Positions 1-64,000 of a DNA stretch of 64,000 bases are shown in pieces. The position numbers were made by a program, and so were the translations under genes. The DNA lies in NCBI GenBank assembly GCA_006384855.1, contig VCJN01001920.1, positions 1-64,000 on the forward strand. Direction: 5' to 3'. Each line of letters starts with the position of its first letter. Position 1 is the first letter of the stretch. Below the pieces are notes generated by a model. That model was not told the origin of the DNA, did no database searches, and saw nothing but the letters and a program-made list of their open reading frames with translations. Source of the DNA: Tetraselmis striata (Eukaryota; Chlorophyta; Chlorodendrophyceae; Chlorodendrales; Chlorodendraceae).

Positions 1-2180
1 GCATGAACCCGGACGGATTTGACGCCCAGCAACGCGTAAATCATGACAAGAAGGTCCGTGCCAATAACAACGGCAGCCATTGCCGCTTTGAGGTTTTCAT
101 GCTATGTTTGTATGTGTGTGTATGCCTTGGAGGAGGCAGGGGGGGGGGGGGGGGGGCTGAACTAATTCCCTGACCACAGGACCTCAACCGTGACTTCCCG
201 GATCCCATTCATAAGATGAACTTTAGGGGCTGGGCCCGCGACCTGCCCCCCAGCGGAAAGGTACACACCGCGCCCACTGGAGCGGTGCCATATATATCGC
301 CCCTCAGCTCCAATTTTGGGTGTCGCCACCAAGTGTGCAACATTCTGCTGTGCAGGAGTGTGCTGAGACGCTGGCAGTGATGAGCTGGACGACCGCGCAC
401 CGCTTTGTGGCGAGCGTTAGCATGCACGAAGGCGCCGTGGTGGCCAACTACCCATGGGATGGGTCGCTGGTACGCCACACCTGGTCTTTCTGCATCTTGC
501 ACCCTTCAGTCCACACTGTCTGCTTTTGGTGTACCTAGCATGAGCATGCCCTGGTGCCAACTCCTGGGAAAGGTCTCCACCCTGGGTCAATGATACTCAG
601 ATGGCAGTAGCACTCAGCTCAGGCACCCATGTGGATATTCGCAATAGATTGACTGTTGTTGCAGTGGTTTGGAGGGGGGGGGGGGGGGGGGCGCTCATCT
701 GGTGTGCAGTTACACCCTTAATCACTGGAGGATGCTTGCGCAGGATCGCAAGACACACTACTCTGCCTGCCCAGACGACCTAGCATTTAAACACCTCGCA
801 CACGTGTACGCCAGCAACAACCCCGGCATGAGAAACTCAAAGCACTTCCGTTTTGGCATCACCAATGGCGCACAATGGTACCCTCTTTGGGGCGGCATGC
901 AAGACTGGAATTACCTACACGCGGGCTGCCTGGACCTCACGCTGGAGCTGAGCGACAACAAGTGGCCAGCACCCGGCAGACTACCCAGCATCTGGAAGGA
1001 CAACAAGCGTGCACTACTTGCGTATGCCATGGCTGCTGCCTTTGGAGGCGCTTATGGCTTTGTGGCGGGGCTGCCGCCATCTGGCGCCGGTGGGGCATCC
1101 AAGCCCCTGGCAGCAACGATTAGTGTGCAAGGCATCGACCGGGACTCCACAAGCGGGCCGCATGGCGATTTTTACCGCCCGCTTGGGCCCGGCACCTACA
1201 CAATCACGGCCAGCGTAGACGGCTACCAGGTAGAGATGGCGGGCAAACATACACCTTGGGGGAGACACAGGGGATTACCTTACCTGGATCTTGGCATTTG
1301 CATGGCATTTGGAGGGGGGATGGGAGAGGGGGAGGTATTGATCACAGCACATTCCATCGTGAATGTGGCCCATATGAGGAAGGAATGGCTGCATGCAACA
1401 TACTGGTTTCTAGCGCTCATGGTTCAGGCTCTGGGACTCACCTCGCGTGGTTTGCGTTGCAGATCCAGTCGAAGCAGGTGTCGGTGCTGCCCGGCAATCA
1501 GGGCGCGCAGCTAGAGTTCATCCTGTGAGCTATCCCACGGATATGCATGCTTCCGAGCCAACCTGTCGGATATTACTGCGACAGCCTGCTGACCCCTGTC
1601 GCCTCTTTGCATGGTCTGGTCTGTGGGGTGCAGACAGCCTCTGCAGGTGGCCATGTTGCAGGCTGAAGGGAGGCAAGAGCAGCCGGAGTTAAAGCAAGCC
1701 GACGCTCAGCTGCCAGTGCAGATGCCTCTTCCTGTCGCGGAGTCGCTTGACGCAGATGCAGCCCAGCGGTATCAGGTGTGACCAGCAGGCGGGATAGGAA
1801 ACACTTAAAACAAAAAACCCTGAAAGTCCTCATCTCTGTCTTGGGTGCCTGTTAACGGCTGCTACCACAGGCCCCCTCGCACAAGGATTTTACTGCAGAA
1901 GATAGTGCCATGGCGGCCGCATTTCAACCGCCGACGATCCCAAGGAGGTGCGGGGTCGCCCCGGTTGAGTGTCCAACAGTCATGTTGATACTGCTGCATT
2001 CCAGCGGTTCTTGGTTGGAATTTGAATTACACTGCACCTTCCTACAGGCGGATTGCAGGGCTGATGCAGTCCACATATCTTGTCTATCTGATTGTGGTCA
2101 TCATGCTGAGTATCTTGCTCTGTGGCAACTGCCGGAGACGGCCGCGTCGTCGCACTGGGTCATTCTTGCTACAGGCATAG
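1..2180 (+). CDS. M14 metallocarboxypeptidase, carboxypeptidase D-like (5' partial, 8 inferred exons)
   Basis: This is the 3' part of a zinc carboxypeptidase that trims C-terminal residues from peptides, probably in the secretory pathway. A phase-consistent GT-AG model joins 1-92, 180-260, 356-469, 744-1229, 1463-1524, 1634-1775, 1899-1947 and 2059-2180, giving 382 codons with the stop. Family motifs occur in order: MNPDGF (exon 1), DLNRDFPDP (exon 2), MHEGAVVANYPWDG with the third zinc-ligand histidine (exon 3), GITNGAQWY, GGMQDWNYLH and TLELS with the catalytic glutamate (exon 4). A transthyretin-like domain follows (GDFYRPLGPGTYTITAS). The last exon encodes a hydrophobic segment (YLVYLIVVIMLSILL) and a basic tail (CRRRPRRR), as in membrane-anchored carboxypeptidase D. 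The first zinc ligands lie left of the window. Catalytic exons 1-5 are firm. Exons 6-8 are inferred from splice sites and phase only; a stop at 1526-1528 would otherwise end the protein after exon 5. Confidence 0.8.
139..156. repeat. G18 homopolymer tract in carboxypeptidase intron 1
   Basis: Eighteen consecutive G lie in the inferred intron between exons 1-92 and 180-260. The tract is outside coding sequence. It is a likely site of length error or polymorphism. Confidence 0.9.
674..691. repeat. G18 homopolymer tract in carboxypeptidase intron 3
   Basis: A second run of eighteen G lies in the intron before the exon starting at 744. Any reading frame drawn through it, such as the one opening at 669, is intronic up to the acceptor at 741-743. 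Confidence 0.9.
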
Positions 2181-2234
2181 GTGTCCCCCGACTTTCGTTT
2201 TCCACAGACATCCAGCAGCTCCTTGCAAATTTTC

Positions 2235-2239
2235 TGTAA
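2235..2239 (+). terminator. putative poly(A) signal TGTAA for the carboxypeptidase gene
   Basis: TGTAA lies 55 bases after the inferred carboxypeptidase stop at 2178-2180. TGTAA is the usual green-algal polyadenylation signal. A five-base motif can occur by chance, so the call rests on position. Confidence 0.4.
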
Positions 2240-2553
2240 CTGCCAAATGTGAGAATGAGGACTCACCAGCACATTGATGACATCCCGCCAACCTATCTAC
2301 TTTGTTAGTTCACCCTGCGCAGTATTGGTACAGGCAGTATGTATGGACCGCACCACAGGTGGCAGTCTTTGAGTGTGTGTTCAGAGGCAGTAATTGGCAA
2401 TCATATATTGCTTTCCCCAGACCCCGCCCCCCCAATCCGAGTAGCAAACAGCATGCATTCAGTTATTGGCATCACTACATAATGTTTGGTTAAGACTAAT
2501 AGGAAGCAAGTGACAGCAGGGTACAGTTTTTACAGCAATCGTGTTGATTTTGC

Positions 2554-2558
2554 TTACA
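2554..2558 (-). terminator. putative poly(A) signal TGTAA for the PKS gene
   Basis: The plus strand reads ttaca, which is TGTAA on the minus strand, about 157 bases after the PKS stop codon at 2715-2717. Position and orientation fit a green-algal polyadenylation signal; the motif is short. Confidence 0.4.
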
Positions 2559-2714
2559 ATTCTACTATTAGCCTTCTCGGAGGTTGGAGACTCTAAAGCA
2601 ACGGTAAGTGTGCCATTCTTGGTTGACTTCCTTGAGATGGCTTGTGCTACTTAGTGCCAGCTATGTTATTGTGCCGCCACAAGGACTTGGGAACCCCCTT
2701 GGCTTGCGCCCTCC

Positions 2715-5700
2715 TCAGTGTCGGGAACTGAAAATGAGCTCCACGATTCGTTTCGATACCTCAAGGAAGAACTCCTGGGATAAAGGCGTATGTATGGCGC
2801 CCTGGATTGGCACAATCTCATGTGGCACATTGCAGTTGTTGCAGGCATCACCCCACACGGCTCGGAAGCGCTTCTCCACCTCATGCTCTGGCAAGTCGCC
2901 CGTCTCACCGGGTTGAGCCCCTTCATCCATGGCAGCCATCACGTCCCTTGTCCCAAACAGCAGCACCGTCGGTACCTCTGCCAGCCGCTGAGGTACACCT
3001 GCACGTACAGCGTCCTCAAAACAGGCGACTGTCACACGTACATCGTCCGCCTGGGCTAGCTGCATGCTTCGGGCAAGGTTACGGTCTCCGCTGGAGCCTA
3101 CGGCAACTATCTGGGCCTGAAGCCCCTTCATGAACGCGATCGGTGCGCCCCGTGACTCAATCTCCGCTGCACCGTAGGCCTTCACTAGTCTGGTCTCCAC
3201 CGCTGACACCCGCTCTGCTGTTTGTTCATATACCTCGTCTATTGTAAGCAGCTCATACACACCCTGTGCCACCTTGCCAGCGGTGTCGTCAGGAATGCAT
3301 TGTAGCCCCTCAGCGCAGCTCATCATGCGTTCAAATGCTGGGAGCTGCTTTGCCGGGAGGGCAATAACAGGGGAAGGGTTGAGAAGGAAGACAGCACTAG
3401 GCGGGAAGCCCAGCTCATGCGTGCGCCGAGCCAAGTGCTCTACACACATTGCTCCGTAGCTATGGCCAATGAGGAAGTATGGCTTCTCGTGTAGGCCTGC
3501 CGATGTGATGATGTCCTCCGTCATGTCAGCCAGTGTGGTCCAACTGGGCTCGTTTGCACGGGGCGGCCTACCGGGTGGCATGATGTCAAAGACCTCCACG
3601 GAGGGGGGAAGCAGCTGAGACATTTTAGCACCCAATTGCGAAGAGAACTGAGACTTTACCATCCCACCAGTACCATGGAAGCAGTAGAGGCGGTGAGTGG
3701 CCCCTGCATGTGTCACTTGTGCCGCCACAGCTGTCCGTGAGGAGGCTTGAACTATTGCGGTTAGCGGTGCCTCTGTTGCAACAGCTGGCTCTTGCCCCGA
3801 GGATAGGCTCTGGATATAAATAGCCAATGCTGAGATGCTGGGCTTGTCAAAGACTATGGTTGATGGAAGCTCTAGCCCGAAGTGCACGCCAAGGACATTG
3901 CGCACCTCAACTGATGCGAGGGAGTCAACGCCTGACTCGAGCAGGGACTCATCCACAGCTAGGTCATCGGTGCCTACGATACCGGCTACCAAACCTTTAA
4001 TGTCCATGACCACATCTTCAAGCAACCGTGTTTCTGTGCGGGGCGAGCCTTCGGTGCTTAGTGTCGAAACTTGGGCCGCGTCTGGAATGGGTGGATGGAT
4101 AGGCTCTAGGGCCTCCACTTCCGGAGCAAACGCGTCCTTGCCGTCAAATGTAAGCAAGATGGCTGGAAGGCTAGCCTTGTTGGCTTCAAGCCTACTCCAG
4201 CCAAGCGGAGACGCAAGCATAGTCGTTGTGGAGCGGCCGCGTACAACGTTGCATAAAGCTGCAAGCCCATGCGCAGGCCGAATGACGCCCGTCCCAGCAT
4301 TATGGTGCCCTTGTAGCATTGCGTCCATGCCCGCCGCCATGCCTGCACCAGCCCATGCACCCCACTGCATGCTGGACATCGGCACCCCAAGCTGCGCACT
4401 CTGCGCCACGTGCCAGTCCAGTGCTGCATTCGCCGCACCATAGGTGCTCTGAGAACCGAAACCAAGGAACGCTGAGATGGAGGAGAACAACGTGCCGGAT
4501 TCGAGTGCCATTCCTGCGAGCTGGTGGAGTAGCATGCGGGCGCCATTTACTTTCGGACCGGCCACTTGACGCAACCCAACAGTGGTCTGCTTTGGAAGCA
4601 TGGCATTTACTATGAGGCCGCCCGAGTGGACGATTGTCTTGCACATACTCCGCGCCGATGGTAGTAGATGTGCGGTGTCGGTCATTGCCGACACATCGCA
4701 CGCCACCGCCTCTATGCATGCTTTACTCAACATGCCATGCGGTGCCGCCCATGACTCTGTAGCCCCCCGCCCGGTGCGGCCCAACAACAAGCATGTCACG
4801 CCCGGCGCCGCACCCGCACTCCATATAGCCACCAAAGAGCCTATTCCGCCCAAACCGCCAGTCACCATCACCGTCTGCGCCGCTGACAAGCATGCCAGCG
4901 GAGGGCTCACACTCGCCGACATTGGACCCGCCGACTGCGTGAGTGCTGGGATCATGCATGTCCCAGCGGCAGTGTAGCTTCCGAACTCATCACCGAGTGG
5001 CGGTGTGGTGCTCAGTGGTTGCACGTCCGGGCTACACATGCCAACTCTCCAACTAGTCTCGGGGGCCTCAGAGGCGACGGTGCGCACCATGGCGTGCACT
5101 GCCTCGGCCAAGTGGGCGTTGTCGTTCGTGGGCGGGCGTCCAGGAAGGATACATGCGGAGGGTTTGAAGGTTGGCATGACGATGTGCGCGTTTGTACAAC
5201 GATCGCCAGGGCGAGCACCAACGGCATGCACCCCTTGCAACAGCCCGAGCTGCCGGTCTACCCGAGGTCGCATGATGGCGCTATGTGTATCCGACACTAA
5301 CGCAGGTTCGCTACCTCCGAGACTCCATGTCGGCACGGGGGTATTGCTATTGAGGTTGCCTTGCGGTGTCGGTGTTGTAGCATGCCCGGTCGATGATGCT
5401 TGCCACTGCGTGGAATACAACATATGGGGCGGTGGTGCAACGACACCGGGTACAGCACTCCGGATTTCTAGATTCTGATGTATTTGAGTTGTCAGGACGC
5501 TTTGGAGTTCCACACGTTGATGCGTTTTAGCGTGCAGCGCAAATGATGCCAATGCATTGGTGCATCTCCAAGTCCCACTCGCCCAAGTCGACGCAAGATT
5601 TGCGGGTGGGGTGGATGCGCTCGCATGATCATTGTTGCAATACGCATCAACACCGACCGCCATGCTCAAAGCTCTCCCATCGCCCTTGCATAGGGTGGCT

Positions 5701-8700
5701 TGCGGTCCCGACATGCGAATGACATCCGCTATCTGTGTGGCGGCATCGATTACTACTGGATGCGCCACATATTCCTCCGTGTCGACATTTGGCGAGTCGC
5801 GACCGATCGGATCTGCGACATCAGCAATGGCGTTCGTCTCTTCATGTGAAGGGATCGGGCTCAATCTAGACATGAACCCTTCCTCCGAGCTTTCCGTTGG
5901 AAGTGACCCGTGCGGAGTTGGAATTATGGCTGCCATGCCACGTGCATTAGTTGACCACTTGTCACCATGCACGATGTGTTGCATATTGGTGTTGGCGGTA
6001 CACACCTCGGTTGTTCCATGGGGTGTCAATCGAGCTTGGAATAGCGAGAAGCTGCCATCTCCAGGAATGGGCAGCGCCGCCGCAGCGAGAATCGCAATAT
6101 TTGTGACGGCCATTCCATTGGTGACACGTTTCCATGTAGCGTGGCCGGGCTCATTGGTACAAAGCGTCCCTACGCTAGCTAGCATGACTTCATACATAGC
6201 CGCGCAAGGTAGAATAGACCGGGCCATTACAACGTATTCAGCCAAATAAGAGCAACCCGCGGAGCTCAAGCGACCATGCAACACAGATGATTGCGCTGAG
6301 GTGTGCATTATGTTCACGCTAGTTATGAGCTTGTGGTGCATGTGCGACGAGTACACGTTCCGACGAGGTTGCCACGGCACTACTATGGCACTGCCATATC
6401 CCCTCGAAGTTTGTTCGTCGTTCAACCGAGATAGTAACGCGTGGGAGTTGGTGCCCATGTATGCGAAGCCGCTAAGTCCAACAACTGTCGTGTCAGTGCC
6501 ATTCCCAACTTGCGGACCCCTTTGCCGAGGCAAGAACGAAGCCATCCCTTTTCCCTCGAGCCCAGCCGCCACGTATGGATTTACATTAGCCAATCCAACG
6601 ATTGATTGCACCATACCTGAAGAAACCTCCGCCAATGCGTGGCAAAAGCTGACACTCCCCGCGGCCGCCTCTGCGTGCCCGCGTTGGGCCTTTGCAGCCA
6701 CCATACGCATCACAGATGCCGATACACGCTGTGCGGACACGACGCCGTGCAATGCTCCCACTTCGATGGGGTCTCCAAGAGGCGTGCCGGTACCATGCAA
6801 CTCGACGCCAGACACATGGTGAGCTGCGACCCCGGCAATAGACCACGCGCTTGCTACTACCGCTTGTTGGCTTGGGCCGTTAGGGGCCGTCAATGAGCTC
6901 GACCGCCCGTCTTGGTTCACTGCGCTGCCTAAATACAAGCCAGCGCACATGTGCGCTTGCCCGCTCACGCTAGCCGCTCCGCTACCCCCGCCTAGAGTCT
7001 TGCTAAGCCATGCCATTGAGCAAGCCTCTCCACGCCCGTAGCCGTCCGCCGTTGCATCAAGGGTCTTGCATCGCCCGTCCGCGCATAACATGCCCGCCAC
7101 CATCGTTGCTGCATACGTATTGGGTGAAAGCGTGAGGTTAACTCCTCCTGCGAGGCCGCATTGCTCACCGCTTGCCCTCATGTCCCTCACGGCCAAATGG
7201 GTTGCGACTAGCGCCGAAGAGCACGCCGTGTCTATGGCCACCGCTGCGCCGACAAGGCCAAAGAGATATGCGATACGCCCGGCGGCCACGCTCAGGTTGC
7301 CGCTGGTGGCGGTGTATGGGCTCAAGCTCAGTTGATGAGGGCTGGCAAGTTGGCTATACTCCATGGCTTGGATACCGACATACACGGGCCAACGCCGAGG
7401 CCCTTGCGTCAAGGCATGTTGCTCTGCTCTTGTTGCACATATCAAGGCTTCAGTGGCGTGCTCAAGCAACAACCGGTGTTGGGGATCCATCAAGTCCGCT
7501 TCTGATGAAGATATTCCAAAAGCCGCACCATCGAAGCACTCCACTCCGTCCAAGAAAGCACCAAACCGGGCCATCCGCGTATCTCCAAGCAACTGTTGTG
7601 CCTCCGCATCCCAACGATTGCCCGGAATCGGCCGCGCCGCTGCTCCCTCAGCCCATGCTGGTGACACCATCCGGGCCGAGGCCCATATGCTTGTAATAGC
7701 ATGTGACGAATCGTTGATGTGATTCTTATCGTGTTCCGACGTTCCAAGAGTTGATGACAAGCTGAGCTCTGGGGATGCCGCCATCGTGCGGTTGCCATTC
7801 CCGGCACGCTTGTTATACTCCTCCAACAAGAACGCAGATAGGGCGTCGAGTGTCGGGTGGTCAAAGATTGCAGTGGCGGGCATTGCTAGTCCGAGCCGGT
7901 TGCTTATAGTGTCGCGAAGTTCCATTGCCGCCAGTGAGTCCAAACCTGCTTCCATCAAAGGTTGATGAGGATCCACATCATTCCCTATTGCGAGAGAGAT
8001 AACGTCCGCGACCTCTTGTAGTATAGCCGCATGGTCCATGCTTGTGCCACCGTCATGGCCAATAGCCTCTTGCACTTCAAAATAGGATTGTTCCCATATG
8101 AACGTGGTAAGGCTGTCGAGAGTTGGATGGTCGAACAACGCGGTTGCGGGCATCTCCACACCTAATCTAGCACCGAGGGAGTCTCTTAGCTCTACCGCCG
8201 CCAAAGAGTCCACTCCGGCCTCTAGCAACGGTTGGTGCGCACTCACATCATCGCCAACTACAAGCGCAATGGCCTCAGAAATCTCCTGCGCTAGGGTTTC
8301 GCGGCTCATCTTTGCACTAGAGTGTACCTCCGCCGACCGTCGTTGGCCGTGAACGTGTATTGCAACTTGGGCCGCGTCTGGAATGGATGGATGGATAGGC
8401 TCTTGAGCCTCCTCGTGGGCCTCCGGAGCGAACATTTCCCTGCCGTCAAATGTAAGCAAGATGGCCGGAAGCCTAGCCTTGTTGGCTTCAAGCCTACTCC
8501 AGCCAAGCGGAGACGCAAGCATAGTCGTTGTGGAGCGGCCGCGCACGACGCTGCATAAAGCTGCAAGCCCATGCGCAGGCCGAATGACGCCCGTCCCAGC
8601 ATTGTGCTGGCCTTGTAGCATTGCGTCCATGCCCGCCGCCATGCCTGCACCAGCCCATGCACCCCACTGCATGCTGGACATCGGCACCCCAAGCTGCGCA

Positions 8701-11700
8701 CTCTGCGCCACGTGCCAGTCCAGTGCTGCATTCGCCGCACCATAGGTGCTCTGAGAACCGAAACCAAGGAACGCTGAGATGGAGGAGAACAACGTGCCGG
8801 ATTCGAGTGCCATTCCTGCGAGCTGGTGGAGTAGCATGCGGGCGCCATTTACTTTCGGACCGGCCACTTGACGCAACCCAACAGTGGTCTGCTTTGGAAG
8901 CATGGCGTACACGGAAAGGCCACCCGAGTGGACGATTGTCTTGCACATACTCCGCGCCGATGGTAGTAGATGTGCGGTGTCGGTCATTGCCGACACATCG
9001 CACGCCACCGCCTCTACGCATGCTTTACTCAACATGCCATGCGGTGCCGCCCATGACTCTGTAGCCCCCCGCCCGGTGCGGCCCAACAACAAGCATGTCA
9101 CGCCCGGCGCCGCACCCGCACTCCATATAGCCACCAAAGAGCCTATTCCGCCCAAACCGCCAGTCACCATCACCGTCTGCGCCGCTGACAAGCATGCAAG
9201 CGGAGGGCTCACACTCGCCGACATTGGACCCGCCGACTGCGTGAGTGCTGGGATCATGCATGTCCCAGCGGCAGTGTAGCTTCCGAACTCATCACCGAGT
9301 GGCGGTGTGGTGCTCAGTGGTTGCATGTCCGGGCTACACATGCCAACTCTCCAACTAGTCTCGGGGGCCTCAGAGGCGACGGTGCGCACCATGGCGTGCA
9401 CTGCCTCGGCCAAGTGGGCGTTGTCGTTCGTGGGCGGGCGTCCAGGAAGGATACATGCGGAGGGTTTGAAGGTTGGCATGACGATGTGCGCGTTTGTACA
9501 ACGATCGCCAGGGCGAGCACCAACGGCATGCACCCCTTGCAACAGCCCGAGCTGCCGGTCTACCCGAGGTCGCATGATGGCGCTATGTGTATCCGACACT
9601 AGCGCGGGTTCGCTACCTCCGAGACTCCATGTCGGCACGCGGGTATTGCTATTGAGGTTGCCTTGTGGTGTCGGTGTTGTAGCATGCCCGGTCGACGATG
9701 CTTGCCACTGCGTGGAATACAACATATGGGGCGGTGGTGCGGTGTCACCAACCATTTCTTGCCTTGCGTGCGGGTGAATCGTGCGTGCGATGCAAGCGCT
9801 AGTGATCAATGTTGTGACCTCACCGGAGGCCGTGATAATGGAGGCGCAACCCGAGCCTCTGGCCACCGCGTGACCGTTGCATTGGTTTTGATCAAGGTCG
9901 TTTGATGCCATCGTGTCTGTGAGCTTACATGCTTCAATGTTTGTTACCTGACCCTTAAAACGTAGGTGAGAGGCTGCGAGCAATGTTACCTCCGTATGAG
10001 CGGCGTTGCGTGTATTTGCTTGTAAGCTGCAAACCATCACACCATCATGTGTACGTTGTGGGTTGCGTTTTGTCAAAAGCATGGGTTTTTGTTTACCAAA
10101 GTCGCCCAACGGACTTCGCTGTATTTTTAGCTTGGCAAGGGCCAGTGTGCATGACATCAGCTTGCTAGGCTCCCCGGTTTGGGACTCGAGCCGCTCCACC
10201 GTCATGCTTCTTGCACGAGCATTTGCGTCGACTTGGATATGGGCAGAACCAACGAGGGGTGCGCCCCTATATAACACAATTTCGGAGATAATAATTGGAC
10301 ACGGTGTCGTTGCGGCAATAAGCAAGCCGCCAACCTTACCGGAGGCTTCCAAAACTGCCCCCGGCGCAAGGACAGGTTGTCCGTGCAAAGCAAAGCCGGC
10401 CAGGTGGCCAAACTGGATATGACGAAGACTGCCAACCATTTTGATTTCCGTTGATGAGATGACCTTGAGGGGCGCCCAAACGCGATCTACGTTGGGGTAG
10501 GGCCACAACCATGATCGTTGCCAATCGGGCGAGTCGATGGATGGAAGTGGCGCCACGCATCGTGATACGGAGGGCCCTATTAGGCAGTGAGCATTGACCC
10601 CGCTCATGCCAAAGGAGCTCGTGCCTCCGGCCGTAGAAGCAAACCCATCACGACCATGGTTTGCAAATACCGCACCTGTACCGGCTTGCCTACCAACAAC
10701 AGGGAGGACACCCTGCTTGCGCCACTCGCGATCCCACGTACCTTCCACATGCGGATTGATTGTTCGCATGTGCATTACGCCCGCCGCAATGCGATGTTGC
10801 ATTGCCATGGCAGCTAACAACACCCCCGTAAGGCCTGCGGCGCCTTCCGTGTGGCCGTAGCATGACTTTACGGACCCGATACCCAATGTGTGGATGTTAG
10901 TACCGTTGCCACGGGCCGGTGCAACCGCTTGCCCAAGGGCACCCATCTCAATTGGGTCGCCTAGCGGAGTTCCCGTGCCATGTACAGCCATGTAGGCTAG
11001 CTGCACAGGCGCTAGGCCGGCAATGGAAAGAGCCGCGCCCACAAGACGCGTTTGTGAGGGTCCATTCGGTGCTGTGAGTCCACTAGAGCGGCCATCTTGA
11101 TTCAGCGCCGAGCCACATAGTAACAACGCGCCGTCCATTGCCCTGGACTTTGCAATTTCTGTAAGCATCATGGCTACCATCGCCTCGCCACGACCGTACC
11201 CATCCGCGGTATCATCAAAGGACTTACAGCGACCGACAGGTGAGAGAGCTTGCAACGCGCATATTGCCACAGTAGTGGTGGGCATCAGCATGGTGTTGAC
11301 ACCAGCCGCGAGACCTGCCGTTGTCTCGTTTGCTATCAATCCGGTGTGCGCAAGGTGCGCAGCGACGAGCGAGGAGGAGCACGCTGTATCTGTACTAACG
11401 CAAGGGCCTTGGAAGCCAAACAAGTATGACAAGCGGCCCACGAGATAGGGTAGCCCACTCCCAAGGATAGATGTTGGTGTGAACTGCGCGGAACTATACA
11501 TATCCATGTACTCCTGGTACATGCAACCCACGTAGACGCCAGTGGCAATTGCCATGGTTGACGTCCAACTTTCATTTTGCGCGCCCGAGCTCGCGGAATA
11601 CGCTAGTTCCAACAGAACACGTGCTTGTGGGTCCACCCCCCGAGCTTCCTCTTCGGCCATGCCAAATCCGCTTGCGTCAAAGGACTCCAAACCGTCCACA

Positions 11701-14700
11701 AAGCCACCAAGCTGCACATAATAGCTGCGCTTGGATATTCTAGTGCCAGGTTGGAAATGCTCCGCTGCGTCCCAACGTGCCAGCGGCACTACGCTTTGCA
11801 CATCAGATTGTAATATGGTAGTACGCTCCAACACGCTATTGTCAATGGAGGCGTTTAAGACGCTACGCGGATAGCGACACACCACTGCCGCCACGTGGCT
11901 TGCACGCGGCCTTACAGTTGCAACGACATTTTCTTGGCCAACCCATTCCATGGCGGAGACACCGCCCGAAACAAAATCATTGGGCTCAACTGGCAATGTT
12001 GTGGCCAGTGCATTTGCCAGGTGGGACGCAAGCTCTGCAATGCTAGGAAAGTCAAACGTCACTGTGGCAGGCAGTTCCAAGGCAAAGTGTCCTTCCAACT
12101 TGCTGTGCAACTCAGTGGCCCCTAAAGAGTCGAGCCCTATCTCCATCAGTGGGGCGAATCTATCGATCGCCTCGCTACCAAGTACTTGCCCCACGATGTC
12201 CGCCACGATTTCCCCCACTTGCTCATGGTCCAATGCCGTGTGATGTGGCATAGTGCTTGATAACCCGAAATGTGCATCACCAAGGTCAATTGCGTGCAAT
12301 GATTGATGTGCGGGCTTGAGCGATCCCGCTATCAACACCCCAAGCGCATGAATTGACGGGTGATCAAAGATGGCCGTAGCTGGCAAATCGATGCCAAAGC
12401 GGGCGCCTAACTTGTCGCGTAGATCCACTGCCCCCAGACTATCGAGGCCTGACTCCATGAGGGGCGCCTCCGGCGCGAGTGGTTGTCCAACAGTATCGGC
12501 TACGATCATGGCGACCGAGCTTTGCACGTCCTCCTCCATCACATGACCTCCAGATCCTCGTTGGGCTGAGAGTGTAGCGCCACGTACAACGGGGTCTACC
12601 AGACGCAACTCCGAGGAGGAGTTCGGCGGCGACGGCGTCCTTTTAGCCTCCAAAAACACGGATTCAAACATTGTAGGCACGCCGCCAGATTTGGCGTGGA
12701 TGATGCTATTCATATGTTCCTTGAGCTTGAGCGCCTCGATGGGCGATACGAGAAGTGGCCCAGGTGCAATCGGAGTGCGTTGCCCTTGCAACACCGCCCC
12801 AAATGCCGTGAGCCCCTGCTTGGGGCCAACCACCCCAAAGCCCGACTTACGCACGTTGTTAAGCACGCTCCCAAGACGGGCGGCCATGCCAACACCAGCC
12901 CAAGCGCCCCATTGCATGCTTGCGGTTGCTATGCCACCTTGTCGACGTGCGGTGCTCCATCCATCAAGCAGCGCGTTGGTGGCACTATAATTGACTTGGG
13001 AAAAACTTCCTAGGAATGAGGCAAGGGAGGAGAAAACAATGAGGGACCGCACAGCACAACTTCCGACAGCAACGTCGAGCAGAGTCGCCGCGCCACTTGC
13101 CTTGGGTGCCATGACTATGCGCAAGGAGGTCGAGGTTTGGTTGGGTAGGATTGCGTCTTCGAGTGTACCGCTGGAGTGGATGACCACCCCGAGGGACGGT
13201 AAACCTGACAACAAAGCCATAGTTGCTCCGTCCTCATGGCATCCAATGTGGCGAGAGGTAGCTTGGATGAGACTAGAGCTGCACCTTTTGCCGCTAAAAA
13301 TCTCCGCAGCCGGCTCCTCCGGAAAGCTTGGCCGCCCCCCTCGGCCAAGTAGTAAGAACCTAGCACACGGGGATCTGACTTGTGTCCATAAAGCAGATAA
13401 CAAACCCACGCCAGTGAGGCCTCCCGTTATAAGTATCGTCTCAGCGGGTTGACAAGCGCCCGCCGTTGCAGCGGGTACCTCAGCCGTGCCACCACCGACA
13501 GTTGCGCGCACCAACGTCGGCACCATGCATATGTTTGATTCTTGGCGTTGGCCATAGCTATCCAACCCATCAGCGAAATCGTTGCTATGATTCAAACTAG
13601 AGGCAACATGCCGCCTCAACACACCCCAATCAACATGTGGCGCATCTATAGCCAATGTGCGCGCCATCCCGTGTATCGCGTTGGCACTTTGCACATCTGC
13701 ACCCACAATGGAGTTGCACCTAGTGGGCGAGTTATCGGAAACTGAAACCAGCTTGAGTTGAGCTCTTGCCCGAAGTTTATTGCTTGTACTGCAATCGTTG
13801 AGGCGTTGTGCCAATGCAAGTTGCGCATCAAGACGGCGTGTCAACGTAGTGAGTTGACACGTATTTTTGTTTCCCATGAGCTGCCACACTGCCTGAAGTT
13901 CACTTATGGCGAAAAGGACGCTTTGCGGTGGCTGGATAGCCTTATCTGGCTTCGTGGCGAGCCACGTAACCTGGTAGAGGGCCGGTGCAACGCTTCGGCT
14001 AGTGTTATGGGCCAATGCGACTGCCACATCGCCGCCGCTAATGAGTTGTTGGGGAACTACCTTCTTTGTCATGAGATTGTTTATGATTCCACCACCCTCG
14101 CCCCCAACGATTCCGAATGAAATGGAGGCGGGTCGAGATGCCGCACTCGCACTGGCCCATGGTTGGTGTAGCATTTTCGATGGCGTAGCACCACTACAAC
14201 TATAAGCTTGCACGCCCACGGGAACATGTGTCTCTGGCGCTCGGTTCCCCGTCAGACTAGGAACAATTGTAAGCTTATTAGCGTGGTTGGCATGCAAAAG
14301 GGGCCCGGCATGCGTCGCGGCATCTACATGCCTTGGGTTCGTTGCGAACATGCGGCTGTGGACCAAGGAATCTCCGGCGAGTGATGCAATGGTGAGCGGT
14401 AGTACCCGCAACTCCGACCTAGCAGGTGGTAGCAGCACCGTGCTAGCGGTTACCGCTTGCAAGCTCAAAGCGTATGAAGTACTCCGCAACGGCAAATTAC
14501 ACGGGAAGCCACTTGCATGTCGAGTCGTTGGACCGTTTTTGTGCAATGCATGTAGGCACAATTGGGCCCCCCCGGTCGCCACGTCCAACAACAATTGCAA
14601 CGTTGGCGCACTTGCCCCTGGCAATGGTAACACCGCGGCCGCCGCGATGGTGATGTCATGGACGCCCACATTACGGCACAACGTTTGCCACTCTTCGCAG

Positions 14701-17700
14701 CCACTTCCCCCGGCCATCATTCCAAAACTTGCCAACATGCACTCGTACATGGCGGCCCCGGGCACGATCGCTCGCCCCAAGACGTTGTGTTGCAAGAGGT
14801 AGGCACTGAACATGGAGCCCACGTGACCCTCAAGCACTACATTAGGGCGGCCGTGTAGGCTGCTAATGGCCGCCGTGCGAAGGTGGCCATGCAGCAACAC
14901 CGGCATGTACGAGTTGCGCCGGCGCTCCCATACCGTGGTCCGCGAGATCGCCATCGTGCCTCCCGCCAATGTTTCGCCACCGGCACTGAACAACGCATGG
15001 GCATTTGTGCCCATATATGCAAAGCTGCTTAAGCCGACGTTGTTGTGTTGAGAGCGGCGGCACGCAACAGAAGGTTGCCGCGGCAACACATTTGTCAAGG
15101 GGGCGGTTGCACCTATGCTTGAAGCCACATGAGGGTTTACTTGAGCTAAGCCAACAATTGGTTGCACATTGCCGGACATTATTTCAGCAAGCACGTGTTT
15201 CATTCCAACACTTGCCGCTGCTGCCTCAGCGTGCCCTCGTTGAGACTTTGCTGCCGTCAAATGCGTCGCGTGTGCGCCGTTCTCCCGAGACATAATGCTT
15301 GTCAGCGCCCCAACCTCGATTGGGTCGCCAAGTGGGGTACCGGTCCCATGCATTTCCACCCCTGTAATATGTGCGACACCCATGCCCGCAAAAGTCAGGG
15401 CCGAGAGCACAACATCTTGTTGGCTAGGCCCATTTGGCGCAGTGAGCGAACTAGAGCGCCCGTCCTGGTTGACGCTGCTACCGCGTAGAAGCCCCGTGAT
15501 GCACGGACTCGTAGCGTCGCTTATCCCACCTGCGCTCATATTTTGACGAGCGCGCGTCCCGCTTAACCACGCCATTGAGCATGCTTCACTGCGTCCATAG
15601 CCGTCGGCGGATGCGTCGAGCGTCTTACAGCGTCCATCTTGGCTCAACATGCCCGCGGCCATGGTGGCAGCATAGCCATTTGGGGAGAGTGTTAGGTTAA
15701 CTCCGCCCACAAATGCATTGTCGGCGGAAAGCAACAATTCTCGAGCTCCCAAATGCATCGCGACAAGCGCTGATGAGCATGCCGTGTCCACTGCTGCAGC
15801 GGGGCCTGAAAGTCCAAAGGTGTATGCCACACGACCGGCCGCCACACTCAAGTTTCCACTAGTCGCTGTGTATGGGCTCGTCCCTATAGCGAATTGTGCC
15901 GCCAATTGGCCATACTCCATGCTTTGGATGCCAATGTACACCGACCAGTTCGCAGTTTCAAGTAAAGTGTTGGATTCTGCACGTGCCGCCAAGAGATACA
16001 CTTCCGCAGCCGCCTCCAAAATCAAGCGGTGTTGCGGGTCGATTACACTTGCCTCCGCGCTTGACAGTCCAAAGACATGGTTATCAAAACTGTCTACGCT
16101 CTCGATAAATGCCCCAAACCGTTGTTGTCTGTCGTGATTGCTTTGTCCGACCATTTCTCGCTCGATGTCCCATCTGCTGGCTGGGATGCTACGGGCAGCC
16201 GCATCGGTTTGCATGCTCAAGCTTGCCAAACTAGATGCAAGACATAGCCATGTGGAAGTGTTGCGTGTCTCGGAAAATCGATCGGCATGGGTCATTGTGG
16301 TAAAAATGCGGTCCAAGGCAGTGTCTTGAACTGCCATGGGGCTTGAAGCTCGCAAGCCCTCTAGCACGAAAGTCGACAATTGTTCGACTGTAGGGTAATC
16401 AAACAGTGATGTCGCAGGCATCTCAACCCCAAGTCGTGCAGAGATAGTATCTCGCAGCCCTATCATCGCTAGGGAGTCTAGACCCGCTTCGATTAGCGGT
16501 TGTTGGCGTCCTACTTCACATCCATACACTTCTACAATCGCATCCATAATCTCCCGAGACACGTCATCGACGCCGCTTGCGGCTGCGGAAAGGTTTGCGG
16601 ATCGCAAGCTCGCAACAAATGTTGATAAACTGTCCAATGTCGGATGATCAAACAAAGATGTTGCGGGTAGCTCAACCCCAAACTTCTCAGTAACCGAGTT
16701 CCTGAGTTCGATTGCTGCCAAAGAATCAACCCCTGCTTCGGTGAATGGTTGGTCGGAGGCGACCTCACCCCCTACTACCATGGCAATGGCATCTCCAAGC
16801 TCTTTTTTAATCAACGAAATGCTCATGCTGGTGCGATCTCCGTGTCTAGGCTTGGCGAATGACTTAGTCTGGGGATTGTCAATTGACAAAATTGCATTTT
16901 CTACCAAAGCAACCTTCTGATTTTTTTCATTGGGAAGCTTGGGAATGCAATCTGTGTAGTTTTTCAACAAACTTGACACGTGCGAGTGCTCATGTTGGTG
17001 CTCCAAAATGACCGCCCATTCAAAAGGATTGACCAATAAATTCACCGGTATGGTGCCAGCGATTCCCATCACCACCGATTGCAAGGCCATGAGGCCATCA
17101 ACCGGATCGATCATTCTGAAGCCAATTGATTTCAGGCTCTCTTGCGCCTTCTGGTTGTTGGCAGCCATGCCAACAGCAACCCATGCTCCCCATTGGATTG
17201 CCGAGGCGGGCACACCTTGGCTCCTCAATGAACTACTCTTCACATCAAGGGCGGTGTTTGCGGCCGCATAGTTAGCTTGCCCGTATGCTCCTATCATCGC
17301 GGCTACGGATGAAAAATTTGCGATGTTGTCAACACCCAACGCCCGCATCCACTCCAAAAAGCTTGATGACTTTGCCGCATTTGCTACTCGCAACGTTTGC
17401 CGCGTTTGCCTCGAAATTGTACAATCTTTGGTCACGCCACTTGCATGCAACACTGTCTTGCACATACTCCGCGCCGATGGTAGTAGATGTGCGGTGTCCG
17501 ACTTTGCGGACACGTCGCACCCCACCGCCTCTACGCATGCTTTACTCAACATGCCATGCGGTGCCGCCCATGACTCTGTAGCCCCCCGCCCGGTGCGGCC
17601 CAACAACAAGCATGTCACGCCCGGCGCCGCACCCGCACTCCATATAGTCACCAAAGAGCCAATTCCGCCCAAACCGCCAGTCACCATCACCGTCTGCGCC

Positions 17701-20700
17701 GCTGACAAGCATGCCGGTGGAGGGCTCACACTCGCCGACACGGGAACTGTCGACTGCGTGAGTGCTGGGATCATGCATGTTGCAGCGGCAGTGTAGCTTC
17801 CAAACTCATCACCGAGTGGCGGTGTGGTGCTCAGTGGTTGCATGTCCGGGCTACACATGCCGACTCTCCAACTAGTCTCGGGGGCCTCAGAGGCGACGGT
17901 GCGCACCATGGCGTGCACTGCCTCGGCCAAGTGGGCGTTGTCGTTGGTGGGCGGGCGTCCAGGAAGGATACATGCGGAGGGTTTGAAGGTTGGCATGATG
18001 ATGTGCGCGTTTGTACAACGATCGCCGGGGCGAGCACCAAGGGCATGCACCCCTTGCAAAAGCCCAAGCGGCCCATCCAAATATGTTGAACAATATCTAG
18101 AATACACTACCGACCGTTGGCTTCCCAACTGCCATAGTGTCACTTTCTTGGATTTGTCATGCGATTGCAAGAGTCCCCTTTTAAAGGTCTTGTCGATGTG
18201 CGTCAAAGAGGCTTGCCATTGGGTTTCATACGTCAAGGCTCCAACACGCGCTTTGTTGAACGATATTGGTGTTGCGTAACTAATCCGATCGTTCAGATTC
18301 GAGGGAGTCCGCTTGAGACAAGCTCCGTCCATAACGCACCCGTCGCCTTCAACTAGCGCCGTCATAGTTGCCACGGAATCCGCAGTGATGTCATCCCCCG
18401 AGCCACGGCACCATGCAACAGCAACATGTCCGACAGTTTGAACATGTGGTACTGAGGCTACAGAGAAAACTTCGATCGTGGATAGTTGCGCCCTTGTACA
18501 ATGGGCACCCCATGCACGCACCGCATGCAATTGAATATTGGCCTCCATATGTGCACAAGACCTCATGTGCTTGCCGCTTGTTGCAATGCTTCCCAACAAT
18601 CCTTGGGGATCATGATAGTATGCCGGGCAGATAATGTGCGCGGATGATGGATTGGGCACATTAGGCTGTGTAGATTGTACTGCACATATGCCATTGAGGA
18701 TTGCCCCGCACATCGCCGACAAGATCGTATTAAACTTATTTTTGTGCGGGGTGTGCTCGGAAACAAGGACGTCTCCTTTGGTGTTATCAACACGGACTTG
18801 AAGGCTTCCGACCATAGGCGAGAATGTATGTGTCGTCCCAAATGCGATACAGGTCAACGGCAGTGTAAAATGACGCGATGAGGCCGAAAACGAGCCATGA
18901 GCATAGGACGAAAACAACTCCCGGGTCGTCTCATAGCCCGCCTTCAAAGATGCCATCACAGGAAATAGTGGTTGATCATTGATGTTATTGTCCGCAAAAT
19001 CACTATAGCGTACATGTGCGAGACTTGTGGACATCGTGACATGCGCGGACGAGTCAAAGGACACGTGCACATCCATGCATACGTGCATTCCGGACGGAAA
19101 CGGCCAATGCCGAGAGCGATGCCAATGCATATCACGCGCGATTGCCTCACTGCCATCGCGTCTCCCGTCGGCAACAAATACACAATGCGCGTTCACTCCG
19201 CTTATGCCAAACGAGCTCGTGCCGGACGCTATCGAGGGAATGTCGCGTGTCTCGCCATCCCGTACAATAGCTCCCGTGCCCGTTTGCCTTTGGACCGCTG
19301 GCATCAACCCGCGCTTCGTCCAATCTCGATCCCATGTGCCTTTCACATGCGGGTTTATGTTTCTCAAATGCATCACCCCCGGTGCAATCCGATACTTCAA
19401 TGCCAGCGACGCCAACAATACACCTGTCAAACCCGCCGCGCCTTCCGTGTGGCCGTAGCATGACTTCACGGATCCCACTCCTAGAACGCCATGTCTTGCT
19501 TGACCACGGCTTGACGGTGCCGATGCTTGGCCAAGGGCGCCCATCTCGATGGGGTCGCCTAGGGGCGTGCCCGTGCCATGCACTGCCACATAGCGCAAAC
19601 GGTGGCCAGGGAGCTCGGCTGCTGCAAGGGCGGTCTCGATGAGGCGAGTTTGTGACGGGCCGTTGGGCGCGGTCAAGCCACTAGATCGCCCGTCTTGGTT
19701 GACAGCAGAGCCACTTAGTAGAACGCCGAGAGTAGCCGAGTGCGTAATATCGTTAGCAAACTTGCACGCACTGACGATGAGCGTTTGCACAAGGGCCTCA
19801 CCACGCCCATACCCGTCCGCGCTTTCATCGAAAGACTTGCACCGACCCACGGCAGACAAAGTACCCATTGTGCAAAATACTTGTGTAACATCGGGTAGGA
19901 TCATGACGTTCAACCCGGCCGCCAAGCCAACATCCGCCTCGCCGGCCTTCAATCCGGTGTGGGCAAGATGGGTGCTTACCAACGACGAGGAGCATGCGGT
20001 ATCCGTGCTAATGCACGGACCTTGCAATCCAAACGTGTAAGACACCCGTCCTACCAACAACGCCGCACCACCGCTTCCGACGAAGGCAGGCGCTGCCGCG
20101 TTAGAGGATGCACTGATTATCAAATCCTTGTATTGATGGATGCAAACACCTACGTAGACTCCCGTGTTTTGCTCTACAGCATGCTTGTCCTTACCCGAGA
20201 TTATTTTGTCCAACAACCCACGCGACTCACTCATCACCTCTTGCGTGAGCTCCAAAAGCACCCGAGTTTGAGGGTCCATTGTCGAAGCTTCATTTGGTGA
20301 TAGCTTGAATACCTCATGGTCGAATTCCTCTAGGTCGTGCACAAATATCCCCGTCCGCACATAGCTCGTGCCGGACGCGCCCACAGGGTCGTACTCCTTG
20401 TCCACATCCCAACGTTGCAGCGGCACCAACGAGTTGACGTCGTGTTGCATTACTTGGTTCCGGCCATGTGCTTCGATCCCGGACCCTTTGGGGCAACCAG
20501 GGTACAAGCCCGCAACGGACACAATCATGGAGGCGTTGCTCTCATGCATGTTTGAGATCGCATGGGCAGTAGAGCTCAAACTCGCTGAAGTAAAATTGTG
20601 CGCCGATGGAGATGAGATCGCCATCATTGGCATATCGTGGTGCGTCGACCTCCAAATCATGCTCGATAAAGCTGAGACTGTGGGATGGTCCATCACGACC

Positions 20701-23700
20701 GTCGAGGGTAAGTCTATACCAAAGCGGCCACTCAACTCGTTGCGGACCTCCACAGAGGCCAACGAGTCAACCCCGTGCTCCATCAAGGGTTGTTCCACAT
20801 TCAAGAGACGAGAGCCGGTGATGCTCTCGACAGCCTCCCGCACCTCTTGCTCCACATCATGCAAGCTTGGGCCGGCGACCATGACGGGTTGTGCACCACG
20901 TCCAATGCCGGTGGGAGCTTCGTTGTCGTCCGCCGCCGTGGCGAGTTGAGGAGATGCTTGCAATACCATATGGGTGAGAGCGCCAATAGTCGGGTGGTCA
21001 AGCACGACGGTGGAAGGCATATCAATGGCAAAACGATTGCTCAGCTCGTTACGGACCTCAACGGATCCCAACGAGTCCATGCCCGCCTCCATCAACGGCG
21101 AGTCCACGTCAATGTCGGAGGTGCCAATGATGCTTTGAACAACCTCCGTAATTTGGCGCCGCACATCCTCAAGCGACGTGCCACCTGCCGATTGGAACAT
21201 TCCAGCCCCGCTAGCGATTGCATGCGATTGTTGATCGTCTTGCACGACGACTGACTCTGCGTGGCTAGGAGCGGCCCGTCTCACCGCCTCCGAGATGTGA
21301 CGTGACACGTCCGCAACCGAGGGGTGGTCGAGCACCAGTGTGGCGGGCAACTCCACGCCAAAGCGGCTAGTCAACTCGTTCCGCAGCTCCACCGACCCCA
21401 ACGAGTCCACGCCCGCCTCCATCAAGGGATCGTCCAGACCAACGCCCACGCCGGCAATGCTTTGCACCGTTTCAACGACGGCTTGTTGTACCTCGTCCAA
21501 AGACGGACCGCTTGGCGTGGCGACACGTCTGACGACCGAAGTCATTTCGGGCTTTGTCGCCGTTTGTTGCGACCTCATAGAATGGACGCCCGGTGACACG
21601 TGCGCATTCGCATTATGTGGCTGTGTGGATGTTGTCGGCGCCTCAATCGTCAAAACTACCTTCCCAATATTCGCCCCCTTCCGCAAGAAGCGAAACGCTT
21701 CCACGCCTTGCGTCCGAAGATCAAACAAGTGAGTCGGCATGGGAGTGATATGCCCCGATGCGATGGCGCCACTCACTTGCAACAACACCTCGTGCGCCTC
21801 CTCGGGGCGATGTAAGCACACCGTGTCCCATTCGATTTTGGAGTAGCTGACGTCCGGGCGGGCGGCGCTCATGCGTTCGTGGCTCCATATTCCGCGCTTG
21901 CCAATCTCCAAAAACTTGCCACCCTTCGCTAGCAAAGCCACAGAGTGCGTGATGAAGTCTCCGCTCAAGCTATTCAATACAACGTGCACGCCGCCCTTCC
22001 CCCCGCCCACCCACTCTTGCATATCCTCTAAGAAGGCCGCGGCATCTCTCGAGCTCGTGATGTGCTCTACGCCTAGGCTCCGAAGGAAATCATGCTTGGC
22101 CTTGCTTCCAGCGGTAGCGTAGACAACCGCCCCCACACGTTTGGCATATTGGATGGCGGCGATGCCCACACCTCCGGCCGCCGCATGGACGAGCAAGCGC
22201 TCTCCTACCCTCAAGCCGGCCACGGAGGCCAACCCAAGCTCCACGGTGGCAAATACGGTGGGTAACACGGATGCGTCGGCAAAACTATAGCTACCGGGCA
22301 AAGGAACAATCAAGTACTTGGACAGTACGACGTACGTCTTGAGGCATCCCGCTCCAAGACCGAACACGTTGTCGCCCGCCTTGAAGCCCGTCACCTCCGC
22401 GCCGACACGCACCACCACGCCAGCTACATCCGACCCCGGATCACCTGGGTCGCCCGGGTACTCGCCAAGCACGTTGAGTACATCTCGGAAGTTGAGCCCG
22501 ACGGCGCGCACCTGCACTAGGACCTCATGCGGTCCTAGCGAGGCGGTGGGCAAAGGCATGGGCTGTATCACGAGTTGGTTGAGCGCTCCTCGGCTCCGCA
22601 TATGCATTCGGATCCCTTCCGTGCGACGGATCGTCGACGTTGAGCGTACAGAGACTCCCGACTTCGTTGCGAGATCCAAGAACATCGACGGGACACCGTT
22701 CTTGGAGTTCCCAAGTAGAGTCTTCCCATCCAACGGGCTCGCAAGCACGACCACGGCATCCGTGCTCATGCGATTATGAATTACACCCGCCAACACATTT
22801 AGACCCGCAATCGGCTGTACCACACCAACACCGCCGGACCTTGCTCCTATCAAAATGGATGCTTGCTCTGCGGCCATGCCCACGCCGGCCCATGCACCCC
22901 ATTGCACACTCGCGCCGTGAAGGCCACTCGATGTGCGGTTAGTCGCCCACCAATCCAACATGGCGTTGGCGATCCCGTAGTTTGCTTGGCCACGCGATCC
23001 CATGAACGATGTGATTGACGAGAACGCCACCGCGCTTTCCACCAACCAGCCCTCCATGTTGTTTTCCATCAATCGCGCTCCCGACACCTTAGGGGCCATC
23101 ACCTGTCTAAGGGCCGTCGAGGATTGATTGGAGAGCGCGCTATCTTGCAACAACCCGCCGGAGTGCACCACGCTGCAAGACCCGTGGCATCCGTGCACCA
23201 ACATCCGGTTCATCAATTCCTCACTTGACGCTAGATCGCAACTTGTGGCCTCAACCGCGGCGCATCTCTCCGCCCATGCGGTGCCTAGGTCCGCCGCCGC
23301 GCCACCGGCACGTCCGCTGCGACCCAACAACGTCACATGCCCCCCCTTACCCATAATGGACAACCAATCTGACACCAACAAGCCCAACCCTCCGAGGCCG
23401 CCCGTCACAAGTATGGCCCCTCCAATGTCGACAGCATTGCCGCCACGGTAGTCGTATGCGGGGTGGTACCTTGTGGTAGAGGCTCCTATTTGGGGAGTCA
23501 ACACCACGCCATTCTTGAGATGGCACCCGAAGCCATCGGAGTGTACTTCGCCACGCGCGGCGTGTTGGGACACGCCACATGTGCTCATGCGGTATACACG
23601 CCACATGGCGTCCGGAACCTCTTGAACTACAGTGCGCACCATGCCATGCACTCCCGCCGCAATCTCGTTCATATGACGGTGAGCTCCCCGAGGAGCTGAG

Positions 23701-26700
23701 ACATTATGCCCCACTCGCTCCTCGTTGGTTGCCATAACTAACCGGACATCGCAACGCTGTCCGCGCGGAATGCTGGCGTGCAAGTGTTGAGCAAGAGCTA
23801 ATGGGCCATCGCTTCGGGCGTTGCTAACACCGCATGGCAAGCACGTGCCGACCGTCGCCTCACCGTGTTGGCCAAACTCCCATCCGATGAATGCCTTAGC
23901 GGTGACGATCGTCGGTGATTGCGAGTAGTGTCCCGACGCCATCCATGAGGTTTGGTACAATAGTGGCAAGCGGGACGACGATGTCGTTGCTTTGGGTTGT
24001 TGGCTGACTTGCTTTAGTTGCAAGTCATGCAACGCGCACGCGCTCCCGCCGCCGCCATCGGCGGACATGGCACGTTGGATGGCGAATGTGGGGATTTTGC
24101 CATCTTGTGTAAGGTTGTGGCTCACCCACAGCTCCGCCGACATGGAGATATCGCTTGTAGTGAAGGTTTGGACGCCGGTGGGAATGTACGTGCTATTGCC
24201 CTCGCCAGCCGTTGGTGAGACGGTGGTGCTTCCAATATGCATGGCCGCATCTATGGAAGCAGGCGTTTGATTATTACCAAACGGAGACTTGGTAGATCCG
24301 GCCAAGTATGCGATTGGTCCGGGGACTTCAAGCGTGCGAGATATCTCCGTATTCAGCATCGCGCTACGCGGCGTTGAGCCATGTAGAGCCGCAACGTCTT
24401 TGACTTTGGAAATGATGTTGGTCATGGTAGTCAGCTCGCATGTCATGTGTTGAGTACGGCGATTGTGCATCGATGATGATCGTGCGTCGGCAGCGATTGA
24501 TGAGACGACGGAAGCCCGTCTCGCTTGGGAATCCAACGAGACAATCAATGTCGAAACGCTAGGTTCGCGCCCACGGTTGGTGCTTTGCAGGGCGGGCTCG
24601 AGCACGAGTGCGGCAAGAATGTTGACCGATACGAGTGCCAATACGGCAGCGGGCTTTTGTCGAGATCCATAGAGCAAGGCCCCGGCTTTGTGAGCGACTT
24701 CGAACATGGCCGCGCCAGGGAGGAGCGACCGATCTTGCACAACATGTTGCGAAAGGTAGACGGAGCTTGTGCAATTCAAAGCCCCCCACATTTCCATGAT
24801 ATCATTGCGTTTCGAAGCTGCATGTGTAAGCATCGGTGTTGCCGATTCTATCAGCCAATGCCTAGTGCGATGCCAATGCATATCACGCGCGATTGCCTCA
24901 CTGCCATCGCGTCTCCCGTCGGCAACAAATACACAATGCGCGTTCACTCCGCTTATGCCAAACGAGCTCGTGCCGGACGCTATCGAGGGAATGTCGCGTG
25001 TCTCGCCATCCCGTACAATAGCTCCCGTGCCCGTTTGCCTTTGGACCGCTGGCATCAACCCGCGCTTCGTCCAATCTCGATCCCATGTGCCTTTCACATG
25101 CGGGTTTATGTTTCTCAAATGCATCACCCCCGGTGCAATCCGATACTTCAATGCCAGCGACGCCAACAATACACCTGTCAAACCCGCCGCGCCTTCCGTG
25201 TGGCCGTAGCATGACTTCACGGATCCCACTCCTAGAATGCCATGTCTTGATTCACCACGGCTTGACGGTGCCGATGCTTGGCCAAGGGCGCCCATCTCGA
25301 TGGGGTCGCCTAGGGGCGTGCCCGTGCCATGCACTGCCACATAGCGCAAACGGTGGCCAGGGAGCTCGGATGCTGCAAGGGCGGTCTCGATGAGGCGAGT
25401 TTGTGACGGGCCGTTGGGCGCGGTCAAGCCACTAGATCGCCCGTCTTGGTTGACAGCAGAGCCACTTAGTAGAACGCCGAGAGTAGCCGAGTGCGTAATA
25501 TCGTTAGCAAACTTGCACGCACTGACGATGAGCGTTTGCACAAGGGCCTCACCACGCCCATACCCGTCCGCGCTTTCATCGAAAGACTTGCACCGACCCA
25601 CGGCAGACAAAGTACCCATTGTGCAAAATGTTTGTGTAACATCGGGTAGGATCATGACGTTCAACCCGGCCGCCAAGCCAACATCCGCCTCGCCGGCCTT
25701 CAATCCGGTGTGGGCAAGATGGGTGCTTACCAACGACGAGGAGCATGCGGTATCCGTGCTAATGCACGGACCTTGCAATCCAAACGTGTAAGACACCCGT
25801 CCTACCAACAACGCCGCACCACTACTTCCTAGAATTGATGTCGAGGTCACACTGCCGGAAACGGTGAGAGTATGCTTTATCAAATCCTTGTATTGATTGA
25901 AGCAAACGCCTACGTAGACTCCCGTGTTTTGTTCCACTGCATGCTTGTCCTTACCCGAGATTATTTTGTCCAACAACCCACGCGACTCACTCATCACCTC
26001 TTGCGTGAGCTCCAAAAGCACCCGAGTTTGAGGGTCCATTGTCGAAGCTTCATTTGGTGATAGCTTGAATACCTCATGGTCGAATTCCTCTAGGTCGTGC
26101 ACAAATATCCCCGTCCGCACATAGCTCGTGCCGGACGCGCCCACAGGGTCGTACTCCTTGTCCACATCCCAACGTTGCAGCGGCACCAACGAGTTGACGT
26201 CGTGTTGCATTACTTGGTTCCGGCCATGTGCTTCGATCCCGGACCCTTTGGGGCAACCAGGGTACAAGCCCGCAACGGACACAATCATGGAGGCGTTGCT
26301 CTCATGCATGTTTGAGATCGCATGGGCAGTAGAGCTCAAACTCGCTGAAGTAAAATTGTGCGGCCGATGGAGATGAGATCGCCATCATTGGCATATCGTG
26401 GTGCGTCGACCTCCAAATCATGCTCGATAAAGCTGAGACTGTGGGATGGTCCATCACGACCGTCGAGGGTAAGTCGATGCCAAAGCGGCCACTCAACTCG
26501 TTGCGGACCTCCACAGAGGCCAACGAGTCAACCCCATGCTCCATCAAGGGTTGTTCCACATTCAAGAGACGAGAGCCGGTGATGCTCTCGACAGCCTCCC
26601 GCACCTCTTGCTCCACATCATGCAAGCTTGGGCCGGCGACCATGACGGGTTGTGCACCACGTCCAATGCCGGTGGGAGCTTCGTTGTCGTCCGCCGCCGT

Positions 26701-29700
26701 GGCGAGTTGAGGAGATGCTTGCAATACCACATGGGTGAGAGCACCAATAGTCGGGTGGTCAAGCACGACGGTGGAAGGCATATCAATGGCAAAACGATTG
26801 CTCAGCTCGTTACGGACCTCAACGGATCCCAACGAGTCCATGCCCGCCTCCATCAACGGCGAGTCCACGTCAATGTCGGAGGTGCCAATGATGCTTTGAA
26901 CAACCTCCGTAATTTGGCGCCGCACATCCTCAAGCGACGTGCCACCTGCCGATTGGAACATTCCAGCCCCGCTAGCGATTGCATGCGATTGTTGATCGTC
27001 TTGCACGACGACTGACTCTGCGTGGCTAGGAGCGGCCCGTCTCACCGCCTCCGAGATGTGACGTGACACGTCCGCAACCGAGGGGTGGTCGAGCACCAAT
27101 GTGGCGGGCAACTCCACGCCAAAGCGGCTAGTCAACTCGTTCCGCAGCTCCACCGACCCCAACGAGTCCACGCCCGCCTCCATCAAGGGATCGTCCAGAC
27201 CAACGCCCACGCCGGCAATGCTTTGCACCGTTTCAACGACGGCTTGTTGTACCTCGTCCAAAGACGGACCGCTTGGCGTGGCGACACGTCTGACGACCGA
27301 AGTCATTTCGGGCTTTGTCGCCGTTTGTTGCGACCTCATAGAATGGACGCCCGGTGACACGTGCGCATTCGCATTATGTGGCTGTGTGGATGTTGTCGGC
27401 GCCTCAATCGTCAAAACTACCTTCCCAATATTCGCCCCCTTCCGCAAGAAGCGAAACGCTTCCACGCCTTGCGTCCGAAGATCAAACAAGTGAGTCGGCA
27501 TGGGAGTGATATGCCCCGATGCGATGGCGCCACTCACTTGCAACAACACCTCGTGCGCCTCCTCGGGGCGATGTAAGCACACCGTGTCCCATTCGATTTT
27601 GGAGTAGCTGACGTCCGGGCGGGCGGCGCTCATGCGTTCGTGGCTCCATATTCCGCGCTTGCCAATCTCCAAAAACTTGCCACCCTTCGCTAGCAAAGCC
27701 ACAGAGTGCGTGATGAAGTCTCCGCTCAAGCTATTCAATACAACGTGCACGCCGCCCTTCCCCCCGCCCACCCACTCTTGCATATCCTCTAAGAAGGTCG
27801 CGGCATCTCTCGAGCTCGTGATGTGCTCTACGCCTAGGCTCCGAAGGAAATCGTGCTTGGCCTTGCTTCCAGCGGTAGCGTAGACAACCGCCCCCACACG
27901 TTTGGCATATTGGATGGCGGCGATGCCCACACCTCCGGCCGCCGCATGGACGAGCAAGCGCTCTCCTACCCTCAAGCCGGCCACGGAGGCCAACCCAAGC
28001 TCCACGGTGGCATACACGGTGGGTAACACGGATGCGTCGGCAAAGCTATAGCTACCGGGTAAAGGAGCGAGCAAGAACTTGGACAGTACGACGTACGTCT
28101 TGAGGCATCCCGCTCCAAGACCGAACACGTTGTCGCCCGCCTTGAAGCCCGTCACCTCCGCGCCGACACGCACCACCACGCCAGCTACATCCGACCCCGG
28201 ATCACCTGGGTCGCCCGGGTACTCGCCAAGCACGTTGAGTACATCTCGGAAGTTGAGCCCGACGGCGCGCACCTGCACTAGGACCTCATGCGGTCCTAGC
28301 GAGGCGGTGGGCAAAGGCATGGGCTGTATCACGAGTTGGTTGAGCGCTCCTCGGCTCCGCATATGCATTCGGATCCCTTCCGTGCGACGGGATCGTCGAC
28401 GTTGAGCGTACAGGAGACTCCCGACTTCGTTGCGAGATCCAAGAACATCGACGGGACACCGTTCTTGGAGTTCCCAAGTAGAGTCTTCCCATCCAACGGG
28501 CTCGCAAGCACGACCACGGCATCCGTGCTCATGCGATTATGAATTACACCCGCCAACACATTTAGACCCGCAATCGGCTGTACCACACCAACACCGCCGG
28601 ACCTCGCTCCTATCAAAATGGATGCTTGCTCTGCGGCCATGCCCACGCCGGCCCATGCACCCCATTGCACACTCGCGCCGTGAAGGCCACTCGATGTGCG
28701 GTTAGTCGCCCACCAATCCAAAATGGCGTTGGCGATCCCGTAGTTTGCTTGGCCACGCGATCCCATGAACGATGTGATTGACGAGAACGCCACCGCGCTT
28801 TCCACCAACCATCCCTCCATGTTGTTTTCCATCAATCGCGCTCCCGACACCTTAGGGGCCATCACCTGTCTAAGGGCCGTCGAGGATTGATTGGAGAGCG
28901 CGCTATCTTGCAACAACCCGCCGGAGTGCACCACGCTGCAAGACCCGTGGCATCCGTGCACCAACATCCGGTTCATCAATTCCTCACTTGACGCTAGATC
29001 GCAACTTGTGGCCTCAACCGCGGCGCATCTCTCCGCCCATGCGGTGCCTAGGTCCGCCGCCGCGCCACCAGCACGTCCGCTGCGACCCAACAACGTCACA
29101 TGCCCCCCCTTACCCATAATGGACAACCAATCTGACACCAACAAGCCCAACCCTCCGAGGCCGCCCGTCACAAGTATGGCCCCTCCAATGTCGACAGCAT
29201 TGCCGCCACGGTAGTCGTATGCGGGGTGGTACCTTGTGGTAGAGGCTCCTATTTGGGGAGTCAACACCACGCCATTCTTGAGATGGCACCCGAAGCCATC
29301 GGAGTGTACTTCGCCACGCGCAGCGTGTTGGGACACGCCACATGTGCTCATGCGGTATACACGCCACATGGCGTCCGGAACCTCTTGAACTACAGTGCGC
29401 ACCATGCCATGCACTCCCGCCGCAATCTCGTTCATATGACGGTGAGCTCCCCGAGGAGCTGAGACATTATGCCCCACTCGCTCCTCGTTGGTTGCCATGA
29501 CTAACCGGACATCGCAACGCTGCCCGCGCGGAATGCTGGCGTGCAAGTGTTGAGCAAGAGCTAATGGGCCATCGCTTCGGGCGTTGCTAACACCGCATGG
29601 CAAGCACGTGCCGACCGTCGCCTCACCGTGTTGGCCAAACTCCCATCCGATGAATGCCTTAGCGGTGACGATCGTCGGTGATTGCGAGTAGTGTCCCGAC

Positions 29701-32700
29701 GCCATCCATGAGGTTTGGTACAATAGTGGCAAGCGGGACGACGATGTCGTTGCTTTGGGTTGTTGGCTGACTTGCTTTAGTTGCAAGTCATGCAACGCGC
29801 ACGCGCTCCCGCCGCCGCCATCGGCGGACATGGCACGTTGGATGGCGAATGTGGGGATTTTGCCATCTTGTGTAAGGTTGTGGCTCACCCACAGCTCCGC
29901 CGACATGGAGATATCGCTTGTAGTGAAGGTTTGGACGCCGGTGGGAATGTACGTGCTATTGCCCTTGCCAGCCGTTGGTGAGACGGTGGTGCTACCAATA
30001 TGCATGGCCGCATCTATGGAAGCGGGCGCTTGATTATTGTCAAGCGGAGATTTGGTAGATCCGGCCAAGGATGCGATTGGTCTTGTGATTGCGGGCGTGC
30101 GAGATATCTCCGTATAAAAAACTGCGCTATGCGGCGTTGAGCCATGTAGCGTTGCAACACCGTTGACATGTGGGGTGAGGCTGACAGTCGTGGTTAGGTC
30201 GCATGTCATGTGTTGAGTAATGCGATTGTGCATCGAATGTGATGGTGCGGGGATAGACCTCGATGAAGCGACCGATATCCGCGCAACTCGGGCATCCAAA
30301 GTGACCATCAATATCGGGACAAGAGGTTGGCGCCCGTGGTTGGTGCTTAACACGGCGGGCTCAAGCACAAGTGCGGCAATTATGTTGACTGATTGCAGAG
30401 CGAGCACAGCGGGGGATTCTTGACCGGAGCCATAGAGCAAGGCCCCAGCTTTGTGAGCGACTTCGAACATGGCCGCGCCGGGGAGAAGCGACCGATCTTG
30501 TACGACATGTTGCCAAATATATTGCACTCTTGCCGTCCTTCCCAAATCCCCTTCAAGGGTAAGCATCGCTGAGGACGAGAACGACACCGATCGCAATATT
30601 TCGTCACACTTTAAGTGCGGCCAGTTACGAGATCGCCTCCATGAACTCGTCGGGTGTAGCGATTCCTTTCGTATGTCGCCGGGGCGCAAGGAGCAATGCG
30701 CGTTGACACCGCTCATGCCAAAGGAGCTCGTCCCTGTATATGCATCCCGCCTTTTCTCCACGAGCACAGAGCCCACACCCACTTGCCGTTGCACCATAGG
30801 CATCACACCTCTTCGCTTCCAATCCCGCTCCCATGTGCCCTCCACATGCGGATTCACCTCGCGCAAATGCATCACCCCGGGCGCAACTTCATGTTGCATG
30901 GCCATAGTGGCCAACAGTGCACCCGTAAGGCCTGCGGCTCCCTCGGTGTGACCGTAGAATGACTTCACAGAGCCCACACATAAATGGTGAAGCAAATACC
31001 CGTCGCCACGAGGTTGAGCCGTTAGCACCTGCCCGAGGGCCCCCATCTCGATAGGGTCACCCAATGGGGTTCCCGTGCCATGAACAGCGACGTAGCACAA
31101 CTTGGCGGGGTCGAGGCGTCCCGACGCCAATGCGTCACCCACCAAGCGCGTTTGAGAAGGCCCGTTGGGCGCGGTTAGGCCGCTAGACCGGCCGTCTTGG
31201 TTCACTGCCGACCCACAAAGTAAGGCATGCCCACCCTCACCGCGATGATGTCGATATCCGCTTGTCAAAAGCGTCGCCACCAAGCCTTCGCCCCGGCCAT
31301 ACCCGTCTGCATTGTTGTCGAATGACTTGCAACGCCCCACAGGAGATAATGCTTGCAATATACAAATTGCCATAGTCGTTTCGGGGAGAAGCATAGTATT
31401 GACCCCTGCTGCCACCGCGGCCATAGTCTCCCCGCATGTCAACCCGTTGTGTGCGAGATGGGCGGCTACCAACGACGAGGAGCACGCAGTGTCGGTGCTT
31501 ACGCATGGGCCTTGCAAACCAAATGTGTACGACACCCGGCCGACAAGATACGATATTCCGTTTCCAACAAGTGTGCCCGGAGTGAGCCGCTCATGTTCCT
31601 TTAATTTAATGTACTCTTGATACATGCAACCCACATACACTCCTGTATGCCTCAATGTCGCATGCATATCAACGCCCATATCGTGATGATCCAATATAGC
31701 TAACGCTCCGTGGGTGAGCTCGAGTAATACACGCGCTTGCGGATCCATGCCGTGACTTTCGTCTTGCGACAATTGGAACGACTCGTGATCGAATAACTCC
31801 AACCCATCCACAAAGCCGCCCACCATCACATAGCTGCCTTGCTTGGAGGATCCTTGCGGTTGGTAGTACTTGTCCGCGTCCCACCTAGCCAACGGGATGC
31901 GCGCTTGTACATCTTGTTGTAATCGCACACATTGCTCGAGCATGCTACTCTCCACATTGGCATCGAGTGGGCTCTTCGGATATCTGCACACCAATGATGC
32001 CAATGTTGAGCACGTACTCCATATGTTCGCCACTTGGGCGTCCTCCAACACGGGCTCCGGCGGCAACATATCAACATCATCGTGTTGGGAGGGGAGTTGC
32101 CCAACTAGAAAGGTAGTCAATGCGGAGATGGAGGGGTAGTCGAATGTGACCGTGGCAGACAAGGCCATTCCGTATTGTGCTTCCAACCTAGAGCGTAGCT
32201 CGGTGGAGCCAATCGAGTCTAGTCCGCTCTCCATGAGAGGGGCATTCTCGTCGATAGCATTGCCGATGACTTGATGCACTATGCTTGTCACCTCCTCTAG
32301 CACCTCTTGCGCGTGCTTCGACGGTGCGGCGTTAATGGAGGTAGGATGCAAGGAACGGGGCATGCTTGACAACCCTCTTGGCAACGGCGATGTTGAGAAA
32401 TTGGCTGTTGGCTCGCCTACATCGTGCATTTGGATGGCCGCCATAGACTCGATGTAGTCGACGAGGGCATGCACCGAAGGGTAATCGAATACCAACGTGG
32501 CGGGCAGCTCGGCGTCTAGTTGGGCGGACAGGTTGGTGCGTAGTTCCACAGCGGCAAGGCTATCGAGTCCTGCCTCCATGAGGGACGCGTTGGGATCAAT
32601 GTCATGACCGAGGATATCAGCCACAGCGGATGGAATGATGCGCTTGGCATCACTCGAAGCGACTTGGAGCCGGCTTGGGGCCATGGGCGTAGATTCAAGT

Positions 32701-35700
32701 GGAAAAGAGGTAGGCATGGACTCGAGATACAAAATGAGGGCTGACATAGAGGGGTAGTCGAACACCATTGTGGCGGGCAACTCGGTGTCTAGTTGGGATG
32801 ACAAGCTTGTGCGTAGTTCAACGGCAGCAAGGCTGTCGAGGCCGGAGTCCATGAGGGAAGCGTTGGGGTCGATCTCTTGGCCAAGGAGATCGGTCACGGC
32901 GGATGAAACGATGCGTTTGAAATCGACCAAATGCCGGTTCGATGGCAATTTAGCCGTCCCAGCAACTTCCGGTTTGTTAACGTACGCGGAGGTCACGGCA
33001 TGGGATGCATGACGATAGGTGTTGTCCTCGTGCCTATGCAAGCCCATTCCGGGGGCCATCACCGGATGGTCAAGCCCGCGGTTTTGCATGTAGTCCACTC
33101 GTATTGTTGTCATTGGGGCAAAAATGGCATCAAAGAGTTGCACTCGAGAAGCCGCACCTTGTTCCATGTTTGGGCGGGGGAAGATTTTGCTCATGCTTTC
33201 CTTTAATCGCCAGGGATCAATCGGAGTTGCCAACCACGGGTCGCCTTGGGGCACGTTTGGCATTGTATTTCCTCCCATCAAAGCTTGCAATGCTCGCAAT
33301 CCTTGAGTCGGATTCACGACCCCAAGACCGGACTTATCTACATTTGCCAACACCGACACACGCTCTGCAGCCATGCCAGCCCCGGCCCACGCTCCCCATT
33401 GCACACTAGCTCCATGCAACCCGCTCGTCATGCGGTTGCTGGCCCACCAATCCAACATCGCGTTGGCAGCTCCATAGTTTGCTTGGCCGGGTGATCCTAT
33501 GAATGCGGCCAACGATGAGAAGACCACCACGCCCTCAACACCCCAACTTGACGCGTTGCGCTCCATAAAGTGCGATCCTGAAACCTTTGGAGCCATGACC
33601 TGCCTTAAGGCTAAAGAGGTTTGATTTAGTAAGGCGCTATCTTTCAACACGCCCCCACAATGCACTATTGTCCCACGCCGAGCTGAAGGCACAACATCGC
33701 AGCCAAATCTCACATCTTCGGCATACCCCATGTCACAAGATACACCATGCACCTCGCACGCACGCGTGTCATGTACATCTATCCCATGAATCCATGTCGT
33801 GCCCTTTGAATCTGTTATCCGACCACTTCGGCCAAGCAACACAATAGACTTCACGCTAGCCGCCCCTCTTGCCGCCAACCACCGCCCGGTGAGGTTTCCA
33901 ATTCCCCCTAACCCTCCAGATACCGTTGCGGAGGAAAGTATCTGGCCGGGAGGGATTACCCATGCATCGTCATCCCGCGCGGAGCACATCAACGAGGGTG
34001 TACGCTTAGCCCCGTGATGATGCCACGCACCGAATCGGTCGCCTTGCTTGCAGTCTATGGTTATTGCATGGACACTCGTGCCTTCATTCATGGACACCGC
34101 CAAGTGAATCTCCGGGGCCTCTTGAGCGACGACTCGGAGCATTCCGTGAACGCCCGACATGATCCCATCATACGTTGCACATGTTGTTTGGCATTCGCCG
34201 GATAAGGTGGGCGTGTAGGCGGAGGAGAGTTGGGCATTTATTTTTCCCGACTCTCGGCCCTCGCCTTGATCGTGAAGGCGCTGTAGTATTGCCATGTGTG
34301 CATCCGGCCGAGGCATGGCCACGACCGTTGCAACAAGATTTGAGCCCGAACCAACGACACTCCACAAAGGAAGAGGCAACTTTGTCCTCATGGGAGAAAG
34401 CATCGACTGGGCTTCCTCGCCCCCCGACAGACTCGAGTTTTGCATCGATTGGCCAACGACTTGCCATTGGGTGTGATATAGAATGGCGGGCCCATGAGAA
34501 GGCGATTTTGCGACACCAGTGAGAAGTGAAGGTATTGGGAGAGACTGCCGCCCGATTTGCTTTGTCAACATGTTGTGGACTTCAACTTCTTGTTGCCTCT
34601 CCGCGTGCAATGCAAATGATGTCAATGCATCGATATTGCTCCAAGTCCCGCCTGCCCAAGTCGACCCGAGTGGGTTTGTGGACGGCCTAGATGCCCTCGC
34701 ACAATCACTACTGCAATATACATCGACACCAACCGGAATGCTCAAACCTCTTCCCTCGCTACCGCCCAACGTGCCGGAACCCGAGACCATGTGAATTATA
34801 AAGCCTATATGAGTGACGGCGTCAACGACTGCCGGATGCGCTACATACTCCTCCATGGTTGGCGAGCCACCACCCATCGCATCTGCGACATGAGCCATGG
34901 CGTTTGTCTCACCATGTGAAGAGAGCAGCCTCAAACCCGACATAAACCCTTCATCAAAGCTTTCCGTTAGAATAGTGTCTTTCTGAGTCGGTATTGTAGT
35001 TCCCATGCCACGTGCATGAGTGGACCACTTCCTACTATGCGCAGTGTGTTGAGTAGCGGCACTAGCTGTACACACTTCGATTGTTCCATGGGATGTCAAT
35101 CGAGCTTGGATGAGCGAGAAGCTACCGTTTCCAGGGTTGGGCAATACCGCGGCAGCGAGGATCGCAATATGTGTGACGGCCATTCCATTGGTGACCCCTT
35201 TCCATGTGGCGTGGCCGAGCTCATTGGCACGAAGTGTCCCTAGGCTCGCTAGCATCACCTCATACATGGCCGCGCCCGGGATGATAGAGCGGCCCATCAC
35301 TACATGCTCCGTCAAATAAGAGCAACCCGCGGAGCTCAAGCGACCTTGCAAAATAGAAGATGAAGACGGCGCGTCGACGATGCTCACGCCGATCATGAGC
35401 TTGTGGTGCATGTGCGGCGAGTACACGTTCCGACGAGGTTGCCACGGCACCGACATGGATGCACCGAACCCATGTGAGGTTTGGTTATCATTCAACCGGG
35501 ACAGTAACGCGTGGGAGTTGGTGCCCATATATGCGAAGCCGCTAAGCCCAACCACTGCCATGTCGTCACCATCATTCCCAACTTGCGGACCCCTTTGCCG
35601 AGGCAAGAAAGAAGTCATCCCTTTTCCTTCAAGCCCCGCCGCCACGTATGGATTCACGGTAGCCAACCCAATGATCGGCTGCACCATACCCGAGGAGACC

Positions 35701-38700
35701 TCCGCCAATGCGTGACACAAGCCGACACTCCCCGCGGCCGCCTCTGCGTGCCCGCGCTGTGCCTTGGCAGCCACCATATGCATCAAAGATGGCAATCCAC
35801 GCTCCGCGGACACGACGCCGTGCAATGCTCCCACTTCGATGGGGTCTCCAAGAGGCGTGCCGGTACCATGCAACTCGACGCCGCATACTTGATGAGCTGC
35901 AACCCCTGCCGTGGACCACGCGCTTGCTACCACCGCTTGTTGGCTTGGGCCGTTAGGGGCCGTCAATGAGCTCGACCGCCCGTCTTGGTTCACCGAGCTC
36001 CCTACATATAAGCCCGCGCACATGTGCGCTTGCCCGCTCACGGTAGGCATTTCCCTCCCGCCGCCACCGTCTTGAGTGGTGCTAAGCCATACCATTGAGC
36101 ACGCCTCTCCGCGCCCGTAGCCGTCCGCCGCGGCATCCAAGGTCTTGCATAACCCATCCGCGCACAACATGCCAGCCACCATCGTGGCTAGATATGTCTT
36201 TGGTGACAGCGTGAGGTTGACTCCTCCTGCAAGGCCGCATTGCTCGCCGCTTGCCCTCATGTCCCTAACGGCCAAATGAGTCGCCACTAGCGCTGAGGAG
36301 CACGCTGTGTCTATGGCCACCGCTGCCCCGACAAGACCAAAGAGATATGCGATACGCCCGGCGGCCACGCTAAGGTTTCCGCTGGTGGCGGTGTATGGGC
36401 TAAGACTCGCTTGATGAGGACCGGCGAGTTGGCCATACTCCATGGCTTGGATACCGACATACACGGGCCAACGCCTAGCCCCCTGCGCCAACGCGGTGTG
36501 CTCGGTGCCCGTGGCACATGTCAAGGCTTCGGTGGCGTGCTCAAGCAACAACCGGTGTTGGGGATCCATCAAGTCTGCTTCCGATGACGAGATTCCAAAA
36601 GCCGCGGCATCAAAGCACTCCACTCCGTCCAAGAAAGCACCGAACCGGGCCACCCGCGCATCCCCAAGTGATTCTTGTGCCTCAACATCCCAACGATTGC
36701 CCGGAATCGGCCGCGCCGCTGCTCCCTCAGCCCATGCCGGTGACACCATCCGGGCCGACACCCATATACTTGTGGATGCACGAGAGCGCGCGGTGGCGAT
36801 GTAATTGTCGTGATTCCAAGCCGCCCGTGCTGCGGAGGTGCGCCCTAAGGATGCCATCATCGTGGGGTTGATGCCGTTCCCGGGGCGCTTGTTGTACTCC
36901 TCCCACAAGAACGTAGAAAGGGTGTCGAGTGTAGGGTGGTCAAACATCGCGGTGGCCGGCATTGCCACTCCCAACCGGTTGCTAATGTTGTCGCGAAGCT
37001 CCACGGCGGCCAGCGAGTCCACACCCGCCTCCAACAAAGGTTGATGAGGATCCACGTCATCCCCCACTACCAAAGCGACCGCCTCCCCGACCTCTTGTAG
37101 TATAGCCGCGTGGTCCATTCTTGTGCCACTTGCATGGTGGGAATCCTCTTTCTCTGCGGAAGCACATTGTTGCCACAAGAATGTGGTAAGGCTGTCGAGG
37201 GTCGGGTGGTCGAATAGCGCGGTTGCGGGCATCTCAAGTCCTAGTCTAGAACCAAGGGAGTCCCTTAGCTCCACCGCCGCTAAAGAGTCAACCCCGGCCT
37301 CCAATAGCGGTTGGTGAGCACCCACGTCATCGCCTACCACGAGCGCGATGGCCTCGGAGATCTCATGCGCTAGGGTTTCACGGCTTGTTGCTTCGACCCG
37401 CGAGGGCTCACGTCGCAAATCATGGTTGTGATTGTTTGTGACGTATGCGATTGAATTTGTGCGGGCGCATGGCGTGCTCGCATTTGTCCGCGATGTCAAT
37501 CCCTCGACTTTGTGTCCTCTTAGCAAGCCTGGGACTTGGGCGGAGTTCACATGCAACTTGCTCCATTGCAACGGACTTGCCAACACAGTGGCAATATTAT
37601 CACCGGAGCCCCACGATATGACCGCGTGCAGGGCACCTAGGCCTTGCCTGGGGTCGATCAAGCCATATCCAATGGCGTTGATGTTTTGCAAGACCTTGTC
37701 ACGAGACGCCGCCATACCGGCCCCGGCCCACGCCCCCCATTGCACACTTGACAAAGTAATGCCCATATTGGCGGCACGACTCGCCCATTCGTCTAACATA
37801 GAGTTTGCAGCGGTGTAGTTCGCTTGCCCCTTGGACCCTAACAAGCCGGCGATTGAGGAGAACGCCACCGTACTCACCGTCGGAAATGCCTTGGTGAAGC
37901 TCCATAAGTGGTGCATTCCGGTCACCTTGACTCCCCCCATGTAGCTAAGCCCTCTCGCAGTTTGTCGTGACAACGCTCCATCTTGTAGCGCCCCTCCGGA
38001 GTGGAAAACATGACTCCATGTGCGAAGGTTGATCGCGTGGCACGCATCCTCTGAGACCGACGAGTCACACGAGCTCGCCTCCATGCATGCGCCTTTTGAT
38101 AGATGAGCCATAGCATCGTGAGATGCTCGCCCGGTGCGCCCCAATAACATGCCCTTGAGACCGGATACTTCCGTTCTCATCCATCCCGCAACAAGCATAC
38201 CAAGCCCTCCGAGGCCGCCAGTCACGAGAGCACTTGCACCCCATGCCCTCGCCCCGCTTGACACGGCTGTCATGTCGTTGCTCCGCTTGGTGGACCGAGC
38301 TAGCACGGGAGCAACAACAGTACCTCGGATAATGCTCGTGCCGAAGCAATCTCCCTTGGAAGGTAGCACCGAATCGTGGTCAACAACGAGCGACGTGTAC
38401 CTTACGTCCCATGCAACATTGGGAATCTCCATCGCACATGTTCGTGCCATGCTGTGCACGCCTTGTTTAGCACTCATGGCCAAGGCTCTTTCGTTGCCCA
38501 CGGCACAACATGGAGAAGCCAACCCATATCCCACCTCGGGAAACGCCAACCGCACCGCGCCCGTCTTGTTGGTGTTTAGAGTCATGGCATGCTGCAAGCT
38601 TTGCAACACCGCCAATTGTCCGTCAACACGACCCGCCGCTCGGCCTAGTTGCAAGGCAGGCATAGCGGAAGCAATGCTTGCTGTCGCCACATTCGCGTCG

Positions 38701-41700
38701 TTGATACACATGTTCAACAACGAGATGGTGTGAGCCCCAACCAGCTCTGTAGTATGTTTGGTGGTGCTCGAAGCGACTGCACAATAGACCTGCCATTGAG
38801 TGTTGTACAACATTTGAGCAATCTCGTGTTGATAGCCCTTTAATGGCGTCTCAACGCAAGCCGCTAAACCACGGCAGAGCTTTAGCTTATCTGTTTGTGC
38901 TTTATCATTCCATTTCAAGGGGGTCCGCGTGAGGCAAGCTTGGTCCACAAAACACGCATCGCCTTCAACTATCGCCGTTAAAGTCGCTACGGAAATCGTT
39001 TTCATGTTATCTCCCGAGCCTTGGCACCATGCAACAGCAACATGTCCGGCGGTTTCAATGGGTGGTAATGAGGGTACTGAAAAAACTTCAACCGTGGACA
39101 ATTGCGCCCTTGCGCAACGTGAACCCCACGCACACCACGCATGCAATTGAATACTGGCCTCCATATGTGCACAAGACCTCATGTGCTGGCCACTTGTCGC
39201 AATGCTTCCCAACAATCCTTGAGGACCATGATAGTATGCCGGGGACATAATGTGGGCGGACGATGGTTCCCGCGCACTTGGCTGTGTAGATTGTACCGCA
39301 CATGTGCCATTGTGGATTGTGGCCGACAAGATCGTGTCAAACTTCCTTTTGTGTGAGGTATGCCCGGAAACAATGACATCTCCTTTGAAGATATCAACAC
39401 GGACTTGAAGACTTCCGAACGTATGGGTCGTCCCAAAGACAATGCTGGCCAAAGGCAATGAGGCCGACGAGCCATGAGCATGGGGCGTACATAACTCCCG
39501 GATCGTCTCATAGGCCGCCTTCATAGAAGCCACCAATGGAAATAGTGGTTGATTGTCAATGCTATTGTCCGCAAGATCACCGTAACGTACATGTGCGAGA
39601 CTTGTGGACATCGTGACATGCGCGGACGAGTCAAAGGACACGTGCACATCCATGCATACGTGCATTCCGGACGGAAACGGCCAATGCCGAGAGCGATGCC
39701 AATGCATATCACGCGCGATTGCCTCACTGCCATCGCGTCTCCCATCTGCAACAAATACACAATGCGCGTTCACTCCGCTTATGCCAAACGAGCTCGTGCC
39801 GGACGCTATCGAGGGAATGTCGCATGTCTCGCCATCCCGTACAATAGCTCCCGTGCCCGTTTGCCTTTGGACCGCTGGCATTAACCCGCGCTTCATCCAA
39901 TCTCGATCCCATGTGCCTTTCACATGCGGGTTTATGTTTCTCAAATGCATCACCCCCGGTGCAATCCGATACTTCAATGCCAGCGACGCCAACAATACAC
40001 CTGTCAAACCCGCCGCGCCTTCCGTGTGGCCGTAGCATGACTTCACGGATCCCACGCCTAGAACGCCATGTCTTGCTTGACCACGGCTTGACGGTGCCGA
40101 TGCTTGGCCAAGGGCGCCCATCTCGATGGGGTCGCCTAGGGGCGTGCCCGTGCCATGCACTGCCACATAGCGCAAACGGTGGCCGGAGAGCTCGGCTGCT
40201 GCAAGGGCGGTCTCGATGAGGCGAGTTTGTGACGGGCCGTTGGGCGCGGTCAAGCCACTAGATCGCCCGTCTTGGTTGACTGCGGAGCCACTTAGTAGAA
40301 CGCCAAGGGTAGCCAAGTGCGTAATATCGTTAGCAAGCTTGCGCGCTGTAACGATGAGCGTTTGCACAAGGGCCTCACCACGCCCATACCCGTCCGCGCT
40401 TTCGTCGAAAGACTTGCATCTCCCCGTTGGTGACAATGTCTTCAACGCGCAAAACGAGTGGGTGACATCGGGTAGGATCATGACGTTCAACCCGGCCGCC
40501 AAGCCAACATCCGCCTCGCCGGCCTTCAACCCGGTGTGGGCAAGATGGGTGCTTACCAGCGAAGAAGAGCATGCGGTGTCCGTGCTAATGCACGGACCTT
40601 GCAATCCAAACGTGTAAGACACCCGTCCCACCAATAAAGACGGCCCACCGCTTCCTATGAAAGCCGGTGCGATGGCATTAGGTGATGCCCCGATTATCAA
40701 ATCCTTGTATTGGTGGATGCAAACACCTACGTAGACTCCCGTGTTTTGTCCCATTGCATATGTCGACCCCGATTGTCTTTGATCAAGCACCCCACTTGAC
40801 GCACTCATCACCTCGTGCGTGAGCTCCAAAAGCACCCGAGTTTGAGGGTCCATTGCTCTCGCTTCGTTTGGTGATAGCTTGAATACCTCATGATCGAATT
40901 CCTCTAGGTCGTGCACAAATATCCCCGTCCGCACATAGCTCGTGCCGGACGCGCCCACAGGGTCGTACTCCTTGTCCACATCCCAACGTTGCAGCGGCAC
41001 CAACGAGTTGACGTCGTGTTGCATTACTTGGTTCCGGCCATGTGCTTCGATCCCGGACCCTTTGGGGCAACCAGGGTACAAGCCCGCAACGGACACAATC
41101 ATGGAGGCGTTGCTCTCATGCATGTTTGAGATCGCATGGGCAGTAGAGCTCATACCCACCGCTGTAAAATTGTGCGCCGATGGGGATGAGATCGCCACCA
41201 TTGGCATATCGTGGTGCGTCGACCTCCAAATCATGCTCGATAAAGCTGAGACTGTGGGATGGTCCATCACGACCGTCGAGGGTAAGTCGATGCCAAAGCG
41301 GCCACTCAACTCGTTGCGGACCTCCACAGAGGCCAACGAGTCAACCCCATGCTCCATCAAGGGTTGTTCCACATTCAAGAGACGAGAGCCGGTGATGCTC
41401 TCGACAGCCTCCCGCACCTCTTGCTCCACATCATGCAAGCTTGGGCCGGCGACCATGACGGGTTGTGCACCACGACCACTGCCGGCGGGAGCTTCGTTGT
41501 CGTCCGCCGCCGTGGCGAGTTGAGGAGATGCTTGCAATACCATATGGGTGAGAGCGCCAATAGTCGGGTGGTCAAGCACGACGGTGGAAGGCATATCAAT
41601 GGCAAAACGATTGCTCAACTCGTTACGGACCTCAACGGATCCCAACGAGTCCATGCCCGCCTCCATCAACGGCGAGTCCACGTCAATATCGGAGGTGCCA

Positions 41701-44700
41701 ATGATGCTTTGAACAACCTCCGTAATTTGGCGCCGCACATCCTCAAGCGACGTGCCACCTGCCGATTGGAACATTCCAGCCCCGCTAGCGATTGCATGCG
41801 ATTGTTGATCGTCTTGCACGACGACTGACTCTGCGTGGCTAGGAGCGGCCCGTCTCACCGCCTCCGAGATGTGACGTGACACGTCCGCAACCGAGGGGTG
41901 GTCGAGCACCAATGTGGCGGGCAACTCCACGCCAAAGCGGCTAGTCAACTCGTTCCGCAGCTCCACCGACCCCAACGAGTCCACGCCCGCCTCCATCAAG
42001 GGATCGTCCAGACCAACGCCCACGCCGGCAATGCTTTGCACCGTTTCAACGACGGCTTGTTGTACCTCGTCCAAAGACGGACCGCTTGGCGTGGCGACAC
42101 GTCTGACGACCGAAGTCATTTCGGGCTTTGTCGCCGTTTGTTGCGACCTCGTAGAATGGACGCCCGGTGACACGTGCGCATTCGCATTATGTGGCTGTGT
42201 GGATGTTGTCGGCGCCTCAATCGTCAAAACTACCTTCCCAATATTCGCCCCCTTCCGCAAGTAGCGAAACGCTTCCACGCCTTGCGTCCGAAGATCAAAC
42301 AAGTGAGTCGGCATGGGAGTGATATGCCCCGATGCGATGGCGCCACTCACTTGCAACAACACCTCGTGCGCCTCCTCGGGGCGATGTAAGCACACCGTGT
42401 CCCATTCGATTTTGGAGTAGCTGACGTCCGGGCGGGCGGCGCTCATGCGTTTGTGGCTCCATATTCCGCGCTTGCCAATCTCCAAAAACTTGCCACCCTT
42501 CGCTAGCAAAGCCACAGAGTGCGTGATGAAGTCTCCGCTCAAGCTATTCAACACAACGTGCACGCCGCCCTTCCCCCCGCCCACCCACTCTTGCATATCC
42601 TCTAAGAAGGCCGCGGCATCTCTCGAGCTCGTGATGTGCTCTACGCCTAGGCTCCGAAGGAAATCGTGCTTGGCCTTGCTTCCAGCGGTAGCGTAGACAA
42701 CCGCCCCCACACGTTTGGCATATTGGATGGCGGCGATGCCCACACCTCCGGCCGCCGCATGGACGAGCAAGCGCTCTCCTACCCTCAAGCCGGCCACGGA
42801 GGCCAACCCAAGCTCCACGGTGGCATACACGGTGGGTAACACGGATGCGTCGGCAAAGCTATAGCTACCGGGCAAAGGAACAATCAAGTACTTGGACAGT
42901 ACGACGTACGTCTTGAGGCATCCCGCTCCAATACCGAACACGTTGTCGCCCGCCTTGAAGCCCGTCACCTCCGCGCCGACACGCACCACCACGCCAGCTA
43001 CATCCGACCCCGGATCACCTGGGTCGCCCGGGTACTCGCCAAGCACGTTGAGTACATCTCGGAAGTTGAGCCCGACGGCGCGCACCTGCACTAGGACCTC
43101 ATGCGGTCCTAGCGAGGCGGTGGGCAAAGGCATGGGCTGTATCACGAGTTGGTTGAGCGCTCCTCGGCTCCGCATATGCATTCGGATCCCTTCCGTGCGA
43201 CGGATCGTCGACGTTGAGCGTACGGAGACTCCCGACTTCGTTGCGAGATCCGAAAACATCGACGGGACGCCATTCTTGAAGTTCCGAAGTAGAGTCTTCC
43301 CATCCAACGGGCTCGCAAGCACGACCACGGCATCCGTGCTCATGCGATTATGAATTACACCCGCCAACACATTTAGACCCGCAATCGGCTGTACCACACC
43401 AACACCGCCGGACCTCGCCCTTGTTAAAACGGATGCTTGCTCTGCGGCCATGCCCACGCCGGCCCATGCACCCCATTGCACACTCGCGCCGTGAAGACCA
43501 CACGATGTGCGGTTAGTCGCCCACCAATCCAACATTGCGTTGGCGATCCCGTAGTTTGCTTGGCCACGCGATCCCATGAATGATGTGATTGACGAGAACG
43601 CCACCGCGCTTTCCACCAACCAGCCCTCCATGTTGTTTCCCATCAATCGCGCTCCCGACACCTTAGGGGCCATCACCTGTCTAAGGGCCGTCGAGGATTG
43701 ATTGGAGAGCGCGCTATCTTGCAACAACCCGCCGGAGTGCACCACGCTGCAAGACCCGTGGCATCCGTGCACCACCATCCGGTTCATCAATTCCTCACTT
43801 GACGCTAGGTCGCAACTTGTGGCCTCAACCGCGGCGCATCTCTCCGCCCATGCGGTGCCTAGGTCCGCCGCCGCGCCACCGGCACGTCCGCTGCGACCCA
43901 ACAACGTCACATGCCCCCCCTTGCCCATAATGGACAACCAATCTGACACCAACAAGCCCAACCCTCCGAGGCCGCCCGTCACAAGTATGGCCCCTCCAAT
44001 GTCGACAGCGTTGCCGCCACGGTAGTCGTATGCGGGGTGGTACCTTGTGGTAGAGGCTCCTATTTGGGGAGTCAACACCACGCCATTCTTGAGATGGCAC
44101 CCGAAGCCATCGGAGTGTACTTCGCCACGCGCGGCGTGTTGGGACACGCCACATGTGCTCATGCGGTATACACGCCACGTGGCGTCCGGAACCTCTTGAA
44201 CTACAGTGCGCACCATGCCATGCACTCCCGCCGCAATCTCGTTCATATGACGGTGAGCTCCCCGAGGAGCTGAGACATTATGCCCCACTCGCTCCTCGTT
44301 GGATGCCATGACTAACCGGACATCGCAACGCTGCCCGCGCGGAATGCTGGCGTGCAAGTGTTGAGCAAGAGCTAATGGGCCATCGCTTCGGGCGTTGCTA
44401 ACACTGCGTGGCAAGCACGTGCCGACCGTCGCCTCACCGTGTTGGCCAAACTCCCATCCGATGAATGCCTTAGCGGTGACGATCGTCGGTGCTTGCGAGT
44501 AGTGTCCCGATGCCATCCACGAGGTTTGGTACAATAGTGGCAAGCGGGACGACGGTGTCGTTGCTTTGGGTTGTTGGCTGACTTGCTTTAGTTGCAAGTC
44601 ATGCAGCGCGCACGCGCTCCCGCCGCCGCCATCGGCGGACATGGCACGTTGGATGGCGAATGTGGGGATTTTGCCATCTTGTGTAAGGTTGTGGCTCACC

Positions 44701-47700
44701 CACAGCTCCGCCGACATGGAGATATCGATTGTAGTGAAGGTTTGGACGCCGATGGGGATGTACGTGCTATTGCCCTTGCCAGCCGTTGGTGAGACGGTGG
44801 TGCTACCAATATGCATGGCCGCATCTATGGAAGCGGGCGCTTGATTATTGTCAAGCGGAGATTTGGTAGATCCGGCCAAGGATGCGATTGGTCTTGTGAT
44901 TGCGGGCGTGCGAGATATCTCCGTATAAAAAACTGCGCTATGCGGCGTTGAGCCATGTAGCGTTGCAACACCGTTGACATGTGGGGTGAGGCTGACAGTC
45001 GTGGTTAGGTCGCATGTCATGTGTTGAGTAATGCGATTGTGCATCGAATATGATGGTGCGGGGATAGACCTCGATGAGGCGACCGATATCCGCGCAACTC
45101 GGGCATCCAAAGTGACCATCAATATCGGGACAAGAGGTTGGCGCCCGTGGTTGGTGCTTAACACGGCGGGCGCAAGCACAAGTGCGGCAATTATGTTGAC
45201 TGATTGCAGAGCGAGCACAGCGGGGGATTCTTGACCGGAGCCATAGAGCAAGGCCCCAGCTTTGTGAGCGACTTCGAACATGGCCGCGCCGGGGAGAAGC
45301 GACCGATCTTGTACGACATGTTGCCAAATATATTGCACTCTTGCCGTCCTTCCCAAATCCCCTTCAAGGGTAAGCATCGCTGAGGACGAGAACGACACCG
45401 ATCGCAATATTTCGTCACACTTTAAGTGCGGCCAGTTACGAGATCGCCTCCATGAACTCGTCGGGTGTAGCGATTCCTTTCGTATGTCGCCGGGGCGCAA
45501 GGAGCAATGCGCGTTGACACCGCTCATGCCAAAGGAGCTCGTCCCTGTATATGCATCCCGCCTTTTCTCCACGAGCACAGAGCCCACACCCACTTGCCGT
45601 TGCACCATAGGCATCACACCTCTTCGCTTCCAATCCCGCTCCCATGTGCCCTCCACATGCGGATTCACCTCGCGCAAATGCATCACCCCGGGCGCAACTT
45701 CATGTTGCATGGCCATAGTGGCCAACAGTGCACCCGTAAGGCCTGCGGCTCCCTCGGTGTGACCGTAGAATGACTTCACAGAGCCCACACATAAATGGTG
45801 AAGCAAATACCCGTCGCCACGAGGTTGAGCCGTTAGCACCTGCCCGAGGGCCCCCATCTCGATAGGGTCACCCAATGGGGTTCCCGTGCCATGAACAGCG
45901 ACGTAGCACAACTTGGCGGGGTCGAGGCGTCCCGACGCCAATGCGTCACCCACCAAGCGCGTTTGAGAAGGCCCGTTGGGCGCGGTTAGGCCGCTAGACC
46001 GGCCGTCTTGGTTCACTGCCGACCCACAAAGTAAGGCATGCCCACCCTCACCGCGATGATGTCGATATCCGCTTGTCAAAAGCGTCGCCACCAAGCCTTC
46101 GCCCCGGCCATACCCGTCTGCATTGTTGTCGAATGACTTGCAACGCCCCACAGGAGATAATGCTTGCAATATACAAATTGCCATAGTCGTTTCGGGGAGA
46201 AGCATAGTATTGACCCCTGCTGCCACCGCGGCCATAGTCTCCCCGCATGTCAACCCGTTGTGTGCGAGATGGGCGGCTACCAACGACGAGGAGCACGCAG
46301 TGTCGGTGCTTACGCATGGGCCTTGCAAACCAAATGTGTACGACACCCGGCCGACAAGATACGATATTCCGTTTCCAACAAGTGTGCCCGGAGTGAGCCG
46401 CTCATGTTCCTTTAATTTAATGTACTCTTGATACATGCAACCCACATACACTCCTGTATGCCTCAATGTCGCATGCATATCAACGCCCATATCGTGATGA
46501 TCCAATATAGCTAACGCTCCGTGGGTGAGCTCGAGTAATACACGCGCTTGCGGATCCATGCCGTGACTTTCGTCTTGCGACAATTGGAACGACTCGTGAT
46601 CGAATAACTCCAACCCATCCACAAAGCCGCCCACCATCACATAGCTGCCTTGCTTGGAGGATCCTTGCGGTTGGTAGTACTTGTCCGCGTCCCACCTAGC
46701 CAACGGGATGCGCGCTTGTACATCTTGTTGTAATCGCACACATTGCTCGAGCATGCTACTCTCCACATTGGCATCGAGTGGGCTCTTCGGATATCTGCAC
46801 ACCAATGATGCCAATGTTGAGCACGTACTCCATATGTTCGCCACTTGGGCGTCCTCCAACACGGGCTCCGGCGGCAACATATCAACATCATCGTGTTGGG
46901 AGGGGAGTTGCCCAACTAGAAAGGTAGTCAATGCGGAGATGGAGGGGTAGTCGAATGTGACCGTGGCAGACAAGGCCATTCCGTATTGTGCTTCCAACCT
47001 AGAGCGTAGCTCGGTGGAGCCAATCGAGTCTAGTCCGCTCTCCATGAGAGGGGCATTCTCGTCGATAGCATTGCCGATGACTTGATGCACTATGCTTGTC
47101 ACCTCCTCTAGCACCTCTTGCGCGTGCTTCGACGGTGCGGCGTTAATGGAGGTAGGATGCAAGGAACGGGGCATGCTTGACAACCCTCTTGGCAACGGCG
47201 ATGTTGAGAAATTGGCTGTTGGCTCGCCTACATCGTGCATTTGGATGGCCGCCATAGACTCGATGTAGTCGACGAGGGCATGCACCGAAGGGTAATCGAA
47301 TACCAACGTGGCGGGCAGCTCGGCGTCTAGTTGGGCGGACAGGTTGGTGCGTAATTCCACAGCGGCAAGGCTATCGAGTCCTGCCTCCATGAGGGACGCG
47401 TTGGGATCAATGTCATGACCGAGGATATCAGCCACAGCGGATGGAATGATGCGCTTGGCATCACTCGAAGCGACTTGGAGCCGGCTTGGGGCCATGGGCG
47501 TAGATTCAAGTGGAAAAGAGGTAGGCATGGACTCGAGATACAAAATGAGGGCTGACATAGAGGGGTAGTCGAACACCATTGTGGCGGGCAACTCGGTGTC
47601 TAGTTGGGATGACAAGCTTGTGCGTAGTTCAACGGTAGCAAGGCTGTCGAGGCCGGAGTCCATGAGGGAAGCGTTGGGGTCGATCTCTTGGCCAAGGAGA

Positions 47701-50700
47701 TCGGTCACGGCGGATGAAACGATGCGTTTGAAATCGACCAAATGCCGGTTCGATGGCAATTTAGCCGTCCCAGCAACTTCCGGTTTGTTAACGTACGCGG
47801 AGGTCACGGCATGGGATGCATGACGATAGGTGTTGTCCTCGTGCCTATGCAAGCCCATTCCGGGGGCCATCACCGGATGGTCAAGCCCGCGGTTTTGCAT
47901 GTAGTCCACTCGTATTGTTGTCATTGGGGCAAAAATGGCATCAAAGAGTTGCACTCGAGAAGCCGCACCTTGTTCCATGTTTGGGCGGGGGAAGATTTTG
48001 CTCATGCTTTCCTTTAATCGCCAGGGATCAATCGGAGTTGCCAACCACGGGTCGCCTTGGGGCACGTTTGGCATTGTATTTCCTCCCATCAAAGCTTGCA
48101 ATGCTCGCAATCCTTGAGTCGGATTCACGACCCCAAGACCGGACTTATCTACATTTGCCAACACCGACACACGCTCTGCAGCCATGCCAGCCCCGGCCCA
48201 CGCTCCCCATTGCACACTAGCTCCATGCAACCCGCTCGTCATGCGGTTGCTGGCCCACCAATCCAACATCGCGTTGGCAGCTCCATAGTTTGCTTGGCCG
48301 GGTGATCCTATGAATGCGGCCAACGATGAGAAGACCACCACGCCCTCAACACCCCAACTTGACGCGTTGCGCTCCATAAAGTGCGATCCTGAAACCTTTG
48401 GAGCCATGACCTGCCTTAAGGCTAAAGAGGTTTGATTTGGTAAGGCGCTATCTTTCAACACGCCCCCACAATGCACTATTGTCCCACGCCGAGCTGAAGG
48501 CACAACATCGCAGCCAAATCTCACATCTTCGGCATACCCCATGTCACAAGATACACCATGCACCTCGCACGCACGCGTGTCATGTACATCTATCCCATGA
48601 ATCCATGTCGTGCCCTTTGAATCTGTTATCCGACCACTTCGGCCAAGCAACACAATAGACTTCACGCTAGCCGCCCCTCTTGCCGCCAACCACCGCCCGG
48701 TGAGGTTTCCAATTCCCCCTAACCCTCCAGATACCGTTGCGGAGGAAAGTATCTGGCCGGGAGGGATTACCCATGCATCGTCATCCCGCGCGGAGCACAT
48801 CAACGAGGGTGTACGCTTAGCCCCGTGATGATGCCACGCACCGAATCGGTCGCCTTGCTTGCAGTCTATGGTTATTGCATGGACACTCGTGCCTTCATTC
48901 ATGGACACCGCCAAGTGAATCTCCGGGGCCTCTTGAGCGACGACTCGGAGCATTCCGTGAACGCCCGACATGATCCCATCATACGTTGCACATGTTGTTT
49001 GGCATTCGCCGGATAAGGTGGGCGTGTAGGCGGAGGAGAGTTGGGCATTTATTTTTCCCGACTCTCGGCCCTCGCCTTGATCGTGAAGGCGCTGTAGTAT
49101 TGCCATGTGTGCATCCGGCCGAGGCATGGCCACGACCGTTGCAACAAGATTTGAGCCCGAACCAACGACACTCCACAAAGGAAGAGGCAACTTTGTCCTC
49201 ATGGGAGAAAGCATCGACTGGGCTTCCTCGCCCCCCGACAGACTCGAGTTTTGCATCGATTGGCCAACGACTTGCCATTGGGTGTGATATAGAATGGCGG
49301 GCCCATGAGAAGGCGATTTTGCGACACCAGTGAGAAGTGAAGGTATTGGGAGAGACTGCCGCCCGATTTGCTTTGTCAACATGTTGTGGACTTCAACTTC
49401 TTGTTGCCTCTCCGCGTGCAATGCAAATGATGTCAATGCATCGATATTGCTCCAAGTCCCACCTGCCCAAGTCGACCCGAGTGGGCTTGTGGACGGCCTA
49501 GATGCCCTCGCACAATCACCACTGCAATATACATCGACACCAACCGGAATGCTCAAACCTCTTCCCTCGCTGCCGCCCAACGTGCCGGGTCCCGAGATCT
49601 TGCACATCAGAACGACCTTTATGTGAGTGACGGCGTCAACGACTGCCGGATGCGCTACATACTCCTCCATGGTTGGCGAGCCACCACCCATCGCATCTGC
49701 GACATGAGCCATGGCATTTGTCCCACCATGTGAAGAGAGCAGCCTCAAACCCGACATAACCCCTTCATCAAAGCTTTCCGTTAGAATAGTGTCTTTCTGA
49801 GTCGGTATTGTAGTTCCCATGCCACGTGCATGAGTGGACCACTTCCTTCTATGCGCAGTGTGTTGAGTAGCGGCACCAGCTGTACACACTTCGATTGTTC
49901 CATGGGATGTCAATCGAGCTTGGATGAGCGAGAAGCTACCGTTTCCAGGGTTGGGCAATACCGCGGCAGCGAGGATCGCAATATGTGTGACGGCCATTCC
50001 ATTGGTGGCCCCTTTCCATGTGGCGTGGCCGAGCTCATTGGCACGAAGTGTCCCTAGGCTCGCTAGCATCACCTCATACATGGCCGCGCCGGGGAGGATA
50101 GAGCGGCCCATCACTACATGCTCCGTCAAATAAGAGCAACCCGCGGAGCTCAAGCGACCTTGCAAAATAGAAGATGAAGACGGCGCGTCGACGATGCTCA
50201 CGCCAATCATGAGCTTGTGGTGCATGTGCGGCGAGTACACGTTCCGACGAGGTTGCCACGGCACCGACATGGATGCACCGAACCCATGTGAGGTTTGGTT
50301 ATCATTCAACCGGGACAGTAACGCGTGGGAGTTGGTGCCCATATATGCGAAGCCGCTAAGCCCAACCACTACCATGTCGTCACCATCATTCCCAACTTGC
50401 GGACCCCTTTGCCGAGGCAAGAAAGAAGTCATCCCTTTTCCTTCAAGCCCCGCCGCCACGTATGGATTCACGGTAGCCAACCCAATGATCGGCTGCACCA
50501 TACCCGAGGAGACCTCCGCCAATGCGTGACACAAGCCGACACTCCCCGCGGCCGCCTCTGCGTGCCCGCGCTGTGCCTTGGCAGCCACCATATGCATCAA
50601 AGATGGCAATCCACGCTCCGCGGACACGACGCCGTGCAATGCTCCCACTTCGATGGGGTCTCCAAGAGGCGTGCCGGTACCATGCAACTCGACGCCGCAT

Positions 50701-53700
50701 ACTTGGTGAGCTGCAACCCCTGCCGTGGACCACGCGCTTGCTACCACCGCTTGTTGGCTTGGGCCGTTAGGGGCCGTCAATGAGCTCGACCGCCCGTCTT
50801 GGTTCACCGAGCTCCCTACATATAAGCCCGCGCACATGTGCGCTTGCCCGCTCACGGTAGGCACTTCGCTCCCGCCGCCACCGCCTTGAGTGGTGCTAAG
50901 CCATACCATTGAGCACGCCTCTCCGCGCCCGTAGCCGTCCGCCGCGGCATCCAAGGTCTTGCATAGCCCATCCGCGCACAACATGCCAGCCACCATCGTG
51001 GCTAGATATGTCTTTGGTGACAGCGTGAGGTTGACTCCTCCTGCAAGGCCGCATTGCTCGCCGCTTGCCCTCATGTCCCTAACGGCCAAATGAGTCGCCA
51101 CTAGCGCTGAGGAGCACGCTGTGTCTATGGCCACCGCTGCCCCGACAAGACCAAAGAGATATGCGATACGCCCGGCGGCCACGCTAAGGTTTCCGCTGGT
51201 GGCGGTGTATGGGCTAAGACTAGCTTGATGAGGCCCGGCGAGTTGGCCATACTCCATGGCTTGGATACCGACATACACGGGCCAACGCCTTGCCCCCTGC
51301 GGCAACGCGGTATGCTCGGTGCCCGTGGCACATGTCAAGGCTTCGGTGGCGTGCTCAAGCAACAACCGGTGTTGGGGATCCATCAAGTCTGCTTCCGATG
51401 ACGAGATTCCAAAAGCCGCGGCATCAAAGCACTCCACTCCGTCCAAGAAAGCACCGAACCGGGCCACGCGCGCATCCCCAAGTGATTCTTGTGCCTCAAC
51501 ATCCCAACGATTGCCCGGAATCGGCCGCGCCGCTGCTCCCTCAGCCCATGCCGGTGACACCATCCGGGCCGACACCCATATACTCGTGGATGCACGAGAG
51601 CGCGCGGTGGCGATGTCTTTGTCGTGATTCCAAGCCGCCCGTGCTGCGGAGGTGCGCCCTAAGGATGCCATCATCGTGGGGTTGATGCCGTTCCCGGGGC
51701 GCTTGTTGTACTCCTCCCACAAGAACGTAGAAAGGGTGTCGAGTGTAGGGTGGTCAAACATCGCGGTGGCCGGCATCGCCACTCCCAACCGGTTGTTAAT
51801 GTTGTCGCGAAGCTCCACGGCGGCCAGCGAGTCCACACCCGCCTCCAACAAAGGTTGATGAGGATCCACGTCATCCCCCACTACCAAAGCGACCGCCTCC
51901 CCGACCTCTTGTAGTATAGCCGCGTGGTCCATTCTTGTGCCACTTGCATGGTGGGAATCCTCTTTGTCCGCGGACGCACATTGTTGCCACAAGAATGTAG
52001 TAAGGCTGTCGAGAGTCGGGTGGTCGAATAGCGCGGTTGCGGGCATCTCAAGTCCTAGTCTAGAACCAAGGGAATCCCTTAGCTCCACCGCCGCCAAAGA
52101 GTCAACCCCGGCCTCCAATAGCGGTTGGTGAGCACCCACGTCATCGCCTACCACGAGCGCGATGGCCTCGGAGATCTCACGCGCTAGGGTTTCGCGGGTT
52201 ATGTTGGTCACTTGAAGCTCCAGCGCCGTGCTTGCATCATTCCGACCCCTTAAATCTGAGGCCTCTATTTTCAGAATTGGACTTGTAATTTCACGAGACT
52301 CCTCTTTTGGAGAGAGTGCTTGCGCGCGGTCAAACGTTTGCAAGATTATTGGGAGCTTGGCCTTGTTGGTTTCCAACTTTGTCCAATTTAACGGAGATGC
52401 CAAGACCGTCGCTGCAGAGCGACTATTCACAATGTTAGCTAGCGCTTGAAGCCCATACACGGGAAGTGTGATGCCAAGACCGATACTGTTCTGCGCATTC
52501 AACACAGTAGCCATGCCCGCTGCCATACCCGCGCCTGCCCATGCGCCCCATTGCATGCTAGACATCGGCATTCCGAGTTGCGTACTTTGCGCCACTTGCC
52601 AATCTAGCGCGGCATTTGCTGCACCATAAGTGGTTTGAGAACCGAACCCAAGTAGCGCTGAGATGGAGGAAAATAGCGCGCCCGACTCGAGTGCCAACCC
52701 CGCAAAATAGTTTACTAGTAGGCGTGTACCGTCCACCTTTGGGCTTGTTTGTTGTCGCAACCCTACAGTGGTCTGCTTGGGAAGCATGGCATTAACTATG
52801 ATGCCGCCAGAATGAACGATTGTCCTGCACATGCTTTGCGTAAATGACAACAAGTGTGTAGTATCCGCCATGGCGGATACATTGCACGCTCGCACATCTA
52901 TGCAACCCTTGGACAATACCCCATGAGGCGGTGCCCATGGCTCAATTGTAGCCCGGCCAGTGCGGCCTAGCAACAAACATGTCACCCCGGGCGCCGCACC
53001 AACAATCCAACCCGCCGCAAGCGAACCAATGCCACCCGTGCCTCCTGTCACCATCACCGTCTGGGACGGAGACAAGACAGGTAACATAGGGGTCACCAAA
53101 TCCGCCGATGTGTGACTTGCTGACTTAGTCAGCGCGGGGGTCATGCACGTCGTTGAGACCGTGTAGTTCCCGAACTCATTCCCACGCGGTGGTAGTGTAT
53201 TTGATGGTTGCAATGCATGGCTAGAAAGTCCAACTCTCCAACATGTGCTAGGGACCTCCACCGCAAGCGCGCGAACCATCGCGTGCACCGCCTCAGCCAC
53301 GTGTGCACCGCTATCGGGGTGTGGGCGTCCGGGTGAGGTACCGGCGGAGGGCTCAAAGATGTGCATGTTGAGGTGCACATCCGAACAGTGATCGTCAGGA
53401 TGGATACCGGCGGCATGCACCCCTTGCATCAGCCCAAGATTGCCATCAAGACGACTCTGCGAAAGACGTCTACCCCCTTCCGAGACTTGAACGGGTGGAG
53501 AGCCACCAAGAGTCCAAGTCGGCGTGAGATTTCGTCGGTATTCCTCTTCTACCCGCCATGTTTCACTATGCAAGGCAGCCGATGCTTGCCACTGCATCGC
53601 ATACAACATACTCAAGCGTATGTCATCCGTAAGTGCGCCCAAATGACGGCCTTGAGTCCCGATTTGCTTTGCCAACATGTTGTGGAGCTCCACCGATTGA

Positions 53701-56700
53701 TGTGCCGTCGCGTGCATTGCAAATGATGTCAATGCATCGATATTGCTCCAAGTCCCGCTTGCCCAAGTCGACTCAAGTGGGTTTGTGGACGGCCTAGATG
53801 CCCTCGCACAATCACTACTGCAATATACATCGACACCAACCGGAATGCTCAAACCTCGTCCCTCGCTGCCGCCCCACGTGCCGGGTCCCGAGATCTTGCA
53901 CATCAGAACGACCTTTATGTGAGTGACGGCGTCAACGACTGCCGGATGCGCTACATACTCCTCCATGGTTGGCGAGCCACCACCCATCGCATCTGCGACA
54001 TGAGCCATGGCATTTGTCTCACCATGTGAAGAGAGCAGCCTCAAACCCGACATAAACCCTTCATCAAAGCTTTCCGTTAGAATAGTGTCTTTCTGAGTCG
54101 GTATTGTAGTTCCCATGCCACGTGCATGAGTGGACCACTTCCTTCTATGCGCAGTGTGTTGAGTAGCGGCACCAGCTGTACACACTTCGATTGTTCCATG
54201 GGATGTCAATCGAGCTTGGATGAGCGAGAAGCTACCGTTTCCAGGGTTGGGCAATACCGCGGCAGCGAGGATCGCAATATGTGTGACGGCCATTCCATTG
54301 GTGGCCCCTTTCCATGTGGCGTGGCCGAGCTCATTGGCACGAAGTGTCCCTAGGCTCGCTAGCATCACCTCATACATGGCCGCGCCCGGGATGATAGAGC
54401 GGCCCATCACTACATGCTCCGTCAAATAAGAGCAACCCGCGGAGCTCAAGCGACCTTGCAAAATAGAAGATGAAGACGGCGCGTCGACGATGCTCACGCC
54501 AATCATGAGCTTGTGGTGCATGTGCGGCGAGTACACGTTCCGACGAGGTTGCCACGGCACCGACATGGATGCACCGAACCCATGTGAGGTTTGGTTATCA
54601 TTCAACCGGGACAGTAACGCGTGGGAGTTGGTGCCCATATATGCGAAGCCGCTAAGCCCAACCACTGCCATGTCGTCACCATCATTCCCAACTTGCGGAC
54701 CCCTTTGCCGAGGCAAGAAAGAAGTCATCCCTTTTCCTTCAAGCCCCGCCGCCACGTATGGATTCACGGTAGCCAACCCAATGATCGGCTGCACCGTACC
54801 CGAGGAGACCTCCGCCAATGCGTGACACAAGCCGACACTCCCCGCGGCCGCCTCTGCGTGCCCGCGCTGTGCCTTGGCAGCCACCATATGCATCAAAGAT
54901 GGCAATCCACGCTCCGCGGACACGACGCCGTGCAATGCTCCCACTTCGATGGGGTCTCCAAGAGGCGTGCCGGTACCATGCAACTCGACGCCGCATACTT
55001 GGTGAGCTGCAACCCCGGCCGTGGACCACGCGCTTGCTACCACCGCTTGTTGGCTTGGGCCGTTAGGGGCCGTCAATGAGCTCGACCGCCCGTCTTGGTT
55101 CACCGAGCTCCCTACATATAAGCCCGCGCACATGTGCGCTTGCCCGCTCACGGTAGGCACTTCGCTCCCGCCGCCACCGCCTTGAGTGGTGCTAAGCCAT
55201 ACCATTGAGCACGCCTCTCCGCGCCCGTAGCCGTCCGCCGCGGCATCCAAGGTCTTGCATAGCCCATCCGCGCACAACATGCCAGCCACCATCGTGGCTA
55301 GATATGTCTTTGGTGACAGCGTGAGGTTGACTCCTCCTGCAAGGCCGCATTGCTCGCCGCTTGCCCTCATGTCTCTAACGGCCAAATGAGTCGCCACTAG
55401 CGCTGAGGAGCACGCTGTGTCTATGGCCACCGCTGCCCCGACAAGACCAAAGAGATATGCGATACGCCCGGCGGCCACGCTAAGGTTTCCGCTGGTGGCG
55501 GTGTATGGGCTAAGACTCGCTTGATGAGGACCGGCCAGTTGGCCATACTCCATGGCTTGGATACCGACATACACGGGCCAACGCCTAGCCCCCTGCGGCA
55601 ACGCGGTATGCTCGGTGCCCGTGGCACATGTCAAGGCTTCGGTGGCGTGCTCAAGCAACAACCGGTGTTGGGGATCCATCAAGTCTGCTTCCGATGACGA
55701 GATTCCAAAAGCCGCGGCATCAAAGCACTCCACTCCGTCCAAGAAAGCACCGAACCGGGCCACCCGCGTATCCCCAAGTGATTCTTGTGCCTCAACATCC
55801 CAACGATTGCCCGGAATCGGCCGCGCCGCTGCTCCCTCAGCCCATGCCGGTGACACCATCCGGGCCGACACCCATATACTCGTGGATGCACGAGAGCGCG
55901 CGGTGGCGATGTCTTTGTCGTGATTCCAAGCCGCCCGTGCTGCGGAGGTGCGCCCTAAGGATGCCATCATCGTGGGGTTGATGCCGTTCCCGGGGCGCTT
56001 GTTGTACTCCTCCCACAAGAACGTAGAAAGGGTGTCGAGTGTAGGGTGGTCAAACATCGCGGTGGCCGGCATTGCCACTCCCAACCGGTTGCTAATGTTG
56101 TCGCGAAGCTCCACGGCGGCCAGCGAGTCCACACCCGCCTCCAACAAAGGGTGATGAGGATCCACGTCATCCCCCACTACCAAAGCGACCGCCTCCCCGA
56201 CCTCTTGTAGTATAGCCGCGTGGTCCATTCTTGTGCCACTTGCATGGTGGGAATCCTCTTTGTCCGCGGACGCACATTGTTGCCACAAGAATGTGGTAAG
56301 GCTGTCGAGAGTCGGGTGGTCGAATAGCGCGGTTGCGGGCATCTCAAGTCCTAGTCTAGAACCAAGGGAGTCCCTTAGCTCCACCGCCGCTAAAGAGTCA
56401 ACCCCGGCCTCCAATAGCGGTTGGTGAGCACCCACGTCATCGCCTACCACGAGCGCGATGGCCTCGGAGATCTCACGCGCTAGGGTTTCACGGCTTGTTG
56501 CTTCGACCCGCGAGGGCTCACGTCGCAAATCATGGTTGTGATTGTTTGTGACGTATGCGATTGAATTTGTGCGGGCGCATGGCGTGCTCGCATTTGTCCG
56601 CGATATCAATCCCTCGACTTTGTGTCCTCTTAGCAAGCCTGGGACTTGGGCGGAGTTCACATGCAACTTGCTCCATTGCAACGGACTTGCCAACACAGTG

Positions 56701-59700
56701 GCAATATTATCACCGGAGCCCCACGATATGACCGCGTGCAGGGCACCTAGGCCTTGCTTGGGGTCGATCAAGCCATATCCAATGGCGTTGATGTTTTGCA
56801 AGACCTTGTCACGAGACGCCGCCATACCGGCCCCGGCCCACGCCCCCCATTGCACACTTGACAAAGTAATGCCCATATTGGCGGCACGACTCGCCCATCC
56901 GTCTAACATAGAGTTTGCAGCGGTGTAGTTCGCTTGCCCCTTGGACCCTAACAAGCCGGCGATTGAGGAGAACGCCACCGTACTCAGCGTCGGAAATGCC
57001 TTGGTGAAGCTCCATAAGTGGTGCATTCCGGTCACCTTGACTCCCCCCGTGTAGCTAAGCCCTCTCGCAGTTTGTCGTGACAACGCTCCATCTTGTAGCG
57101 CCCCTCCGGAGTGGAAAACATGACCCCATGTGCGAAGGTTGATCACGTGACGCGCATCCTCTGAGACCGACGAGTCACACGAGCTCGCGTCCATGCATGC
57201 GCCTTTTGATAAATGAGCCATAGCATCGTGAGATGCTCGCCCGGTGCGCCCCAATAACATGCCCTTGAGACCGGATACTTCCGTTCTCATCCATCCCGCA
57301 ACAAGCATACCAAGCCCTCCGAGGCCGCCAGTCACGAGAGCACTTGCACCCCATGCCCTCGCCCCGCTTGACACGGGCGCCATGTCGATAATCCGCTTGG
57401 TGGACCGCGCTAGCACGGGAGCAACAACAGTACCTCCGGTAATGCTCGTGCCGAAGCAATCTCCCTTGGAAGGTAGCGCCGAATCGTGGTCGACAGCGAG
57501 CGACGTGTACCTTACGTCCCATGCAACATTGGGAATCTCCGTCGCACATGTTCGTGCCATGCTGTGCACGCCTTGTTTAGCACTCATGGCCAAGGCTCTT
57601 TCGTTGTCCACGGCACGACATGGAGAAACCAACCCATATCCCACCTCTAGAAACGCCAACCGCACTGCGCCCGTCTTGTTGATGTTTAGAGTCATGGCAT
57701 GCTGCAAGCTTTGCAACACCGCCAATTGTCCGTCAACACGACCCGCCTCTTGGACACGTTGCAAGGCGGGGATAGCCGACTCAACGCTTGCTGTCGCCAC
57801 ACCCGCGTCATCGACACCCATGTTCAACAACGAGGTGGCTTTAGCCCCGAGCAAATGCCCAGTGGATGTGGCGATGGTCACGCGCTTGCTCGAGGCAACC
57901 GCGCCATCAACTTGCCATTGAGTGTTGTACAACATTTGAGCCATCTCGTGTTGAGATCTCTTGCGTGCCGACAACATGGAAGTCGCGCGAGCCGCTCGTA
58001 TCGGTTTTAGCGTTATCCCTTTAATCGTTAAAATCTTATCTTTTGTTGCAGATTCGATCATCGAGCTACCCGTGATATGCATGCCACCGTGTAAAGTCGC
58101 GTTTTGGCAGCATATTTGATGTTCGGTCGCTTTTGTTGAGTCTTCGGGCGGTGTGCCCACATTGCAGATGTCCATGCAAGTGGCCATCCTTGTGACAATG
58201 GTCATCGATGGATCCCTTCCCCGCGTCAAAGTGCCCATGGTATTGAGACTTTGGATGCACGAATCTACAATAATCGCACCGCTGACGATCATGTTGTTGG
58301 TGTCAAATCGTTTCTTGTATGCAAAGCTTATAGTACCAGTAACAAATGATTCGTACGCATGATATTGAAGGGGTAGCAAGCATTGTCCGCGCATATGGTC
58401 ATGTACACGCTTATCATCGGTGGTAGCCTGTGATGGCAATGATTTCGACATGCCCGTAACGTTGGCGCTCATCATTGTTGTCTCGCCGTATGTGCGGGTC
58501 TCCACTATTGGCAATGCTACCACCGCGAAAGAACCGGTATGGATGTCCGCACGAATTTGTAGTGACCGTACAATAGGCAAAATCTCGCTGACTTGGATGT
58601 TACACAAATGAGATGTTGCATGTCCATGAGTTGCTTTTGTATTGTCTTTGGTCATCAACATGGCCGCTTGGCAAGCCACATGAATGGTTATCGATTGCGG
58701 GAAATGGGGAATGCCATCAATTGTGTTCCCATAAAGAGGCGATACTTTCGTGCGGTGCAAATCGAGCCCAATGTAGGCAATGTTACGTCCATATCCATAG
58801 TTCAGAGTTGACCAAGCTTCCGATCGGGGAGGAAACGGCCATACAACATGTCGATTCCTTGCTTTGTCCTCAAAGATCGCTACAATGGTCGCATCCGTGC
58901 CGGTTATTGATGTGGGCGCACAAGGATTCTTATTCAGAGAGAAGCAACTATGGGCGTTCACCCCGCTCATGCCAAAGGAGCTTGTCCCCGTGTACCCGCT
59001 CCACCTTATCGTCGCCCCGGCCCCCACTTGCCGTTGCACCACAGGCATCACACCTCTTCTCTTCCAATCCCGTTCCCATGTGCCCTCCACATGCGGATTC
59101 ACCTCGCGCAAATGCATCACCCCGGGCGCAACTTCATGTTGCATGGCCATAGTGGACAACAATGCACCGGTAAGGCCCGCCGCCCCCTCGGTGTGACCGT
59201 AGAATGACTTCACAGAGCCCACACACAAGTTGTGAAGTGTGGACGCTTCAATGCGCTCGTAAGCAAGCGCTTGACCAAGGGCCCCCATCTCGATCGGGTC
59301 ACCCAATGGGGTTCCCGTGCCATGAACAGCGACGTAGCACAACTTGGCGGGGTCGAGGCGTCCGGACACCAATGCGTCACCCACCAAGCGCGTTTGAGAA
59401 GGCCCGTTGGGCGCGGTTAGGCCGCTAGACCGGCCGTCTTGGTTTACTGCCGACCCACACATCAACACACAATGGTCACCCTCACCGCGATGATGTTGAT
59501 ATCCGCTTGTCAAAAGCGTCGCCACCAAGCCTTCGCCCCGGCCATACCCGTCTGCATTGTTGTCGAATGACTTGCAACGCCCCACAGGAGATAATGCTTG
59601 CAATACACAAATTGCCGTAGTTGTCTCCGGGAGAAGCATGGTGTTGACTCCCGCTGCCACCGCGGCCATAGTCTCCCCGGATGTCAACCCGTTGTGTGCG

Positions 59701-62700
59701 AGATGGGTTGCCACCAACGACGAGGAGCACGCAGTGTCGGTGCTTACGCATGGGCCTTGCAAACCAAATGTGTACGACACCCGGCCGACAAGAAATGATA
59801 TTCCGTTACCCAAAAGAAGTCCCGGAGTGAGCCGCTCATGTTCCTTTAATTTAATGTACTCTTGATACATGCAACCCACATACACTCCTGTATGCCTCAA
59901 TGTCGCATGCATATCAACGCCCATATCGTGATGATCCAATATAGCTAACGCTCCGTGGGTGAGCTCGAGTAATACACGCGCTTGCGGATCCATGCCGTGA
60001 CTTTCGTCTTGCGACAATTGGAACGACTCGTGATCGAATAACTCCAACCCATCCACAAAGCCGCCCACCATCACATAGCTGCCTTGCTTGGAGGATCCTT
60101 GCGGTTGGTAGTACTCGTCCGCGTCCCACCTAGCCAACGGGATGCGCGCTTGTACATCTTGTTGCAATCGCACACACTGCTCGAGCATGCTACTCTCCAC
60201 ATTGGCATCGAGTGGGCTCTTCGGATATCTGCACACCAATGATGCCAATGTTGAGCACGTACTCCATATGTTCGCCACTTGGGCGTCCTCCAACACGGGC
60301 TCCGGCGGCAACATATCAACATCATCGTGTTGGGAGGGGAGCTGCCCAACTAGAAAGGTAGTCAATGCGGAGATGGAGGGGTAGTCGAATGTGACCGTGG
60401 CAGACAAGGCCATTCCGTATTGTGCTTCCAACCTAGAGCGTAGCTCGGTGGAGCCAATCGAGTCTAGTCCGCTCTCCATGAGAGGGGCATTCTCGTCGAT
60501 AGCATTGCCGATGACTTGATGCACTATGCTTGTCACCTCCTCTAGCACCTCTTGCACGTGCTTCGACGGTGCGGCGTTAATGGAGGTAGGATGCAAGGAA
60601 CGGGGCATGCTTGACAACCCTCTTGGCCACGGCGATGTTGAGAAATTGGCTGTTGGCTCGCCTACATCGTGCATTTGGATGGCCGCCATAGACTCGATGT
60701 AGTCGACGAGGGCATGCACCGAAGGGTAATCGAACACCACCGTGGCGGGCAGCTCGGTGTCTAGTTGGGCCGACAGTTTGGTGCGTAGTTCCACAGCGGC
60801 AAGACTATCGAGTCCTGCCTCCATGAGGGACCCATTGGGATCAATGTCGTGACCGAGGATATCAGCCACGGCGGATGGGATGATGCGCTTGGCATCACTC
60901 GAAGCGACTTGGAGCCGGCTCGGGGCCATGGGCGTAGATTCAAGTGGAAAAGAGGTAGGCATGGACTCGAGATACAAAATGAGGGCTGACATAGAGGGGT
61001 AGTCGAACACCATTGTGGCGGGCAACTCGGTGTCTAGTTGGGATGACAAGCTTGTGCGTAGTTCAACGGCGGAAAGGCTATCGAGGCCGGAGTCCATGAG
61101 GGAAGCGTTGGGGTCGATATCTTGGCCAAGAATAGCAAACACAGTTGATGAGACAATCCGATTGTAGTTAGTGACCTGGACTATGGGTATGGTACTTATA
61201 CTCTCCGATTTGATATACCGGTCGGTAGCAAACATGCCACGTGCGTGATGATGGCTTTTACTTGCATGCGCAGTGTGATGCGGCCTTGCATCGAAAAATT
61301 CCTTGAATATTGAGGTGTTATTTTCGTTTTTCTCGCCGCTATTTTCCGAAGCTCGTGTGATTGACAATATTGATAGTGTTTTCTTCAAGCGTGTTGTAGA
61401 TAAGGGTGAAGAGAGCCACACATCCGATTGGCACATTTGGGTTCCTTTTCCCGCGGCGATCACCCCTCCAAGCGCTTGCAAACCCAGTGTCGGTAAAACC
61501 ACGCCAAGTCCGGCTTCATCAACATTTGCAATAATCGATGCATGCCTCGCAGCCATGCCCACGGCGGTCCATGCACCCCATTGCACACTCGCACCGTGAA
61601 GACCACACGATGTGCGGTTGGTCGCCCACCAATCCAACATTGCGTTGGCGATCCCGTAGTTTGCTTGGCCACGCGATCCCATGAATGATGTGATGGACGA
61701 GAACGCCACCGCGCTTTCCACCAACCACCCCGCCATGTTGCTTTCCATCAATCGCGCTCCCGACACCTTAGGGGCCATCACTTGTCTAAGGGCCGTCGAG
61801 GATTGATTGGAAAGCGCGCTATCTTGCAACACCCCGCCGGAGTGCACCACGCTGCAAGACCCGTGGCATCCGTGCACCACCATCCGGTTCATCAATTCCT
61901 CACTTGATGCTAGGTCGCAACTTGTGGCCTCAACCGCGGCGCATCTCTCCGCCCATGCGGTGCCTAGGTCCGCCGCCGCACCACTGGCACGTCCGCTGCG
62001 ACCCAACAACGTCACATGCCCCCCCTTGCCTATCATGGACAACCAATCTGACACCAACAAGCCCAACCCTCCGAGGCCGCCCGTCACAAGTATGGCCCCT
62101 CCAATATCGACAGCGTTGCCGCCTCGGCAGTCGTATGCAAGGTGGTACCTTGTGGTAGAGGCTCCTATTTGGGGAGTCAGCACCACGCCATTCTTGAGGT
62201 GGCACCCAAAGCCATCGGAGTGTACTTCGCCACGCGCGGCGTGTTGGGACACGCCACATGTGCTCATGCGGTATACACGCCACGTAGCGTCCGGAACCTC
62301 TTGAACGGCGGTGCGCACCATGCCATGCACTCCCGCCGCAATCTCGTTCATATGACGGTGAGCTCCCCGAGGGGCTGAGACATTATGCCCCACTCGCTCC
62401 TCGTTGGTCGCCATGACTAACCGGACATCGCAACGCTGTCCGCGCGGAATGCTAGCGTGCAAGTGTTGAGCAAGAGCTAACGGGCCATCGTTTCGGGCGT
62501 TGCTAACACTGCATGGCAAGCACGTGCCGACCGTCGCCTCACCGTGTTGGCCAAACTCCCATCCGATGAATGCCTTAGCGGTGACGATCGTCGGTGCTTG
62601 CGAGTAGTGTCCCGACGCCATCCATGAGGTTTGGTACAATAGTGGCAAGCGGGACGACGGTGTCGTTGCTTTGGGTTGTTGGCTGACTTGCTTTAGTTGC

Positions 62701-64000
62701 AAATCATGCAACGCGCACGCGCTCCCGCCGCCGCCATCGGCGGACAAGGCACGTTGGATGGTGAATGTGGGGATTTTGCCATCTTGTGTAAGGTTGTGGC
62801 TCACCCACAGCTCCGCCGACATGGAGATATCGCTTGTAGTGAAGGTTTGGACGCCGATGGGGATGTACGTGCTATTGCCCTCGCCAGCCGTTGGTGAGAC
62901 GGTGGTGCTACCAATATGCATGGCCGCATCTATGGAAGCGGGCGCTTGATTATTGTCAAGCGGAGACTTGGTAGATCCGGCCAAGGATGCGATTGGTCTT
63001 GTGATTGCGGGCGTGCGAGATAGCTCCGTAGTAAGCATCGCGCTACGTGACGTTGAGCCATGAAGAGCTGCAACACCGTTGACTTGTGGGGTGAAGCCGA
63101 TGGTCGTGATGATGTCGCATGTCATGTGTTTAGTTAGGCGATTGTGCATCGATGATGATGGTGCGATACTAGACCTCGATGAGGCGACTGATACCCGCGC
63201 AACTCGGGGATCGAAAGATACCATGAGCATGTAGGCACTAGGTTGGCGGCCGCCATCGGTGTTAAGCATGGCGGGCTCAAGCACGAGTGCGGCAAGAATG
63301 TTGACTGATCGTAGTCCGAGAGGCGTGGATGAATGTTGTCCAGAGCCATAAAACAACGCCGCGGCCTTGTGGGCGACTTCGAACATGGCTGCGCCGGGGA
63401 GGAGTGGCCGGCCTTGTACACTATGATGCAATAGATAGACGGCTTTGGGGTCATTCAAAGCTCCCTTCATTTCAACAACACTCGTTGGGTGGAAAATGGC
63501 ATGCTTCAACAACGGTGTAGCCGATTCTATCGGCCAATGCCGAGAGCGATGCCAATACGTCTCGCAGGAAATTGGCATTATGCCATCGCGTCTCCCGTCA
63601 TCAACTAATACGCAATGCGCGTTGACTCCACTAATGCCAAACGAGCTCGTGCCGGACGCTATCGATGGAATGTCGTCCCTCTCACCATCCCGTACAATAG
63701 CTCCCGTGCCCGTTTGCCTTTGAACCGATGGCATCAATCCGCCCTTCCTCCAATCTCGATCCCATGTGCCTTCCACATGCGGGTTTATGTTTCTCAAATG
63801 CATCACCCCCGGTGCAATCCGATACTTCAATGCCAGCGACGCCAACAATACACCTGTCAAACCCGCCGCACCTTCCGTGTGGCCGTAGCATGACTTCACG
63901 GATCCCACTCCTAGAATGCCATGTCTTGATTCACCACGGCTTGACGGTGCCGATGCTTGGCCAAGGGCTCCCATCTCGATGGGGTCGCCTAGGGGCGTGC
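2715..64000 (-). CDS. giant AT-less multimodular type I polyketide synthase (N-terminus beyond window)
   Basis: One megasynthase with 13 modules and a C-terminal thioesterase builds a polyketide by successive decarboxylative condensations. Coding reaches the right edge, so the start codon is not visible. The stop is TGA at 2715-2717. At least 20,426 residues are encoded once the three one-base insertions at 26362-26363, 28389-28391 and 28413-28414 are allowed for; without that, the frame splits into 28329-63974, 26302-28368 and 2715-26339. The first and last pieces share a frame. Domain count: 13 KS (first partial), 13 DH or DH-like, 13 KR, 3 ER, 31 ACP, 1 TE. No AT is found: KS ends run into DH after a short linker carrying a W-P element, so malonyl loading must come from another protein. 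No intron is seen. The closest described relatives in kind are giant PKSs of chlorophyte algae; the product cannot be named. Confidence 0.9.
2718..3745 (-). other. thioesterase domain (chain release) of the PKS
   Basis: The C-terminal domain is an alpha/beta-hydrolase thioesterase that would release the finished chain by hydrolysis or cyclisation. It starts near the motif RLYCFHGTGG. The nucleophile elbow GHSYG is at 3453-3467, a likely catalytic aspartate sits in FGTRDVM, and a likely catalytic histidine in GAIHTPLS near the end. The order Ser-Asp-His is canonical. It follows the only single ACP in the protein. Whether it makes a free acid or a lactone cannot be read from sequence. Confidence 0.85.
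3790..7700 (-). other. PKS module M13 (terminal): KS-DH(inactive)-KR-ACP
   Basis: KS about 6420-7690 has active cysteine in DTACSSA (codon 7221-7223), HGTGTPLGDP and RGHAEAAAG, so the Cys-His-His triad is complete. It is the SIW-type KS that follows two-ACP modules. The DH region, about 5475-6330, has lost the first active site: the expected histidine is tyrosine (YVVMARSILP, codon 6234-6236) and the following glycine is alanine, although a distal DxxxQ (DAATQ) remains. KR about 4180-5440 has VTGGLGGIG and SSIS...TYGAAN. It lacks the acidic residue usually seen after HSGG. A single ACP (about 3800-4030, GVDSL, Ser codon 3921-3923) feeds the thioesterase. Expected last unit: beta-hydroxy acyl. 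Confidence 0.85.
4068..5438 (-). repeat. 1.37 kb KR cassette shared by M13 and M12 (copy at 8364-9740)
   Basis: The KRs of M13 and M12 are nearly the same from APPPHMLYSTQW to LLTFDG, with an offset of 4,302 bases. Similarity ends abruptly: at 5438/9740 the DH sides differ, and near 4068/8364 the ACP sides differ. The break points fall at the edges of the KR. Confidence 0.9.
7800..11905 (-). other. PKS module M12: KS-DH(inactive)-KR-ACP-ACP
   Basis: KS about 10575-11905 opens with VCRYP and has DTACSSS (Cys codon 11379-11381), HGTGTPLGDP and YGHTEGAAG. The DH-like region, about 9745-10555, lacks HxxxGxxxxP: the aligned stretch reads FALHGQPVLAPG with no histidine at the catalytic place, and I find no clear DxxxQ or DxxxH. 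KR about 8470-9740 is nearly identical to that of M13 but ends upstream of different ACPs; its NADPH motif is VTGGLGGIG and its Ser-Tyr-Asn set is intact. Two ACPs, about 8080-8315 (GVDSLAA) and 7800-8045 (GLDSLAA), each keep the phosphopantetheine serine. Expected unit: beta-hydroxy. Confidence 0.85.
12000..16270 (-). other. PKS module M11: KS-DH-KR-ACP-ACP, divergent single-copy module
   Basis: KS about 14970-16265 has DTACSSA (Cys codon 15777-15779), HGTGTPLGDP and RGHAEAAAA, a divergent member of the SIW-type group. DH about 14040-14960 keeps HNVLGRAIVP and distal DAATH, so it looks active. KR about 12710-14010 has the variant motif ITGGLTGVG and keeps SSLAS...NYSATN. Two ACPs lie at about 12310-12545 (GLDSLGAVDL) and 12000-12240 (GLDSLGATEL). 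No other part of the window is a close copy of this KS, DH or KR, unlike most other modules. Expected unit: alkene. Confidence 0.85.
16335..20540 (-). other. PKS module M10: KS-DH(inactive)-chimeric KR-ACP-ACP
   Basis: KS about 19180-20540 opens with VAGLYPG and has DTACSSS (Cys codon 19992-19994), HGTGTPLGDP and YGHTEGAAG. The DH-like region, about 18245-19130, reads NNINDQPLFP where HxxxGxxxxP is expected (histidine replaced by asparagine, codon 18987-18989). KR about 16965-18230 is a hybrid: 17454-18060 is almost the same as the M12/M13 KRs, while the C-terminal half is unlike any other copy and carries HASGVTKD, FSSVAA and NYAAAN. Two ACPs, about 16590-16825 (GVDSLAAIEL) and 16335-16560 (GLDSLAMIGL), are divergent. 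Expected unit: beta-hydroxy. Confidence 0.85.
17454..18060 (-). repeat. 0.6 kb KR tract in M10 matching M12 and M13
   Basis: This tract matches 8937-9543 (offset 8,517) and 4635-5241 with few differences. Both ends are sharp and lie inside the KR, so half of the M10 KR has been replaced or shared. Confidence 0.88.
19110..24330 (-). repeat. 5.2 kb block DH-KR-ER-ACP3-KS (M9/M10), copy of 24870-30080
   Basis: The DH, KR, ER and ACPs of M9 plus the KS of M10 match the DH to ACPs of M8 plus the KS of M9 at an offset of 5,751 to 5,763 bases. The N-terminal part of the DH (24330-24870) is less alike, so the unit begins inside DH. Confidence 0.88.
20645..26300 (-). other. PKS module M9: KS-DH-KR-ER-ACP-ACP-ACP
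   Basis: KS about 24925-26300 (VAGLYPG type, Cys codon 25743-25745) has the full triad. DH about 24000-24880 keeps the histidine in HVVQDRSLLP, but the motif glycine is aspartate; the distal DAAMH is present. KR about 22715-23985 has VTGGLGGLG, HSGGLLQD and NYGIAN. ER about 21635-22625 has GLNFRDVLNVLGEYPG, the NADPH loop HAAAGGVGIAAIQYAK and LNSLSGDF, and comes after KR. Three ACPs lie at about 21300-21530 (GVDSLGS), 20975-21180 (GMDSLGS) and 20645-20875 (GVDSLAS). Expected unit: fully reduced methylene. Confidence 0.88.
26362..26363 (-). other. one-base insertion (extra G) breaking the PKS frame, site 3
   Basis: The copies at 20601 onward and 41173 onward read gtgcgccg where this one reads gtgcggccg. 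The extra base lies in the linker between the last ACP of M8 and the KS of M9. It returns the frame to that used before 28414. Confidence 0.85.
28389..28391 (-). other. one-base insertion (extra G) breaking the PKS frame, site 2
   Basis: The plus strand reads gacgggatcg here, against gacggatcg in the M5 and M9 copies. It is 24 bases from site 1, so only about eight residues between the two sites are misread before the second shift. Confidence 0.85.
28413..28414 (-). other. one-base insertion (extra G) breaking the PKS frame, site 1
   Basis: The plus strand reads tacaggagac here, against tacagagac in the M9 copy and tacggagac in M5. In the direction of translation this is the first of three insertions, at the KR-ER junction of M8. 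Confidence 0.85.
32090..36775 (-). other. PKS module M7: KS-DH-KR-ACP-ACP-ACP
   Basis: KS about 35480-36770 is the SIW type with DTACSSA (Cys codon 36300-36302), HGTGTPLGDP and RGHAEAAAG. DH about 34525-35405 keeps HVVMGRSIIP (His codon 35304-35306) and DAVTH. KR about 33180-34500 has VSGGLGGIG, with serine where most copies have threonine, HCGGVLKD, FSSLAA and NYGAAN. A longer linker leads to three ACPs at about 32710-32930 (GLDSLAA), 32440-32660 (GLDSLAA) and 32090-32320 (GLDSIGS). It is a near copy of M4. Expected unit: alkene. Confidence 0.87.
34600..38720 (-). repeat. 4.1 kb block KR-ACP2-KS-DH (M6/M7), copy of 53710-57830
   Basis: The KR and ACPs of M6 with the KS and most of the DH of M7 match M2/M3 at a constant offset of 19,110 bases. 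The M4 copy fits the same series: 19,110 equals 14,814 plus the 4,296 offset between M3 and M4. Confidence 0.88.
36885..41115 (-). other. PKS module M6: KS-DH(inactive)-KR-ACP-ACP
   Basis: KS about 39745-41115 is the VAGLYPG type with DTACSSS (Cys codon 40569-40571) and both histidine motifs. The DH-like region, about 38825-39700, reads NSIDNQPLFP at the expected HxxxGxxxxP and has no clear distal acidic motif, so it should not dehydrate; it resembles the M10 region. KR about 37520-38815 has VTGGLGGLG, HSGGALQD and NYTAAN. Two ACPs lie at about 37160-37390 and 36885-37115, both GVDSLAAVEL. Expected unit: beta-hydroxy. Confidence 0.86.
41220..46820 (-). other. PKS module M5: KS-DH-KR-ER-ACP-ACP-ACP
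   Basis: KS about 45480-46820 (VCRYP type, Cys codon 46293-46295) has the full triad. DH about 44580-45450 has HVVQDRSLLP, with glycine replaced by aspartate, and DAAMH. KR about 43290-44560 and ER about 42210-43200 follow in that order; the ER has NFRDVLNVLGEYPG and HAAAGGVGIAA. Three ACPs occupy about 41870-42100, 41550-41755 and 41220-41450 (GVDSLGS, GMDSLGS, GVDSLAS). This copy is the in-frame counterpart of the broken M8. Expected unit: fully reduced. Confidence 0.88.
46905..51590 (-). other. PKS module M4: KS-DH-KR-ACP-ACP-ACP
   Basis: KS about 50295-51585 is the SIW type with DTACSSA (Cys codon 51114-51116). DH about 49340-50220 keeps HVVMGRSILP and DAVTH. KR about 47990-49310 has VSGGLGGIG, HCGGVLKD and NYGAAN. 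Three ACPs lie at about 47520-47750 (GLDSLATVEL), 47250-47475 (GLDSLAA) and 46905-47130 (GLDSIGS). It matches M7 almost base for base; the few differences include GLDSLAT against GLDSLAA in the first ACP and LPNQ against LLNQ in the KR. Expected unit: alkene. Confidence 0.87.
49430..52190 (-). repeat. 2.7 kb block ACP2-KS-DH (M3/M4), copy of 53730-56490
   Basis: The ACP pair of M3 and the KS and DH of M4 match those of M2 and M3 at an offset of 4,296 bases. The KR of M3 between the two copies is different, so the unit is ACP-KS-DH. Confidence 0.88.
51695..55885 (-). other. PKS module M3: KS-DH-KR-ACP-ACP
   Basis: KS about 54590-55880 is the SIW type with DTACSSA (Cys codon 55410-55412), nearly identical to M4. 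DH about 53640-54520 keeps HVVMGRSIIP and DAVTH. KR about 52340-53610 has the variant VTGGTGGIG, FSSISA and TYGAAN, and HSGGIIVN without the acidic residue, so it belongs with the M12/M13 KRs but is more diverged. Two ACPs lie at about 51975-52200 and 51700-51930, both GVDSLAAVEL. Expected unit: alkene. Confidence 0.87.
55985..60255 (-). other. PKS module M2: KS-DH(inactive)-KR-ACP-ACP
   Basis: KS about 58935-60250 is the VCRYP type with DTACSSS (Cys codon 59727-59729) and a full triad. The DH-like region, about 58010-58850, reads NTIDGIPHFP, so the catalytic histidine is asparagine although the glycine and proline remain; a possible distal DSCIQ is present. KR about 56630-57960 has VTGGLGGLG, HSGGALQD and NYTAAN. 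Two ACPs lie at about 56275-56500 and 55990-56235, both GVDSLAAVEL. Expected unit: beta-hydroxy. Confidence 0.86.
60340..64000 (-). other. PKS module M1 (KS truncated by window): KS'-DH-KR-ACP-ACP-ACP
   Basis: Only the C-terminal third of the KS is in the window (about 63590-64000). It shows GTPLGDPIEMG, YGHTEGAAG and GISGVNAHC; the active cysteine is outside. It resembles the VAGLYPG-type KSs of M6, M9 and M10. DH about 62690-63560 keeps the full HSVQGRPLLP and DAAMH. KR about 61400-62665 has VTGGLGGLG, HSGGVLQD and NYGIAN; no ER follows, unlike its relatives M5, M8 and M9. Three ACPs lie at about 60955-61175, 60685-60905 and 60340-60570 (GLDSLSA, GLDSLAA, GLDSIGS). Expected unit: alkene. 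Confidence 0.85.

Follow-up and report, generated by a model that had tools for sequence, protein, structure and literature searches.

The window analysed here, bases 1-64,000 of contig C1549 (132,887 bases; genome assembly of 224 Mb in 2903 contigs), carries on its minus strand part of a giant algal polyketide synthase (PKS) gene. The gene is real, very large and of a known kind, and its record of duplication is clear. The reading that we favour, and consider likely, is that of a nuclear gene of a probably green alga, encoding a giant, non-iterative PKS of type I which receives its AT activity in trans and was built by block duplication. The size of the terminal exon and the pattern of the KSs are the most interesting features of this gene.

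Extent of the gene and evidence for a nuclear origin

Open-frame analysis placed the PKS gene on the minus strand, with stop codon TGA at 2715. Three overlapping open frames were found on this strand: 2718-26384 (7889 codons), 26305-28536 (744 codons) and 28332-77759 (16,476 codons). The middle stretch is open in a different frame from the two long stretches that flank it. The gene's frame has 60 stops within the window and none inside its two long open stretches, as compared with 722 and 909 stops in the other two minus-strand frames; the long open frame is thus not due to chance. Open frames, domain matches and an acceptor site read by eye define the window part of the terminal coding exon (2715..64000, minus strand). 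On the contig, the exon extends from 2715 to about 77,738, or about 75,024 bp with the acceptor placed by eye. Its coding length is 75,021 bases, or about 25,007 codon lengths with the frame breaks included, and the three open pieces, which overlap slightly, have masses of 1.74, 0.08 and 0.83 MDa. Internal repeat pairs showed dN/dS ratios below 1 (0.19-0.67 in 16 of 16 pairs; the pairs overlap mutually, and the least diverged ones have few changes). No significant avoidance of premature poly(A) signals was observed: sense TGTAA occurred 16 times, where synonymous shuffles gave a mean of 22.6 (z -1.5; rank 305 among 1024 pentamers), and it therefore lends no indirect support to one long transcript.

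An earlier note on the window had described, without naming a strand, an intronless megasynthase gene with more than 61 kb of coding sequence, continuing past the window and ranking among the largest polypeptides. The size was borne out, and the gene is larger still, with about 25,000 codons in the terminal exon; the frame runs on to about 77.74 kb, outside the window. Pfam domain matches support the identification as a megasynthase. The absence of introns holds for the terminal exon and not for the 5′ part outside the window, in which introns are present. The predicted protein does rank among the largest, but is not a record: PKZILLA-1, at about 45,000 aa, and titin are larger than this PKS. 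The gene does exceed the largest plant protein given in the accessible part of one survey, a 22,244-aa Volvox PKS (PMC6681478).

The overall layout of the gene is a few short exons followed by the giant terminal exon. The 5′ part spans about 77.7-82.4 kb, with a possible start codon near 82.41 kb. An ACP was found near 80.9 kb (motif and NCBIfam match). Behind it lies a split KS, with pieces near 80.4-80.1, 79.9-79.7, 79.6-79.4 and 79.35-79.24 kb (profile matches and reading by eye), which resumes after a CAG acceptor at 77.74 kb. Of the introns that split this KS, the first and the last have GT-AG borders as judged by eye. The three exon-sized frames scanned before the first ACP gave no Pfam match at 0.01, AMP-binding included. 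Short repeats of the CCAGTA type occur in the last intron before the giant exon (contig 78.0-78.65 kb), which has the look of a repetitive insertion.

A metallocarboxypeptidase-like gene at 1..2200 on the plus strand (PF00246, Peptidase_M14, E 1.6e-15) is convergent with the PKS gene and stands outside the PKS system. Upstream of the PKS gene, a satellite-like tandem repeat of ~41 kb (contig about 92,000-132,887) extends to the contig end, with periods near 538 and 929 bp; at least 28 other contigs have matches to a 600-base piece of this repeat.

Sequence evidence points to a nuclear gene: introns are present in its own 5′ part, and its KSs group with those of an intron-bearing locus on contig C1771 and apart from 16 bacterial ones. 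A bacterial PKS contig in an algal assembly would account for the bacterial look of a 75-kb open frame, and bacterial-like contigs do occur here (the C1804 KS; long uninterrupted AMP-ligase frames). This explanation is nevertheless highly improbable and already contradicted by the introns of the same gene, by the KS grouping and by the recurrence of the contig's satellite on at least 28 other contigs. On C1804 (30,001-40,000), a KS that groups with bacterial KSs lies close to a long uninterrupted AMP-ligase frame, and the assembly therefore probably holds bacterial contigs. A partial 18S rRNA fragment was also observed on C911 (about 86,200-86,820), flanked by a GTPase-like gene that by eye appears to contain introns. 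The fragment has a chlorophyte look and, together with a PKS1-like gene on C1771, hints at a green-algal host.

Module architecture and frame breaks

The three PKS frames were cut into 33 fragments, and 32 of these were scanned against Pfam at 1e-5 (the last two at 0.01); the remaining one, of 130 aa, is covered by its neighbours. The gene encodes 15 KSs, 15 KRs, six ERs in five modules, 41 ACPs and one C-terminal thioesterase. Several KS-to-ACP modules follow one another in one frame, which is broken within module 10; this is the arrangement of a non-iterative modular type I PKS. The catalytic Cys-His-His (motifs DTACSS and HGTGT, and the second His) is kept in every one of the 14 KSs aligned; these are the complete KSs of the exon, of which 12 lie in the window, and the alignment left out the fifteenth, which is split by introns. 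The Ser and Tyr positions of the KR are kept in all 15 copies. The exon contains 40 ACPs, all with the DS serine, and one further ACP lies upstream. This count was obtained with a profile built from 16 ACPs, which returned 42 rows, two of them partial double hits. Modules 1-15 have 5, 4, 3, 2, 2, 3, 3, 2, 3, 3, 3, 2, 2, 2 and 1 ACPs, respectively; tandem ACPs (2-5) are thus present in 14 of 15 modules.

ER domains were found in modules 1 (two copies), 2, 7, 10 and 11. The three of these in the window, modules 7 (41106..46829), 10 (26280..32018, containing all three extra bases) and 11 (20529..26279), have the same content of KS, DH, KR, ER and three ACPs; these and all following coordinates refer to the minus strand. 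KS, DH and KR without ER are present in modules 5 (51651..55946, followed downstream by a KS of a discordant clade), 6 (46830..51650) and 9 (32019..36836), and module 13 (11916..16313) has KS, KR and a DH-type HxxxGxxxxP region without a Pfam DH match at 1e-5. Modules 4 (55947..60263), 8 (36837..41105), 12 (16314..20528) and 14 (7758..11915) each have KS, KR and a DH-like region without the catalytic His. Module 15 (2715..7757) has the same content, with Tyr in place of the His, and ends in the thioesterase. The window part of module 3 (60264..64000) contains DH, KR and three ACPs, and its KS, at about 63.6-64.95 kb, crosses the window end. The thioesterase domain and stop occupy 2715..3770 (PF00975, E 2.3e-10; GHSYG at 3467), where the chain would be released; its nearest relatives in PDB are RifR and other thioesterases. 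In module 1 (contig 71,600-75,100), the ER is tandem-duplicated with copies 98.9% identical, and four ACPs nearly identical in protein are followed by a fifth, diverged ACP.

The Pfam DH model was matched at 1e-5 in modules 1, 2, 3, 5, 6, 7, 9, 10 and 11 and not in modules 4, 8, 12, 13 and 14; module 15 gave a weak match (2e-4) below the cut-off. The catalytic His is present in ten modules, module 13 included, and replaced in modules 4, 8, 12, 14 and 15. The full HxxxGxxxxP motif was found in modules 2, 3, 5, 6, 9 and 13, and its Gly is replaced in modules 1, 7, 10 and 11. An AlphaFold model of the DH-like region of module 12 was uninformative (mean pLDDT 34). Because of this low pLDDT, the missing Pfam matches and the Gly replacements, the predicted reduction pattern is uncertain.

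The sequence was analysed as assembled, with the extra bases left in. The earlier note had proposed three one-base insertions, and comparison with the two most similar copies within the gene confirmed them, near 28.4 kb (two bases) and near 26.4 kb (one base). The DNA alignment of 26.2-28.7 kb with these copies (99.2% and 98.3% identical) showed three single extra bases, all of which fall in module 10. The overlaps of the open frames place one reading-frame change, with one extra base, at 26305..26384 and the other, with two, at 28332..28536. Introns were rejected as the cause of the frame changes; the alignments to the two copies need single extra bases only.

Errors of assembly or a recent lesion are the most probable origin of the three extra bases. 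They add up to one full codon, and the frame is open on either side. Frame switches without a gap were also found on other PKS contigs of the assembly: on C2210 in an ER (near 6.1 kb) and in a KS (near 15.7 kb), and on C1099 in an ER (near 11.5 kb). These suggest residual assembly indels in such genes, although the genes may instead be decayed. The assembled frame meets a stop at 28,329; one chain reaching the thioesterase therefore requires that the frame breaks be errors, and a single polypeptide across them is a prediction from the sequence.

If the extra bases were real, translation would end in module 10 after ~16,500 residues, and the last five modules and the thioesterase would be dead or separately transcribed. 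We judge such a shortened or split product unlikely, though worth weighing. The stop at 28,329 is what it predicts, and nothing else marks the stretch as bad sequence: the extra bases lie outside homopolymers (longest run within 8 bases, 3), private substitutions around the breaks show no general excess (8 in 2.5 kb, 5 of them in one cluster), and a search of the assembly with 26.2-28.7 kb found no second allele. Against it stand the sum to a full codon with open frame on both sides and the gapless switches on C2210 and C1099, which may belong to pseudogenes. In addition, parts of modules 11, 12, 14 and 15 have dN/dS below 1 relative to their copies, the KS and KR residues are intact in modules 11-15, and the only thioesterase found sits at the far end.

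Internal duplications and KS clades

The PKS gene is a mosaic of its own copies. We found 24 internal matches over 400 bp, including repeats of 12.5 kb at 98.1%, 6.5 kb at 93.6% and 5.7 kb at 96.9% identity. The largest block (39680..52200, minus strand) stretches from the module 5 ACPs to shortly past the module 8 KS, and its second copy lies at 24854..37386 on the same strand. A further copy (19103..24754, minus strand) is 96.9% identical to the block directly upstream (24,854-30,517; DH-KR-ER-ACPs-next KS). Divergence is far higher in the first 500 bp of this copy than in the remainder.

Block ends were compared with domain borders using 17 of the 24 matches; two repeats of others, three module-1 ER/ACP matches and two short ones were omitted. 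Among 27 distinct 5′ ends, 15 are no more than 39 bp away from the start of an ACP; among 28 distinct 3′ ends, nine are no more than 98 bp away from the end of a KS (six just behind, three just inside). A circular-shift test with a 150-bp window, for which we placed the KS end 268 residues behind the active-site motif, gave p = 0.0075 for 5′ ends at ACP starts and p = 0.0047 for 3′ ends at KS ends, values that are optimistic because many ends derive from the same ancestral junction (some are 1-3 bp apart). The KS end is not the sole preferred border, since ten of the 28 3′ ends lie about 0.9 kb behind it, near the DH-KR border; five lie about 2.1 kb behind it, near the KR end. The gene probably grew by repeated duplication of blocks ending at domain borders, the ACP start and the KS end among them, as judged from these repeats.

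Near-identical blocks of 5.7-12.5 kb at 97-98% identity could be multiplied or misjoined by an assembler, and the number of modules would then be partly an artefact. We regard this as improbable. The copies have private substitutions along their length (three copies over 5.7 kb) and codon changes with dN/dS below 1, and are therefore not one molecule assembled twice; moreover, no other contig has a near-identical copy of 26.2-28.7 kb.

The KS tree comprised 48 sequences. This gene contributed 14 and six further contigs 18 (among the nine from C1771, seven were pieced together from exons), and 16 were taken from the 80 bacterial ones fetched. The 14 KSs of the gene fall into three clades, with starred branches at 98/92, 100/96 and 100/100. 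The first clade (five KSs) directly follows exactly the five ER modules. The second (four KSs) follows modules 3, 6, 9 and 13, in which the DH His is kept and ER is absent. The third (five KSs) follows modules 4, 8, 12 and 14, with a DH-like region that has lost its His, and module 5, with the His kept. KS clade thus agrees with the predicted chemistry of the preceding module in 13 of 14 cases, module 5 being the one exception. The observed three changes were reached in 1 of 2000 label shuffles with 14 rows, and in 53 of 2000 with seven hand-picked deeper lineages and the discordant row left out. A duplicated block carries a KS along with the module upstream of it, so that the clade of the one is not independent of the type of the other; the pattern shows first of all that the KS travels with the preceding module. 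From the clade pattern, the KSs probably act as gatekeepers that select their substrate by the product of the preceding module.

The third, hydroxyl-type clade groups with the C1771 KSs, and the first two clades stand together on a separate long branch. The gene's KSs are about 36-42% identical to those of the 80 bacterial loci fetched. In the tree they branch apart from the 16 bacterial KSs, which are not a trans-AT reference set. A search of PDB with the KS profile gave 25 sequences at 1e-90 or better, which we take to be a mixture of cis-AT and trans-AT bacterial enzymes. The top entry, with a much higher score, is a chain of 1690 residues that presumably holds two KSs, and its score is taken as no sign of closer kinship.

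Probable AT in trans, predicted product and comparison with known systems

No AT match (PF00698) was found in the 32 PKS fragments scanned (1e-5; last two 0.01; 5′ exons scanned in part), nor on C1549 in a whole-genome search. An integrated AT is thus absent from the fragments scanned, as in a functional trans-AT PKS. The whole genome gave five PF00698 matches versus 55 KS family matches; the searches work exon by exon, so that pieces of a domain may count separately, and both numbers are lower bounds. Two adjacent AT matches on C1134 and one on C1721 exceeded the cut-off and two fell below it; these are candidates for the trans-AT. At about 22,700-30,700 of C1134, two AT domains lie side by side and are followed by a KS frame on the same strand. 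This frame also matches an ACP, weakly, and after it the families of cobalamin-independent methionine synthase and of FAD oxidoreductase; the combination is unusual and may include the trans-AT.

Other large PKS loci are present in the genome. The C1771 locus has an AMP-ligase fragment, ACPs and nine KSs (seven split), and its last two modules gave no KR profile match. According to the accessible text of work on chlorophytes, these algae share a PKS that has 10-11 modules, of which the final two are unreduced, and an adenylation domain; in Chlamydomonas it is linked to the zygote wall (PMC7073580, PMC12633428). Judged by its domains, the C1771 locus fits this conserved PKS1 form. The window's gene, with KR in all of its 15 modules and no AMP-binding match in the three 5′ exon frames scanned, does not behave as a CrePKS1 orthologue and is by the same standard a different, second kind of large PKS. 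C2210, C157 and C1099 form a third group of PKS loci.

On the favoured reading, the N-terminal segment and ACP outside the window would take the starter acyl group, and stand-alone AT proteins would charge the ACPs with malonyl units. Each of the 15 modules would add two carbons and reduce the keto group. As predicted from domain content, modules 1, 2, 7, 10 and 11 would leave saturated carbons, modules 3, 5, 6, 9 and 13 double bonds, and modules 4, 8, 12, 14 and 15 hydroxyls. The C-terminal thioesterase would release a chain of about 30 backbone carbons plus the starter; the product would be a long, partly hydroxylated carbon chain. Tandem ACPs probably raise throughput. Such a product could possibly be a precursor of structural lipid or wall polymer, or a defensive polyol-polyene. 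The terminal exon would have grown to 75 kb because the modules that were copied are free of introns.

Three features make this gene useful for further study. The blocks of 97-98% identity record recent copying, and their ends can be read closely. They permit a test, in an algal lineage, of the view drawn from bacterial work that modules evolve as units which end with the next KS. A coding exon of 75 kb with a frame of ~25,000 codons is a hard test for algal transcription, splicing and translation. A literature search on the longest exons in green algae and on tandem ACPs in algae gave nothing directly comparable, which is weak evidence of absence.

The comparisons below follow the parts of each source that were accessible. 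Bacterial trans-AT PKSs, as described for transPACT (PMC7930024), share with the predicted enzyme the supply of AT in trans, and have the same match between KS clade and upstream product, with recombination behind the KS; the blocks of this gene differ in that some end at the DH-KR border or behind the KR. This likeness may be a case of convergence. A broader proposal is that KS gatekeeping tuned to the preceding module, together with an exchange block that runs from ACP to KS, has an origin independent of bacterial trans-AT PKSs, and that intron-free copying gave what is possibly the longest eukaryotic coding exon; we put this forward tentatively, as somewhat less probable than its opposite.

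Long type I megasynthase genes are known from other eukaryotes. Cryptosporidium CpFAS1 (25 kb, intronless) and CpPKS1 (40 kb) have three and seven modules and release by a reductase, whereas this gene has a thioesterase (PMC2995488, PMC6568194). PKZILLA-1 and -2 of Prymnesium parvum (PMC12300183) are likewise giant modular algal PKSs; they differ in having 56 modules over two proteins, a haptophyte host and a polyether product. For haptophyte PKSs, the analysis in PMC7073580 describes an N-terminal AT.

The closest known systems are the chlorophyte trans-AT type I PKSs CrePKS1, VcaPKS1 and their relatives (Shelest 2015, PMC4661987; O'Neill 2020, PMC7073580). They share with this gene the MDa size, the multimodular organisation, the absence of an integrated AT and the duplication of modules. 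This gene has 15 KSs, as compared with 10-11 in the conserved chlorophyte form and 14 in one O. lucimarinus PKS. Chlorophyte PKS1 has an N-terminal adenylation/ligase domain, whereas none was found in the three 5′ exon frames scanned here; the PKS1 form ends in two unreduced modules, whereas this gene has KR in every module. Relative to chlorophyte PKS1, this gene is distinguished by tandem ACPs in 14 of 15 modules and by a terminal exon of 75 kb.
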